From Myrmaecium sp. VS I D KN 1 (taxonomy: Eukaryota > Ascomycota > Dothideomycetes > Valsariales > Valsariaceae): 64,000 bases of DNA. Where the stretch lies: positions 186,001 to 250,000 of the forward strand of contig JADQAV010000027.1 of assembly GCA_019775845.1 (NCBI GenBank). The letters run 5' to 3'. Below, piece by piece: positions 1-64,000 of the stretch (the first letter of the stretch is position 1; the number at the start of each line of letters is the position of its first letter). The position numbers and the translations under genes were made by a program. Under the pieces are notes generated by a model that was given only the letters and a program-made list of their open reading frames with translations, was not told the DNA's origin and ran no database searches.

Positions 1-295
1 CCTTCTTCTTGTTGGCCTTCTTCTGCTTGGGCATTTCCGGAATGTCGAAACCGCCCTGGAAAAACTCGTCCACGCTCATTTCGGCAAAGGCAGCATTGCC
101 ATTGGCATCGGGCTTGGAGGGTTTCTTCGTCTCATCCTCGACGCCATCGGCCTTCTCGTTATCAGCGGCGTTCCTGGCCTTGCGCTTCGCTTTCATGTGG
201 GCCTTCTGCTTGACTTTGGCGCTTTCTTTCCGGCGCTTGAGGACATCTTTGAGCTTGCTCCTCTCAAACTTCTTCGTGGCTTTTGTTTGTCCCAT
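1..295 (-). CDS. NOC2: NOC2 nucleolar complex protein 2, N-terminal part (runs off window)
   Basis: Partial gene; the first 98 codons are visible and the rest lies before base 1. Noc2 is a nucleolar/nucleoplasmic factor that pairs with Noc1 or Noc3 in maturation and export of 60S pre-ribosomes. The ATG is at 293-295 on the minus strand. The visible part starts MGQTKATKKFER, continues with a very basic stretch (repeated Lys/Arg through about residue 45), then an acidic linker, then the motif MSVDEFFQGGFDIPE, which I recognise from fungal Noc2 N-termini. It stays open to the window edge. It diverges from VPS28 over a 206-base shared promoter region. The HEAT-like body of the family is not visible, so the name rests on the N-terminal motifs only. 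Confidence 0.75.
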   Translation of the reverse strand, partial: MGQTKATKKFERSKLKDVLKRRKESAKVKQKAHMKAKRKARNAADNEKADGVEDETKKPSKPDANGNAAFAEMSVDEFFQGGFDIPEMPKQKKANKKK

Positions 296-501
296 TTTTG
301 CGTGACGAGGCGGTTGCGAGTAGCTGGAGGTTTTCTGCCCGCCGCAAGGGTTTCCTGAAATTTTGTGACTAGCGCGGTTTTGCTCGCCGCGCCAAGAATG
401 CGGAGAAGCCAGGCCCTTGAGTCCGCCGAGCTGCAAGCTTGCAACGCGAGCGAGTTGATTACTACATATATCCTCCCGACATCACTGCAAGCAGCCAGAC
501 A

Positions 502-1330
502 ATGCGTACGTCACGACAGCCTCCGTATGCGCCGACGCCGTACAGCTATACTCCATCCCCCGCCCTTTCAGCGACGATCAATCTTGATGAGGTATTGCAA
601 CCCTCGCTCGGCACGGAGATCCCGCCCAGTTAACATCTCGTTCAGGAAGTAAAGCTGTCAACGAACAGCGCGGAGCGCGAACTGTATGATTCTTTGGCGG
701 AGATATACAGCATCATCGTTACCCTCGATGCCCTTGAGAAAGCATACCTACGGGACTGCATTGCAGAAAGCGACTATACGGAAACATGCCGCCGCCTACT
801 ACAGCAGTACAAGTCGAACCTTGCGGACGAGACGGTTTCCGGTGCATTTGTAGACTTGGAGACATTCAAGAAAGAATGGAATGTACGTAATTTCGAGGCC
901 GAACTCGACGAATGCGGTACTGAAAAAAGGTTCACAGCTAGAATGCCCACGAGCAACAGAGCGTTTAAGGGTCGGCATTCCGGCGACAGTCGTAGAGCAG
1001 CCCTCAACGAGACCGACAGCTCAAGGCTCAGATGCCGCCGATGCGACGTTGGTCGTGGCTGCAACGGAGAACTTCATCACCTTGCTGGATGCTATTAAGA
1101 TCGGGCTAGTGGAGAAGGATACACTGCACCCTTTGCTTGTGGATATTATCCAGTCAGTCAACAAGGTTACAGACAAGGAATTCGACAGCAAAGGCAAAAT
1201 TGTCCAATGGCTCATTACGCTCAATCAAATGCGCGCTGCGGAGAAGCTGGATGAGAATCAGACGAGGGACTTCCAGTTCGATATGGAACAGGCCTACTAT
1301 GGGTTCAAGTCGACGCTCAAACGCGATTGA
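502..1330 (+). CDS. VPS28: Vps28, ESCRT-I subunit
   Basis: Three exons: 502-591, 646-882 and 938-1330, joined by introns of 54 and 55 nt, giving 239 residues. Vps28 is the ESCRT-I subunit that binds Vps23 through its N-terminal region and ESCRT-II/III partners through its C-terminal four-helix domain, acting on endosomes in multivesicular body sorting. Seen in sequence: the N-terminal PYAPTPYSYTPS segment, the core ERELYDSLAEIYSII, the linker LECPRATERLRVGIPAT, and the C-terminal domain with VNKVTDKEFDSKGKIVQWL and FDMEQAYYGFKSTL. The second acceptor was placed at 937 because it restores NLECPRATER; the nearby AG at 942 breaks the frame. I chose the ATG at 502, which gives the usual fungal start; an in-frame ATG at 439 would add 21 residues. 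The next gene lies 196 bases downstream on the same strand. Confidence 0.92.
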
Positions 1331-1526
1331 ATGGCACCAGCGCCACTGCGTGCTTCTGCACCGGCCGGATCGTGTGGATCGCCGATGCCGCTCTGTTTGT
1401 TCTGGACTTCGGCAACGGAGCGGGCCTAAACCATTGCGCACAGACCAACAGGGTCCATGATGTTTGGACGAATTCCTTCGCCGTTCCCTTCAGTGACTGA
1501 GCATTGGAGGCGGCAATTACGGCAAG

Positions 1527-2695
1527 ATGGTCTTGACGGATGATAACGACGGGGCTGGAATGCTGCATGGTAAGAGATTCACGTTGGAAGCATGCGCATT
1601 GCAGTTCCTAACTGGCACCGTACAGTCTTCGACCTTCCACAGCTCTACACCCGGCCTTCCCCGCAGGTGCTGTTGAGCACGCTCACTCTCCTTACGTCCA
1701 CACCCCCCTCTTGGGAAGGCAGCGATAATGAAGGATCGTACCCCGAGGCGCAAGGACGACGTCGGCGAACCACCACAAAGAAATCACCCCTGAGCACGGC
1801 GCAGGTGGACAGCGCGGGCCTGACGAGGTATCTCACCAGTATAATATCGAGCGACCTGAAATGGATTGCGGACGACGATGTGAAGGAGCAGATCTGGGAA
1901 GAAGCCAGTCTCAGGCTGAGTGAACGCTCAGGCCGCTCTGCTATGGGTGACCTGTCACGAATATTTTCGATACCCACTCGCAGTACTTCAAAGGCCGAAG
2001 CAATCGAATTGAAGATCCATGAGCCAACGCTTACTGAGGATAACTATGGTTTCAAGACTTGGGCCTCCTCGTATGTCTTGGCTAGGCGATTGCACCGTCT
2101 TGATCTTCTCCCTCCAAAGGAAGGTTGCCGCCCCATGATGCTCGAGCTTGGATCAGGAACTGGCCTGGTAGGCCTCGCTGCGGCCGCAGTCTATGGAGCC
2201 TCAGTACTTCTCACCGACCTACCGGAGATAGTGTCCAATCTCGAGAAGAATGCCGCCACCAACAGTTCCGCCATTCTTGCAGAGGGAGGCTGCACGACAA
2301 CGGCGACGCTAGATTGGACGCAGCCGGATATCATCACATCCTATCGAGCAGAGAGCGACCTCTCCCCCGATTCGCAAGCACTGCTGAGTCTCAAGAGCTT
2401 CCCTGTGATCTTCGCAGCAGACGCGTTGTACTCCCCGGAGCATCCAGGCTGGCTGGTGCAGACCATCGAACGGTGGCTTTCTAAGGCCCCCAGCGCCCGT
2501 GTGGTTGTCGAGTTGCCGTTGCGTGAGGGGTATCAGCCCGAGCTTGACGACTTTAAGGAAAAGATGGCGGGAATCGGCTTGCACATATTGCAGGAGCAGG
2601 AGGATCTTGGCTATGATGATTGGGGATGGGATGGCAGCGGAAACTTGCAGGAGGTTAGGTGTTGGTCGACTGTGTGGGGATGGAAAGAGCGGTGA
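1527..2695 (+). CDS. Efm2/Rrg1-like family 16 lysine methyltransferase
   Basis: Two exons, 1527-1569 and 1626-2695, 370 residues. The longest open frame suggests a start at 1592, but that ATG lies inside an intron (GTAAGA donor, TTCCTAAC branch site, GTACAG acceptor at 1625). Splicing gives M-V-L-T-D-D-N-D-G-A-G-M-L-H-V followed by FDLPQLYTRPS, the expected family N-terminus. The SAM-binding motif I is LELGSGTGLVGLAAAA near residue 184, followed by VLLTDLPEIVSNLEKN and, later, the motif FAADALYSPEHPGWL. This is the seven-beta-strand methyltransferase family 16, whose fungal members include yeast Efm2 and S. pombe Rrg1 and which methylate elongation factors such as eEF2. The substrate here is inferred. 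It converges on NPR2 across a 1-kb gap. Confidence 0.8.
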
Positions 2696-3691
2696 CATCC
2701 GGAGTCAGCCTCGCACACCAGTTTTTGTTTCTTCCAGCCCCTTTCCGATGAGAGCACAGGATTGATCGGCTGTTCGCCATCCTCTCCCTTATCCTTTCTT
2801 ATATCCATTTGCATTAGACCATTCTAGACCTGGGAAGACTCGACGTACTAGACGAATATACAACCTCATCTCCAAGCACAGACTGGAGGACAATGATACT
2901 GTATATCGAGATGTCTCATGAAGTCAAGAAATACATCACAGGCTTCCCAACAGTCCTTGCGATCCTACCTCCTCGATCCTTGCCCACTCAGATACTGTAT
3001 GCAGTCATGATACCCAAAACCAAGGGCCTGTATTAGTCTCGTCCTTGACCTCTGACCTTCTGCATCATACAGCTTGGCTATATGGTATATTTTGAATTCA
3101 TACAATCAGCCGCATACTTCTTGTATTTCTCTTGCATATCCAGTTTCTTAACCTCTACACTCGCAGTTTCAAGCCCATCCCTCATCATATCCTCGATTAA
3201 GGCTTGCCCTCACCATGGTTTACAGCTTTGCTTGCCCTCTACGTCCCGAGTACTCGAGCCGCTAAAGCTTTGCGCCCTCTTGACACATAATTCTCCGCCT
3301 TTCCAGCCCACAGGCCGACGGGTGATTTTGAGCTCGTTGACTGGCTCACAATGAGTACCTTATATATCTGCGAAGCTTACGCACTTGGAGTCCTATGAAA
3401 CAAGCGGGACATGTCAGGAGCAACAGGAGGGATCTGCGCGCACGCGGGTCCTCGAACCAGCAGAGTTCGTGTGCGTTTCCCCAATCAGCCCAGATTACTC
3501 GTGCCAGGCAGTTGTCGGGCCCCAGGTTACTGTCATGCCCAAGTCGTGGTGCATTGCAATGCACCCGTTGCGGTCGAGAATCAAACCGATGTGATCCAGT
3601 CAATCACACCCCATTCATGGCACAGCATGGCCACCTCTTGTCGTTGGAGAAGTCATCGTAAGAATGTACATATTCTTTCCCACTTCAAATT
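2696..3691. other. Convergent intergenic region, no gene seen
   Basis: About 1 kb between the 3' ends of the methyltransferase gene and NPR2. It should hold both 3' untranslated regions and terminators. The stretch from about 3385 to 3600 lacks stops in all three plus frames and one minus frame, but no frame shows a recognisable motif, start context or splice signals. Confidence 0.5.
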
Positions 3692-5385
3692 TCAGCGGTG
3701 GATAATCTGTACATCTCCAAAGCCCTTCATCTTATCCAGGACCTCCCGTTCCGGCATGCGCAGCTCGGTGCAGATCTCATCGAAGCAGTGCTTGCCGTCC
3801 AGATAACGTGCGAGCGGAAGGTCCATCCCGAGCTCACCGGAGAATCCGTAACCGGCTTCGATCGGCCATTCGTGCAATCTCGGATCTCTTGTAGCCCCGT
3901 TCTCGCCAAGGTCGTAGCCATTGAATGGCATGGAGGGGTTGGCGATGGCGTATTTGTGGGCTCTGTAAAGAAAGCCCTTTATGACCCCGAAAGTAATCAA
4001 TCTCCGAACGTCGATGCAACGGAGGAGGTCGAGGTTTTCTAGAACCCAGTTCCGGAGAGTGAGGCCTTGTCTCAGGGAGGTGTAGAGTTTGATCAAGGTC
4101 TCCTTTGACACGTTGTTGACGCTGTCGTTATCGTCTTCATCATCTGGGCTCTCTTTGTCCGAGTCATCCTTCGACTGCGAAGCGGTAGATTCCGACGAGC
4201 TGGTAATAATATCATCCTCGCTTTGGACGCTCGATCGCGAATCAGGCGGATGGTGAACCGGAGCCGGGACCAATGGTAGTCTTACGTAACGTGCGCACTC
4301 GTCCTGCACCGCCTCGTCCACTATGAATCCGCCTATCTCTGCCGTCGGTGCATATACTGCACCAAATTGGAAGATGTCGAGAAGTATGCAGACTCCATAA
4401 TAGACTAGATGCTGCACAGCTTTCCTTGTCAATGCGAGGTCCGTGTCCGCATGTTGTGAGATATGGGAGACAGAATTGACGCCATCAATGAAAGGCAGAA
4501 TCCGCCTTAACGTAAGGTCAGAGGATATAGTTCCGGATGAGAAGGATGAGAGGTCTATGGTGAGTAGAGGCACATGCCAGGAGTGAACCGGAGCCGGGGG
4601 CGCGTGGGTAGGGAAGAGCTTGAGGTTTATGGTGTTTGTGTCATCTAAGTCATGATGAGCATGACGCATCCTGCAAGCTGGATGTATGGAGTTCCTCACC
4701 GATAGGGATCATGCATTCGCAATAGTTATTCAAGTCCTCTAATATCATTTCGCATAGCGAATAGACCTTCCCACCCGTACCTGGGGCGCGTCCCGCCATT
4801 CCAGCCGAGAGTACGTCGCTCCTCACCGTATCAGCGCCCTCACCAAGCGCTGTAGGTGACGGCATGCGCGACAACTTGCCACTGAAAGTTGTTCCTTGAT
4901 CAGCCTCTTCCGATGTGAACCAGCTCGGATCCTCCTCTTCGCTGAGAAATGTGCCTTGCTCTTCCAATCCGCGCAAAAGTCGCCCGAGCTTCCTCACCAC
5001 GCTCGCATAGCTCGACCAATCCGCGACGTCATCCTCTAGCACGAATGCCAGGTTGAAGATGAACTGATTCCGATCGTACTTTCCTCGGTAGTCGTTGATG
5101 CACACCGGATAGCCAATTACGCGGTAGTGGGATACGCAGACGGTGATTAGGCGATCGCAAAACTCCTGGCGTGGAATTATGTATTCGGATATACTGGGGA
5201 AATCGAACAGTGTCTGTTTCAAAGCGGAGGGCGAGCTCGAGGGTATGATTGACCCTTCCGGCACTTGGTGGAGGACGCGCGAGCCTGGGTGAGAGTCGAG
5301 GTTAGTGGATTCGATATAGACAAAGGTGCGGGCCCACGGTACCCTTCTCCGGATGGAAGCGCGTAAAGAATATAGACCTGATCAT
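3692..5385 (-). CDS. NPR2: Npr2, SEACIT/GATOR1 subunit (nitrogen permease regulator 2)
   Basis: Three exons read on the minus strand: 5385-5343 (43 nt), 5284-4700 and 4644-3692; 526 residues. Npr2 with Npr3 and Iml1 forms the GATOR1/SEACIT GAP complex, which switches off TORC1 at the vacuole under amino-acid or nitrogen limitation. Seen in sequence: the N-terminal longin-like start MIRSIFFTRFHPEKGSRVLHQ, then PEGSIIPSS, then SEYIIPRQEFCDRLITVC, YPVCINDYRGKYDRN, FVLEDD, NNYCECMIPIDDTNTINLKLFP, and the C-terminal winged-helix stretches LPFIDGVNSVSHIS and ILLDIFQFGAVYAPTAEIG. A Ser/Asp/Glu-rich, probably disordered insert lies near residues 380-420. The short first exon and both junctions restore conserved Npr2 sequence, so the structure is well supported. 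Its promoter must lie within the 391 bases that separate it from the gtb3 3' end. Confidence 0.92.
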
Positions 5386-5776
5386 CTTGTATGGACCAGG
5401 TACTACATGGCGACTCTGCGGGTGAGGTCTGAAGCTCCCGCGATGCGTCGGAGATGGATGCACTACAACCGATCTGCCCATGTTCACCGCCAACGGACTG
5501 GGCCCATGAGTTAACGCAAGGCTGAGATCTTTTTATCAGCGCTGTATGCCTTTTTCCTTCCACATACACATGAGAAATAGTGTAAGCATGAAAAATATGT
5601 TCACTCTCTGATAATCATATAGTAGTTAAGGTGATATGTCTATAACGCTGCTGTTCGCCGCCCAATACACATTACGATTTTTACCACGCTATGCAAACAA
5701 CGAAAGAAAACCCCGACTTGAATAATCAACGAACTGGGACAACGAGACAAGCCCGTGTATGCAAATACCCTGCCCT

Positions 5777-8700
5777 TCATACGATCCTACCCACTGTCCC
5801 AAAAACGTCTTCGGCATTGACGACCTCATGTAGCCCACTGGGACCACGGCTGCTGCGCGAACTCATAGCGCTGTGTCTTCCCCCAGGTGCCATTAACGTG
5901 CCCGCTAGCGGTACGGGCCCTGGCCTCCGATCAATCGAGTAGCTGTTCGGCCTTGATTTATGAAGCACACCAACTTCCTGCTCGGAACCGCTGTCTGAAC
6001 CCCCCAGATGAATGCTGGGCGTACGCAAGCCATATGCGGATCGTCTGACGTTTGGTGTGGCAGGCTCATCATAGTAGATGCTTGAGAATGATGTTGCCGT
6101 CGAGCGGAGGAAAGCTGGGCGAGGGTGTGCGATTTTCTCCAGCTGGCTCGGATGTTGCGGCTTGTTCGCTTGTTGTGCCTGTGACCCGACGAGGCCGCCA
6201 TATGTCGGGCGCGCGGGAAGATCCAGCATCTGGTATGCAGCTTTACCAATCCACAGCATCTGTTCGTGTTCGCGGAGGTACCTTTCTCCGCTGAAGCTCT
6301 TCTGGACTATGCCGCGTGCCATCATGCCTAACTTTCGGCGCTGTGCTGCCTTATCGTACATCCTTTTTGTGATCTTCTCCACATCGGCTGGAGTCGGCTT
6401 AACTGGCAGCACAGGAGGAGGGCATCCTGGATCGTCCTCAGCATAAGCACTCCACTCCCCGAGCATGGCAAGGAGGTTGATTTGTGCTCTCGCAAGGGCG
6501 TAAGGGTCATTGGGCGCCACGACCTCGCTATATCTTTCGTTATCCTCAGGGTCCGTCAACACCCGAAGAGACGCTCCAACGTCGGTGCAGACAACTGGGG
6601 CCCCCGTCAGGGCGGCTTCACCTAGAGCGAGAGGCAAGCCTTCCGAGACTGAAGAATTGAGGAAGACCCATGTCTCAGCAAGGACTTTCGCAGGATCGGC
6701 TGTACCCTTCAAAGTGACACTTTCCCCAAGCCCTTTGCAAGCGATAATCTCCTGACACTCCGAAGAATAGACAGGAGCTTTGTTAAGCGCACCGTAGATA
6801 TCCAGACGATAATCCTTGAAGCCCCATTCATGGCTTATGATATCTGCCGCAAGAAGGGCGGTTTTGATGTCTTTTGCAAACCATACATGTGACAACATGG
6901 TGACAGTAGGCTTCTTGCTTTTGATCTCGGTAACCGGAGCAAACTTCTGCATATCGGTGATGCCGTTCACTACGGGATCAACCTTCCTCCGGAAGACATT
7001 CCTGTGTTCGAGTTGCCCATGGGCTGTCCCGATCTCAACTTCCCATCCCGGATTGAAGAAGTCTGCGCATGGAAGAACCTGGTCCGCGTGATAGAGGATC
7101 AGAGTCGAGGTCATCTTCATGAGGCCAAGGAGAGAGTTGCGGATGAAGGGTGGCAGTGTGCATAAAGCCGAGGAAAGATACAGATTGGTCTCCCGCCATG
7201 ATATGGCATGATCCCAGATCTGTAGAGTACAGTTGCGTTTGACCTTGCAAACGATCCCGTATGCCGCTGAAACACTATGATGCGAGGCTTGGAAGACAGC
7301 TGGGACTTGGTCTGGGATCGGGATGGAAAAGATGAACAGATCTGGCTTCGTCAGTCCCTGAATTCCTGAGAGAAGGATATGCACTGTACTTACATCGAAA
7401 CCAAAGGTCCAGCGCCGTGTCAAGATGACCTAGAGTTGGGCGTTCGGTATTGAACCACTCTGAAGGTGGCTTCGCGTTCGGAATGTTGTCGGCCAGCCAT
7501 AAATGCCTCCAAGCGTCTTTTACAATATCACTCGTCCAGATTTCCTTCCAGTGACGAGAGTCTTGAAAGTATGTATTGAGATTGACCAGTGCTCTCGTAG
7601 CCCGCAAAACATCTGCTTCTGACATATCAATGGCACGCGCACCGGTGACAAGGGCCGAAAGTGTGGGTATGAAATTGTTGCGAATGTCAACCTCAGTTGA
7701 TGGCTTGATCTTGAAGTCGACCTCGCTGTCCAGCTTATTGGAGAACATTCCATGCTGAGGATGGAGAAAGTCCAGTCCCCAAAGCGGGATGACCTTGAGA
7801 GATTCTACGTTCTGCTCCGTCTGGTGTTTGGGTAACCCGAAGTCATTCGCACTCTCAACAACCATGTGCCATCGAATAGTCCGAAGATTGTTGATCAAGT
7901 CTCTTCTGCATGCGGAGACCCCTCCTCCTTCATTAGGCCACGTCCCAGTATCAACGGCAAGAACATGGAGCTTGTCATCGGTGTCGGCTTGTAGTTCCTT
8001 TGTCCGGGTATAGACCACCGCGTCACCGCCTTGCCCGAAGCTGAAAAGATCACTCAATCGAATAGCCAGCGGTGTCCACCCACTGATATCCATGGTAAGC
8101 TCGGCACTGGCCATTACGGAGTCGGCGTGAAGAGCGAGGTATTGCTCAGCAGCGTGGAGATTGCCCATATCCCTACGTCTCCAGTATAGCTTCAGCAAAG
8201 ATTCTGTCCGTAACAATTGCTCATCAAGCCATCGCATGACGACACCATCGAGGTCTGTTCTCTCCTTCCATGCTTTCCAGAGCTGCGACCTAGCCTGCGA
8301 GGTAGAGGCAGGTAGTCGCTTGGTTGTCCTTCCAAAGAGTCTGCTGATCCATCCCACTTGGACAGACGTGAAGCTCATGATAGGATTCTCCTGAAGATAT
8401 GAAGTGGAGGTCGGCTTTTTGAGGACTCCGAGCCAATCATAACGAATCATATCGGGTGTATCGACAAGCTCACCATTCAGCTTGGTCCTTATGATTGGAT
8501 GGAATTTGTGATCGTACAACCATGTGCTCTCGTACACATCAGAGCCTTGTACAAATGTCGCCTCGGAAACTTGAGAATGTGGGATCCAACGGGTCATCTT
8601 TTCTGGGTGACGCACCGGTGGTACGCACCAACTGACTGTGCAGGTGATATGTGGCAGGACAAACTCGGCCCGCAGAAGTTCGTCAGAGTATCGGGCGTTC

Positions 8701-11700
8701 TTCCGGTAGTGGTATCTGAAACGGAGTAAATTCCCGTTAATCAAATAGCTACCAGATTCGGCATGGCCCTTGAAATTGTAGTAGATGACAGATCCTTCGT
8801 CCTTGCCACGGATACATGTCCGACTCATGGGCACATTCTCGTTATTCGGGACTTTACTCAGGCGCCGCGTTTGTCGAACGTTGTGGTAGTCGTAGATAAA
8901 TTCGTTCTGGACCTCACCCTTCAGGTATTCTTTCCGAACATAGAGCCTCATATCCTGAGAGTATCGGCTGATGGCTTTGAGCCCGGAGCCAGGTTCTTCC
9001 TTGTGAATGCCCTCATAATAACACAGCTTGAAGCCGCTCTCTGAAGGACGTATGAATGCGGTCTGCGGCTTGTCCAGGGCCTTGATCAGAATGCGGTTCG
9101 ACTTGAGTGTGATTGAGTCGCCCTTGATCGTCTCGGAGAGTTCCTTGACAGCCTTGCGGCCATAGAATAGGAAAAGCGGGATGGTCACGGACTGGAAAGC
9201 TCTGGTGTAAATCCATAATCCATTGAGGACGAAGTTTGTTGGCTTCGCAATCAACGCAGGCTTATTTGACAGGACGCAGTCCAGCTCGCGTTGGTATTCA
9301 GGATCAGCGACCGAAGCGATCCAGATGAACTTCACGCACATTCCCATTGCATGGTAAAGATACTCGATCTCGGACCGGATCCAAATCGGGATGGACTTGA
9401 TAGCTGATTTTGCAGAGGCCCATGAGCTTCGTCCTTGGATGTGACGAAAGTCCGTTGATCCTTCTTGATACGCCTCTTCTGCAAGCCTGATAGGTCCCTG
9501 GTTGCGGAAGTAGTTGTACTTCTTCGCTGCTAGGACAGCACCAAGGTCATACCTAGCGATCTTAGAGGAAAGGGAGCATCCTTCTTCGGCGGGAACATTG
9601 GATGCTATCCAGAAAAGAACCGTATCCGGCAGAACATGCTTTTCACCAAGGACTCGACTAAGGCATGCAGATCGGACGTCCAGAGGCAAGGACTCCCACG
9701 ATGTGTCGCAACGTACGCCAAAGCAAAGATGTCGTAGGAGTTCTCTCCGCGCGGCAGATGCAAGGTTATCCAAATCAAGCTTGGAAAAGTGGAAGGGTTT
9801 GGCTCGTTTCAGGCTCTCGGAAACCTGGTCAGAGGAGTCAAACTCGCCGCGGAGAAGCAAGGACTCGGCGATGCTCGCTTGGTCATGATTGAGTCCGAAC
9901 ATTGACTCAGCGCATGCGTGTATGAGAGTCTCCGCGATGACCTGGCAGTTGCTGCTGATATTGACAGTCCCGGATCCTGAATTCGAGTCAGATGCAACCA
10001 GCAGATAAAGGCGGCCGTCGGCATAGCAGCTGATTGCGCGAATGTCGGCTTCAGGTCTCACGACGGACCGCATAGAAACCAAATCAATCGTGATAGAACC
10101 GTTTTCCCATTTAGAGATGATGCGCTGAGTGTATCGTGAAATTAGAGGGAACGCGCTGCTGGCCAAACTAGAGGCCGGCTGCTCATTAGTCGAGTTCAGA
10201 AGAGCCTTTACTTCAACACCAGGATGGTCACTTGGGGTGATCTGAAAGTGATCTTCTTGGGGAAGTAGGCGCAAGGATTGGTAGAATGCTTCTAACTCGC
10301 TCTGGCTCCACTCATGCGTTACTCCAGCGCCGCTATAGGCATGGAAATGTCGATTTGAACGACCTGGAATCTGGACCGTCGACTCAAGTATATCCAATTT
10401 CGCAGATTCGGGATCTGAAGCCTTGAACAACTTCCGAAATCTGGACCTGATCGGGTTCATTGCTCCTACAGCGGAGAAGTTCTTTGGCATACGTAGGTTC
10501 GCCGTATGTATGGACAGCAATGCTGCGGTCCATGTCGCCGAGGCCAGTGCTATAACATCGTTATAGGCGAAGCTGGGTTGTAGCTCTTTGAGCGTAATGC
10601 CAACGATGAGACCGACGAAAACTGCTGTGAGGAGGGGGCCTAGAGTATGTGGTCCGGAGAAGATCTTGTTATACTGGTAGTAGAGAAGACCGGAGTACGC
10701 GCCCACGTAACTCAAGAACATGATCAAGCCCGGTCGTGAACCGTCGAGGATCCAGAGTAAGGCTGAACATAGTGCAAGGGTCCAGACATGCACCCCAAGG
10801 AACCGCGCAAGGGTGAACCAATACAGACGGAGCTTGAAACCAGCGTCTCGGAGTGTGGCGTTATGGATGTGCTTTGTCGATTCGATGGACAGCGGAATGG
10901 ACTTCTGGGCATTCTGATGGAGGAGCTGGGCTTTGTAGTCCAGAAGAACAGCTCCGATCAGATAGTATGCCAAAGAGAAGCCCACGCTGACCTTGAAAGT
11001 CTGGTTCAAGACAACACCCAAACCCGTCAGGGGCCCACCATAGAAGAGCACTAGCCAGCGATCCGCAAGTGCGACGCAGAAGTAGAGAACCCCACAAGCG
11101 ATCTCGTCTCCCGCATTTCGCCAGTGTATGAAAGAGTTGTGGAGCCTTATGCCTTTTTGGTTTTGCAGCAGACTTTCTCGAGCGACCTGAACCTCTAAGA
11201 ACCAGGTTGAGGAGTACGGAATTGGCCTTCGAACGTCCGATAGACGGCAATACCAGTCCAGAAGGAAGATAGTCGAGTCCCAGCATCGTGCTAACTCACG
11301 GACCAGAGGATCTGTCGTTGACTTTTGCCAGAAATGTCGATTCCTCTCTGCCATAACAGCAGCGTAGAGACGGTTGCGGAATTTGATCAAAATGGCAGGG
11401 TCCCTGAGTCCCTCGAGCGCCTTCTTCTCGGCTTCTCCCTGGGTCCGGTAGAACCATGCCTTCATGTCATTGTCGTCAATGACCTTGATATTATTATACC
11501 ATGTGACCCATTTCGAAGCTGTACGTGCAAGCCCAACCAAGAGGAGGGTAACAAAAGCATAGATGATACAAAGGTATATGATAGCGTCATAGCCATGTAC
11601 CCAGGTAGTCAATATGGGGGAGATGAATAGCGTGGGAATGAGACAGATTATTGTCCGTCGACCATTCAAGAACTAAGATCCAATGTAAGTATACTGTAGT

Positions 11701-14700
11701 AACAAGAGACTTAGGGAACTTACTGAAGTACCAGGAAACTGATAACTGGACAATGCCGCCAGGACCGTCAAATAGGTGGTTAAGCCAACGAGATAGAACA
11801 GAAAAACTGCTCCTTGCCCGACTGTGTCTTTGCAAGCGATGGCGATAAACCCAACCAAGCCAATCAGTAGGGCGATGGCAAGGCAACCAAGCAATCGTGT
11901 GAGTATGAACATGTTCGCTGCAGAGAACGCCATGGAGATCAGATAATAGGTACCCCCGATTGAAATCCATGTCCCGATCGCTCCTGACAGAAGCAAAGAT
12001 ATCATCAGGGCTATTGTGGCATGCTGCTGTTGACCCAAGGTCATCTTTGCGCTCAGGTAGAGGCCGCGTCCCGTCGTGGTCAGGAGGATGATATCGCACA
12101 ATGCAGGAATGGCAAAGACGGATAGGAATGTGAGGCGCTGGTAGCCGGGTAGCACAGATGGCTTCTGGGCTGGATCGATGTCGGTTTCAGCGGCGGCATA
12201 GGCTGACGCAAAGGCGGGAGCGTTCTCGATCCACATCGGTGGCTTGTTCTCTTCTCGGTTGTAGTAAGCTCGATGCTTCTCAGACAGTAGCTGGCCAAAG
12301 ATGCTCGGTGAGATATCGAAGTACGACTCGCAGCGTGACCCCAAGGCAAACAATTCGGCGAACGCAGCGCTCTGGTCGGAATACTCATTGAAGAGGGGGT
12401 TTCTGTCGGACACCTCGAGGTAGATCTCTTCGAAAGCCGCTTTTCGGGCTGCGCAGAAGACAGCCCATAGCAGGAAATCAGCGTATGGATCGAGCGGGCC
12501 AGATTCGACTGCCGCTTCTAATACAGCAGTGAGGCTTTCCAGATCACTATACCGACGCCGGAGCAGGATTTGGGAAAAGAAGGCGTCAATTTCCTTGAAC
12601 ATCTGGTGGGCAGTTGCGTCTTCGAGCCTCAGGTAATTATATTGGCGGTACCAAGAGAGACGACTCCGCACAAGAGCCTCGGAAGAGACGACGCCGCGGA
12701 TGTATGCCTCATTTGATTGCTCCTTCAGTTTCTTCCATGTGGGGACATCCAGAAGCTGCTCTTCGCAGGCCGTTCTCAAATTTGACAGTAACGGGCTCTC
12801 TTCCACGACGTGGGTGAAGTGAAGCTGCTGAAGAAAGAGGAGGAGATCAGTGGGCGATAGAATGCTCAAATCATGTTCCAGCCGCGGAGGCAATTTTTGG
12901 AGATCGTCCAGATCAGCCCTAATTCGATGAAACTCGTGTTCTGCGAGGAAACAATGGTAACGCTGGAAGTTGCGGCTGCTCAAGTATGTGTGCAGGATCA
13001 CGGATGGGACATCGTGTGCCGCCTTGGAGATGTAGATGACCGGCGTCCCGGTAGTGGGATCCCTCTCACTCACAGACCACATTTGAGCTCCATTAGGGGT
13101 ATGAAAGCCTGAGTCGAGACCTATGTATATCTCAAAGGTATCGCAACCGTCGGCATTGTCCGAAAGCCTGCGCAGAAGCTCCGCTAACTCGGATATCGTC
13201 TGCCTCATATGAGGTTGCTGCTCTAGCGAGATCGAGTCGGCGAACTTCTGGAAAAGAACTGACAAGTCTTTGGCAAGGGCCGGAGAGATCCGATCCAACA
13301 ATCTCAGGTCTCGCAGCTTCCTCTGTGACTGTAACACCTTCTCGCAATCCGTCTGAGTAATATCAAGCCCAACCGGAAAACAACAACCTTTAGGGCTCCA
13401 ATGCAACGGGCTCGCCTTGCTCTTTTCCATGTAACTCACCCAGTCAAGGGCATTGCGACCGTCATGGCCTCCGGAGATACTGTCTGTATGAGGGCCTTGA
13501 TCTTTTAAAGTGGAGGCGTTGGAGGAAGAGTCCAGCATGATATCCCTATACATCGCATTACGGAAAGGTCCGATGGCTGGTATGTAACTCTCAATGGTCT
13601 GAAGGGCCACGGGGTCCAAAGAAGGCGAAGAAGCAAGTACCCGAGTGGACCTGAACGTCTCATGAATCTTCATAACCTTCTTTTCTTTCAGCCACTGAAA
13701 TCCAGACAATGGTTCCGCATTAAAGGTGTTTTGGCGGGCATAGGTCAAAGAACTGGCGCTTCCAATCCAAACAAGAGCCCCGTGGTAGTTACACCACATG
13801 TACGACCTTCTCTTGACAGCATGCGAGAGGGATACACCATCAGCTACAGTTTCCCACATCATGACGGTGAAAGGGCGTAAGCAGGCCTGAGCTACGAAGG
13901 CCTTGGTAGTGGACCTCATCTTCTCGAGCCTGAAATAGTCTCTTTGTTCACCAGTCTCTCGCATGATTGTACCATTTCGGACGACCACTCCTGCAAAGGA
14001 CTGCAGATTGGGTTGCGGACTGACCTCAAGGAAGTCCGGCGGACCAACTTCGAGATAAGCAGAGAAGCCGAAAGCTGCGATCAGGTCCACGATCGTACTC
14101 AGTAGGTCCGGGTGCGGCAAAGCTTCCCATCCGGCCAGTAATAACCCGGTTACGCCAGTATCCTTCTCGGAAAGACTGCCTGCCCTTTGAATCACACCCC
14201 CAACTTTTTCGATCATCTGGAGCATGCGGACTTCATGGTTCCAAGAAGTCGGGTCGAGAAATACGCGCAAGTCCACACGCCCAATGATTTGTAGCCGAGT
14301 TTCCGAGTTTTCCCTCATACTCTTCGAGGCCTCCACCACCCCTCGCTGGGAAAGGTCAAGGATTATGGCATCCCATTGCGACAGTAGTTTGACTTCATCT
14401 TGCGTGAGGGGATCCGAAAATGTACCGAGGTACACGCCGAATGAGGCTGGCTCCTGACGAGAACGATGGGAAACTCCAGCTATCACGGACGATGTATTCA
14501 TCAACTCCTGAATGCGATTGGAAACAGAATGCGGTAATGGAGGAACGGACGATCTAGCCTTCGAAGAGGTCAACGAAAGGAGCCAGGACGGCAAGCGGAG
14601 TGTTTTCATACCTTGAACCAGCGACGAAGCGCGAGTAAACCACCCCATAATATTGCAATGAGTCCAGCGGCACCGCTCACTGCAACTATGAGGATTAGAG

Positions 14701-14773
14701 CCCATTCCCACCAAGTGTCTATCTTCACGCCGTGTGGAAAAGCATGCACGGAAATAATGTCGGCCTGTGCCAT
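5777..14773 (-). CDS. gtb3: Gtb3-type giant glycosyltransferase of the galactosaminogalactan cluster
   Basis: Four exons on the minus strand: 14773-14612, 14558-11724, 11672-7394 and 7341-5777; introns of 53, 51 and 52 nt; 2,946 residues. Predicted to polymerise GalNAc and Gal from UDP-sugars and help export the GAG chain at the plasma membrane. Exon 1 (54 codons, ATG at 14773) encodes one hydrophobic helix (about residues 24-49). About residues 95-330 look like a TIM-barrel, glycosidase-like region. Hydrophobic helices lie near 870-1030 and again through about 1450. A GT4 domain, related to bacterial PelF, spans about 2235-2790: DTGTWPNEGGGVSACRRDLI in its first half, MLSHVWFAKDIKTAL and SSVSEGLPLALGEAALTGAPV in the second. 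The tail is Ser/Pro-rich. The last acceptor (7342) was chosen because it restores WFRYLFIFSIPIPDQVPAVF and has a CTGAC branch site; two nearer AGs give a stop or a frame error. Identity rests on GT4 type, size, topology and neighbours. Confidence 0.87.
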
Positions 14774-16609
14774 CTTGATTATACCACTTTCCTCTCCGAC
14801 CCCCTGAGTTGAAGATGAAAGTAGATGAGCGCAACAGGAAATGAGTATGATAGTTGAGGAATAATAGACAACGAGTGACGAAGTTAAGATAGTAACATTA
14901 TTCCTCCATACACCACACGAACAGGGCGGAAGGTCGATGAGGATTAGGTGGCTGCCCAGTCAGGGAACAGGGCGACGTAAAGTACTGGACATGAAGGGAA
15001 ATGCAAGGTACCATTGGTATATATCAGGATACCCAGCTGCCAACGGCAACAATCTCTCTGGCCTCCCACCACATGTCGACTTGTACCCGCTCGACTAAGA
15101 GCGTGCGACAGGTTCCGACGCGCAGGTTCCCATCTTTCCAGGGCTACGGATCAGCGTGGAGCGTCGCGCGGACGTCCGCAGTCCATCCGACGACCCCAGC
15201 TGCCGCAGCAGCGTCGTAGCGACGTCGTAGCAGGTCTTCCATGCGACTCATCATGGCAAGCGGCAAGCTCACGGCCAGCACACGGTTCAGCTGCAGGTTG
15301 GCGAACGGAACGAAGAGAGTAGGAGGGTGCCAGTACTTCCGAGCGGATGCTGAAAAAAAAAACGAGTTGGTCATAGCACACGAAGGATCGACTTCGCTTG
15401 CCCCGGTCTATAGGGCCAGAAGGGGACTGTCAGAAACGAAGCCGGGTGAAGATGGACCGTCCGCACGAGAACGAGGGTTGGTTGGAGAGTGAGAGGTGAG
15501 GGAGAACGTCCAGCCGGTAGCCGCGAAGGTGGATTTGGTGGACCGGGGCGGGGTGCGGGCTGCCAGCTTGGCGCCTGTTCGTCGACCGAGCTGGAACGCG
15601 GCCGGGGCATCCCTGGACGGACACGCTCGCTGGCGCCCGCTGGCTGGCGCCGCTGGCTGGCAGGCCCCTGACATCTGCCCCCGGCGCCTCTGGCTGCTTT
15701 AACCGCCTGCACCCCCGCCCTCGTCGCCGCCCGCCATCCTCGCATAAGGTATCCTGCAGCATGCATCCTCTCCCAACCTCACTCCGCATCATGCAATACA
15801 CAGCAGCTGGCCAACCTTCGCCAAACACCCGATCTTCTCATGCATGCCTAGACTTGTGCGCTTTCCCTGCGGTCGAAGGCTCCGGCCTTTCAGCCGCTCC
15901 GTCAAATGACCGTAACAGGCGACCTGCCCGAAATCATCACCGGTATCTCCAGAGGGATCAATCGATCCGAGGCTTCAGAGAGCCGTGAAGACCCTCAGTC
16001 CTTAAGAGAGCCCAGGGCCCTGGTGCCTTTGACGACGAGCTATTGCAACGGAAGAACCGCTGTAGCTGGCCCGGAGGTGGTGCTCGGCTGCTTACTGACT
16101 ATTGGCTACCTACCTTAGTCTCGCTCGATTCGTATACGGATACTGAACTGCATCCTACGTAAGGCGTGTCACTCGAGGCGACCTTCTATTTTCGCTCCTA
16201 TCTGCCCCTGGTTCCTAGGCTCCAGCTATGCAGACTAGCTTCTGACCTGTGTGCAACTCATCCGCCACCGATGAATGGCGCCGGTCACATTGACCTGGTC
16301 GGCTGTGACTCGCTGCATCAGCGCAAGGGGATGGCTTGTTAGGCGGGCATCGTGCCGTCGAAAATCTCCCTTTCCGGTAATTCTGAGGCAGGTAGGTACA
16401 CTGTTTGGCTTGACTCGGACAGGGCTAGATGGTCCGGATATCGTTTGTTCGCAAAAGAACTTCTCAAACCGCATAGTAGTAGTGGACCCAGTCTCTCACG
16501 CGGACGCTGGCCGCTTTCTGAATGTCATTTCGAAGTTCATTTAATCGCCAGGCACGCCCCCCAAAGTTCATCTGAGTTCTTCAAGTCACTCGTTAACTTC
16601 TCTCGAACC
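14774..16609. promoter_or_regulatory. Divergent gtb3/agd3 intergenic region
   Basis: 1.8 kb between the oppositely oriented starts of gtb3 and agd3, so it must carry both promoters. It holds an A-run near 15353-15362 and GC-rich sequence at 15500-15720. Several short open frames exist on both strands between 15144 and 15988, but they overlap each other and show no domain, signal peptide or splice structure. A shared promoter would suit co-expression of polymerase and deacetylase; that is inference from layout. Confidence 0.5.
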
Positions 16610-18769
16610 ATGCTCCATCTCCACCGCCACCCCGTGATCGCGGCTTCGGCCGTCCTTCTGACTGGATTTTCCTGTGTTGTGCAAGCTCTCAGCGTTGCAA
16701 GCACTGTCTTAGTTCTTGCGCGAGATTCCACGACCGCTGCCGACGCTTACTCCGGTCTGCAAGGCTATGGTATCCCTTACGAAGTCGTCACTGTTCCATC
16801 CACTGGAGTAGCTCTGCCCACGTTGTCATCGTCGAGCAGCAGTGGCAACTACGGTGGCATCGTTGTCTTAAGCGAGGTCTCCTATCAATACGCCAATGGC
16901 TCCTTCTTGAGCGCGCTCACATCTGCACAATGGCAGCAGCTCTTCGATTACCAAACTAGCTTCGGCGTTCGCATGGTCCGTTTGGACGTTTACCCGAGTG
17001 CGGACTTCGGTACCACTCCTATAAACGGCAACAGCAACGACGAGCCTATCAGCCTTACCAACCTCACGGGCTTTCCGACGGCCAACCTGAAGGAGTAAGT
17101 CTGATAGTTCTTAGCATCAGCCGTGAATGGCCATCGAGATGCCCGATCATTCTTTTCTTGGATACTGCTTGAGACATTGTGCAAGGCTGACACGATTAGG
17201 GGTGCGTCGATGACTACTGCGAACATTTACCACTACCCCGCCACCATCACGAACTCATCCATCGCGTGGGAGATCGCCCACTTCGAAAACGCAGGAACGG
17301 CGGCTGTGATCAACCAGATCGGAGAACGCCAGCAACAGGCCTGGTTTTTGCCATTTGCAACCGATTGGTCTGCCACTTCCAACTTCCTTCAACATGCATG
17401 GATTCACTGGCTGACGAGAGGCCTGTATGTCGGGTTCCGACGGATCTACTTCAATACCCAAATCGACGACATATTCCTCGAGACGGATCTTTACCAACCG
17501 AACGGCACGACCTTCCGAATCCGGAGTGGTGACCTTGACGCTCATAAGTCTTGGATGACCACGCTCAACTCGAAGCTGCCCAGTGGGTCGGACTACTTCA
17601 TCGAACTTGGCCTCAACGGAAACGGAAACATTGAAGCTGCCGTTGTGGCCAACGATGCCGCTGGGACTTCCGTCTGCAATCCGGACACCGCCATCGAGTA
17701 TGACGAACAGGTCGATACACCTCTCGAGTTCCAGAAGCCTCTTGGAACGGGCACCGATATCTGGCCCAGTACCCCGACCAACTATACTTGGTCACTAGCC
17801 TGTGCGCAGCTTGATTCTCTCGAAGTATGGCTCACCACCGCATCCAACCGAGATGCCTTTGCCTTCGTGTCCCATACCTTCAGCCATGAATCTCTCAACA
17901 ATGCCACGTACGCCGATGCCTACAAGGAAATCGACTTCAACCAAGCCTGGCTTCAGCAAGTGGGCTTCACGAGTGCCGCTCGATTCTCGCCCAACGGAAT
18001 CATCCCACCCGCCATCACCGGTCTACACAATGGCGACGCCATCCGCGCCTGGATGGATAACGGCATTATATACGTCGTCGGCGACAACACTCGGCCGGTG
18101 CTTCGCAACTCCGACACCTTCTGGCCTCTGATCTCCACAGTTGCGGACAACGGCTATGCGGGCCTCACGATCGTCCCCCGATGGGCGACGACGATCTACT
18201 ACAACTGCGACCTCCCCGACTGCACCACCGCCGAATGGATCAACACGTCCGGCGGCAGCGGCACCTTCACCGACCTGTTGGCCGACGCGAAGGCGACCAA
18301 CTCGCGGAACCTGCTCGGCCTGCACTGGGACCCGTTCATGTTCCACCAAGCGAACCTGAGGCAGACCGACGTCGCCTCCACCACGATCAACGGCGTGACG
18401 GCGCAGCTGTCGCTCCTGCAGATCTGGGTCGAAACCGTCACCCAAGAGATGACCCGGCTGACGGACTGGCCGATGATCACGCTCAAGCACGACGACATCG
18501 CCCAGGCCTTCCTCGCCCGCATGGCCCGCGACCAGTGCGCGCCCAAGCTCACCTACAACTACGCGGACGACGGCAAGAGCATCGTGAGCGTCACCCTCAC
18601 CGCCACCGGCAACACCTGCTCCACCGCCATCCCCGTCACGTTCCCCGGCCCGGTCACGTCGGCGAACGGCGGCACCACCGAGCAGGTCGGCTCCGATCCG
18701 CTCACCGTCTGGGCTACCCTGAGCGGCTCCGCGCAGACCTTCACCCTCAGCACTCCTGTCGCTGTCTAG
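16610..18769 (+). CDS. agd3: Agd3-type GAG de-N-acetylase (CE18), secreted
   Basis: Two exons, 16610-17094 and 17200-18769, intron 105 nt with a GCTGAC branch site; 684 residues. In A. fumigatus Agd3 removes acetyl groups from GalNAc residues of GAG in the cell wall or medium, making the polymer cationic and adhesive. The start MLHLHRHPVIAASAVLLTGF opens a signal peptide with likely cleavage near residues 25-30. The N-terminal part is a beta/alpha region (Agd3 proteins carry a CBM87 module); the deacetylase domain follows. Metal-site candidates are visible: the paired Asp in NTQIDDIFLETD (about 251-252) and the HTFSH motif (His about 387 and 391), with RFSPNGIIPPAITGLHNGDA just after. There is no C-terminal GPI signal. 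Oddity: third codon positions become almost all G or C from about 18180 to the stop, unlike the first two thirds of the gene. Confidence 0.92.
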
Positions 18770-19360
18770 GCGATGTCGCTGACCGGTTGCTTTGCCTTCT
18801 TTCCTTGTGTTCTAATGTATGCTATTTATCGGTTCTTTACGATTTCGCGAAATCGGGGTCCTGATGAGCCTGCCTTGACGGTCCCCCACGATCGTGCCGG
18901 CACACGCACGACTCATGAAGGCTGACGGTTGCTGTAATGCACGATGAGGATTGGGACGTGATTATCCTGGTATCGCTTAATATAGCTTCAATCACGTGGT
19001 GATGTCTATATATATCTACCTACATAGTATATATATCTTGCAACCTCGTTTGAACTTGAAAATCATAGTGACCGAGCGGCCGAAGAGCTGCGATGGTACT
19101 TGCATGCAGCAGCGTCAGGAACGATTAATTCCTTATCCATCTAGCTGTACATACCTACTGCAGGGAAAGCTGCGATGTTACCTTTTATCTGGGTCGCTGC
19201 GAGAGCGAAAGCGAGAGCGAGAGGCGAGTGAGTGGCACCACATCTCCCCCTTCACACCCCGCTTCCGTCCAGTGACCAGGCGATGCATCGCGATGCCCTG
19301 CACGCCCTCCTCCCTCCGCCATCGCGCGTACTATGAACGTGTCTGTGTGTGTGGCTGACA

Positions 19361-19388
19361 GAGCCTGAGCCTGAGCCTGAGCCTGAGC
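19361..19388. repeat. GAGCCT hexanucleotide tandem repeat
   Basis: About 4.7 perfect copies of a 6-bp unit in the non-coding gap between agd3 and ega3. Confidence 0.9.
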
Positions 19389-20141
19389 ACACCGCACAGG
19401 ACATGATCCAAACACTAGTAGCAAAGCGAGTCTAGGATCCCCCCAAAAAAGAAAAGAAAAACCAATAAGACAAGTCTTGCCCTCACCTCTCCCCTCCCTC
19501 TCTCTCTCTCTCGGTTAAAACAAAAAAGCAGTCTGGCATGGCATGCTTCGTATGTACTGTAGGCGTGCCACGTCGGCCGAAGTCCGTTTAAAGTATGTAA
19601 TGTAGGTTGCTATTTAGCTAATCAAACGGGGAGTGGGACGTGGAGCGATTGGTGGTAGGTGGGGCGCCCGGAATAAGCGAAGCAAGGGCGGGGGATGGGG
19701 ATGGGGATGGGATGCGAGCGGGACCCGGGGAAGGGGATCGACCGCTAATCTTGGGGGGGCGGGGTCCGTGGGTGGTCGTGGTCGTGAGGTGGTCGTGCCA
19801 TCCCTTCAATCCTCCCTTCCTTCCTGCCTTCCTTCCTTTCCGTCTCCTTTTTTTGCACGCCGCTTTTTTTCTTCACTCTCACCCCCTTCCCTCCTTCACC
19901 CCTTCACCCCTTCACCCCTCATCTCCCGCGCCCAATCTATCATCACCTGTTACTGTAGTAGTGAGTTGAGGTTAGTCACGGAGACACAGCCTGTCATCAT
20001 CTATTACTACCTATGTAGTGCTGGCCAGGTGACTCGGTGTGTCCGGTCCGGTGCACAAAGGCCGTTCTCATGGGCAAAGACACGAGCGCTTCGATATTTT
20101 CTTCGCGTGCGGGTAGGTTAACAGAAGGGGAGGTGGAGGCG

Positions 20142-20189
20142 CAGCACCAGCATCAGCACCAGCACCAGCACCAGCACCAGCACCAGCAC
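20142..20189. repeat. CAGCAC hexanucleotide tandem repeat
   Basis: About 8 copies of CAGCAC with one variant (CAGCAT), roughly 490 bases upstream of the ega3 start codon. Copy number is likely to vary between strains. Confidence 0.9.
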
Positions 20190-20674
20190 GCCAATACATA
20201 ACGTGGTCGCTCTCCTTGCTTGGCCGCAGCTTTTACCAGCGTCAAAGAAAACTGAACTAACTACTGGAGCGCGAGGCTGTCTGGACCCTTCTTCCCCTTC
20301 ACCCCCTGCCAGCCGCAGCTGACGGCTTACCGACAAGCGACTGACGGAAAACGGACAAACCCCATGCTCACTCCGCAGCCGCTCGCTCAATAACTTTTCA
20401 TATCCTCGTTCCCTTGGCTTGCTTTCTCACCGGTGCATGCTCGTGGCTCCTTTCCTTTCCTTTCCATTTTCTTTCCATTCACTTCCCTTTCCTTCTGCTG
20501 CTCAAGTCATCTTTCGTCTTACCCAACTGCTCGCCCCTCGTTTCTTTCCGCGATCTCGCGATTTCCTCACAGCTTCCGTCATCCTTTCTGAGCACGAAGA
20601 CGATCGCCTCACCAGCCTTGCGCGAGACCGTCCAAAGCGACAACGACTAGAACCGCGAATCGCAGCCGCGCATC

Positions 20675-21827
20675 ATGTCGAACCATCATCTCGAACCGGG
20701 CCCAGGCCACAAAACGTACGGCGACATGCCCGCCTACCCAACCAAGAAGCAGTCATGGTGGGGGCGGCTGTCCGGCAAGATGAAGCTGCTGCTGTTCGCC
20801 CTCGTCCTGCTGCTGCTCGTCGGGCTGGCCGTCGGGCTCGGCGTCGGCCTGACCGTCGGCAGCGGTGGGGGGAACGGGAGCGAGAGCGGGGAAGAGCCCC
20901 ACCCGACCTTCACGCCCACCTCCTCCGCGACGCCGATCCCCGGCGTCTGGCAGCCGGCCGTCAACAGCAGCTGGCAGATCGTGCTGCTCGCGCCCATCGA
21001 GCTGGCCGAGGACGCCACCTCCGTCTCGCCGGACGTCGACGTCTTCGACCTCGACCTGTTCACGCACAACAAGACCACCTTCGACACCCTCCATCGGCTG
21101 GGCAAGAAGGTCATCTGCTACTTCAGCGCGGGCTCGTACGAGGACTGGCGCCCGGACGCGGACGACTTCAAGGATGCCGACAAGGGCGAGGAGTTGGACG
21201 GCTGGGAGGGCGAGAAATGGCTCGATCTGAACAGCGCGAACGTGCGCAAGATCATGGCGAAGCGGATCGCGCTCGCGAAGGAGAAAGGATGCGACGCGAT
21301 CGACCCCGACAACGTCGACGGCTACGTAGGCATTTCCNNCCCCCCCCCCCCCCCCCCCCCTCCCGCCGAACAAGGCATCCTCAAGCAAATCTAACCGTCC
21401 CCATCGCACACAGCAAAACAAAAACGGCTTCGACCTCACCGAAGCGGACTCCATCTCCTACCTGCGCTTCCTCTCCGCGCACGCGCTCAACCACTCGCTC
21501 GCCATGGGCCTCAAGAACGCCGGCGACATCATCCCTTCCGTGCTCAACATCACGCAGTTCAGCGTGAACGAGCAGTGCGTCGAGTACGACGAGTGCGACA
21601 CCTTCCGCCCCTTCGTCGAGTCCGGCCGGCCGGTGTTCCACATCGAGTACCCCTCCGCCGCGCCCCGCGTCAAGGCTGCTGTGCGCCAGGACTACTGCGT
21701 CCACACCGGTGACGCGGAGGGCAGCGCGAACTTTAGCACCGTGCTCAAGAAGATGGATCTTGATGGCTGGGTGGAGTATTGTAGTGGGTTGACGGCGAAC
21801 ACGACGGTGAACGCTGATGGGAGTTAA
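20675..21827 (+). CDS. ega3: Ega3-type endo-alpha-1,4-galactosaminidase (GH114), membrane-anchored
   Basis: Two exons, 20675-21325 and 21414-21827, 354 residues. Ega3 of A. fumigatus cuts alpha-1,4-linked galactosamine stretches of de-N-acetylated GAG. The N-terminus is a short hydrophilic cytoplasmic segment followed by one hydrophobic helix (about 37-62), so the enzyme looks type II membrane-anchored with the catalytic domain outside; a Gly/Ser/Pro linker runs to about residue 92. GH114 motifs: WQIVLLAPIE (100-109), VICYFSAGSYEDWRPD (146-161), and AIDPDNVDGY (208-217), which carries the likely catalytic Asp; HIEY near 293-296 supplies the likely second acid. The intron falls straight after DPDNVDGY and contains two unknown bases and a 21-base C run, so its exact length is uncertain, but both exon edges are in frame. 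Codons are strongly GC-ending. It is transcribed in the same direction as agd3. Confidence 0.9.
21338..21360. repeat. Poly-C tract with assembly ambiguity in the ega3 intron
   Basis: Two N bases (21338-21339) and then 21 consecutive C, beginning about 14 bases after the GTAGGC donor. The N bases show that the assembler could not resolve this homopolymer, so the length is unreliable. Confidence 0.9.
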
Positions 21828-23142
21828 AAAAGATGCGGATAATGCGGTGAATAAGCGGCGGCGGCGTGCGACTGGCCGTCGAACTAACCATACCTGATCG
21901 TTGTACAGTAAGAACGGGGTGAGCGAGAGTGGGAAGAAGAAGGACCACGGCGAGGAAAGGGTACCCACCTCCACTCCCATCTCTACCACATCCACCCTTT
22001 CCCTGCAGACACCCAGATTCCCAGATCATGTTGGGCCAATTGGTATTTGCCCTTTCCTTGCCTTGATGGGAGGACTTCCCCATCGCTGCGCAAGGACAGC
22101 AACACAAAGAAAGAGAAACAGCCGTGCTCTTTCCACACCACTGCACACATCACACATCATACCCCATATATCGTTAAAACACGACGCGACCGAACAGCTG
22201 TCGTTTTCTTTTTTCTGTTGTCTCTTTCTTTCTTTGCCTTTGCAGAGTCGCAATGGCATGCAGACGAATGTCAAGGTCAAAGAGCAATACAAAAAGCTCC
22301 GGTCGGCAGACTGATGCCCATCTCTCGTCAGTCCACATCATACCTTCTGTGATCTCTCCCCTCTCTCCTATCGCCGCTAGGACTGTATGTATATACAGTA
22401 TGTAAGTAGGTAAGTCCAAAAAGATCCCGGACCCACCAACTCCGCGCTCGTTGCAGCAGGCAGGAGCCGTAGCAGCGCGCACCTCACCACACTGCCCGCG
22501 AGACCAACGCGAGAAGCCTTCACCCTCACCTCACCTCACCTTAGCTCAGCTCCGCTCTTAAGAGAACCTGACTCCCACTCCCTCCCTAGCTAGGGATTCA
22601 GGGTGCGAGGGGATGCGGACGGGAGGGGGACGACCGGATCGTCAACCAGGTTTTGGGTTTGGGTTGTTGAGGCGGGACGGGACGGGAAGTGGGAAGGACC
22701 TAGGTTGGTGGGGTGAGAGGTGAGGGGTGAGAGGGGAAGCTTTTCCGCGTTCGGGATTCAGGAGCGAGCGAGCCATCAAGCGAAGAACGAAAAATCACAT
22801 AGGTATACCTACTTACACACATAATTTTGACTTACAAGCCTACCTTGTACCAATTTACACCTCAAGGGTGACTTCGTGGTTACTGCTACAGCGTGGGAAC
22901 TGCGATGGTATACATACGATACTCGGTGACACTCCGAAGCCACGCTCAGCCACGAGATAATTTCCATCACGTTTTTCCCTTCACGACTGCCGTTCGAGAT
23001 GCCGACAGCGCCGAGAAGGGAGTCCAGTCCAGGGTTCAGGAGTAGACGGAGACGGACAATGTAGCCTTTCCCGTCCAGCACTCCACCCGGTTCATATCGC
23101 AGGCGCCTTCCAACGGTTCCCGCCGTGCGACGAGGTGGAGGC

Positions 23143-23169
23143 GGACGTGGACGTGGACGTGGACGTGGA
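23143..23169. repeat. GGACGT hexanucleotide tandem repeat
   Basis: About 4.5 perfect copies in the ega3-sph3 gap. Confidence 0.9.
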
Positions 23170-24609
23170 TATACTGTACATACTGCGCGGTATATTGTAG
23201 GCTGTGAGCGTTTCCGGTTCGCGTGCGCCAGGCAGTCACATGCAGGTTCCCTTTTGGGGGCGTCTAGGTTAGTCGTCTTCTCTTCTGCCAAAGGTTTCCA
23301 TCTTCATACAGTAGGTGGAAGATGCTCTGTCTGCCCCCACTATTGTATAGTAGATTGATCAAGGCTGTCTTGAGCGTGCCAGCTCCCAGCGTGTTTCTTC
23401 GCGCGACCGGCGACCCGCCCTGCCGACGCTGCCATCGGGACGGGCATCGAGTCTGGTCTGGGGCGTGGGCGCGGTGGCCCGCCGAGAGCTGGAGAGGTAA
23501 GATAATCACGCCGACCTGCGTGACAGGACTCCAGCTGGAAGGGGGGCGCACCTGGAAATAAGAAAAAAGTATCAGCCAAGAAATGAAGGCGGCAAAGATG
23601 AAGGATCAAAAGGAAGGTCATTCCGCCGCGGCCTCCTCCTCCGCTGCGGCGTGGGCGTGGGCAAGGGCGTGGGCGACCGTTACATAAGTACTAAAAACTC
23701 GTCTGCGTTGTGACATTGGGGGATTCGATATTACTTTAGCTAGCCCTCGACAAAGGGGCGCACGTAAGCGAAGTCGGACCCAAGAACGTGTCAGCATTTG
23801 TTTCCTCAATCTTTTGAGGTGAGGAGAGAGAGAGAGGGAACACCACGGCCCGATACCATGGCCCGCCTGCCTCATTCCGTTCTCTCCTCAACTCCTCAAG
23901 CGTTACGACCGCCAGCTCGCTTGCAGAACAGCAAGGCAGAACCGGTACGCTGCAGTGAGGAATTATGCACTGATTTCACGCGTTCACTGGGTGCGTTTGA
24001 GGTGCCCGGTATCCAGGTGGTGCTGCTGCTGCGGTGCTCTGCCCTGCGGAAATTAGGAAGGGTACCTGCCTGAGGCCGAGAAAGATTGGTGTTCACGGGT
24101 CTTTGCAGTCTGTGTACGTACTTGTACTAGGTATGATTATGGTACCTATGTACACACTCAGCATAAAGTCGGTCCGGTATAGTGCTATGTAAGTAGACTT
24201 GGGTTGGCCGGGTCCGCGGCTTATCCGCTGTACGGTACGTAAGTGACGGTAAGTCTCTACAGTACAGCACTTGCTTACCATTTACATACTCACTTCTGTA
24301 TAAGACCATAACAGGCGGAGGGTCCCGGGACCATCGGTAGCACTTCAATCAGGCAGACAAGGAGGCCAGGAAGCGAGGAAGACGACGCGAGGAGGCAACC
24401 AACCATGCAAGTCTCGCGATGCACGGGGCTAGGATGTCGAAATAGACTCGCATCCTCACGCCAATGGATGCCAAGCGGCACGACGATCTCGCGTAGTCCC
24501 TCCCTCCCTCCTCACCCCGCAACGCCTGCGGCGGCTGAAGGAGGGGGGCCCTCGCCTCGCCTCGGCGCCACGCAAGGACCAAGGAACATGGGCAATGGCA
24601 TGCATGGCA

Positions 24610-24648
24610 GGGGCAGGGGTCAGGGGCAGGGGTCAGGGGCAGGGGCAG
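24610..24648 (+). repeat. G-rich tandem repeat, G-quadruplex candidate
   Basis: Six runs of four G separated by loops of two (CA, TCA-type three) bases, in copies of GGGGCAGGGGTCA. The pattern fits the standard intramolecular G-quadruplex rule on the plus strand. Confidence 0.85.
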
Positions 24649-25968
24649 ACGGGACACCCATGGCAGCCCCAGGCGCCTGGGCGGCCGGGCGTGCGGGCGG
24701 GAAGTTAACTTTAGCTACCCACCTTCCTCCTTTCGGATTTTCTGCATCTGCATCTGCATCGATGTAAAAGCAGCGGGTGGAGAGACCAAATCGGGGGCTC
24801 CGCGGGCAACTGAGTGGCAAGCCCCCTCACGCCTTTCTCCACAATTTGGCACAGCGAGCCTCGGGGATGTCCCCTTCAGCACCTGCAGCCACGAAAGAAA
24901 AGGAAGGCGTGATGAGACTGTCAGTCCGAGCCAACAGCCCGTTGAAGCAAGCCATGGTAAACGTCTGTAAGTGCTGTAAGTGGTATAGGCAGGGCGCTCA
25001 GGGCGCCCGTCATGGCCTCGCCCACCAGGCGGCGTGCGGTACAGCGCGCCCTCACGGCGACATCGGTCCGGCGCTGCTGACATCCCAGTCCATGATGCCA
25101 AGCCCGGTCATCAAGGCAATTTCCAGGTGCTCCTCTGGCTCGTCGCTCTTGTGCAACGAGGACGGCGGGTTTCCTCCAAGTTCGACGCATGATGCCCTCA
25201 TTTCCTCCGTCCTGGCGTCATCCAACGTCGGCCGGAAGGTAAAAGAGAGTCGGCGACGGTCGATGTCGGCGGCCATCTCCCCGTTCTTTCCGTATTTGCC
25301 AATAGAAACATACATGGGGCTGACCTGCATGTGCGCCGCGACAACTCAACTGTTAGGTCATCCCATCGTGTCCTTCAACGGCTCTTCAGCTAGCCAGTGA
25401 GACAGCCCACATGAACGGGCAACAAACGAGGTCGCCACGATCATTGCCTGGAGAAAAGGTGTGCCTCGGTGAGCCGGTGCCGACTTCATGGCAGTGCTCA
25501 TCGGCTGTGAAACGTCTCGCATTTGGAATAGAGTGGGAGGTTGCGTTGACCAACCGCCCGTGAAGGCTCTTGGCTGATCCGGATGGGGAAACATGCGGCA
25601 ATGTACCGCGGCCCTTTTAAGCGGCCTTGTACAACCAGCACTTTCCCTTCTCGCCTCCTTACGGTTTGCAGCTGTGCCCGCCGACGCAGCCAAGCCTTAA
25701 CTCTCCGAGCGCCACCCCATGTTGTCGCTGTACATCCTGCGGAAGGCCGTAAGACAATGCCACGTTCAATTTTTCCCTGGACTTTCTGTATATACATGGA
25801 TCAGGAGGATGGTTGCGTATCTGCATGTCATCCGAGCACTCTGCTGCTTCGCTGGGCTCGATCCCAAAGTTTCCATTGCATTCGTGACATCTCGACCGGA
25901 TCTGACCGCCAGAACTCTGGCTGACGGTGCCGTGGGTTGTGTGCCAGGTTGGTCCCAGGCCGGAACGA

Positions 25969-27133
25969 TCACGCCTTCTCCACCGCGTCAACGAAATCCC
26001 CCAATTTCGGGCTGAAGGATGCATAGTAATCGTCGCTAAGGTCGGTCAAGAAAACGTGGCCGCAAACCGTGTGCATCTGCCTGACGAGCTTCCTCAGTTG
26101 CCTGCCCGACATCGTCGGCGGCGCCGAATGCACGAGGCACGCCAGCTTGCGCCGCGCACATGGCAGCGTTTTGATGATGTTCTTTGCATGGAGAGCGTTC
26201 CAGTTCTCGAAGGTTTGCTCGAAGACGACCGTCACATCAGCTATGTCCAGGTAATTCGGGACATCGTCTTGGAAGTACCGTGGGTCCGGTACGGTCCCAG
26301 GGTTGTACACTGTACATCGTTCTGTTTAGCAGCATTCTTCATAGATAGAACGGAACGAGCATGCTTCTGAATTTAGCGCGGCTGCCCCGCGGACGAAAAT
26401 AACCCTCCAATCGAGGCAGAGAAAGGAAAATCGAAGGAGAAACCAATTCCGTGGGCAACCACAGTGAGGAGGAAAAGGGACAGAGTTGAAACTCCTGATG
26501 TGGCAGGGGCAACAACAGCAGAAAACGTGGCAGAGACCAAAATTGTAACGTTGTGACAGTGACAAAAGAGGATTCACTAACCGACAAAGCCATCCGCCAA
26601 GCCGCTGACAGTGCGGACAGCCTTTGATATGGCCTGGAGATACCGGGTATGATCAGGATCGTACTGAGCGGGCACTTCGTCAAAGAACACTCCCTGTAGC
26701 GCCAACGAGGGCTCCTGAGCCGCCCAGGCAGCGTAGGTGGCGACCTCCTGCACCACCTGCCCTAAGGGCTTCATGCCCCAATTCACCGCCACATACCCAA
26801 TCCTCCGAACGTTGGGATAACGATGGAGATGAGACAGCGCCTTGGTGTAATTGGCATCCGGCGTTGCAACCGGACCACTAGCCGGGTTGATTATCAAGGT
26901 GAACTCCAGCTGCGTATCACAAAGTCTATCGTCATGAGAATGGAGCGAGAAGGGAGTTAGCGATCTGCGGAGATGTATGACGTGAACCGTAGTTCGAGCG
27001 CGAATGCTTACAGCTGGTATAGCGGATCCCACGCGCTGGCACCGTCGGATCCATGCGAGGGGTAAATGTAGAGCGGTACAAGGACAGTAGCGGCGCGTCG
27101 AGATCGCATTCTCAAAAGCTTCCTCAACACCAT
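25969..27133 (-). CDS. sph3: Sph3-type GAG glycoside hydrolase (GH135, spherulin-4 family)
   Basis: Three exons on the minus strand: 27133-27012, 26925-26582 and 26309-25969; 268 residues. Sph3 is an endo-acting hydrolase that cleaves GalNAc-containing GAG and is required for GAG production in A. fumigatus. Family signatures in order: AATVLVPLYIYPSHG and AWDPLYQL, LEFTLIINPASGP, GYVAVNWGMKP, GVFFDEVPAQYD (acidic catalytic candidates), VYNPGTVPDPRYF, DVTVVFEQTFENW, and a C-terminal HVFLTDLSDDYYASF. Each junction restores these motifs. Intron 2 is 272 nt, far longer than the others in this window. Oddity: the predicted N-terminus MVLRKLLRMRSRRAAT has no clear signal peptide or membrane helix; an in-frame stop lies just upstream, so an unseen 5' exon is possible. 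The start is therefore less certain than the body of the gene. It diverges from uge3. Confidence 0.88.
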
Positions 27134-27769
27134 CTCAGCTTGCCATAGGACGACCCAAATTTAGTGAAGAGAGGTCTGAACGAGTGAACAAAGTGGGCAT
27201 GGGAGTGGTTGCTAGCGAGAAGGGCTGAGAGCTTCGCCTATCCTGACAGTCAGCCTGTACGATGGCCCTCGCTCCGAAGCGCTTCCGAATGAATTTGCTC
27301 CAATGCGCACGCGCGCCCACCCAGACCCGAAACGGCACAGTCCGATCAGCCCGACTGTGTTCACACACCCAGATCCAGAACTTCGCCTGAAATGGACTGC
27401 CAGCTAATCGAAGATCGCGCCCTTGAGACGGGTCCTGAGTGTCGTGGCCGGCTATTGACACTGCAGGGACTATTGACAGAGAGTCACGTCTCCAAGGACG
27501 CTGGGGAAACCAACGGCCAGCCGCACTTCACTAATCGCGCCCGCATTCAAGGCAAGGGACGCGGTCGCCATGTTCCGATCTATCCTATTCAAGCGAAGGG
27601 ATCAGATGCGACATTGTTCGTCGTTTTCCCACACTGACCCGTTAAGCTGTTACACTTTAGCCCCAAGGCTGCATTTATATAAGATTTCCCCACGTACCTG
27701 ATTTTGTATCTAATCATCCACCGATCCTTCCTCAATTCGAACCTGTTGCCCTGCTTACCGATCCTTCCT
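27134..27769. promoter_or_regulatory. Divergent sph3/uge3 promoter region
   Basis: 636 bases between two oppositely oriented starts. A TATATAAG element at about 27676-27683 lies some 90 bases before the uge3 ATG and is a good TATA-box candidate. An open frame on the minus strand (27135-27461) ends next to the sph3 start but is in another frame and resembles no family. Confidence 0.55.
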
Positions 27770-29182
27770 ATGGATAGCTTTTTCCACATGGGTGCCTGCA
27801 CTCGATCTCCTTCCCCTTCGCTATCCGCATGGTCAAGTTCAGTGGGGACAGTCAACAGCCCCACCACCGACCGTTCTGCTATCTCCGATGATGAAGATAT
27901 CCTGGAGGAGCCTCTGGATATTGTAGGAGATGATTCGCATTTCATCATGGTTGTTGGTGGATTGGGCTTCATTGGCTCGAATACAGTGCTCGAGCTTGTG
28001 AAAGCCGGCCACAATGTTCTCATCATTGACGACTTAAGCAACGCTTTCGAGGATGTTTTGGACCGAATCAAGTATCTCGCCGCTAGCTACTACAGCGACA
28101 AAGGCGGAGCAGTTCCCTTAATCCACTTTCGCAGAATGGATTATCGAAGCCCAGCCATGCAATCGGTCCTTGCCGAGTATTCGTCGTATACTTTGAGCGG
28201 CCCTCCGTATTCTGCGAAAGGCGCAGGAGTCGAAGTAACCAACCCGAGGATCTCTGGAGACAGCGAAAATCGCGGTTCCACCATCTTGCGCCGCGAATGC
28301 AAGATTACCGGTGTCATCCACTTCGCTGCGTTCAAATCAGTTGAAGAAAGCATAAGAAAACCTCTGCAATATTATCAGAACAATGTTGTCGGTCTCGTCA
28401 ATTTCCTCTCTCTGCTCCAAGAAGTTGGCATCCGGAATTTCGTATTCTCCTCCTCGGCAACGGTGTACGGCGGAATGGCTAATATCGGTGCTCCGCTGAG
28501 GGAAGAATACCTGGTGCATCATCCGGAGACCTACGTCGACTCCGATGGACGGGAAGTGGCAGCAATCCAAGGCAGCCTCGGGATCACGAATCCTTACGGA
28601 AGGACCAAATACTTCTCTGAATGCATTCTGGCCGATTTGGCGAGGGCGGACCCGTCATGGAATATTACTGCACTTCGCTACTTCAATCCGGTCGGCTGCC
28701 ATGAGTCCGGGCTCCTGGGGGAGGATCCCCGACAGAAACCGAGCAATCTCATCCCCGTTGTTGCGCAAGTTTTGACAGGACAGAAACCGCAGCTTGAGAT
28801 ATTCGGCAGCGACTGGAATACGCCGGATGGAACGTGCGTGCGGGACTTCATCCATGTAACAGACCTGGCACGTGGCCATATCGCGGCTCTTCGTGCCGCT
28901 GCAAGTGGGCGCATTAAGGAGCCCTTCCGCGCCTACAACTTAGGTACAGGAACTGGCCATACCGTGCGGGAGGTGGTAGAAAGCCTTGAAGCCGTGTCTG
29001 CGAAGGAGATACCTGTTGTTGAGGTAGATCGGAGAGCAGGAGACGTCGGCTTCTGTGTGGCAGATGTGAAACGAGCCGAAGCCGAACTCAGTTGGAAAGC
29101 CAACAAAACATTAGAAGACTGTGCGAGGGATGTATGGAACCACACCTGTAGCCGATGCGAGAGCTTAAAGTTGGATTCCTGA
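27770..29182 (+). CDS. uge3: Uge3-type UDP-glucose/UDP-GlcNAc 4-epimerase
   Basis: Single exon, 470 residues. Uge3 is the dual-specificity cytosolic epimerase that supplies UDP-Gal and UDP-GalNAc for GAG in A. fumigatus. It is an extended short-chain dehydrogenase with the NAD-binding motif VVGGLGFIGSNT (about 61-72), DDLSNAFEDVLDR, the HFAAFKSVEES segment, the active-site Ser in SSSATVYGG (about 226) and the YGRTK catalytic pair (Tyr 276, Lys 280), then RYFNPVG and the C-terminal GTCVRDFIHVTDLARGHIAA and YNLGTGTGHTVREVV. A 60-residue N-terminal extension rich in Ser and acidic residues precedes the Rossmann fold. I chose the ATG at 27770; the frame is open further upstream but has no ATG. 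Cluster position favours Uge3 over a housekeeping Leloir epimerase. Confidence 0.9.
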   Translation: MDSFFHMGACTRSPSPSLSAWSSSVGTVNSPTTDRSAISDDEDILEEPLDIVGDDSHFIMVVGGLGFIGSNTVLELVKAGHNVLIIDDLSNAFEDVLDRIKYLAASYYSDKGGAVPLIHFRRMDYRSPAMQSVLAEYSSYTLSGPPYSAKGAGVEVTNPRISGDSENRGSTILRRECKITGVIHFAAFKSVEESIRKPLQYYQNNVVGLVNFLSLLQEVGIRNFVFSSSATVYGGMANIGAPLREEYLVHHPETYVDSDGREVAAIQGSLGITNPYGRTKYFSECILADLARADPSWNITALRYFNPVGCHESGLLGEDPRQKPSNLIPVVAQVLTGQKPQLEIFGSDWNTPDGTCVRDFIHVTDLARGHIAALRAAASGRIKEPFRAYNLGTGTGHTVREVVESLEAVSAKEIPVVEVDRRAGDVGFCVADVKRAEAELSWKANKTLEDCARDVWNHTCSRCESLKLDS

Positions 29183-30435
29183 CCCTCCGTCGGTTTCTGA
29201 TACAAAATGACGTTGTCTTAAGCATATGGCATTGGATGAGGCGTTTGCTTGACTGCTCGATGGTATGGGTTATTTGAGGCCGAAAAGCCTATTTTGGGAG
29301 CGTTCTAGTAATTAGACCATTAATAAGATACTTCGAATTTTGAACCAGAACGTTTTCTTTCTCTCACGCATTGACTTGACGGGAAATTGATGGTTCAGCT
29401 ATCGAGCTGAGTTGCATTGTTAGCTGCGTCGCGAATCTTCCACGGCACCTCACCATACAAAGCAGATTTTATGTATGTAGGACGAGGCTTGTAGTCGCCT
29501 TCCAAGCCATCGTAGCTCTCCCAGGGCGATCGTGGCTGATTTCTCGAACTCTTCACAGGGACGTGGGAATCATGGGGATGATCGGGAAAGCAAACAAGTG
29601 GAGCTTTTGCAGACTCGACGTCAGTCCACCAAATGAGAGGAGTTTGAATTGAGGTATATCATCCCAAAGACTGATCAGAACCATAGTCTGTGGCCAGAGG
29701 AAATTCGGTCCAGCCAAGTCGACTGCAGCTCGCTGAAACACGCATGGATCGGATGGTGCAAAAGAGGTTCACACTAAAGGTGCTTTCAGCGTGAAAGCAG
29801 AACAGGGACAGGATTGATGCGTGTTTTAGCCCATGGTAGAAGAGCCCATGCCCGAAACGATCAAACCGGGCGGAAAGAAGTGACACGAGGTCGAACGAAG
29901 CCTGAAGCTCGTCGGAAGACCCCTTGAGAGGGCCGAGATCATGCAGGTGGATGCTTACTGTTCTGTTCGAACAAGCGGGATGAATGTCGTGCTCTCCGGA
30001 TAAGAACGCTGCCGGTCAATCGAAGAGTTTCAATTACCTGGCGAGTTCTCAGTCGGACATAGAGACAGGACTGAGAGAGGACACGCCTGCATCGCTTGAG
30101 GACTCTAGAAGCTCACACAGGAAAGAGAGGTGACAGAAATGAGCCTCCGACATGCGAACAGCTTGACACGGCATATTTGGTCCGTCGCAGACGTTCGTAT
30201 GAAGATGCGTAAAAATGTGCAACATCGAGTTCGGTCCCTCTGGATGCCATGATGTAAGCAAAACGGCAGCACGTGACCGTTGAGGGGTTCGGGTTTCTCA
30301 GGTACTTTCGCAGCCTTTTGAGACTGCTATGAGCCAGTGTAAACCGGCTCTTCTGGCTCTGGAACGTCAGCCAGTTTGCACATTGAATCCGCTCCTTCGC
30401 CGGCGGCAGCGCTCCAGCGCCGGGACGCCAACACT
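29183..30435. other. uge3-regulator intergenic region, no gene seen
   Basis: 1.25 kb holding the uge3 3' region and the promoter of the Zn2Cys6 gene. Short open frames on the minus strand (29553-29886, 30049-30261) have no recognisable content. Confidence 0.45.
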
Positions 30436-32588
30436 ATGTCGACTGATCCGTCTCGTTTCGATGCCACGGCGCAATACCCGATCTGGTATCAAAACCAAAC
30501 CATGGGGGAGCCTCGTGGCGACTTGACTGCCATTACTCATCCCGATCCCATGTTCAATTCAACCTCAACGTCTTCATCCCAATCTCAGGCACCCTCAGCA
30601 ACGGCGGCAGCAGGTGTGAATAGCAACGCAGACACCAATGCCACCGCATCAGTCAGCGCAGCCACTCGAACCTCGGTCCCTGTTGCATGCGTTGCCTGCC
30701 GAAGTCGTCATCTGAAGTGCGATGGCGGAGCGGTCTGTTCGCGATGCAGAGCTGAAGGCGTGGCCTGCTCTTATGTCAAGTCCCGTAGAGGTTGGAAAGG
30801 TCCCAGAAGGAAGCTCGTTACTTCGAGTCATGGTCAGTTTCCCCAGCCACTGAGACGCGCGATACCCCATAAAAACGCTCGTATTCATCCGAGGAAGCAG
30901 CAGCCACAGGCCAACATCCATCGCTCATCACGCCTCAAGCTCCCCAGGCATCTCCTCAGACATCAGGAGTTGTATCACCTTTGCCGCCTTTCAGTTTGAA
31001 GTCCGCATTGAGCAACATCCGGAGAAACAGCGCGAATGATGATGCAAAGTATTCGAACTTATCTCAGGAGAGGGCCTCTCCAGCCACATCGCTACCATCC
31101 ACGAGGCAGATTGACAGATTACGACCGGATGATGTTTTCATGGCCTACCACTATTTCTTCGATACCGCTCACCCCTTCTTATTGCCCCATGGCCATCTCA
31201 TGAAACTGCTCCAGGAAGGCAAGTGCCGCCAGCTGGAACTCGCTGTCAGGTTCGTGGGCTCGACGTACATTTCGACAGCCCCGACGGACGACATCAAAGG
31301 CGACCTCCTCCGTATGCTGACCCAACAGCCGCCACCACCGCAGGATCGGTTCACGGTCCAGGCTCTCATGATTTTTGCTATTTCTCTGCATGCACAGAAC
31401 GAGCCGGAGTTAGCGGTGATGACACTCTATTCGGCAATATCCTTGGCCCTTGAGATCGGAATGCATAGAAGCGAATTTGCGCTGCGCAACTCCTCTAACG
31501 ACATTGAAAGGGAGAGCTGGACGCGGACGTGGTGGTCGCTTTATATCATCAACGGTTTCTTCGCGGCTGTAAATCCTAAGGTCGAATTTCGGTTACGTGA
31601 TATCGTCACGGATGTGCCGTTGCCTTGCGAAGATGAAGAGTATTTATCTGGGGTGAGTGCTCCTGAGGTTACTTGATATGGCCACCCTTCGGTTGTCAGA
31701 CCCTTCCAATGCTGTGCAGCACTTCATATAACAATGGATGCTAGACAATACCCCCGCCGCGGACCCTGCAGGACTACGATGACGCACCCTTCACTGGCGA
31801 AGACGAAGTTTTTTCTTCGTTTACTTATCTCATCGACGCCGTCCGTATCGTAGGTCGAGTTCTCCACAACAACGAGGAGACTTTGGAATACGAGCAGACG
31901 CAATATGTCGACAGTTGCCTCGTCAATTGGTCCCTCCATCTGCCGGAGACCAAGAAAGCAGGCTTGATCAGCGGTGACGGGCAGCATTTTGACGAGCTTC
32001 TTTTCCAGGCCCATGCCATGATCAACGCGTAAGTGGGCCCAACCCCGGTAACGAGGATGCGCCTGCTGATGTCTGTCAAGCGGTACTATGCTGCTTCACC
32101 GGCCGCGGTCATCCCTGGGCTGCGTGGAGCTCCAGAAGGTCACGAGGTGCACTCCTCCTGGCTTAACTCTCTATCCTCGTCAAGGGGACATTCAGGTGCA
32201 CACTGCCAAAGCAATCGAGGCCGCCGAGAATGTTTCGAAACTCATGGCGCTTCCCGTGTCTCTGCAACGGCACACCTGTTTCTTCACTTGCATTGTGGTC
32301 ATGGCTTCCGTCGTACACCTTGCTTACTGGTCCTGGATTGTCCCGGACGGCGAAGATACCGCCATCAAGGAATTCATTCGCCTGGATACCGGCGTCTTGA
32401 AGCATCTCTCCGTCAACTCCAGGCTGGCTCGCGCTGCGCTTCGTGAAGTCCACGGCGTAGCGAAAGAAATGCTCTTGTCGAAGCGGACGTTGAGTAACCA
32501 TATGTGGAGCTCCATCGCCAATCAAGAGATCTTTCGCGACGTCATCGAGGTTCTTCCGACCAACGAGCTCGAGCTCATACAGAGATAA
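30436..32588 (+). CDS. Zn2Cys6 fungal transcription factor next to the GAG cluster
   Basis: Four exons: 30436-30832, 30910-31652, 31745-32028 and 32081-32588; 643 residues. Nuclear DNA-binding regulator. The N-terminus is Ser/Thr/Gln/Ala-rich, then the binuclear zinc cluster (about 85-112) with spacing C-x2-C-x6-C-x5-C-x2-C-x6-C: CVACRSRHLKC followed by CSRCRAEGVAC, and a basic linker KSRRGWKGPRRK. The rest matches the fungal-specific transcription-factor middle homology region: RPDDVFMAYHYFFDTAHPFL, MTLYSAISLALEIGMHR, SWTRTWWSLYIINGFFA, and MLLHRPRS after the last junction. Each splice restores these motifs; the first intron (77 nt) was placed so that SSHG joins QHPSLITPQ. Its target is unknown. 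Its start lies 1.25 kb from the uge3 stop on the same strand, so it is a candidate local regulator, but GAG control in Aspergillus is attributed to MedA, StuA and SomA/PtaB. Confidence 0.85.
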
Positions 32589-33557
32589 ACTGTTTGCTCC
32601 TTCAGCGCGGATGACAAGGTCCGTCCGCTACCAGGTATCGACGGCGCTATTACACTTTTGTCGTATCTGGCTGGGCCACCCACTGCGCATCCAGTATTAT
32701 CAACACCGCAAAAGCGCAAGGCCGCCATTTCTGCTGTCGCAATACGCCCAGGCTTCTCTACGACCCCTTCTCGGAAGCAATATATCTAGGCATCACATCG
32801 GCCAGCCAGGTAAAGAAGCAGAAGCAGAAGCGACTATTCCGGCTCTGACAGCGTCCTACGACGCCCTTCATCGGCCATTCGACCGATCTACTCGGTTCTC
32901 GAGAATCCCCCTCCCCGAGGCTTCGATCCAAAATCGAACGCCGCCAATCGTAGCGTAAAATCGCTGCACTCTTCAGCTTCAAGAGCAGCCACCGCTATAC
33001 CCTTCGAAAGAATTACGTTCCCCCGATTTCGGTCTCCTGCTTGGTCTGCCCTGCAGTTGTTATCTGCTCACATAGTTTTACGGTACATAGTAGATCCCTG
33101 CACTCGCTATTTCATGAAAATATTTTATGTCTGATGTTGAAGACGTGTAAAGATTATGTCATACTTACTCCCTGCTCGGCGAGGATCACTACCTGATCAT
33201 CATGCAACAGGCGCAGAGTTGAGGCTGCAGTAGTTTCTTCGAAGAAGAATATAAGATCAATAAATCCATAATAATCATATATTCAAATCCTGAGCGCTAA
33301 AGAACCCTTGTGGAATGTCAGCATCTCCACAATTAGAAGAGATGGGCAATCATGTAATTGTCTAGTAGAGGAAGAAGCGCTAGCATATCGTAACCGTCGT
33401 CTTTCGTAGTCAGACTAGGATTCCCCTGTATCCTCTTCCACAGATATATCCCCTAGTAATGCCCGTTGAACTTGCACGATCATTGCAAAAAACTGAATGT
33501 TCGCATTGTATCGATATGCTGCCGATTGGCAGTGACCCCAATCTCTTGTTGCATGAT
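32589..33557. other. Convergent intergenic region, no gene seen
   Basis: Nearly 1 kb between the 3' ends of the transcription factor and Ran genes. The stretch up to about 32958 stays open in another frame but looks like read-through of 3' untranslated sequence. AT-rich sequence around 33060-33400 fits two 3' ends. Confidence 0.45.
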
Positions 33558-34511
33558 CTACAAGTCAGGATCCTCCTCATCAGGAAGAGGCATCTGGGCA
33601 GCGTCCTGCATCTCCTTCTGGTACTGCTCGAGAACGGCCTGGTCGACCTGGACCTCCGGAGGCGCAAGGGCGGGGGCAGCGACGAATTCCTAAGTGGATG
33701 GCATCAGCAAAATGAACCAAGAAGGGATCTACCTCATGATGCCTACCAGAGTCTGGTTTCCGACGAGCTTTCTGGCCAACCAAAGGAAGGGCTTTTCGAA
33801 GTTGTAGTTGGATTTGGCGGAGATATCGTAGTACTGAAGGTTCTTCTTGCGATGGAAAGTGATGGTCTTCGCCTTGACCTTGCGCTCCTTCACGTCGACC
33901 TTGTTTCCACAGAGAACAATGGGAATGTTCTCACAGACACGGACGAGGTCACCTTTTCCGCCATATTAATGCACCGATCGGAAGTTCGGGGTTGGGAGAT
34001 GACATACGGTGCCAGTTGGGGACGTTCTTGTAGGTGATACGGGATGTGACGTCGAACATGATGATGCCGCACTGCCCGTTGATGTAGTATCCATCACGCA
34101 GACCACCAAACTTCTCTTGACCGGCAGTATCCCAGACGTCGAACTGGATAGGACCGAGGTTCTGGTGACGGTCAGTCAAAGGACCGCAGAGAAGGTCGTT
34201 CGGAGAAGCGTACCGTGGTGAAACCCAGGGGGTGAACCTCAACACCCAGAGTAGCGATGTACTTCTTCTCGAATTCACCGGTCAAGTGGCGCTTGACGAA
34301 GGTGGTCTGTTGCGGCCTGATTAGTTGCTTGCGAATACTCGAACGCGCATGAAAACGAAGGTTCACTCTCAAAGCCAGCAGACTATGTGCATGGTTTAAG
34401 AAAGCTATGCCGAGAGCGGTAGCATGCACTTTGCCCACATACCTTTCCAGTACCGCCATCGCCGACAAGAACGAGCTTGAAGGTGGGTGGTGCTTGCGCG
34501 CCCTCTGCCAT
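33558..34511 (-). CDS. Ran/Gsp1 nuclear transport GTPase
   Basis: Five exons on the minus strand: 34511-34443, 34306-34214, 34161-34008, 33952-33747 and 33689-33558, joining without a frame error to 217 residues, the usual Ran length. Ran drives directional nuclear import/export and spindle and envelope assembly by its nucleus-cytoplasm GTP gradient. Seen in sequence: G1 loop [20 protein letters not shown], switch [12 protein letters not shown], switch [29 protein letters not shown], the [12 protein letters not shown] segment, and the acidic tail ending DEEDPDL, which is the Ran C-terminal signature. All four junctions rebuild the known protein exactly, which also calibrates the splice reading elsewhere in this window. 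Confidence 0.96.
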
Positions 34512-35845
34512 GGCTATGATGTGCGTTGTAAGGGTATCAAAGAGAGACTTTCGGCTGTGGATGTCAAGCAGTCAGTCAAAATGACGGTGATGAAGAAGAT
34601 GCTGGGGCTGTAGTGGTAGATGGCGTACCCGGTGGATTGTGTAGATGGAGAGGAATTTATTCCAGGTTTGGAGGGGAAGAGGGCAGGATGTTTGTACCGT
34701 GGGGCAAATTGTGGTGTTGGCGGTGGGCTGCTTGTTATGATGGCAAAAGCGGCTTAGGCTCTGGTCAGGTTACCCAGGCAAGTCATCCATTAGTCAGCAC
34801 GTTATCCCCCAGCCTCTAGGCGGGAGCCTGAGCATTACACCGGTCATCGTTGTGCATCACTATTGGGATGGGTCACAGAACTCATGTGAAAGTTTGCTGA
34901 TAAGCCTGCAATATTGAAATTTACTATTATCTGTACCCCATCTACCGAGTCTCAGACTGAGGGGCCAAGAGGTTCTAGATATTGAATCCTCCCATGACTT
35001 GGGAACGAGATTTCAATATGTAAATCAAGGATCTTGATCGTTAGTCTTTCCACGAGAGAAACAAGACCGAGTACTACTACTTTAGTGCTATATACTGTAC
35101 TCCATACGTCACTTGTATTTCTACGTTGAAGCTTATACATACTGTATCAATATGATGCACTGGAATTTGCATAGTCTCGAATTTACAATGCGGTATCAAT
35201 ACTGTATCCAAAGAAGGTAAATTTCCCATAGCGCCGTCAGATAGAAGCTTCTACGGTACCAACAAACATCTACATCCAGCTCAAGGAGCCTTCTTGATTC
35301 TCAACCGAATCACTTCGCGCAAACCACGTCAATCGGCAGCCTATCATTCCGCGTCAGTGAGGCACACATATCTCTCATGCCTAGATCGATCTCGAATATT
35401 TTATGTACAACACGCGCCGCATCAGATTCAAGAGCTATGTATAGGTCATGCATTCATCCCACGAGCTGCAAATCCTGGACGGAAATCTGGGTAATGTCGG
35501 ACAGTTTCGAAACCGTCTCCATTCTCCTGGGTCTCTGGAACATGAAAAGCGAACCTCGACGAACGTCAGTATGAAAGTGCCTGGTGATCGCTCACACATA
35601 TGATGCCGGCAAATCTACCTCAGGTATTTGATCTGGTAGCGCAAATGAGCGGAAGCACAGCAGTGTTTCGAGAATTACAGTCTTCTGAATATGCTTCGAT
35701 CAAGCGTCAAAATCTACTCCCGGGCGTCAGGTTGCAAGCGCCAGGTAGATATTGGCGCAAAAAGCGCTTTCTCTACGAAATGGTACCGCCAACGCTTGAT
35801 AAATCTCTTTGATATGCTAAAGGCAATTTGACTTGCTCATCGAGG
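34512..35845. other. Ran promoter / TyrRS 3' region, no gene seen
   Basis: 1.3 kb, AT-rich from about 34850 with short repeats of ATACTGTATC around 35085-35210. A 70-codon plus-strand open frame at 35600-35812 has no known motif. No structured RNA recognised. Confidence 0.45.
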
Positions 35846-37266
35846 CTACTTTTTCTGAGTCTCATCGCTACCATCAGTTGCCGGCTTGTCTTTTGGTCGT
35901 ACCGGGTAACGGGAGCCCTTGTCTTTGACCTTTTTCTCCTTCTTAGGAGGGGGCGGGTATGCTTTCAGTGAAATTTCCTGCCATTCAGTGGAAGCCTGGT
36001 ATGCTGCTTGGATCGGGGCCAGCATCTCGTTCAGTGCCTTGGCCACTGCAGGCTTCAGCAATTGCGGTGTCAACTAGAAGTCGGTCAGAGCGGTGATGTG
36101 GCTGAAAGGACATGAGGGGACCATACCACATCATTCTTATAGTCATTGTGGATTTGCTCAATCGAGGTATAGACCAAAGGTTCTAAACCATCCCGCTCAC
36201 GCTCAACACGGAACTGACGTTGTCCCCTCAAAGCGGAAACGGGGAGAAGAACATATTCCACAAACGCTAGTACGCCGTTATCCTCGACGACCTTGGGCGC
36301 AGCAACGGCTTTACGAATCTTCTTCGTTACAACCTCCGGAGGATCAAGCAAGTCAATCTTGCTTTCTGCACATTCTTAGCACAGTACCTGACGGTGGGTC
36401 AAGCTACCTACCTTCATCGCTTGAACTCATCTTGCCACCGTGTAGCCCAGGAACCATCGGATTAAGGAGATGCGCACGCTTGTAACGTTAGCCAAAGCTC
36501 TGACAACAGGAGATTATGCTCACTTCTTTGTAACCGAGTTTTGGAAGCCATTCCTTAGCAGCCACGAACAGCTTCCGCTGGTCAACGCCTGCGCGGGTTA
36601 GCGCAATTTTCAAAGCTTGACTTTTGCAAAGAATATAAATTACCTCCGAACTGGACGTCAACGTCCAGGTATTGTTCATCCAGGACCTGAAGGATAGGAT
36701 AGAGCAAGCCACTCAGTGGGGCATTGTCAGTCTGTTTGACAACCTCCGCTCCAGCCCTCTTCGCATCGTGTTCCGAAATGAGAGAAGAAAGCTTATAGAC
36801 ATCCATAACATAGTCGGGATTCTTCTGGTAGGAACTGCCAAGCACAAACTTGAGCTTGTCCAACGGCACTCCCACAGCTTCCAGCATCGATGATATAACA
36901 TAACGGTAGAAGTCGGCGCGGTGTGCAACAAGCTCGAGGGGCGCTTTCAGGTTATCGAGGAATCCGTGAATGTCGGCAAGCAGAACGACGACTTCGCAAC
37001 CAGCCGCAAGCAATTGGGCGATCTTGACAGCAGGGCAGAAATAGCCAACATGGGGCTTTGAGGTGGTCGCAGTACCTGGTCAAAACATGTTAGCACAACT
37101 CCACGTACACACAACGGGCGCCTCGCTCGATGTATATTTGCTTACCCCAGTAGACCTTCGGATGCCGCCCTTCGGCGATGATCTGCTCAATGATTTCGGG
37201 GTTCAAGATTTCGGCGAGGTTCTCGCGAATGAGAGCGAGTCTCTCTGAAGCTTCCATATTAGCCAT
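35846..37266 (-). CDS. Cytosolic tyrosyl-tRNA synthetase
   Basis: Six exons on the minus strand: 37266-37146, 37075-36644, 36588-36524, 36478-36412, 36365-36127 and 36073-35846; 383 residues. It charges tRNA-Tyr with tyrosine in the cytosol. It is a class I synthetase of archaeal/eukaryotic TyrRS type: the HIGH-equivalent SKPHVGYF lies just after intron 1, followed by [11 protein letters not shown], then [14 protein letters not shown], the motif [16 protein letters not shown] and [21 protein letters not shown], which contains the KMSKS-equivalent KMSSS. The C-terminal tail is lysine-rich, ending DGSDETQKK. Every junction restores conserved sequence (for example YKE joined to RAHLLNPMV). Five introns in a short gene is intron-rich for this window. 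Confidence 0.95.
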
Positions 37267-37768
37267 TCTGAGTCGCACTTTCGTGTGCGGTGTCTCTTAG
37301 TTGCGTTTCTGTATGTATAACGAAAAAAAGTGATACCCGGCCTGTTGACTCAGTCGGGCGCCGCCGCGGGGGTCCTGGACCCCAGTGGGGGCTTACCTCA
37401 GCAAATATATATTGTTGCCTTAGGCATCTCAACCAGCCTGCAGGTCTCAAACACTTGATAATGTCCAGTGTGAGGAGACAGAGTTGTGCCACAAAATATC
37501 TGTCTGATCGATGCGCTCAGGGCGCCTTTCAGGAGGGTCAAGCGTAAAATCACATCGTGGCAGGTTCGTTAACGTCGTAAGATGGAATTCACCAGGGTTT
37601 CATCACATTCTACGGGTGTACCAATGTGTTGTTGGAACAGTCCCCGTCTCGTCTAGGTCCATTGCAACGCCAGGATATCATGCAGTTATTTGTTGACCAT
37701 GCCAGCTTGTTCATCTCCTTCAAGCTTGTCTCATCATTCCATGCCAACGAAGCGACTGCAAGGGGTCG
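37267..37768. promoter_or_regulatory. TyrRS upstream region
   Basis: 502 bases between the TyrRS start and the Nas2 stop, both on the minus strand. It contains a GC-rich block near 37350-37385. No gene or clear motif seen. Confidence 0.4.
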
Positions 37769-38646
37769 CTATATTGGCAAGAGATGGCAGCCAAGGAGGC
37801 CATGCCCTCCCCAGCCCCGTCGAGGGGTCAATTGCAAGTTGACTTCTTGCGATGAGTTGTTTTCAGACAACCGTAATATTCTCACTGGCATGGGAATCTA
37901 CTTGCTGTGTCAATCACCTGTATCTGTATAGACACCTCAGTTCCGGAATCGGTCTTTGGCTTACCCCTTCATTCCGTGAAACAAGTTCCGCTACCTTCGT
38001 GAGCTTCTCATGGTTCATCCAGTGGACTGTGCCGAATGCGAGGATAGTGTCGCCAACTCGGAGACCCGCTGTCTCCGCCGGGCTTCCCTCTGCGACGCTG
38101 TTGACCCTGGCAAATGGTACTGTGGCTTCAATGAAGTCGCCTGGGGATTGGGATGGTCTTGAAGAGATTGCTGTTGGTGTCGTTGATGGAGGAGTACTTT
38201 GCAAAGTGGCTGCCATGGACGCATAATGTGCATGTAATCCCACTTCGATCTTATCCATTAAGTTCTTGTAATCATTCCTGAGATGTATGATCCGCGCTCT
38301 AGTAGTCCTTACTGTAGTGAATGTCAGAAACTCTCCCCCGAGGAGGGGGTGGGTATCGCCTACTTTGAGCAACATCAATATCCGCTCTGGGAAAACCGTC
38401 GAACGTAGTTAATCCGGTATTCATGTTAACACCATGCTGGTCATATGCACCTTGTCAGTCGTGCGCTGCAGCAAATCCCATGTGACGTACGGACTCTAGG
38501 ACCGAGCCCAGAGCAAGAAGCTCGGCTTGTACGCGGTCCCTTTCTGCTATGAGCTGTGTAAGAGACATCTGATCTTTGGGGACACCATTCGATGACGAGC
38601 CAGCAGAAGGGCCAGAGGCTACGGTCGGGGAATGTATATCGTCCAT
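37769..38646 (-). CDS. NAS2: Nas2/PSMD9 proteasome assembly chaperone
   Basis: Four exons on the minus strand: 38646-38491, 38436-38364, 38311-37965 and 37897-37769; 234 residues. Nas2 (p27, PSMD9) binds the Rpt5 C-terminus and holds back premature joining of the 19S base to the 20S core. Seen in sequence: N-terminal helical part SLTQLIAERDRVQAELLALG, then GVNMNTGLTTFDGFPRADID and IRTTRARIIHLRNDYKNLMD, a Ser/Thr/Pro linker, and a PDZ-like domain with PFARVNSVAEGSPAETAGLR, VGDTILAFGTV and LTKVAELVSRNEG. The last exon, reached by using the TAG acceptor at 37898, restores IPMPVRILRLSENN and the terminal family motif LTPRRGWGGHGLLGCHLLPI; simple read-through of exon 3 would miss it. Confidence 0.92.
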
Positions 38647-39417
38647 TCTTCGAGTGCGCGGGAGCAAAACTGGTGCTCGATGGAACAGGAAGTAATGAGG
38701 GGCATCATAAGGTAGTAGGTAAGGGAGGTATCTTAGGTATAAGCCACCGTGGCGGTGCATTGTCACCCCGCCACCCCGCGCAGATCACGGAGATCAGAGA
38801 AATGCAAGGAGCTTTCCCGCAACCTCCCGGCACTGCATCCATGAATCGATGAACCGGTACCTCTCTCTACAATCAATGAGGATTCTCCCCTGGAGAGTGG
38901 GAGATATCCCGTCGGTTTTCTGCGCGAAAGAACAAGTAGCAAGGAACGTTATTATACGACAGTGCTTGTTTGGACCCATGGAATGGTACTCCATGTCAAA
39001 TACAGCATCGGCAAGAGGAAACGCCCTCAGATAAGATTGACCTTCAGATTACATCGAACTGATATAGTAGCTCCTAGTATACCTACTAGTACATCAGTTC
39101 CCTAATGATGTGGTGATAACTTACATCGCATTCTGTGGCACTGATGTACTGGCGGCGTCGCTGAACTGCTAATACTTAGTAATGGACTCGGTTTCGATCA
39201 TCAAGCATGGCACTTTCTATCTTGAAGCGGCCGTCCGAGCCGGTAGCGGTTTCCGCACTTTCTATAAGCACGATTCTCTATCTATACTGCTTCACTGACC
39301 TTTCCGTTGATATCCGAGCATTTTCTATGGTCTTTGTCCCTCGTCAAATATCATTCTCGATGCGCAAAGACGGCATTGCCGCATACATAACGGCACCAGC
39401 GCCGTACCGACACCATC
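38647..39417. promoter_or_regulatory. Divergent Nas2/RhoGEF promoter region
   Basis: 771 bases between two oppositely oriented starts. No TATA box or other motif stands out. Confidence 0.4.
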
Positions 39418-42400
39418 ATGGCCTACATCTTGTCTATCCCCGCCCAAAGCCCTCTAAAGCGATCATTCAGTGAAACACCTTACTGCCGGTCATCGTCACC
39501 ACTGAGTGAGGCCAGTCCAGAAACCCTAAAGTATTCAATGAACCAGAAATTAGCACCCTCTCCGCTGAAGGCTTTCACGCTCTCTCCTGCATGCTGGTAT
39601 TCGATAAACGAAAACCTACGTCCCTTTCGAGATCCGCAGCAAATACTCAACCTGTCCGACGAATTAGCTACAGCGCTACTCAAGTCAACCTCAAGCAACC
39701 CGGGCGATGTGATGCACATTCCTTCGATACGCATTGAGCGTCCCACGAGCTACTCGTTTCGCGCCAGAGCAAAACTTGAGCAAGATCAAAGCAGATCTGT
39801 TGAAGGACGATCAGAAGGACGGCATGATGACCAACCAGTTGAGCATAGCCAGATAGATCATGACGAGACGGACCACGCCGGTGCTCCACCTTCAGACTCA
39901 CACGACACCTTCCCTGCTTACATCTGCAGTGCAGCAGCCGATGCCGATGCTGATGTCAATCCGCAACATCCAAGCGATAATAAGCCTCTACCATTCAGAA
40001 AATGGATGGACACTCTTCGAAAACGGAACATGCACCGGAGGCAAACTCTGTCATTGCATGATGGAGAACCGTTAACAAAAAAACTCAAGCCTTCGACTTC
40101 AAAAGATTGGAGCAGCAAGAGATCTCTATCATTATCTTCATCCCTACACCATATCACAACCGTCGATTCGGTATCCATAACTCTCCCAGGTAGCAGCTTG
40201 GCACCTTTGGATCGCCGCACTGGTCGGACACTAGGATTCGGACGTCGAAGACGCGGTAGCTCGGATGCTCGCATGTCTATCGACAGTATCCCTGGATCAA
40301 TCGTCCTTCGTAGGGATGATGCTGCCTGGTGGCGATCAGTACAAAGGCGCAAGGTTCTGGAGGAGATCCTCTCTTCCGAAGAGAGCTATATTAGCGACAT
40401 GAAGGGCCTTATAAATGTGCCACAATCTCCAAGGTTATCTAGGGGATGATGGGCTAACTGGGGGAACAGATCTACTTCACGCTACTTGCGTCTGTGTCCT
40501 TCCTGTCGGTTCGGACCAAAAGGTCGATCCATCGGAATGTGACTGAGATATTACAGCTTCATGAAGACCTACTGGGAGATCTCCATGCTATAATCCCGTA
40601 TGCTGAATGCCAGGCCGACCCGCAACCAAAGGTGCACCTGAAGGCCAGACACGCACGTTGGCACAGTGTGGATGTAATCCCGGGAAGGACCACAGTTAAT
40701 CTCAGTGCCCGGTTCAACAGATACTCTCTAGATATTAGTAATTCTGGAGACACTCCTGTCGAGCTAGTTGCAGAGCCTCATACAGCAACACAAGTAGCCA
40801 GGGTTTTCAACAAACACGTAGGTGACGCATATTCTGTATGAGATGATCGGAACTAGGCTTACAGGTCCATTTGTTCAATAGGTCAGGCGATTTTTCGCTT
40901 ATGAAGAGTATAGCGCTCATCATAAGATCATGACGGACCTTATGACATCTTCAAATAAAAGCATACCGCAGCTGTATGAGAAGGGCACTGAGGTCCTTTC
41001 GAGCTTTCTGGCTTCAGAGAATCACCGCGATGCCTGCTCCCGGAAATGTCTAACGCTGGCAGATCTCATAATGAAGGTAAGGTTCACATCAATGCTCCTA
41101 CAGATGATTAACGACTCGTTCTCTTTCCGCAGCCGATACAGCGCATCACCAAGTACCCCCTCCTTTTCCAGAGTTTGTCTAAGCAAACACCAGTCTGTGA
41201 TGATCCAGAGGCTCACTCGGAGCTCGAGAAGGTCCTGTCACGGCTGAAGGAGACTAGCCGGGAGATTAACGAAGCAACAAATGACCCGCGCAAAAGGAAC
41301 TTGATTGCAACGACTTGGTTACTGCAGGAACGTCTGGACTTTGGCGATCAGGCATGGCATCCTCACCAGGCCATTGTAACATGCTAACGTCGTCCGTACA
41401 GGCTAACTCGAAGCCTGCTATTTTTCGATGCCTTGGGCATGTGGTTTTGTGCGGAGCGCTTCACATTGCCTATCAAGGATACTCGCGCGCAAAGGGTCGA
41501 TACATGATATGTGTGTTGTACAAATCTTGCCTCCTACTTGCAAATACGGACGCGCCCAATTCGTCATACGAAGTAGCAGCTTCAATCGCCCTCACCAATG
41601 CTACAGTTGAGGAGCCCGATGACGGTAAAGGTATATATGTAATCAACTATGCTTTGCTAATTAAGCTAATCACATCAAGGGTTGCAATGCCATACAGCGC
41701 CGTATACCTGGAAGCTAGTGTTCGGTCACAACGGTCGCCTCTACGAAATTCTGCTCAGTGCATGCTCAGCAAAGGAGGAATCCGCATGGAGAAGCCATCT
41801 AGGACAGCGGATAGAATCGGAAAATTCCGAGCTTCTCGACGGTAGGCTAACCTGTCAAGACACCTTGTCGTTGCTTTCTCTCGATATCCGACCTCTCGCG
41901 ACTTCATTTGGGCATCGGAACGGTTTTTGTAGAGACACCTCGGTCAATAGATCCGCCACCCTAGGTCCGAAAGCTGCAATCAATCATGTCATAATCAAGA
42001 ATACAGACATGCAAAGGTCAGCGGAAGCGAATCAGTCCGCGTCATCTTTACCAGTGACCCGATCGCAGTCGCATCTCTCTACGAATAATCCATCTGTATT
42101 GGCCCCCCGAAGGGCTGAACGGATACGACTCGAGCGCGCTCTTGAGGATGTATGGACGAAATGCATATTGCCTTACCCTGGGATGAGCATGAAGCGGCCT
42201 GAGAATCCTATCAGAGCTTCTGCAAATTCGGTGATGCGCAAACTCAGTATGGCCAGTATAACAAGCAACTTCTCCTCGAAAAGAACAATGAGCTTCACAA
42301 GCGCAACCCGCTCACAATTGGGAGATCCGGGTGGCTATAGATATTCCCGACCGAGCTCTAGAAATTCCTCTACATTGAAGGACAACCACGTTCCCGCCGT

Positions 42401-42848
42401 CGTGGATTTCAACAACGCACCTGATGCATTCCTGCCCCCAGATTTTGAGCTTCAAGGCATCCTGGGCAGCCGTTGCAGACGATTTGCTAACCGTGGCATA
42501 CAACACCACATGTATGAAACAAATGGAACCACCCATCGTAGTCTACGAAGACGCTCCTCGCCTCCTACTTCATTCCTAGCACCGGACGAAAACATAGGCC
42601 CCTCGAGTCTCCGGAAGGAACACCCTCCACAAGTATTGACGGAGAATCTCGAGCAACAATCTGGGCCACACCCTCACTTTATTTTTCCGCATCTACCAGA
42701 CTCCGGCCTTAAACAGGAGCCCAATTATCAGAACCGGGCCCAGTCACCGCCGGTTGCGAACTCGGCCAGTAACAGCATGAAACGCAGTATCAAACCAAGA
42801 TCAAGGCTTTTAAAGCTGCTGGGCAACGGTTTTCATTTAGGGAAATGA
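39418..42848 (+). CDS. Rho guanine-nucleotide exchange factor (DH-PH type)
   Basis: Six exons: 39418-40416, 40470-40817, 40882-41076, 41133-41351, 41402-41630 and 41680-42848; 1,052 residues. It should activate a Rho-family GTPase in polarity or wall signalling; which one is unknown. Residues 1-300 are Ser/Pro-rich and probably disordered, starting MAYILSIPAQSPLKRSFSE. The DH (RhoGEF) domain runs from about 311 to 587: KVLEEILSSEESYISDMKGL, ILQLHEDLLGDLHAI and the hallmark KPIQRITKYPLLFQSLSKQT, which is rebuilt across intron 3. A PH-like domain follows (FRCLGHVVLCGALHIAYQG, MICVLYKSCLLLA, YTWKLVFGHNGRLYEILLSA). The tail is long and Ser-rich. Intron 4 (41352-41401) has no usable GT donor; the frame and a perfect TGCTAAC branch site point to a GC-AG intron starting GCATGG. 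Confidence 0.87.
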
Positions 42849-43379
42849 ACTTTACGTTTGTTCCTGCTCCGTGTAGACATTGGCATTTTTGCTTCTGGAG
42901 GTCTCTAACTGAGCAGGGGGAAGAAGCTACCCGGTTGTGCGAAATAGGGGCTTGGACGGGGTTGGAACTTAGGCTTTGGACAGTAGCTTTCCGCCATTCA
43001 ATCACTCACAGCCTGGATGTGCCGCTTTTCGGCAGTAATCGTGTATAGAAGACTTGCATACATTTAGGCTCCAGCAAACGACCCCAGCGTGAGTATCTGT
43101 CCATATCGGTGCCCCGAAACCATGCCAAACCTAATGTCAAGGGAGGATTCACCTTCAATTCTCCTTTTTGGGTCCGCACATAACGGCGTGCACTGGAGGA
43201 TCACGGCGCGATGAAACATCTTGCGCCGTCTGGGGTAAGTTCGGTGGGGAATACTTGATTACGTCAGAACACAGAGCGGTCCCTGGACTCCTGTGAGCCC
43301 CTGACTACCCACACCTATAAATAGCCCAGGCGGTTCTCCGCGTTATCGAACGGCTATCGATCGTCATCCTCGAGTAAAG
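42849..43379. promoter_or_regulatory. F-box gene promoter region with TATA box
   Basis: 531 bases between the RhoGEF stop and the F-box start. TATAAATA at 43316-43323 sits about 57 bases before the ATG, a strong TATA-box candidate. A CT-poor spacer and the RhoGEF 3' end fill the rest. Confidence 0.55.
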
Positions 43380-45308
43380 ATGCACACCTTACCGGTGGAG
43401 ATACTCCTTCACATTCTATCTTGTAAGCAACAGTCTCCTCCCCCACATCATGGCCAGTGCATCTTGCTTCTACAGTAGGCTGACACTTGAGGCGCAGATC
43501 TCGAGCCTGCCGATATCGTCCGCCTGCAGTCCGTTTCTAGCGATCTCTTCAGGCTCACTCGTGACGCTGGACTATGGCGGGATATCTGCTTCGACCGTTC
43601 GCCGACAGCCGAGCAGCGCCGGCGGCAGTTGCTGATGGGCGCAACGATCGCTTATCGGCTCCCTGAGTTCGGCGAGGGGCCCCGGATCGTCAGATTTCCA
43701 AATCCGCTTGCTGGGTCCGATGCAGCAAGCCAGAACAGACAGTCCCAGCTACCCACCTCCCGTTCACGGTCAACAGCGCTGGCAAACTGGGATCCCTCAT
43801 ACCCTGGCGAGAATGTGAATTTCTACGAGGAATACATACACCGACACGCCCCAGTCACGATGAACTGGTTTGAGGGTTCTCATCGCGCAGACATATCTCT
43901 CCAAGCTGTCGGCGCAGGTGTTCTGTACGACAACTCGGGCGCTGGCATGGCCGAGAGACTTGTCGCCCCGCTCGATGATGGAAGCATCGGTATATGGGAT
44001 TCGTCACTTGCAGACGCCGCAGGTGGGAAAGCGGGAAGATTGGTTGGGAGGAGTCGCGGCGGCCTTCTGTCAGGCACGCCCGATGGCGCATCAGACGGCC
44101 AGGCCGCGCGCAGCAGGTCCATCATGACCGAAACCGGCACCGTAGAGTGCGTGAGCATTGACAGCAGGCAGAAGAGAGCATATTATGCGGTTCAAAACAA
44201 CTTGAATGAAGTGGACCTCGAGACGCTCCGCATCATCTCGCGCACACAGTTCCCCTGTTCCATAACGGCCCTTTCCGAAGCAAAGCATCCGGCTCCTCTA
44301 ACCGTTGGCACTAACTGGTCCCTGCATCTTCACGACACTCGCCAAAGAACTCATTACGACTCGTCGCGATGCGAACTCATCGGGGGAGCACCTTTAACAA
44401 TCAGTGGAGTCGGCGCAGGCCATGCGCGCCTTTCCCAACCCGGACCGCTTTCCATCTTACACCTTCCGACCCCCGGCGGCTGGAGCGACAACGGCGAGAT
44501 ATGGGTCGCCGGCCGCTTCACCAGCCTCCTCAACTACGACCGCCGCATGTTCCCCAGCCTCAGGGGCAGCGTGCACTCGGGTGCGCGTCTCTCCTGTCTC
44601 GCCTCCGCTCCCCGTCCGTTCGTCGGCCGCAACGAGATCCTCTCCAGCACATCCCCCGCCGCCCTGCGCGAGGCGCGATCGATCGCCGGCCAGACCATCA
44701 TCGCCGCCGGCGAGTACAAAGGCAAAGGTTCCCTGGAGTTCTACGGCCTGTCGTCCGACCCCACGCGCTCCATCCTCGCCACCGACGTCCGGACGCTGAG
44801 CCGCCCCCAGGCGTTCTTCCACAACCGGCAGACGGCATCCAGCTCCAAATTGCTCTCGGTGGCCCCGCATGGCGCGCGGTACGTCTTCTCCGATGGGGAC
44901 GGGAACCTCAAGTGGATTGAGCGGGACGGCTTCTCTGTGGTCAGGCAGGTCAACATCAACCAGGAGGGATTCCAGCCGGCGGATCACACCGGAGGCTCGG
45001 CGTCCGCGGAGGGCGATATCGTGCAGAAGATCATCCCCACGGTCGATGGTAATCTCGTTGGAGGGGATGGGTCCGCGCCGCTTGGCAAGAGCAACTTGAT
45101 CATCTGGACCGCTGATGGCAGACTGGGGATGGTTGGATATGGGAACTGTCCGACATTCACCATCGGAGACCCGGAGGGACCGGCTCTATCGGCTGAGGAA
45201 GAGGAGAGACTACGCAAAGAGAGGGAGTACGAAGAGGAGATGAGAACAGCCTTGGAGAGACAAGCCGCCGAGCTAACGTGGGTCAGGGGGTTCGGGCTGA
45301 GTGTATAG
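43380..45308 (+). CDS. F-box protein with WD40-like propeller body
   Basis: Two exons, 43380-43422 (43 nt) and 43498-45308; 617 residues. F-box proteins are substrate adaptors of SCF ubiquitin ligases, binding Skp1 through the F-box. The F-box appears only after splicing: MHTLPVEILLHILSY joined to LEPADIVRLQSVSSDLFRL, then TRDAGLWRDICFDRS. The body (about 60-610) contains repeated beta-rich segments such as VAPLDDGSIGIWDSS and RYVFSDGDGNLKWIERDG, consistent with a degenerate WD40-type propeller, and ends with a charged helix (EEEERLRKEREYEEEM). The substrate is unknown. The stretch from about 44460 to 44830 has almost only G/C third codon positions, unlike the rest of the gene. Confidence 0.82.
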
Positions 45309-45422
45309 CGAAGTGGTATTTTGCTAGAGCGCACTGCCATTCTTAGAGAGACCATTCTGTTCCCCTCCTCTCCTCCGATCCTTTCTCCGTACTAAAACTC
45401 CCCGAGATTCTTTGTCTAGTAC

Positions 45423-47307
45423 TCAATATGTGTATCGGAATCCGTCTCGACTCTGTTCCTGCACATGGGTTAGTAGGCGTCAAACGATCAGGAGTACAGC
45501 AACCGAGGGTTGTCTTACATCATCAGCTTTGAGTTGTTTCTCGCCTTTAGCGGCCTTTCCATTGTTCACGTAGAACTTCAGCGTCAAGGCAAGGACGATG
45601 GCGATGCTCAAGAGGCAGCACGCGATGCAGGCATACACTCCGGGATGGTAACTGGGCGCATCCTGGGTGCGGAATACGAGACTGCCGGCGATACCGCCAA
45701 TGCCCCCGAAACCGACCAGCAAGGCGCTACAGAAGGCGCGCTTCCACTGTCCGCGGATATTGTTCGCCTGATACGACATCGTCGCCGGTACGTTGGCATT
45801 GGCTCCGGCCGTGGTCAGGAAAACCCCGAAATAACGAACGGCGGCGCTCTTATGGAAGCCCATGATCGGCAGACCGATCAAGCACAGGAGCATGTTGAAG
45901 ATGATGACGGGGCCGCGGAGGTGGTACTTGTCACCGAACCAGCCCGTGCCGAAGGTCACCAATCCCGCGAAGGCATACGGAGGCGCGACCAGGCACTGTG
46001 ACTGGCCGATGCTGAAGCCCATGTTGCCTCGGAGAATGATCGGCAGGAAATAAGCCAAGGCGTATGTCACCGTCGTGGTATTGAAGAAGATCATTGCATA
46101 GCCCCAGACCTGTATGTCCAAGCCGGCCTTGAGGAATCTCATCAGCCTAAACGGAGGGGTTGTAGCGTCTCCACGATCTTCATCCACACGGCGGATCACC
46201 CAGGCCGATTCCCGCTCGTCAAGGAACCTCCAGGATCGATGCGCCTTATCTGGAAAGTCTACGAGGATCCAGTAGCCGGCTATGGCAAGCAGGCAAGTGA
46301 GCTGTCGGGGTTAGAGACAGTGTTCATCATGCAGGGTGTAGGGTTGCGTACTATGCCTTCGATGATGAAGATCCACCTCCATCCGGTCAAATTGGCCAGA
46401 CCCCCCATTTGCATGAGCTAGTCACATTGAGCATGTACGTTCTTCTATCAATCGAGAGAGTTCACTTACTCCGTAGGAAAGAATTCCTGCAAACGCCGAG
46501 GCTACGCAACCGAGGATGTAGAATACCGAATAGCGTTTCCCGACATCGTCTGCACAGATTAGTCGATCATGTAATCAATCTCGGACGAAGGTGTTAAGGT
46601 ACTTACATCGGACGTACCAGGTACTCAGCAAGTACACGCAGCTTGGAAAAAATCCAGCCTAGTCACAGTTAGTTCCGCTTTGAACGGACAAGAGCAAAAG
46701 CACAAGATTTCACCTCCAGTATCCCTAAGATGACGCGGGTCGCAGCCAGTTGCTGCCACGTACGGACGAAGCCCATTCCGATCATGACGGCTCCCCAGAG
46801 CAGCGTGATGACCGCTAGATGCAGCCGGGGACCAATCTTGCGGACGATGACCGTCGAGGGCGGCTGGAAGACGACGTACGTAGTGAAGAAGACGAGGGTC
46901 ACGATGGAATACTTGTTTCCCGTGACCATGTGTAGTTCTTCAGACATTCTACACAGTCGTTAGCTGGTCATGCCCCAATGCGTGCTTTCTGCAGACATCA
47001 AAGATATGGAAACCGCCTCGACGCCAGTCGCAGGAAGCATCCTCCGACTGGTCTCAGGTCCCCACAACGTGATGGAAAGTAAGAAAGGAAAGGCAGATAC
47101 GAACCCGGCAACGGCAGCAGCAGACAGATTGGTGCGGTCCATCAGGCTCACACAGTACATCGCCCCGACCATGACCACCAGACGTCGGTCAATGCGACGG
47201 ACAATCTTCCGCTGTTCCTCGTCGGTGAACCCAAGGTTAGGAAGACTCGACGAGCCTTCTGCATCAGTGCCAGTAATCCTGCTTCCATCTTTCACAGCTT
47301 CTTCCAT
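45423..47307 (-). CDS. MFS transporter, anion:cation symporter (Dal5-like) family
   Basis: Seven exons on the minus strand: 47307-47105, 46948-46714, 46658-46607, 46549-46470, 46417-46352, 46301-45519 and 45458-45423; 484 residues. A plasma-membrane proton-coupled organic-anion permease of the Dal5/vitamin type by sequence; substrate unknown. Seen in sequence: RRIDRRLVVMVGAMYCVSLMDRTNLSAAAVAGM (helix 1 region), FFTTYVVFQPPSTVIVRKIGP, ATRVILGILEAGFFPSCVYLLSTWY rebuilt across a junction, GWRWIFIIEGI, and NTTTVTYALAYFLPIILR in the C half. The final 12-codon exon, after a perfect CTACTAAC branch site, gives EQSRDGFRYTY, matching the FRY ending common in this family; reading through would end in an unrelated tail. 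Start at 47307 is followed by a short acidic leader. Confidence 0.88.
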
Positions 47308-48479
47308 GGTTGCCTCGCTTCCCGAGTTCGCGCGAGGTAGAGGTTGAGAGGAAGGTTGACAGAAAGAAGAAAGGACGGGAGAAGCGAAGAGGAAAGGATA
47401 TAGGTACGACTTACCTACAGACCCTGACCAACCGAAGCGATGGCGGAGTGCGGGCGGGTTACGTACGGTTGAACACAAACTGACCCCGCCGCCGTTTGTT
47501 CACGGCAGTGCGGTCAACCTACTACCTCCGGGAAAGCAGAGCCGGATAGCTACATACCTGAGGCAGGGAGGGGTTGCCGAAGAAGAGCTGCCCCAGTCGA
47601 TGCTGGCTACTGCAGATCCTGAAACCGCCTCCTATGTACTATGTAGAGCTGAGTACTGTACCTTTTAAAGGTGCTACATAGCACATCTACAATACCTCAG
47701 GAGTATGTATATAAGGTAGCTATCCCCGCCTACCTGCCTACCTTACCGTAGGTACTGTACGTATCTTCCGTCAGGCAGAAAAAGCATGAGGCTTCGCCTA
47801 TGCCGAGGGTTAAACCAGGAAAAGTACTTCCTTAGGTCGTCGTCCTGTGCATATAGATCGTCGTACTCTACCTACCTCGTGGACTCAAGCAAAGTTCAGC
47901 CGCGGTGATGGGCGTGCTTAGTACGCGCTTGTGGCTTGCCGTCACGAGGCGGCCTCTTCCGCCCCCATGGCGTTCCTTATTACCAAGGATAGTAAGGTAC
48001 CTTTTCTACCTCACACGGGGCTCGGGAAGGCCGATGGATCTTCAACCTACTCCTAGGTATTCGGTACAGTAGGTTACCTTACGAGATACGAGTACGTATG
48101 TACGGTCCCTACCTAATACCTGGTATGATCTGGGAGCAGTCAATGTGGGGACGGTCAAGGCCTTTGCATTTACGCTTTGCATATCTTTTCTCACGCAGCG
48201 AAACAGCACCTATCAGCTACGGATCATTTATCATAGTGGAGTACAGGCGTGCTCACTGCATGACGCTGTCTCCCCCCTGTTTACCCCGCAAATGAAGCTC
48301 TAGGACCAGTAGTTAAATCAGAGAGGGTCAACGGCGCAACATGCGAAGGCAAAGACCCAGCCAGTATCTTCAGATTTTACAACTTTCATGGACATTTCCA
48401 ATGAAACACGACGAGACGGTTGTTATCGTGTAGCAATGCTGCTCACTATACAGACCCTCCGGCTCAAAAATCCTTCGCC
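47308..48479. other. Intergenic region upstream of the MFS gene, no gene seen
   Basis: 1.2 kb between the MFS start and the acr3 stop. It is crowded with short TACCTA, GGTACC and GTACGTA motifs (about 47620-48120) that form many small palindromes. No coding content recognised. Confidence 0.45.
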
Positions 48480-49825
48480 TCAACCTTCCCAGTTCCACCT
48501 CGTCCTCAGCCACTTCAAAAAGTACACAAGCGCAACAAGCACCGGGACTTCGATCAAAGGACCCACAGTACTCGCCAACGCCTGGCCACTTCCAGCGCCA
48601 TAAACCGCAACCACCACCGCAATCGCCAGCTCAAAGTTATTACTCGCCGCCGTGAAGCTCTGCGTGCAGCTGACGCGATAGCCGAATCCCAGCTTCCGGC
48701 AGATGGCAACGGTGGCAGCGAACACGATCAGGAAATAGACGACGAGCGGCGCGCATACCCGCAACACCGAGGTGATCTGCTGCACGACGTGCGCGCCCTG
48801 CGAGGCGAAGAGAACGATGATGGTGTAGAGGAGGCCGATGAGCGAGAGCGGCGCGACGTAGCGGATGAAGTAGAGGTTGTAGCGCTTCTCGCCGATGATG
48901 GCGCGGAGGAGGAGCCGTGTGAGTATCGCCGCCGCCAGAGGGATGCCTGTCGCTGTGTTAAGCTGGGGTGATAATGGCATGGCATGCAATCAAGTCATAC
49001 CTAGAAAGACAGCAACGCTAGTCGCAACATTGCTATACCTAATCGTCAAGTCATCGTCCGAACAGCTCACAATCTTCATATAAAACACGGCGAACGGCGC
49101 GAACAAGACGATCTGCAAGATCGAATTAAACGCCACGAGGACCGCGCAGTAATCGTTATCACCCTGCGCGAGATCCGTCCAGATCAAGACCATAGCGATG
49201 CACCGCGCGATGCCGACGAAGATGAGCCCCTCCCGCAGATCCTGTCGGTCCGGCAGGAAGGCCCATGCAAGCCCCGTCATCAGCAACGGCGCCGCGATCC
49301 AGTTCGCCACGAAGGAGAAGCCGATCTGCACCCAGAGACCGCGCTGCCGCGCGAGGAGATGCAACGTCTCGTACCGCACCTTGCAGAGGATCGGGTACAT
49401 CATCACCAGTAGGCCCACGGCTATTTGCTTGAAGGGTTAGCCGGTCCTTTTCATAACACTTTCTGGGTTCGTGGGGGAAAATCGTTGTACCGATTGGGAT
49501 GCCGACGCCGATGAATTCTCCCTTGCGGAGAGAGGGGCCGGCGGAGGGCGCGAGGTTGCCGAGGATGATGCCGGTGCCCATGGCGAGCACGATCCAGAGG
49601 ATTAGGTAGCGGTCGAGGAAGGATAGACCGTGAAGCGGCGCGACGGTGTCGGAGCTGTTGGAGTCATTTTTGCCTAGGTGAGTATGTTAGTAATGAAGCT
49701 GAGAGTGGACTTGATATTGCCATACATGGTGCTTCGCCATTCTTCTCCACATCATCACGCAAGGCTGCGGACTGGGCGGTTGCGTGTTTCCGTTGCTGTT
49801 CGGCTTCTGCGTCTGAACTTGACAT
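48480..49825 (-). CDS. ACR3: Acr3 arsenite efflux transporter
   Basis: Four exons on the minus strand: 49825-49726, 49673-49491, 49420-49001 and 48946-48480; 389 residues, close to the family size. Acr3 exports arsenite (and in some fungi antimonite) across the plasma membrane by proton exchange; it belongs to the bile/arsenite/riboflavin transporter superfamily with ten helices. Seen in sequence: LSFLDRYLILWIVLAMGTGI, the helix-4 motif VGLLVMMYPILCKVRYE with the conserved Cys, FVANWIAAPLLMTGLAWAFL, VGIARCIAMVLIWTDLAQGD (second conserved Cys), and CTQSFTAASNNFELAIAVVV, which is highly characteristic. All junctions rebuild these motifs. No arsenate reductase or methyltransferase gene is seen next to it. 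Confidence 0.95.
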
Positions 49826-50879
49826 ACTCGGAGTCCAGAGACGGCTCGTAGGATCAGTAATATCTTTTCCCAGAGAAAGTTGTACAGAGAATGTCCAGCT
49901 GCATTTTGTCCATTGCCCCAGCGCGCCTCTGGAGGCGATGAATGTCTACCTTGTTGGAAAACAACGAGCCGGCCAATGAGGACGATGCAGTGTCATTCTC
50001 GCGCATTCAGGGACCGACCTACACACGTCCAGCAACGGCGATATAAGAGGTCCGACGATATAGGAGGGCATCGGGAAGTTCAAAATGTGAATATTCATCT
50101 CTCTTTTCAGATTGAGACAGATAATAATATTAATATCACTTCAGACCCAACTTTGTTCTTGCGATCTATTAGAACGTCAATTATAACTCTTCGACGATGC
50201 GAGTCCTGAGGCTTACCTTCGAATGTAATCACAACCAATTATTCTACCTAGTGGCTTCACTATTTAGCACTGTAGGTACCTTGTCTTGAACTCCTGGTAA
50301 ATTCAGTGTTACCGCTCACACAGAAAGCAATACCGACAAGAGGGAGTCGACGAAATGGGAAAGGCCGGCAACGGCGAGGGTGCCAAGCCTCTCCAACGAA
50401 GCGGCAAGGCTGAGGCCCAACCCCACGCTTTGTATGGAGAATATGTGGTAGGGTGAACAGAAGCGCGCAATCCGAACGTCTTCCCAAAACCGGGGATTCC
50501 AGCTGGAATCCCAATGAGCGTAACGCCAATGACAGTGACAGGAAGTAAGGCGTGCACAGGTCAACAATCATTCCATGGCCGACAAGCATCTGCGTTCCAG
50601 CACCTGCTAGAACGTTCTTATCTAATCGAGCAGCAGCACCTCCGACAGAAACCGGAGCTTCCCCGCCTATCAGCTGATGCCGACTGGGGGGGGACTCCTT
50701 CCGTGACATAATGCTTAACCCACCTGCCGCCTGCGTCCGCTTCGCTCCGCTATAGAAACGCAATTCCAAGAGAAACAATATAGCAAACTCAAACCCTCAA
50801 TCTGAAAGAAGTCCCTTACCGTTTTCCCCTTGCTTTTCCCTTGTGATTCACCCGAACGCGAAGATATCTGTTTTCCCTG
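49826..50879. promoter_or_regulatory. Divergent acr3/GFA promoter region
   Basis: 1.05 kb between the oppositely oriented starts of acr3 and the GFA-type gene. It is AT-richer around 50100-50280. Overlapping short frames at 50260-50778 lack recognisable content. A shared promoter could coordinate the two genes; inference only. Confidence 0.45.
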
Positions 50880-51724
50880 ATGGACCACACACTCCACGGC
50901 GCCTGTGCCTGTGGACGGAACCGGTACGTCGTCGCGATCCCGCGCGATGCGACGCAGTCAGTGCAAGTCCTCTTCGACAACAGCAGCCTAAGTCGTAAGG
51001 CCCCAGCCCCTCTCTTAAGGAACCCCTGAAGAAAGGCTAGGTACCTATTGCTTTGCACAGGGCAGAAATAAGCTAACTACGGCGTGCAAACGTTCCGGAC
51101 ATATATATAGGGCAAGTCCACGCCTCCCCCTTCGCAGCGTGGTTGCGCGTGCCACTCGACTTCTACCGGTCCGCAACCTTCTCGCAGTTCCCGGATGAAA
51201 CGCACCTCTCGATCCGCCGCTCATTCGTGACGCCTTCGCCGGCGGCGGCAACAACAACAACGCGCCAGTTCTGCGGCTACTGCGGCACGCAGCTGACGAA
51301 GTGGTCGGAGCGCACGCGGGAGGAGGCCGACTTCATCTCCCTCACGCTCGGCTCGTTGCTAGACGAGGATCTCGGCACGCTGGAGGATCTGGGGTTGCTC
51401 CCGTCGTCATCGTCGGAGGAGGAGGGGGAGGTTTGGGAGGAGGAGGCGTATAACCACCGCAGGAGGAGCGGTGCGGGGGGTAATGCTATTGTGCGGCAGC
51501 AGTATAATCGCGGAGCGCCGTGGTTCGAGGCGCTGGTGGAGGATAGCCGGTTCGGGACGCTGCGGAGGAAGGCAGGCGCGCATACCTCGCGCGACGGCCA
51601 TGTGAGCGTTGAGTGGGAGATTGTGGAGTGGACGGATGGCGGGGAGGGGCCGGCGGAGGGTGCGGGTGGGAAGCGCAAGATTGATGACATTGCGGGTGGA
51701 CGGGGGGATTTGGAGATGCGGTAG
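50880..51724 (+). CDS. GFA/CENP-V-type zinc-binding protein
   Basis: Two exons, 50880-50994 and 51111-51724; intron 116 nt; 242 residues. The family (glutathione-dependent formaldehyde-activating enzyme/CENP-V fold) binds zinc through pairs of Cys; biochemical roles in fungi are mostly untested. Seen in sequence: MDHTLHGACACGRNRYVV with Cys 9 and 11, FDNSS, then, after the splice, RQVHASPFAAWLRVPL, which is the expected ASPLxAWLRVPL segment, and FCGYCGTQLTKW carrying the second Cys pair. The acceptor at 51110 was preferred over 51137 because only it keeps the HASPFAAW segment. The C-terminal third is acidic and Gly-rich with a long insert (about 105-145), and ends with a basic patch. It is divergently oriented to acr3. 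Confidence 0.82.
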
Positions 51725-53627
51725 AGTTTTGATGGGTTGAGATGCGTTTAGCATGGAACTTTTTTTGTGAATACGGGTGGACCGTTGGACGCTTTCTTTC
51801 TGGGGCATGGTTGGAGTTGAGACGTTCGTTTTGTGTTGAGCAATTTATTAAACAGCTACCATATAAATACCTTATATACAATGTGTTTCTAAGTATTGGT
51901 GGTACCTGAGATCTCTGTTTCACTTCGAGTATGTATTTGAGCTAACCCGCCCTCTCTTCTCCCAGCCTCCTCATTGGCGGCCGCAGCAGCAGCACACTTA
52001 AAGACAGTACAACGTCTTTCAAATAATATATACGGAGTAAGTAGAGGACCGAACTATAGACAGCCACACAAGGTTAACGACCTTCTTGCACCGCTAACCA
52101 AGTACGTGCGCCTCTTCCGGAGACCACGGGAACGGCACCTTTTGCCGGGTCCCGGAAGAGGCGTGCGGGCTTATAAATTCCTCCCTTTCGACATGAACTG
52201 AGACAATTGAATCGCTCCCTTGCTCTGTCTCTCTCTCCCTTTCTCTCTGTGTCTCAGAAGACTCGAAAGCCGTACCGTCGCCAGACGGTTGCAAGTATCT
52301 CGTTATGCGAGTTCGCTCGCCCACCGGTACCTGGGTTCGCAGCAGCGCGGCGGGGTGTGGAGAGCGGATCATGACGTAGGTAGGCTGTATGTACTCCGTA
52401 CGTAAGGTAGAGAATATGTGGTAACCAACAAATCGCCCATTTTTCTGTTCCTGCTACTAGGGCGGAAGCAAAGTGACGCAAGAAAGGGGGGGGAAAGGTC
52501 CCAAGGGGGACCCACCTACCCATCATCTTTTTTGCCTGTTGTTGTCGTTCCGCGGATCAAAAAGGACCGTCCACCTACCTAGGAGATCTGCTTTACAGCG
52601 TCGATCGACGATGCGGAGAAATGCGATGGGTGTGACTTTGGGCCTGCGAGTGGTGATGTCGTTGTAACCATACAGGGAGGGAGTAAGTTACTGCCGAGGT
52701 GAAAAGATTAGGTAGTAGTTGTTGAACTTATTATTATGCCTTCGTCAGCCAAGCATGACTCGGGAAGCTCGCCCGCAAAAGTGAAGGCATTCGTGCCGAG
52801 AGGAGATGGGATGGGTCGTGTCAGGAACCAAGGTCGCGAAATACAACTGATCAGAGCTGCTATTGTGAACGTATAAATTTGGTGAATGGTCTGTCTAATA
52901 TTCATATTTACCTTACGTTTCGTACCTAACGTGTTCCACACTTTACCTCACCTCTCTACAAGGGGGAGGCGGACCGGACGAAGCCGCCCTGTCCTCCCTA
53001 GTAATGGTATGGAGTACCTGACCTCCTGCCAACAGTACCTTACCAGGTATTCACCCAGGTCCACGGGAGTGACATCGTCCCCCACCTCTTTTCACCTAGA
53101 TTGTGATCCCAAGGGACAAGACCTAACGTAGGCTTGCGCCCATGGGGACCGGCTAACTACAAGGCCAGCACTCTACCTGCTCGACCATGACATGCCGGCT
53201 TCTCCTTCACATACTTACCACGGCGGCCCCAACAGCTCGCCAGATGTGCACCGTCTGCATCCTCTCAGCCCCGACTGCTTCGTTGAAGAAAATCGCCCAG
53301 AGTCCGCCCCCCCGTCCTCCCGCAATCGAGCGCAAAACCCCATACTGCTCGGCCAGATCGCGATCCCCCCCCGCCACCGATCTCACTTGGCCCCTTTGTC
53401 TTTCCCGCTAAAAGACCAATTGCCGACGGGACTCCACCGGTCCTAGCGCGATCTCCAACACCCCCGTGCTGTCCTCTCTCGCTGTCCGTCTGGGACGGCA
53501 CGAACTGCTGGCCATCGTGCTACGTGTTGCATCTCCCTGCGTTGAGGAAGCCCGTTCTCTGCCGCCTGCGGACGACAGGCAGCCTTCTCGACTCCGGCGC
53601 CTTCTCCCGCCGCTCTGCTTATACCTT
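51725..53627. other. Intergenic region upstream of the histidine kinase, no gene seen
   Basis: 1.9 kb containing CT tracts, short GTAC palindromes and a tRNA-like patch (listed separately). No coding region supported. The last part before 53628 stays open in the kinase frame from about 53466, but without an ATG until 53628. Confidence 0.45.
53100..53190 (-). other. tRNA-like (Pol III box A) relic
   Basis: On the minus strand TGGTCGAGCAGG (53187-53176) matches the tRNA box A consensus exactly. A possible anticodon stem, CTGGC pairing with GCCGG, follows. A weak box B-like AGGTCTTGTCCC lies at 53124-53113. The acceptor stem does not pair and the loop is too long, so this is not an intact tRNA gene; it may be a decayed tRNA, a SINE head or chance. 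Confidence 0.25.
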
Positions 53628-56600
53628 ATGAGCCATAATCCGAGGTCCATCTTCACAGGGAACCTCACCAGTCCGAACGCCCATCGTGCGGATCATAGAC
53701 GTCTTAGCACCCCCGAGTACCACGAAATCACCCGCGCCCCATCAACAGACTCGCAAAGCCCGACTACTCCGTTAGAGACTCCATCCAGGCCGAATCCCGC
53801 CAGGCCACTATGGCCGCAGCTTCGAGCTGAGGCAAACCGACCACGAACAGGAACCGCGTCGCGCCCGGCACCAGCACCCAACGTCGTCTTTCCCGACCTT
53901 CACATCTCGCCCAAGGCGAAAAAACGCAAACTACTACCTGAGAAGAGCGCCGCCGCCGTCGATACCCTACCGTGGACGCCTTCGCTCGAGTCGAACGTCA
54001 AGCGACGCCGCATTCAGCTCACACGCGCGCGACACACGTTCGACCATCTCCACAGCCTCAGCAGCGCCAAACGCAGCCAACCGCCGTCCCCGCTATTCTT
54101 CTCGCATTCGAAGCACACGCGGCCTCAGCTTCCCGCCCGGTTCTCGAGCTCGGAAGCGGGAGCGAGGATGCTCAGTAAGGCGGGTGGGGAGGACGGTTCG
54201 ATCAAGACGGTGACGCTGGCGCGGGGGACATATAACGGACTGAGCCCACCAGGGGTGACCAGCGCACCGGATGCGCGCATGTCCTTGGAGAGATCGAGCA
54301 TCTCGAGTGGCTTGTCCGGCGGGGCGACGCCCGATTCACGAGATAGTAACGACCCTCTACGCGTCTTAGGATCGATCAGTATCGTCGAGCTTCTCGAGCA
54401 TGACACGCGGCCAACCTTTATAATAGATCTATCGGACTCGGCCAACCACGGCACCGGTAACGTCCATTTGATATTTGCCAACAGTTGTTTGCGATCGAAC
54501 CCTGCCCTGCTCGAACAGGTAACCGGAAGCACCCACAACTCCCCTGCCAGCCCTCCGGGATTCCCACACTTCAGAGCCTGGCTCCTTACCGGCGTCGTCC
54601 ACGGTGAAGCATTGGAACTCACACTGCCAGTGATTGAACATGCCCATTTCGTGTGGTCGTGCAGCACGTTGAGGAAGCGGATAAGAGTGATCAGCGGCAC
54701 CCCGATGCCATTATCTCCCGGCGCTAGCACTGCGCGTTCTACCATTCCTACCACAGTCAGCATTGATAGCATTGTCGTCCCGGCCTCCGCTCAGGCAGTT
54801 CCACCGCCTGAGCAGGAGCCGCACGATTACTTTGGAGACGCGGCACCGGCCCCCGAAGGCGAAATTGTCAAGAGCCGTGTACCCGATCACGGTGCCGGCG
54901 GTGGGATAGCTCCTCCAGATCCGGAGAAACAGCTCGCCGTCGGCTTCAACGGTCGAACCGTGCGAGCTCCACCCGCATCGTGCGGTGTAGTATCTGCGTT
55001 CTATATGCATCCTTCCTTGGGAAATGAGTGCGTGTTAAGAGCTGCAACTGCGGGCGATGTTGACTCATTCCACAGCGAACCCAACCCACCCAAAGAAGTC
55101 GGCTTCTTCGACTGGACCCGCCTCCCGCTCTCGGACTCGCTCCCGCGGCACATCCAGTTCGCCCGGAGCGTCGACTGGGCGTCCACGCCGCTGGGGCCCA
55201 TCGAGTACTGGTCATCGGACCTGCGGCAGATGTGCAACCTCATCATGGCTTCCCCGCACCCGGCGGCCATGTATTGGGGTGACGATCTGGTGGCCATCTA
55301 CAACGAGGCGTACGTGCTGCTGGCCGGGAAGAAGCACCCGAAGTTGATGGGCCAGAGTTACAAGGAGGCCTGGGCGGAAATTTGGGATGAAGTGAAGGAT
55401 GTCTTTGCCAATGCCAAGCTGACGGGCCAGGCAACCATGAAGGTACGTAGGGGGTCCCCCGGCGCCGCAGGGCGATGGTGTACAGTCTTCCAAAGGATAC
55501 ACATGTTTTGATGATGAGAATCGCGTGATCCTCTAACTCGACACAGGATGATGATTGCCTGTTCATGAAGCGGAACGACTTCCTCGAAGAAACCTACTTT
55601 TCTTGGTCCATCATTCCGATGGTCGGAGGAGACGGCACGGTCATGGGTCTATACAACCCCGCATTCGAGAAGACGAGACGAAAAATCGCGGAGCGACGCA
55701 TGCTTACGTTACGGGAAGTCGGCGAACGGACGGCGGTCGCTCGCGACGTGAAGGGATTCTGGGACCAGGTGTTGGCTTCGCTGGCGACGAACGAGTATGA
55801 CACGCCTTTCGTTCTCCTATATTCGGTTTCGGACGAATCGGACAGCGACACCTCTTCGATCCATTCCAGCAGCTTGCTTGGCACCAAGCAGTGTTTCCTG
55901 GAAGGCACCCTTGGCGTCCCTCCTGGACACCGTTGCGCGCCGGAACAGTTGGAACTCAAAACAAGTAACGAAGGCTTTGGACCGGTTTTCCGAGAAGTGA
56001 TGAAGACGGATAGGCCTGTTCTTCTGGAAATCGGTGCTGGCGATCTTCCTCAAGAAATGTTGGATGGCCTTGAGTGGCGCGGATTTGGAGATCCATGCCG
56101 GTCGGTGGTCGTGTGTCCGATTCACCCTACCACTGGAGACGCTATTCTGGGCTTCCTTGTCATGGGTGTCAATCCGCGCCGGCCATACGATGACGATTAC
56201 AGCTTGTTTCTTCAGCTCCTGGGCCGACAGCTTGCGACTTCCCTGGCCTCCGTCGTGCTCTTCGAGGAGGAGATTCGGCGAGGTCAGAGGGCGGCTAAGC
56301 TTGCCGCCCTTGATCGCATTGAGCTGTCCGAACAGCTTGCTGCGCGAACTCAAGAAGCCAAGGACAGCGAGACCAGGTTCACCCGTATGGCCGAATTCTC
56401 CCCTGCGGGCCTGTTTATTGCGGATTCCGAAGGCCACATCACATACTGCAACGACACGTGGTATGAGATCACCCGCGTCCCCAAGGATACAATCAGTACG
56501 GATCAGTGGATCAACGCGGTCAAAGAGGAGGATCAGCCGATGGTCAGGTCTCTGTGGAACCAACTGGTGGAAGAGACGAAACCGATCACAGCTGAGTTCC

Positions 56601-58473
56601 GCTTCAAGGCCCAGTGGGAGGATAGCAATGGGAACAAAAGCGACACGTGGGTCCTTTTCAGTGCCTATCCGGAGGTGTATGAACAAGGCATGCTCAAGAG
56701 CGTATTTGGTAGTATCACCAATACCAGCCCGCTCAAGTGGGCTGAAGGGTTCCAGAAGCGGAAGATGGAAGAAGCCATCGAGCTCAAACGCCAGCAGGAA
56801 AACTTCATTGACATTACCAGTCACGAGATGCGAAACCCCTTGAGCGCCATCTTGCAATGCGCCGACGAGATCTCGACGTCGCTAAGCGAGTTCCGTGCGG
56901 CTGGCTCCAATGTCATCGATCCGGATCTGGTCAGCAGCAGCATCGACGCAGCACAGACGATCGCCCTTTGTGCCCAGCATCAAAAGCGTATTGTCGATGA
57001 TGTTCTTACTCTGTCCAAGCTTGACTCGGCGATGTTGATGGTCACGCCGGTGGAGTGCCAGCCATTGACGGTCGTCCAGCGCGCACTGAAGATGTTCGAA
57101 GGCGAAGTCCAAACGGCCGATATTCAGATGAAATTTGTGGTCGACAAGTCTTTCCAGGAATCGGGGGTCGATTGGGTTAAGATGGATCCTTCCCGAGTTC
57201 TCCAAGTGCTGATCAACCTTACCACCAATGCCATCAAGTTCACCACCACGGAGAGCAGAAGGACCATTACAGTATCCCTAGCTGCATCGAAGTACAAGCC
57301 ATCCGAATCAGAGAACCCCTTGGTCAACTTCTTTCCGTCGCGGGCGAAGCGGGATGATCAGACGAAGGGGACCGACTGGGGGGATGGTGAGGAGGTGTAC
57401 CTGCAGTTTGCCGTTCAGGACACGGGCCGTGGTCTGACTAGCGAAGAAAAGAAGATGCTCTTCCTGCGCTTTTCCCAGGCCAGTCCGCGGACGCACGTGC
57501 AGTACGGCGGTTCGGGGCTCGGCCTCTTCATCTCCCGCGAGCTCACGGAGCTTCAGGGCGGCGAGATCGGGGTTGCGTCCGAAGCCGGCAAGGGCAGTAC
57601 GTTTGCCTTCTACGTCAAATGCCGAAAGACCGCTCCGCCTCCCGAAGCTCAGGAGCAACATACCCCCGGCCCGCTGGGACGCCAAGCGTCCGATTCGAAG
57701 AAGCAGGGTAAGCTCGAGGGATTACCGCCGTCGAAAGACCTGGGCACGGAGAAGTTGCAGCTCCCGCCCTTGGTGGACAAGGAGAAGAAAGCACAGAGAG
57801 CTTTCACCAAGGTTCTGATTGTTGAGGATAACCTGGGTAAGGCTTACCGTACTGCTTTTCCGTTCGATGGCTTCTAATTACTAACGCATACCTACAGTGA
57901 ATCAACGGGTCCTCAAGAAGCAGCTCAGCAATATGGGCTTCAGCATCCACGTCGCGAACCACGGCGGCGAAGCCCTCGAGCTCCTCCAAAAGTCTCAGTT
58001 CTGGCACGAAGCCGGGTCGCTGTCTGAAGTGACCGAGCTCAGCGTGCTGCTGATGGATCAAGAAATGCCCGTCATGGACGGCTTGGCGTGCACCCGTCAA
58101 ATCCGCGAGTGGGAAGAGGCCGGCAAACTCGTCCGCCACGTGCCCATCATCGCGGTCACCGCGAACGCGCGGAGCGAGCAAATCTCCGCGTTGCTCGCCG
58201 CTGGCATGGTAAGTTCGGAACCCACCCCCCCCCCCCCCCCCCCCCGGCGGCACTGCTATCACCGGGCTCCCCAGCTGATCGATCGCGTTCCAGGATGACG
58301 TGATGTCCAAACCGTTCCGCATCCCCGATCTTGTGCCTAAGATCGACGAGCTGGCGGACAAGTATCCGCATAAGCCTGGCCCGTTGTTTCAGGCGATCTC
58401 GCCGAGGGACGCGGCTAAGGCGGCTTCGCCGGCGACGCTGACCTCGACGCCTGAGGGGAGGCGCGGAATGTAG
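53628..58473 (+). CDS. Hybrid sensor histidine kinase with receiver domain
   Basis: Four exons: 53628-55442, 55547-57836, 57898-58208 and 58294-58473; 1,531 residues. Probably cytosolic (no membrane helix); passes phosphate His-Asp to the Ypd1-type relay. Order: long Ser/Pro-rich N-terminus (about 1-470); a PAS-like sensor with SVDWASTPLGPIEYW and HPAAMYWGDDLVAIYNEAY (about 500-600); GAF-like part; a second PAS near 880-990 (FSPAGLFIADSEGHITYCND); HisKA with phospho-acceptor His about 1031 in ITSHEMRNPLSAIL; HATPase with VLINLTTNAIKF (N box), VQDTGRGLTSEE and YGGSGLGLFISREL (G boxes); receiver with LIVEDNLVNQRVLKKQL, phospho-Asp about 1422 in LLMDQEMPVMDG, VTANAR and SKPF. The junction NL|VNQR and the final exon DDVMSKPFRIPDL restore the receiver. 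Group within fungal kinases not assigned. The last intron carries a C homopolymer. Confidence 0.93.
58225..58245. repeat. Poly-C tract in the last intron of the histidine kinase
   Basis: 21 consecutive C beginning 16 bases after the GTAAGT donor, within an 85-nt intron. Very similar in position and length to the tract in the ega3 intron. Confidence 0.9.
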
Positions 58474-60137
58474 GTCTTGTGGCTTGTGACTCTGCTTTTT
58501 TCTTCCCTTTCTTTCAAGGGTGGCTGGAGCGTGCTTTCGGCATTCCGGTCCTCGCCATTTTTCTTTCCTTCTCACGTAGCGCTTGGTGCATCATTTATCT
58601 TCGTTCGGTACATTTGTCTTATTTCGTTTTCTTTACCACCGGCGGCTCTTTCAGCGCATTCGAGTACTTGTCATCTTCCCTCTCCTTAGAGGAGCATCTC
58701 CGCCAACATTTTTCTTCCACGGGGTCGGGGGTGGTCACGTTTTCTTAGTGGGGAATGCGGTACGGTTCGGAATCGGGTTCGAGGAGCGATGGGCGGGGAT
58801 GGGGATGAAGGGAAAAAGAACTGAAACCGGAACGGGGGCCGGTATGGGTGGCGCGGCGCATCACCTTCTTCTTACCATGATATCACTTTCTTACTTTTCT
58901 CGTCGTTGTATCTTCTTATGACTTATCTCCCGCCTACTATAGTAGGCGTTTTATATTCGGTCGGAGTCCTATGACGGTTTTTAAAGACGCCGGCTTTTGC
59001 TTTCTTTCTTGCTTGCTTTGAGGAAGCCCCGTTGAGGTACTCTGTGGCACGGGTTCTTTTGGTGTATCGATATTCATCATTTTTCCTCTCGCTTTCCTTT
59101 TCATGAGCTCCTAATCTATAGCAGTAGATGTAAATGAATGCTATGAATGGATGCATGGATGGGTTCAATAATTTTATACCGGTGTCTTATTATTTCTATC
59201 ATCATTACTTTCCCCCGTTAGTAGGTGGGGTCGCTTTCATTTATTCTCGTTTTCCTCTCCTTTTAAAGTGAAAATTGGGGGGACAGGAAGTGATATGGGG
59301 AGAGAGAAAATGAGAGAGATGATGAGGAAAAGAAAGCAATAAGCGCATTCGAGTAAAAGACACGATAATTCGTGGTGGAGTGAACTCAAGCAGCATCGGT
59401 GTTTCGGCCCGTGTGGCAGTACCGCTCGCTCTGCGTGGCGGAGCACTACCAATGATGCGTGCATCTCCATCCAGGCGGGACCTCGGACACGGGGCGGAGA
59501 GCGGAGCCTCCGGGAGTTCGGCTCCCTCCAAGCCTCAAGATAACGTTCGGGTTAAGCGTATTTTGGCAGATGCGTGGATTATACGGAGTGCCTACATACT
59601 CTTGGGACGACGTACATATTTATTTACTTATAGGGACATACAGTACGTCGTATTCGTCACTCATATGCTGTATATTAATCGCAATGGCCTAGTACGACCT
59701 GGGGCTACCTCTCGTTACTCCTACGTCCGTATTCCTTCCTGATCGCGTACGGTACCTGAAAGTTCATCGTGCGAGCCTGAGGATTTCCTGCAGCCCTCCG
59801 ACTTCCAGTTCTCCACTGGGGTTTCACCACCGGTCGAGCTTGCCCCATCTCCCATTCGGTGCCCCGGCTCACTCGCTGCCCTGCGCTTGGACGTCATCCA
59901 TCGCGCCACCATCGCCGTCACCATCATCCTTCGTCGTCTTTCTTCCTCAGCTCAAACTTGCACATCCTCTTCTCCCTTCTCTCCTTCTCATCCTCATACC
60001 GCATACCCTTGTACACTGCAGAATCTTTCATCGGCTCATTTCTTACGGCTCATCTGCCTACCTACTCACCACACCTCCCCGAAATCCTTTATCCCGTTCA
60101 CCGCCCTCGCCTCCCTCGAGGCGAACCCGCCGCCGCG
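58474..60137. other. Intergenic region before the secreted-protein gene
   Basis: 1.7 kb: kinase 3' region and promoter of the next gene. The first part is T-rich; 59870-60110 is strongly CT-rich and probably the 5' leader of the following gene. Open frames here do not look coding. Confidence 0.45.
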
Positions 60138-61223
60138 ATGAAGCTCAGCTCTGCACTCACGCTCGCGCTCGCAAGCACCTCGGCCCTGTCCGCTCATGCT
60201 CTGTCTCTCCCTTCCGACCTCTCTGCGTTGTCCCTCCGCGACACGGTGCCTGACGTCTTCGGCGCCGCAGCTCAGCCGCAGCCCCCTTCTTCTGAAGCGC
60301 TCGAGAAGCGCAAAGGGGGCGGTGGCCGCGCCAGTGGTGGAGGTAAGTTGACTGGGCTATGGAGCTTCTTCTCCTCTCCGTCCTTCTTGTCTCTTTTCTC
60401 GTCTGCCGGCAGCGCCTTGAGTCACGTATCTGCTTCTCTTTCACATCCTTCAAATCCCCCTACAACTCTTCATGGTTCACTTTTTTTTTCATTTTAAAAA
60501 AAAAACCCCCACAACAGCCTGCCAAATCCTCAAGCACCTACCTCAGCCCACCCCTTAAGTGCACATGGTACTCACAGCTATCGTAAAGGCAAATCCGGCT
60601 CCAGCGGTTCAAAAAGCGGGAGCTCCAGCTCCGGTAGCAGCGGCAGCAGCAGCAGCAGCCGCACCTCCAGCTCCTCCAACACAGGGGGCCGCACCTCTGC
60701 CGGCTCCGGGGTGACGGCGCGGTACGCGGGCGGCAAGTACGCGGGCGGATCGACGGTGCCGTACTCGGCGGGGACGCGGTCGCCGTCGGGCATCACCCCC
60801 GTCCTCCTGCCGCTCACGGCGCTGGCCATCTTCCCGGGCCTGTGGCTGTACGGCGCGTACGCGTACCCGTACACGCACGCGTACACCTTCCACAACGCGA
60901 CGAGCGACGCGAACGAGACGAAGCCGGTGGAGTGCCTGTGCGAGGCGTACCAGGAGTGCGGGTGCGACGACGATGGCAACTCGACGTTTTTGTCCCAGGT
61001 CGTGGGCAATGGCAGCTATGCGGGGTTGAACCGGAGTTTGGTTACGGTCGCGGAGGTTAATGGGTCGAGTACGATTTTGCTCAATGGGACTTTGCCGAAT
61101 GGGACGACGGCGGCGGGCGGGTCGGATGATGATAGTGCGGCGGCGGCGCGGTTTACTACACAGGGTGGTGCGGTGTGGGTGCTTTGGGCGGCGGCGGTAG
61201 GGACCGGGGTGTGGTTCTTGTAG
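60138..61223 (+). CDS. Secreted Gly/Ser-rich, probably surface-anchored protein of unknown function
   Basis: Two exons, 60138-60342 and about 60589-61223; 279 residues. I do not know its function. The start MKLSSALTLALASTSALSAHA is a clear signal peptide. A KR pair in LEKRKGGGG could be a Kex2-type processing site near residue 58. A low-complexity Gly/Ser stretch follows, then TARYAGGKYAGGSTVPYSAG, one hydrophobic segment LLPLTALAIFPGLWLYGAYA, a Tyr-rich run AYPYTHAYTFHN, a Cys-rich CLCEAYQECGCDDDG, several N-glycosylation sequons and a hydrophobic C-terminus (AVWVLWAAAVGTGVWFL) that resembles a GPI-anchor signal. The layout resembles a group of uncharacterised fungal wall proteins (possibly Pfam DUF7732; from memory). 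The acceptor is uncertain: the AAAG at 60588 keeps the frame, while the better CACAG at 60577 does not fit the donor phase. Confidence 0.72.
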
Positions 61224-64000
61224 GTTGTAGGCCGCTGGTGGGGTGGAGCAGCACGTGTCGAGGTATTCTCGGGTGATGGTTCCATTGCCCCCGGTCCCGT
61301 TCAGATTGCGTGACAGCAGTCGGCCGCGAGGAGGTTGGCATCCCTTCCGTTGGCTGTGTCGATTCGACTTCCTGTGGTCTATGGCGTGGCTGCTCCCTCT
61401 GATCTCTTGGCCGGGCTTTCATTCTTGTTTTTCTTTTCCCCTCTATGCTAGGGGTTTGCCCTCATGTCTTGTTGATGGGATGATGATCTGATGCGCTCTC
61501 ATGTCATGATCGTTTGCCATTGGATGGTTCTCTTCCTTGGAAATTGGTATACCCTTCCTTTCCTCTCCCTCGTTCTTTGGCTCTTTCATTGGGAAAATGG
61601 GAGGTCGGTTTCGTTTGGCTGTGGCTTTTGGCTTTTGGGGGGGTTTAAGCCGGGGCTACTGTGTGTGTTTTTCTCCTTCAATATTTTCTTTTTTCTTATT
61701 TATTGTTGATTTATTGAGGTTTGGGTTACGGTATGGCAAAAGAGGTCATGGATGATGGGAGATATATATTGGGTTTATGTTGTTAGCTCTATGAATATAC
61801 ATCTATCTTTTTCCTCCTTGCTCTACGTTCTTCTTTCGGTGACGAGAAAAGGAAAAGGAAGAAGTCGATCCGGAGAGCGTTTTGGAGCTTGCAACTTCCT
61901 TCATTCTCTTTCCACGTTCGCCGCGGACGCGCATGACTCGACGAAGTCGCAGCAATAACAGCAGCAGCAGCAGCACCTTCCTCGCTCTGCCGCAGTGGTC
62001 CTCGGAGCAGGCTTGGACATCGGTCATGTCGGTCCCGTCTCGAGTACTCGCGAGTACCGGTATAAAGTTGGGGTGGAAGAAGGAATGAAGGATGATATTG
62101 GGGAGAGATGGGCACGTGGATTTTTATTTTTATTTTTAGCTACGGTAGCTGCACCTGCACCTGCACCTGCAGCCTGCAGCCTGCAGCCAGCAAGCGAGCC
62201 GGTCGGCGTGGTTGCGGCTGGCGGCTCCCCGGCGGCCCCCATGCTCCACCGCCGGCACCGGCTTCCCGCATCTGTTAGTTAAGCGAAGCGTACTAGGTAG
62301 GTGGTTGCAGGATGCTGCCGCGGGAGGCTTCGCTCTTTTCCTCTTTTTTTGATGATGATTATTAACTGCATTGCTTCCTTCTCCTCCTCACGTAAACCAC
62401 CCTAAATTACCTAAGTTGACATATTTACCGACTTAGATATGCGTCTGGCTGGCTGGCTGGATGGCTGTCAAAGGAATAAACGATCAAACAGAATCCCAAC
62501 TGCGCCCCCGGTTAACCGCCGACGCGCCCGCCCCCCACCGTCCCGTCGGCATCGTCATTGCAGCGGCCACCAATCCTTCACTCACAACCCGCTTGTAACA
62601 CTTCAACACCGACCATCCACCATTCACCCACCTACCCGCAGCTAAATCGGGGGGCAACCTCCAAAAAGCCAAAAGCAAAACCCGGAAGCGGGCGGAAAAC
62701 GTGGCCTGCCTATCTTAACCCAAGCCCTTGGTTTCGGTCAGATTTCGATCCTCATCTGCCATCTCCCATCCTCATCTCAGATCCAACATGCATGCCCACG
62801 CGCGATGCATGCGGCGCAACCGCCTTTCGTCTAACGTCACTACGGAGAGAGACCACCATCTGATCGGTTTCTCTCGCTCGCTTCCCCATGCTACTACCTA
62901 TGTACTTGACCGGTCGCCTGATCTGATCCGATCGATCATCATGGGCTCTTGCTGGGAAGGCCAGCCTGACAGCCTCCAAGCGGGAAGAAGGAAGGTGAAG
63001 GAAAGACCCCACGCGTGCTGCGGATTTCGCTCCTCATTCCTCTCCCGCTTTAGCACAGCAACACAGACGAGAGGAGGATGGCCCCACTAGGCACCGTGAT
63101 ACTAAGCAATTCCAAGGCCATCCTTCCTGTCAATGTCCAAGCGACCGCCTGCTGCAAGGCACCGAGACGTGCCGCTGCGGCGGCTGATTCGGCTGGGCGC
63201 CCCCCGGGGGCTAGGCTGGCGGGCGGGGGCTGGCTGAACGGAACGGCAATCCGTGGTTGCTTGCTGCTCCGGCGGCCTTTTGCCAACGTCGGTCCGTTCG
63301 TCGTTCGTCTAAGCATCAACACCACCACCATCATCTTCTTCCTTCGTCCATCCGTCCGTCTGTCCATCCATCCATCCATCCTTCGTCTCCATCCTTCCTA
63401 CCTCCAATCCCATGCGAGCCGCGCACTGTCCAACGCTTCTCCATGTTCGTGCCTACTGTATGCCCATGTCCATGTTCATGTTCCTATCCATGTTCATGCG
63501 TTCCGCTTCCTCATCCTGCCTTTCCTTCCTTCCTTCCTGCATCCTTCCCGGAGCCGCCATGCGTTCATGAGCTAAGCTGGTTCCTCGTCGGAGAAGGAGA
63601 TGGAGCAGAAGAAACAGGTGAAGGAGCAGAAGGAGGATGAGGATGAGGATGAGGAGCACGGAACTCGGGCTGTGCTGCCCCCATTACATTGCAGTCTTCA
63701 CGACGACATACATGCAACCCCCACCACCACCACCTATCTTAGTACCTCACCTTACCTGACCTAACCCTCTTTCTCTCTCTCCGTGTGTGAGTGTGTGAGT
63801 GAGTGAGGCTTACTGTACGCTGCATAACATGCCCCGGTCCACCATCTAACAACCATCCGCGGCCTCTCTTTCTCTTTCTTTCTTTTTTACTCTCTTTTCC
63901 TTGTCCCGATCGGATCCCAGGAGCCTGCCTTTCCTCCCCCCCCCTGCCCTGCAGGTCCTGCAGGCCATGCCATGCATGCCTTCAGCCCTACGGCTGGCAC
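61224..64000. other. Terminal 2.8-kb region without a supported gene
   Basis: The first part is T-rich 3' sequence (to about 61850). Farther on are a CTGCAC tandem (62149-62188), CCAT copies (63363-63380), TTCC runs, GTGT/GAGT repeats near 63785-63805 and a C9 run near 63937. Open frames such as 63078-63575 are low-complexity. It may be a long promoter for a gene beyond the window. Confidence 0.45.
62149..62188. repeat. CTGCAC/CTGCAGC tandem repeat
   Basis: About three copies of CTGCAC then three of CTGCAGC, in non-coding sequence. Confidence 0.85.

Follow-up and report, generated by a model that had tools for sequence, protein, structure and literature searches.

Five intact galactosaminogalactan (GAG) genes, gtb3, agd3, ega3, sph3 and uge3, lie at one locus (5777-29182) of the window, the 64,000-nucleotide stretch of DNA that was analysed. 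The span is bounded by the stop codons of gtb3 (5777; its start is at 14773) and uge3 (29182). Gene models are predicted, with splice sites picked by eye from sequence alone, and none of the five contains an internal stop. The features are:

5777..14773, minus strand: gtb3, predicted GAG synthase, 2946 aa, 4 exons (14612-14773, 11724-14558, 7394-11672, 5777-7341)
6446..6985, minus strand: PelF-like GT4 stretch of Gtb3 (Pfam Glyco_trans_1_4, 4.5e-16)
8433..9119, minus strand: beta-rich stretch of Gtb3, about residues 1851-2079
13764..14483, minus strand: N-terminal (beta/alpha)8-like domain of Gtb3, about residues 80-319
16610..18769, plus strand: agd3, predicted GAG deacetylase, 684 aa, exons 16610-17094 and 17200-18769, intron 17095-17199
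20675..21827, plus strand: ega3, predicted GH114 endo-alpha-1,4-galactosaminidase, 354 aa, exons 20675-21325 and 21414-21827, intron 21326-21413
25969..27133, minus strand: sph3, predicted GH135 (spherulin-4) hydrolase, 268 aa, 3 exons (27012-27133, 26582-26925, 25969-26309)
27770..29182, plus strand: uge3, predicted UDP-glucose/UDP-GlcNAc 4-epimerase, 470 aa in one exon, divergent from sph3

A preliminary description of this DNA had proposed a GAG cluster of five neighbouring homologues with intact catalytic motifs. All five were recovered where and in the order that it had placed them, and each product falls into the expected family with strong Pfam and PDB matches. Agd3 is laid out as an N-terminal hydrophobic signal, CBM87, a CE18 domain and a C-terminal domain, and its Pfam matches, Agd3_CE (2.4e-186, 619.5 bits), CBM87_Agd3 (5.2e-53, 180.4 bits) and Agd3_C (3.6e-28, 97.6 bits), all exceed the curated cut-offs, placing it in the CE18/Agd3 family; the solved Agd3 structure 6nwz is matched at 9.4e-255. 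Ega3 carries a single N-terminal membrane segment by hydropathy, exceeds the GH114 Pfam cut-off on its two exons (1.2e-45, 156 bits and 1.1e-34, 120.1 bits) and matches the solved endo-alpha-1,4-polygalactosaminidase 6ojb at 2.8e-95. The Spherulin4 Pfam match of Sph3 is likewise above its cut-off (2.4e-32, 112.8 bits on one exon), and the solved spherulin-4 structure 5c5g is matched at 8.2e-58; the second sph3 intron, at 272 bases, is the longest of the cluster models.

The claim of intact catalytic motifs also held for the residues compared. Seven published active-site residues of Agd3 are kept, D251, D252, H387, H391, R489, M542 and H544 corresponding to D377, D378, H510, H514, R613, M666 and H668 in PMC7229062, and the nucleophile and acid/base of Ega3, D212 and E270, correspond to D189/E247 in PMC12054363 (numbering offsets for both proteins were counted by hand on the alignment). 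In Sph3 an Asp-Glu pair and a Glu (D123, E124 and E186) are invariant in 17/17 aligned rows. Uge3 matches the Pfam Epimerase family (3.8e-38) and the GalE family in structure matches. Its Cys429 occupies the position of human GALE Cys307, where a second fungal cluster has Ser and the sole other epimerase gene found in the genome has Leu; a small residue here is what we take to be the mark of a Uge3-type bifunctional 4-epimerase.

In a scan of the 25.7-Mb genome, Agd3_CE, GH114, Spherulin4 and the PelF-like GT4 gave a single locus each, counts that are lower bounds, and the chance of four genes falling within one span of the fifth under random, independent placement is about 1e-11. The gene order gtb3-agd3-ega3-sph3-uge3 is that in which the A. 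fumigatus genes are listed in PMC6753227, and is also consistent with the A. fumigatus locus numbers Afu3g07860, 07890 and 07910 given in PMC10647056. The locus is of the already known galactosaminogalactan cluster type, reported for 28 of >250 fungal genomes (PMC4817252), and this fungus is one more carrier. It very probably represents an intact cluster for GAG biosynthesis, with the polymer and the roles of the products read by analogy; its carrier is a filamentous ascomycete and, judging by a few best hits, probably a dothideomycete. That it is a silent, relict cluster, without expression, appears highly improbable, as none of the five reading frames is broken, not even the 2946 codons of gtb3, and Agd3 and Ega3 retain the catalytic residues that were looked up.

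Genes, families, kept active-site residues, single loci and order were observed directly. The polymer itself, the sequence of its processing and a role in adhesion are extrapolated from other fungi (A. fumigatus, A. oryzae, M. robertsii, N. crassa). By that analogy, cytosolic Uge3 would convert UDP-Glc and UDP-GlcNAc to UDP-Gal and UDP-GalNAc, which the C-terminal GT4 part of the membrane protein Gtb3 would polymerise, the chain passing out via the membrane segments. Secreted Agd3 would then strip acetyl groups, making the chain cationic and adhesive; membrane-anchored Ega3 would cleave deacetylated stretches outside the cell and Sph3 acetylated ones. A sticky GalNAc polymer, deacetylated in part, is thus predicted for this fungus, and a cluster of this type would be expected to show co-regulated expression dependent on StuA/MedA.

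Hydropathy places one hydrophobic segment at the N-terminus of Gtb3 and ten more between residues 863 and 1360, with the GT4 part C-terminal, and the protein aligns colinearly with its fungal homologues, among them Plenodomus lingam P0097 (residues 1-2275, 50% identity). The GT4 part had been described as PelF-like, and the resemblance stands: the PelF NCBIfam model NF038011 matches Gtb3 at 1.1e-21 and, in the genome scan, gives the sole PelF match found (72.6 bits). PelF membership does not follow from it, the 77.5 bits scored against Gtb3 lying below the curated cut-off of 100 bits and sub-cut-off PelF matches being present in 14/14 control genomes. No other Pel protein was named by NCBIfam in the three Gtb3 pieces scanned. 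The beta-rich stretch weakly resembles several folds, one of them the beta-sheet add-on found in GT4 enzymes (TarM, SdgB, GtfA).

The GTDB genome collection was also scanned, with an alignment of the Gtb3 middle region (A4), giving 86 pattern matches, from which a single locus was confirmed, NYXK01000054.1, labelled as a Deltaproteobacteria MAG. Here gtb3 is split over two open frames of different phase, in an intron-like manner, and the corresponding contig of the record carries agd3 and sph3 in exon-like pieces, plus uge3. Because of the intron-like phase break and the exon-like pieces, this candidate bacterial relative of Gtb3 was rejected and is taken for a mis-binned fungal contig; no further prokaryotic counterpart was found in the collection at the sensitivity of this alignment.

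A paralogous GAG-like cluster, of a type that might include A. fumigatus Uge4, could make a related but different hexosamine polymer, and it could be asked whether the window holds one of these. A. fumigatus does have this second epimerase, 58% identical to Uge3 (PMC5598270), and the GT4 part of A. hiratsukae P0112 is just 58.6% identical to that of Gtb3, where those of A. niger, A. wentii and A. sclerotialis reach 72-74%. Yet Gtb3 is much nearer to A. niger An02g11410 (72.4%) than to P0112, and that gene is numbered close to An02g11320, the A. niger Uge3 orthologue (PMC5598270). As the window carries all five genes, four of whose families were found at this locus only, a Uge4-type cluster is most improbable.

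Sph3 raises a different question. No membrane anchor or signal segment was detected by hydropathy of its gene models, two-exon models included, although the same measure detects an anchor in the second fungal cluster. With no secretion signal found, action on the cytosolic side, or exit by another route, is therefore the most likely reading of the predicted protein. Alternatively, Sph3 might be secreted after all, through a missed 5' anchor exon or a short start acting as signal: the protein opens basic and continues with about 11 hydrophobic residues, which form the first barrel strand; A. fumigatus Sph3 is membrane-anchored (PMC8647848, PMC12054363); and in the second fungal cluster the barrel is directly preceded by a transmembrane segment (hydropathy 3.14). 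Over the 680 bases up to uge3, however, no 19-residue window reaches 1.6 in any of the three frames, the sole window above 1.3 (1.31) crosses a stop codon, and 14 two-exon models peak at 1.22. The proteins of Glonium stellatum and Lepidopterella palustris, the closest homologues, likewise begin just before the barrel, and 30/35 homologue matches have no anchor segment, a proportion to be read with the query itself being unanchored and the genes predicted. An N-terminal anchor is a trait of A. fumigatus Sph3 and not of the GH135 family, and secretion of the window protein is judged unlikely. The reason that a hydrolase is required for making GAG is posed as an open question in PMC8647848; deletion of sph3 in A. 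fumigatus leaves no GAG (PMC8647848), and an N. crassa GH135 deletion mutant is still adherent (PMC11356417). An Sph3 lacking an export signal would be a natural test of where the hydrolase works.

The N-terminal domain of Gtb3, predicted to be cytosolic, is conserved among homologues and holds eight conserved blocks, ordered as in an eight-stranded barrel. Foldseek returned no match at E <= 0.001 with the low-confidence model of this domain. Among the fold matches tied for best are PelA, GH191 and GH114: 7/50 VIA rows are PelA (5tcb, 9cgy, 5tsy), GH191 (2aam, 9eux, 9euz) or GH114 (9ep6). The PelA-type hydrolase fold (GH166/GH114/GH191) has Asp at the end of strand 4 and Glu at the end of strand 6. 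In the register given by this weak model, strand 4 closes with AGW or a variant of it, these three positions lacking Asp in 14/14 sequences, with Glu next in 6/14, and strand 6 ends in Arg in 13/14 and Gln in 1/14; the usual catalytic acids of the barrel seem to be replaced. The domain could, as a tentative and rather doubtful proposal, be related to the galactosaminidase barrels (PelA/GH114/GH191), a former polymer-cutting enzyme without its usual catalytic acids that now serves the synthase as a chain- or donor-binding part. Together with an Sph3 that had lost its export signal in this lineage, hydrolase folds would then act at the cytosolic face of the synthase and not on the secreted polymer. 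Somewhat better than even is the probability that the domain is a TIM barrel unrelated to galactosaminidases, an active enzyme that uses a different active site, or a product of a wrong model, even though the order of the eight blocks fits a barrel and the seven rows listed above speak against this. A hydrolase-like barrel inside the synthase, if true, would be relevant to the start of the polymer, its measurement or its release.

The A. fumigatus GAG cluster (Afu3g07860-07910) has the same five families in the same listed order, with the looked-up catalytic residues kept, and shares an Ega3 with one membrane segment and an Agd3 with an N-terminal signal. Unlike in A. fumigatus, Sph3 of the window shows no membrane anchor by hydropathy and Agd3 has no serine-rich region 38-129 (PMC4817252). 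This region is missing from Agd3 of the second fungal cluster too. The N. crassa cluster NCU05132-05137 also holds the five families, and differs in gene order and in having a small sixth gene; its synthase and deacetylase are required for adhesion to glass (PMC11356417). The five genes of Metarhizium robertsii are the same and functional outside Aspergillus, with differences from A. fumigatus in order and orientation reported (PMC8224951). Bacterial Pel (PelA, PelF) offers a parallel in its GT4 synthase of the kind that Gtb3 resembles below the PelF cut-off (77.5 of 100 bits), its deacetylase and hydrolases and its GalNAc-containing cationic polymer (PMC9030451). Compared with the textbook GAG picture, the predicted proteins appear to depart in two respects, an Sph3 without an anchor and a barrel-like domain at the start of Gtb3.

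The five genes of the proposed galactosaminogalactan (GAG) cluster were recovered as complete models (gtb3, 2946 aa; agd3, 684 aa; ega3, 354 aa; sph3, 268 aa; uge3, 470 aa), built from stop-to-stop reading frames with splice sites picked by eye and verified through translation, and they lie in that order on strands -, +, +, - and +. The span assigned to the cluster in the preliminary description, 5777-29182, runs exactly from the gtb3 stop to the uge3 stop. All three Agd3-specific Pfam models match (Agd3_CE, 2.4e-186; CBM87_Agd3, 5.2e-53; Agd3_C, 3.6e-28), and the remaining Pfam matches among the products are GH114, Spherulin4, a 4-epimerase and a GT4. Residues 28-683 of Agd3 align with the solved structure 6nwz (9.4e-255), Ega3 matches 6ojb (2.8e-95) and 6oj1 (6e-95), Sph3 matches 5c5g (8.2e-58) and Uge3 falls in the GalE family, which upholds the naming of these products as GAG enzymes. 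In a six-frame search of the host genome (25.66 Mb in 66 contigs; the window is 186001-250000 of contig 18), Agd3_CE, GH114, Spherulin4 and PelF-like matches were each confined to one locus, the window cluster, such genome-wide counts being lower bounds. Random and independent placement would put four of the genes within one span of the fifth with a probability of approximately 1e-11. Within the ega3 intron, two N at 21338-21339 precede about 20 consecutive C, reflecting either a gap in the assembly or a repeat that is difficult to read.

The catalytic motifs, described beforehand as intact, are retained wherever published residues could be placed. Seven residues named for A. fumigatus Agd3 (D377, D378, H510, H514, R613, M666 and H668; PMC7229062) are all of the same type here (D251, D252, H387, H391, R489, M542 and H544), as mapped by counting along the alignment by hand, the published numbering being shifted uniformly by 122 relative to the 6nwz chain. 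Likewise, D212 and E270 of Ega3 occupy the positions of the catalytic pair D189/E247 (PMC12054363), again hand-counted on the alignment. The Asp-Glu pair and further Glu of Sph3 (D123, E124 and E186) are invariant in 17/17 rows, comprising 16 of the 35 homologues and the window protein. In Uge3, Cys429 aligns opposite human GALE Cys307, a position at which a small residue admits UDP-GlcNAc; the sole other epimerase gene found in the host genome, on contig 66, carries Leu there. This second epimerase shares 42, 36 and 48% identity with Uge3 in three pieces, which fits the 39% given for A. fumigatus Uge3 and Uge5 in PMC5598270. With five complete models, the expected families and the looked-up Agd3 and Ega3 residues kept, the GAG cluster is confirmed, and its interpretation as a GAG system is supported.

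The cluster is bordered by the following genes:

634-5381, upstream of the cluster: VPS28, a Methyltransf_16 lysine methyltransferase-like gene and NPR2
about 30436-32588, + strand, directly downstream of uge3: Zn2Cys6 transcription factor (Zn_clus, 5.1e-08; Fungal_trans, 1.2e-09)

We know of no tie between any of these neighbours and the GAG pathway, and the transcription factor is a possible cluster regulator. No gene was recognised in the 4.1 kb between ega3 and sph3 (21828-25968), where two ORFs at 24312-25400 gave no Pfam match. Further along the window there are two long open frames, the second one encoding a large histidine kinase that combines PAS, HisKA and HATPase domains (53412-57877, +), and an open frame at 60498-61223 (+) matches DUF7732 (9e-55).

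Gtb3 had been called a PelF-like GT4, and this holds in part. PelF is the top NCBIfam match of its C-terminal piece (1.1e-21; runner-up 5.6e-11), but the score of 77.5 bits is below the cut-off of 100, so that Gtb3 resembles bacterial PelF yet stands outside that family by the curated cut-off. Sub-cut-off matches to the PelF model occurred in 14/14 control genomes, one of which passed the cut-off, and a match of such height alone is therefore not specific. Pfam DUF3492, a domain associated with PelF, matches only weakly (0.027). The gtb3 model is supported by several homologues that are colinear across long stretches, such as P. lingam P0097 (residues 1-2275, 50% identity). Exon 3 retrieved at least 113 homologues among the 8000 scored candidates sharing most words, and exon 2 retrieved three. 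For the GT4 part, Elasticomyces elasticus gives the best match with an organism name, third overall, at 77.5% across 640 residues.

Sph3 of A. fumigatus is membrane-anchored according to PMC8647848 and PMC12054363, whereas the window Sph3 has no anchor by Kyte-Doolittle hydropathy, no 19-residue stretch of the model reaching the threshold of 1.6. Nor did any stretch reach it in three frames of the 680-base interval that ends at uge3, where the single one above 1.3 spans a stop codon, and the best of 14 alternative two-exon models scored 1.22. By comparison, the Ega3 anchor scores 2.96, and a second GAG cluster, on contig NYXK01000054.1, served as positive control, its sph3 reaching 3.14 immediately ahead of the barrel. 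Among the 35 homologues, which are predicted genes and some perhaps from outside GAG clusters, five have a segment of at least 1.6 in the first 90 residues; the nearest are from Glonium stellatum (52%) and Lepidopterella palustris (50%). Judged by these and the best named GT4 match of Gtb3, the fungus is probably a dothideomycete. The window Sph3 begins with a basic stretch and about 11 hydrophobic residues, which could act as a weak signal, yet these form the first barrel strand. An N. crassa GH135 deletion mutant is still adherent (PMC11356417), and the requirement for Sph3 therefore varies between fungi. The unanchored Sph3 and the putative N-terminal barrel of Gtb3 are the parts of the cluster that merit further study.

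GAG clusters, syntenic in most cases, are already reported from 28 species in a survey of more than 250 fungal genomes (PMC4817252), and are functional in Metarhizium (PMC8224951), A. oryzae (PMC6753227) and N. crassa (PMC11356417). The window cluster thus adds a member to a known kind, and its own importance is modest. In the paper examined for a report from Dothideomycetes, galactosaminogalactan is named in the reference list only. NYXK01000054.1, a 95-kb contig that GTDB assigns to a Deltaproteobacteria MAG, appears to be fungal, because its gtb3 lies in two phases and its agd3 in several pieces, as from introns. Its order is agd3-uge3-sph3-gtb3, the gatekeeper residue of its Uge3 is Ser, GH114 was not found in its assembly and Spherulin4 matches occur on three further contigs of its record. 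GAG gene order and content are therefore variable, and the gene order that the window cluster shares with A. fumigatus, from which the second cluster differs, is not a given.
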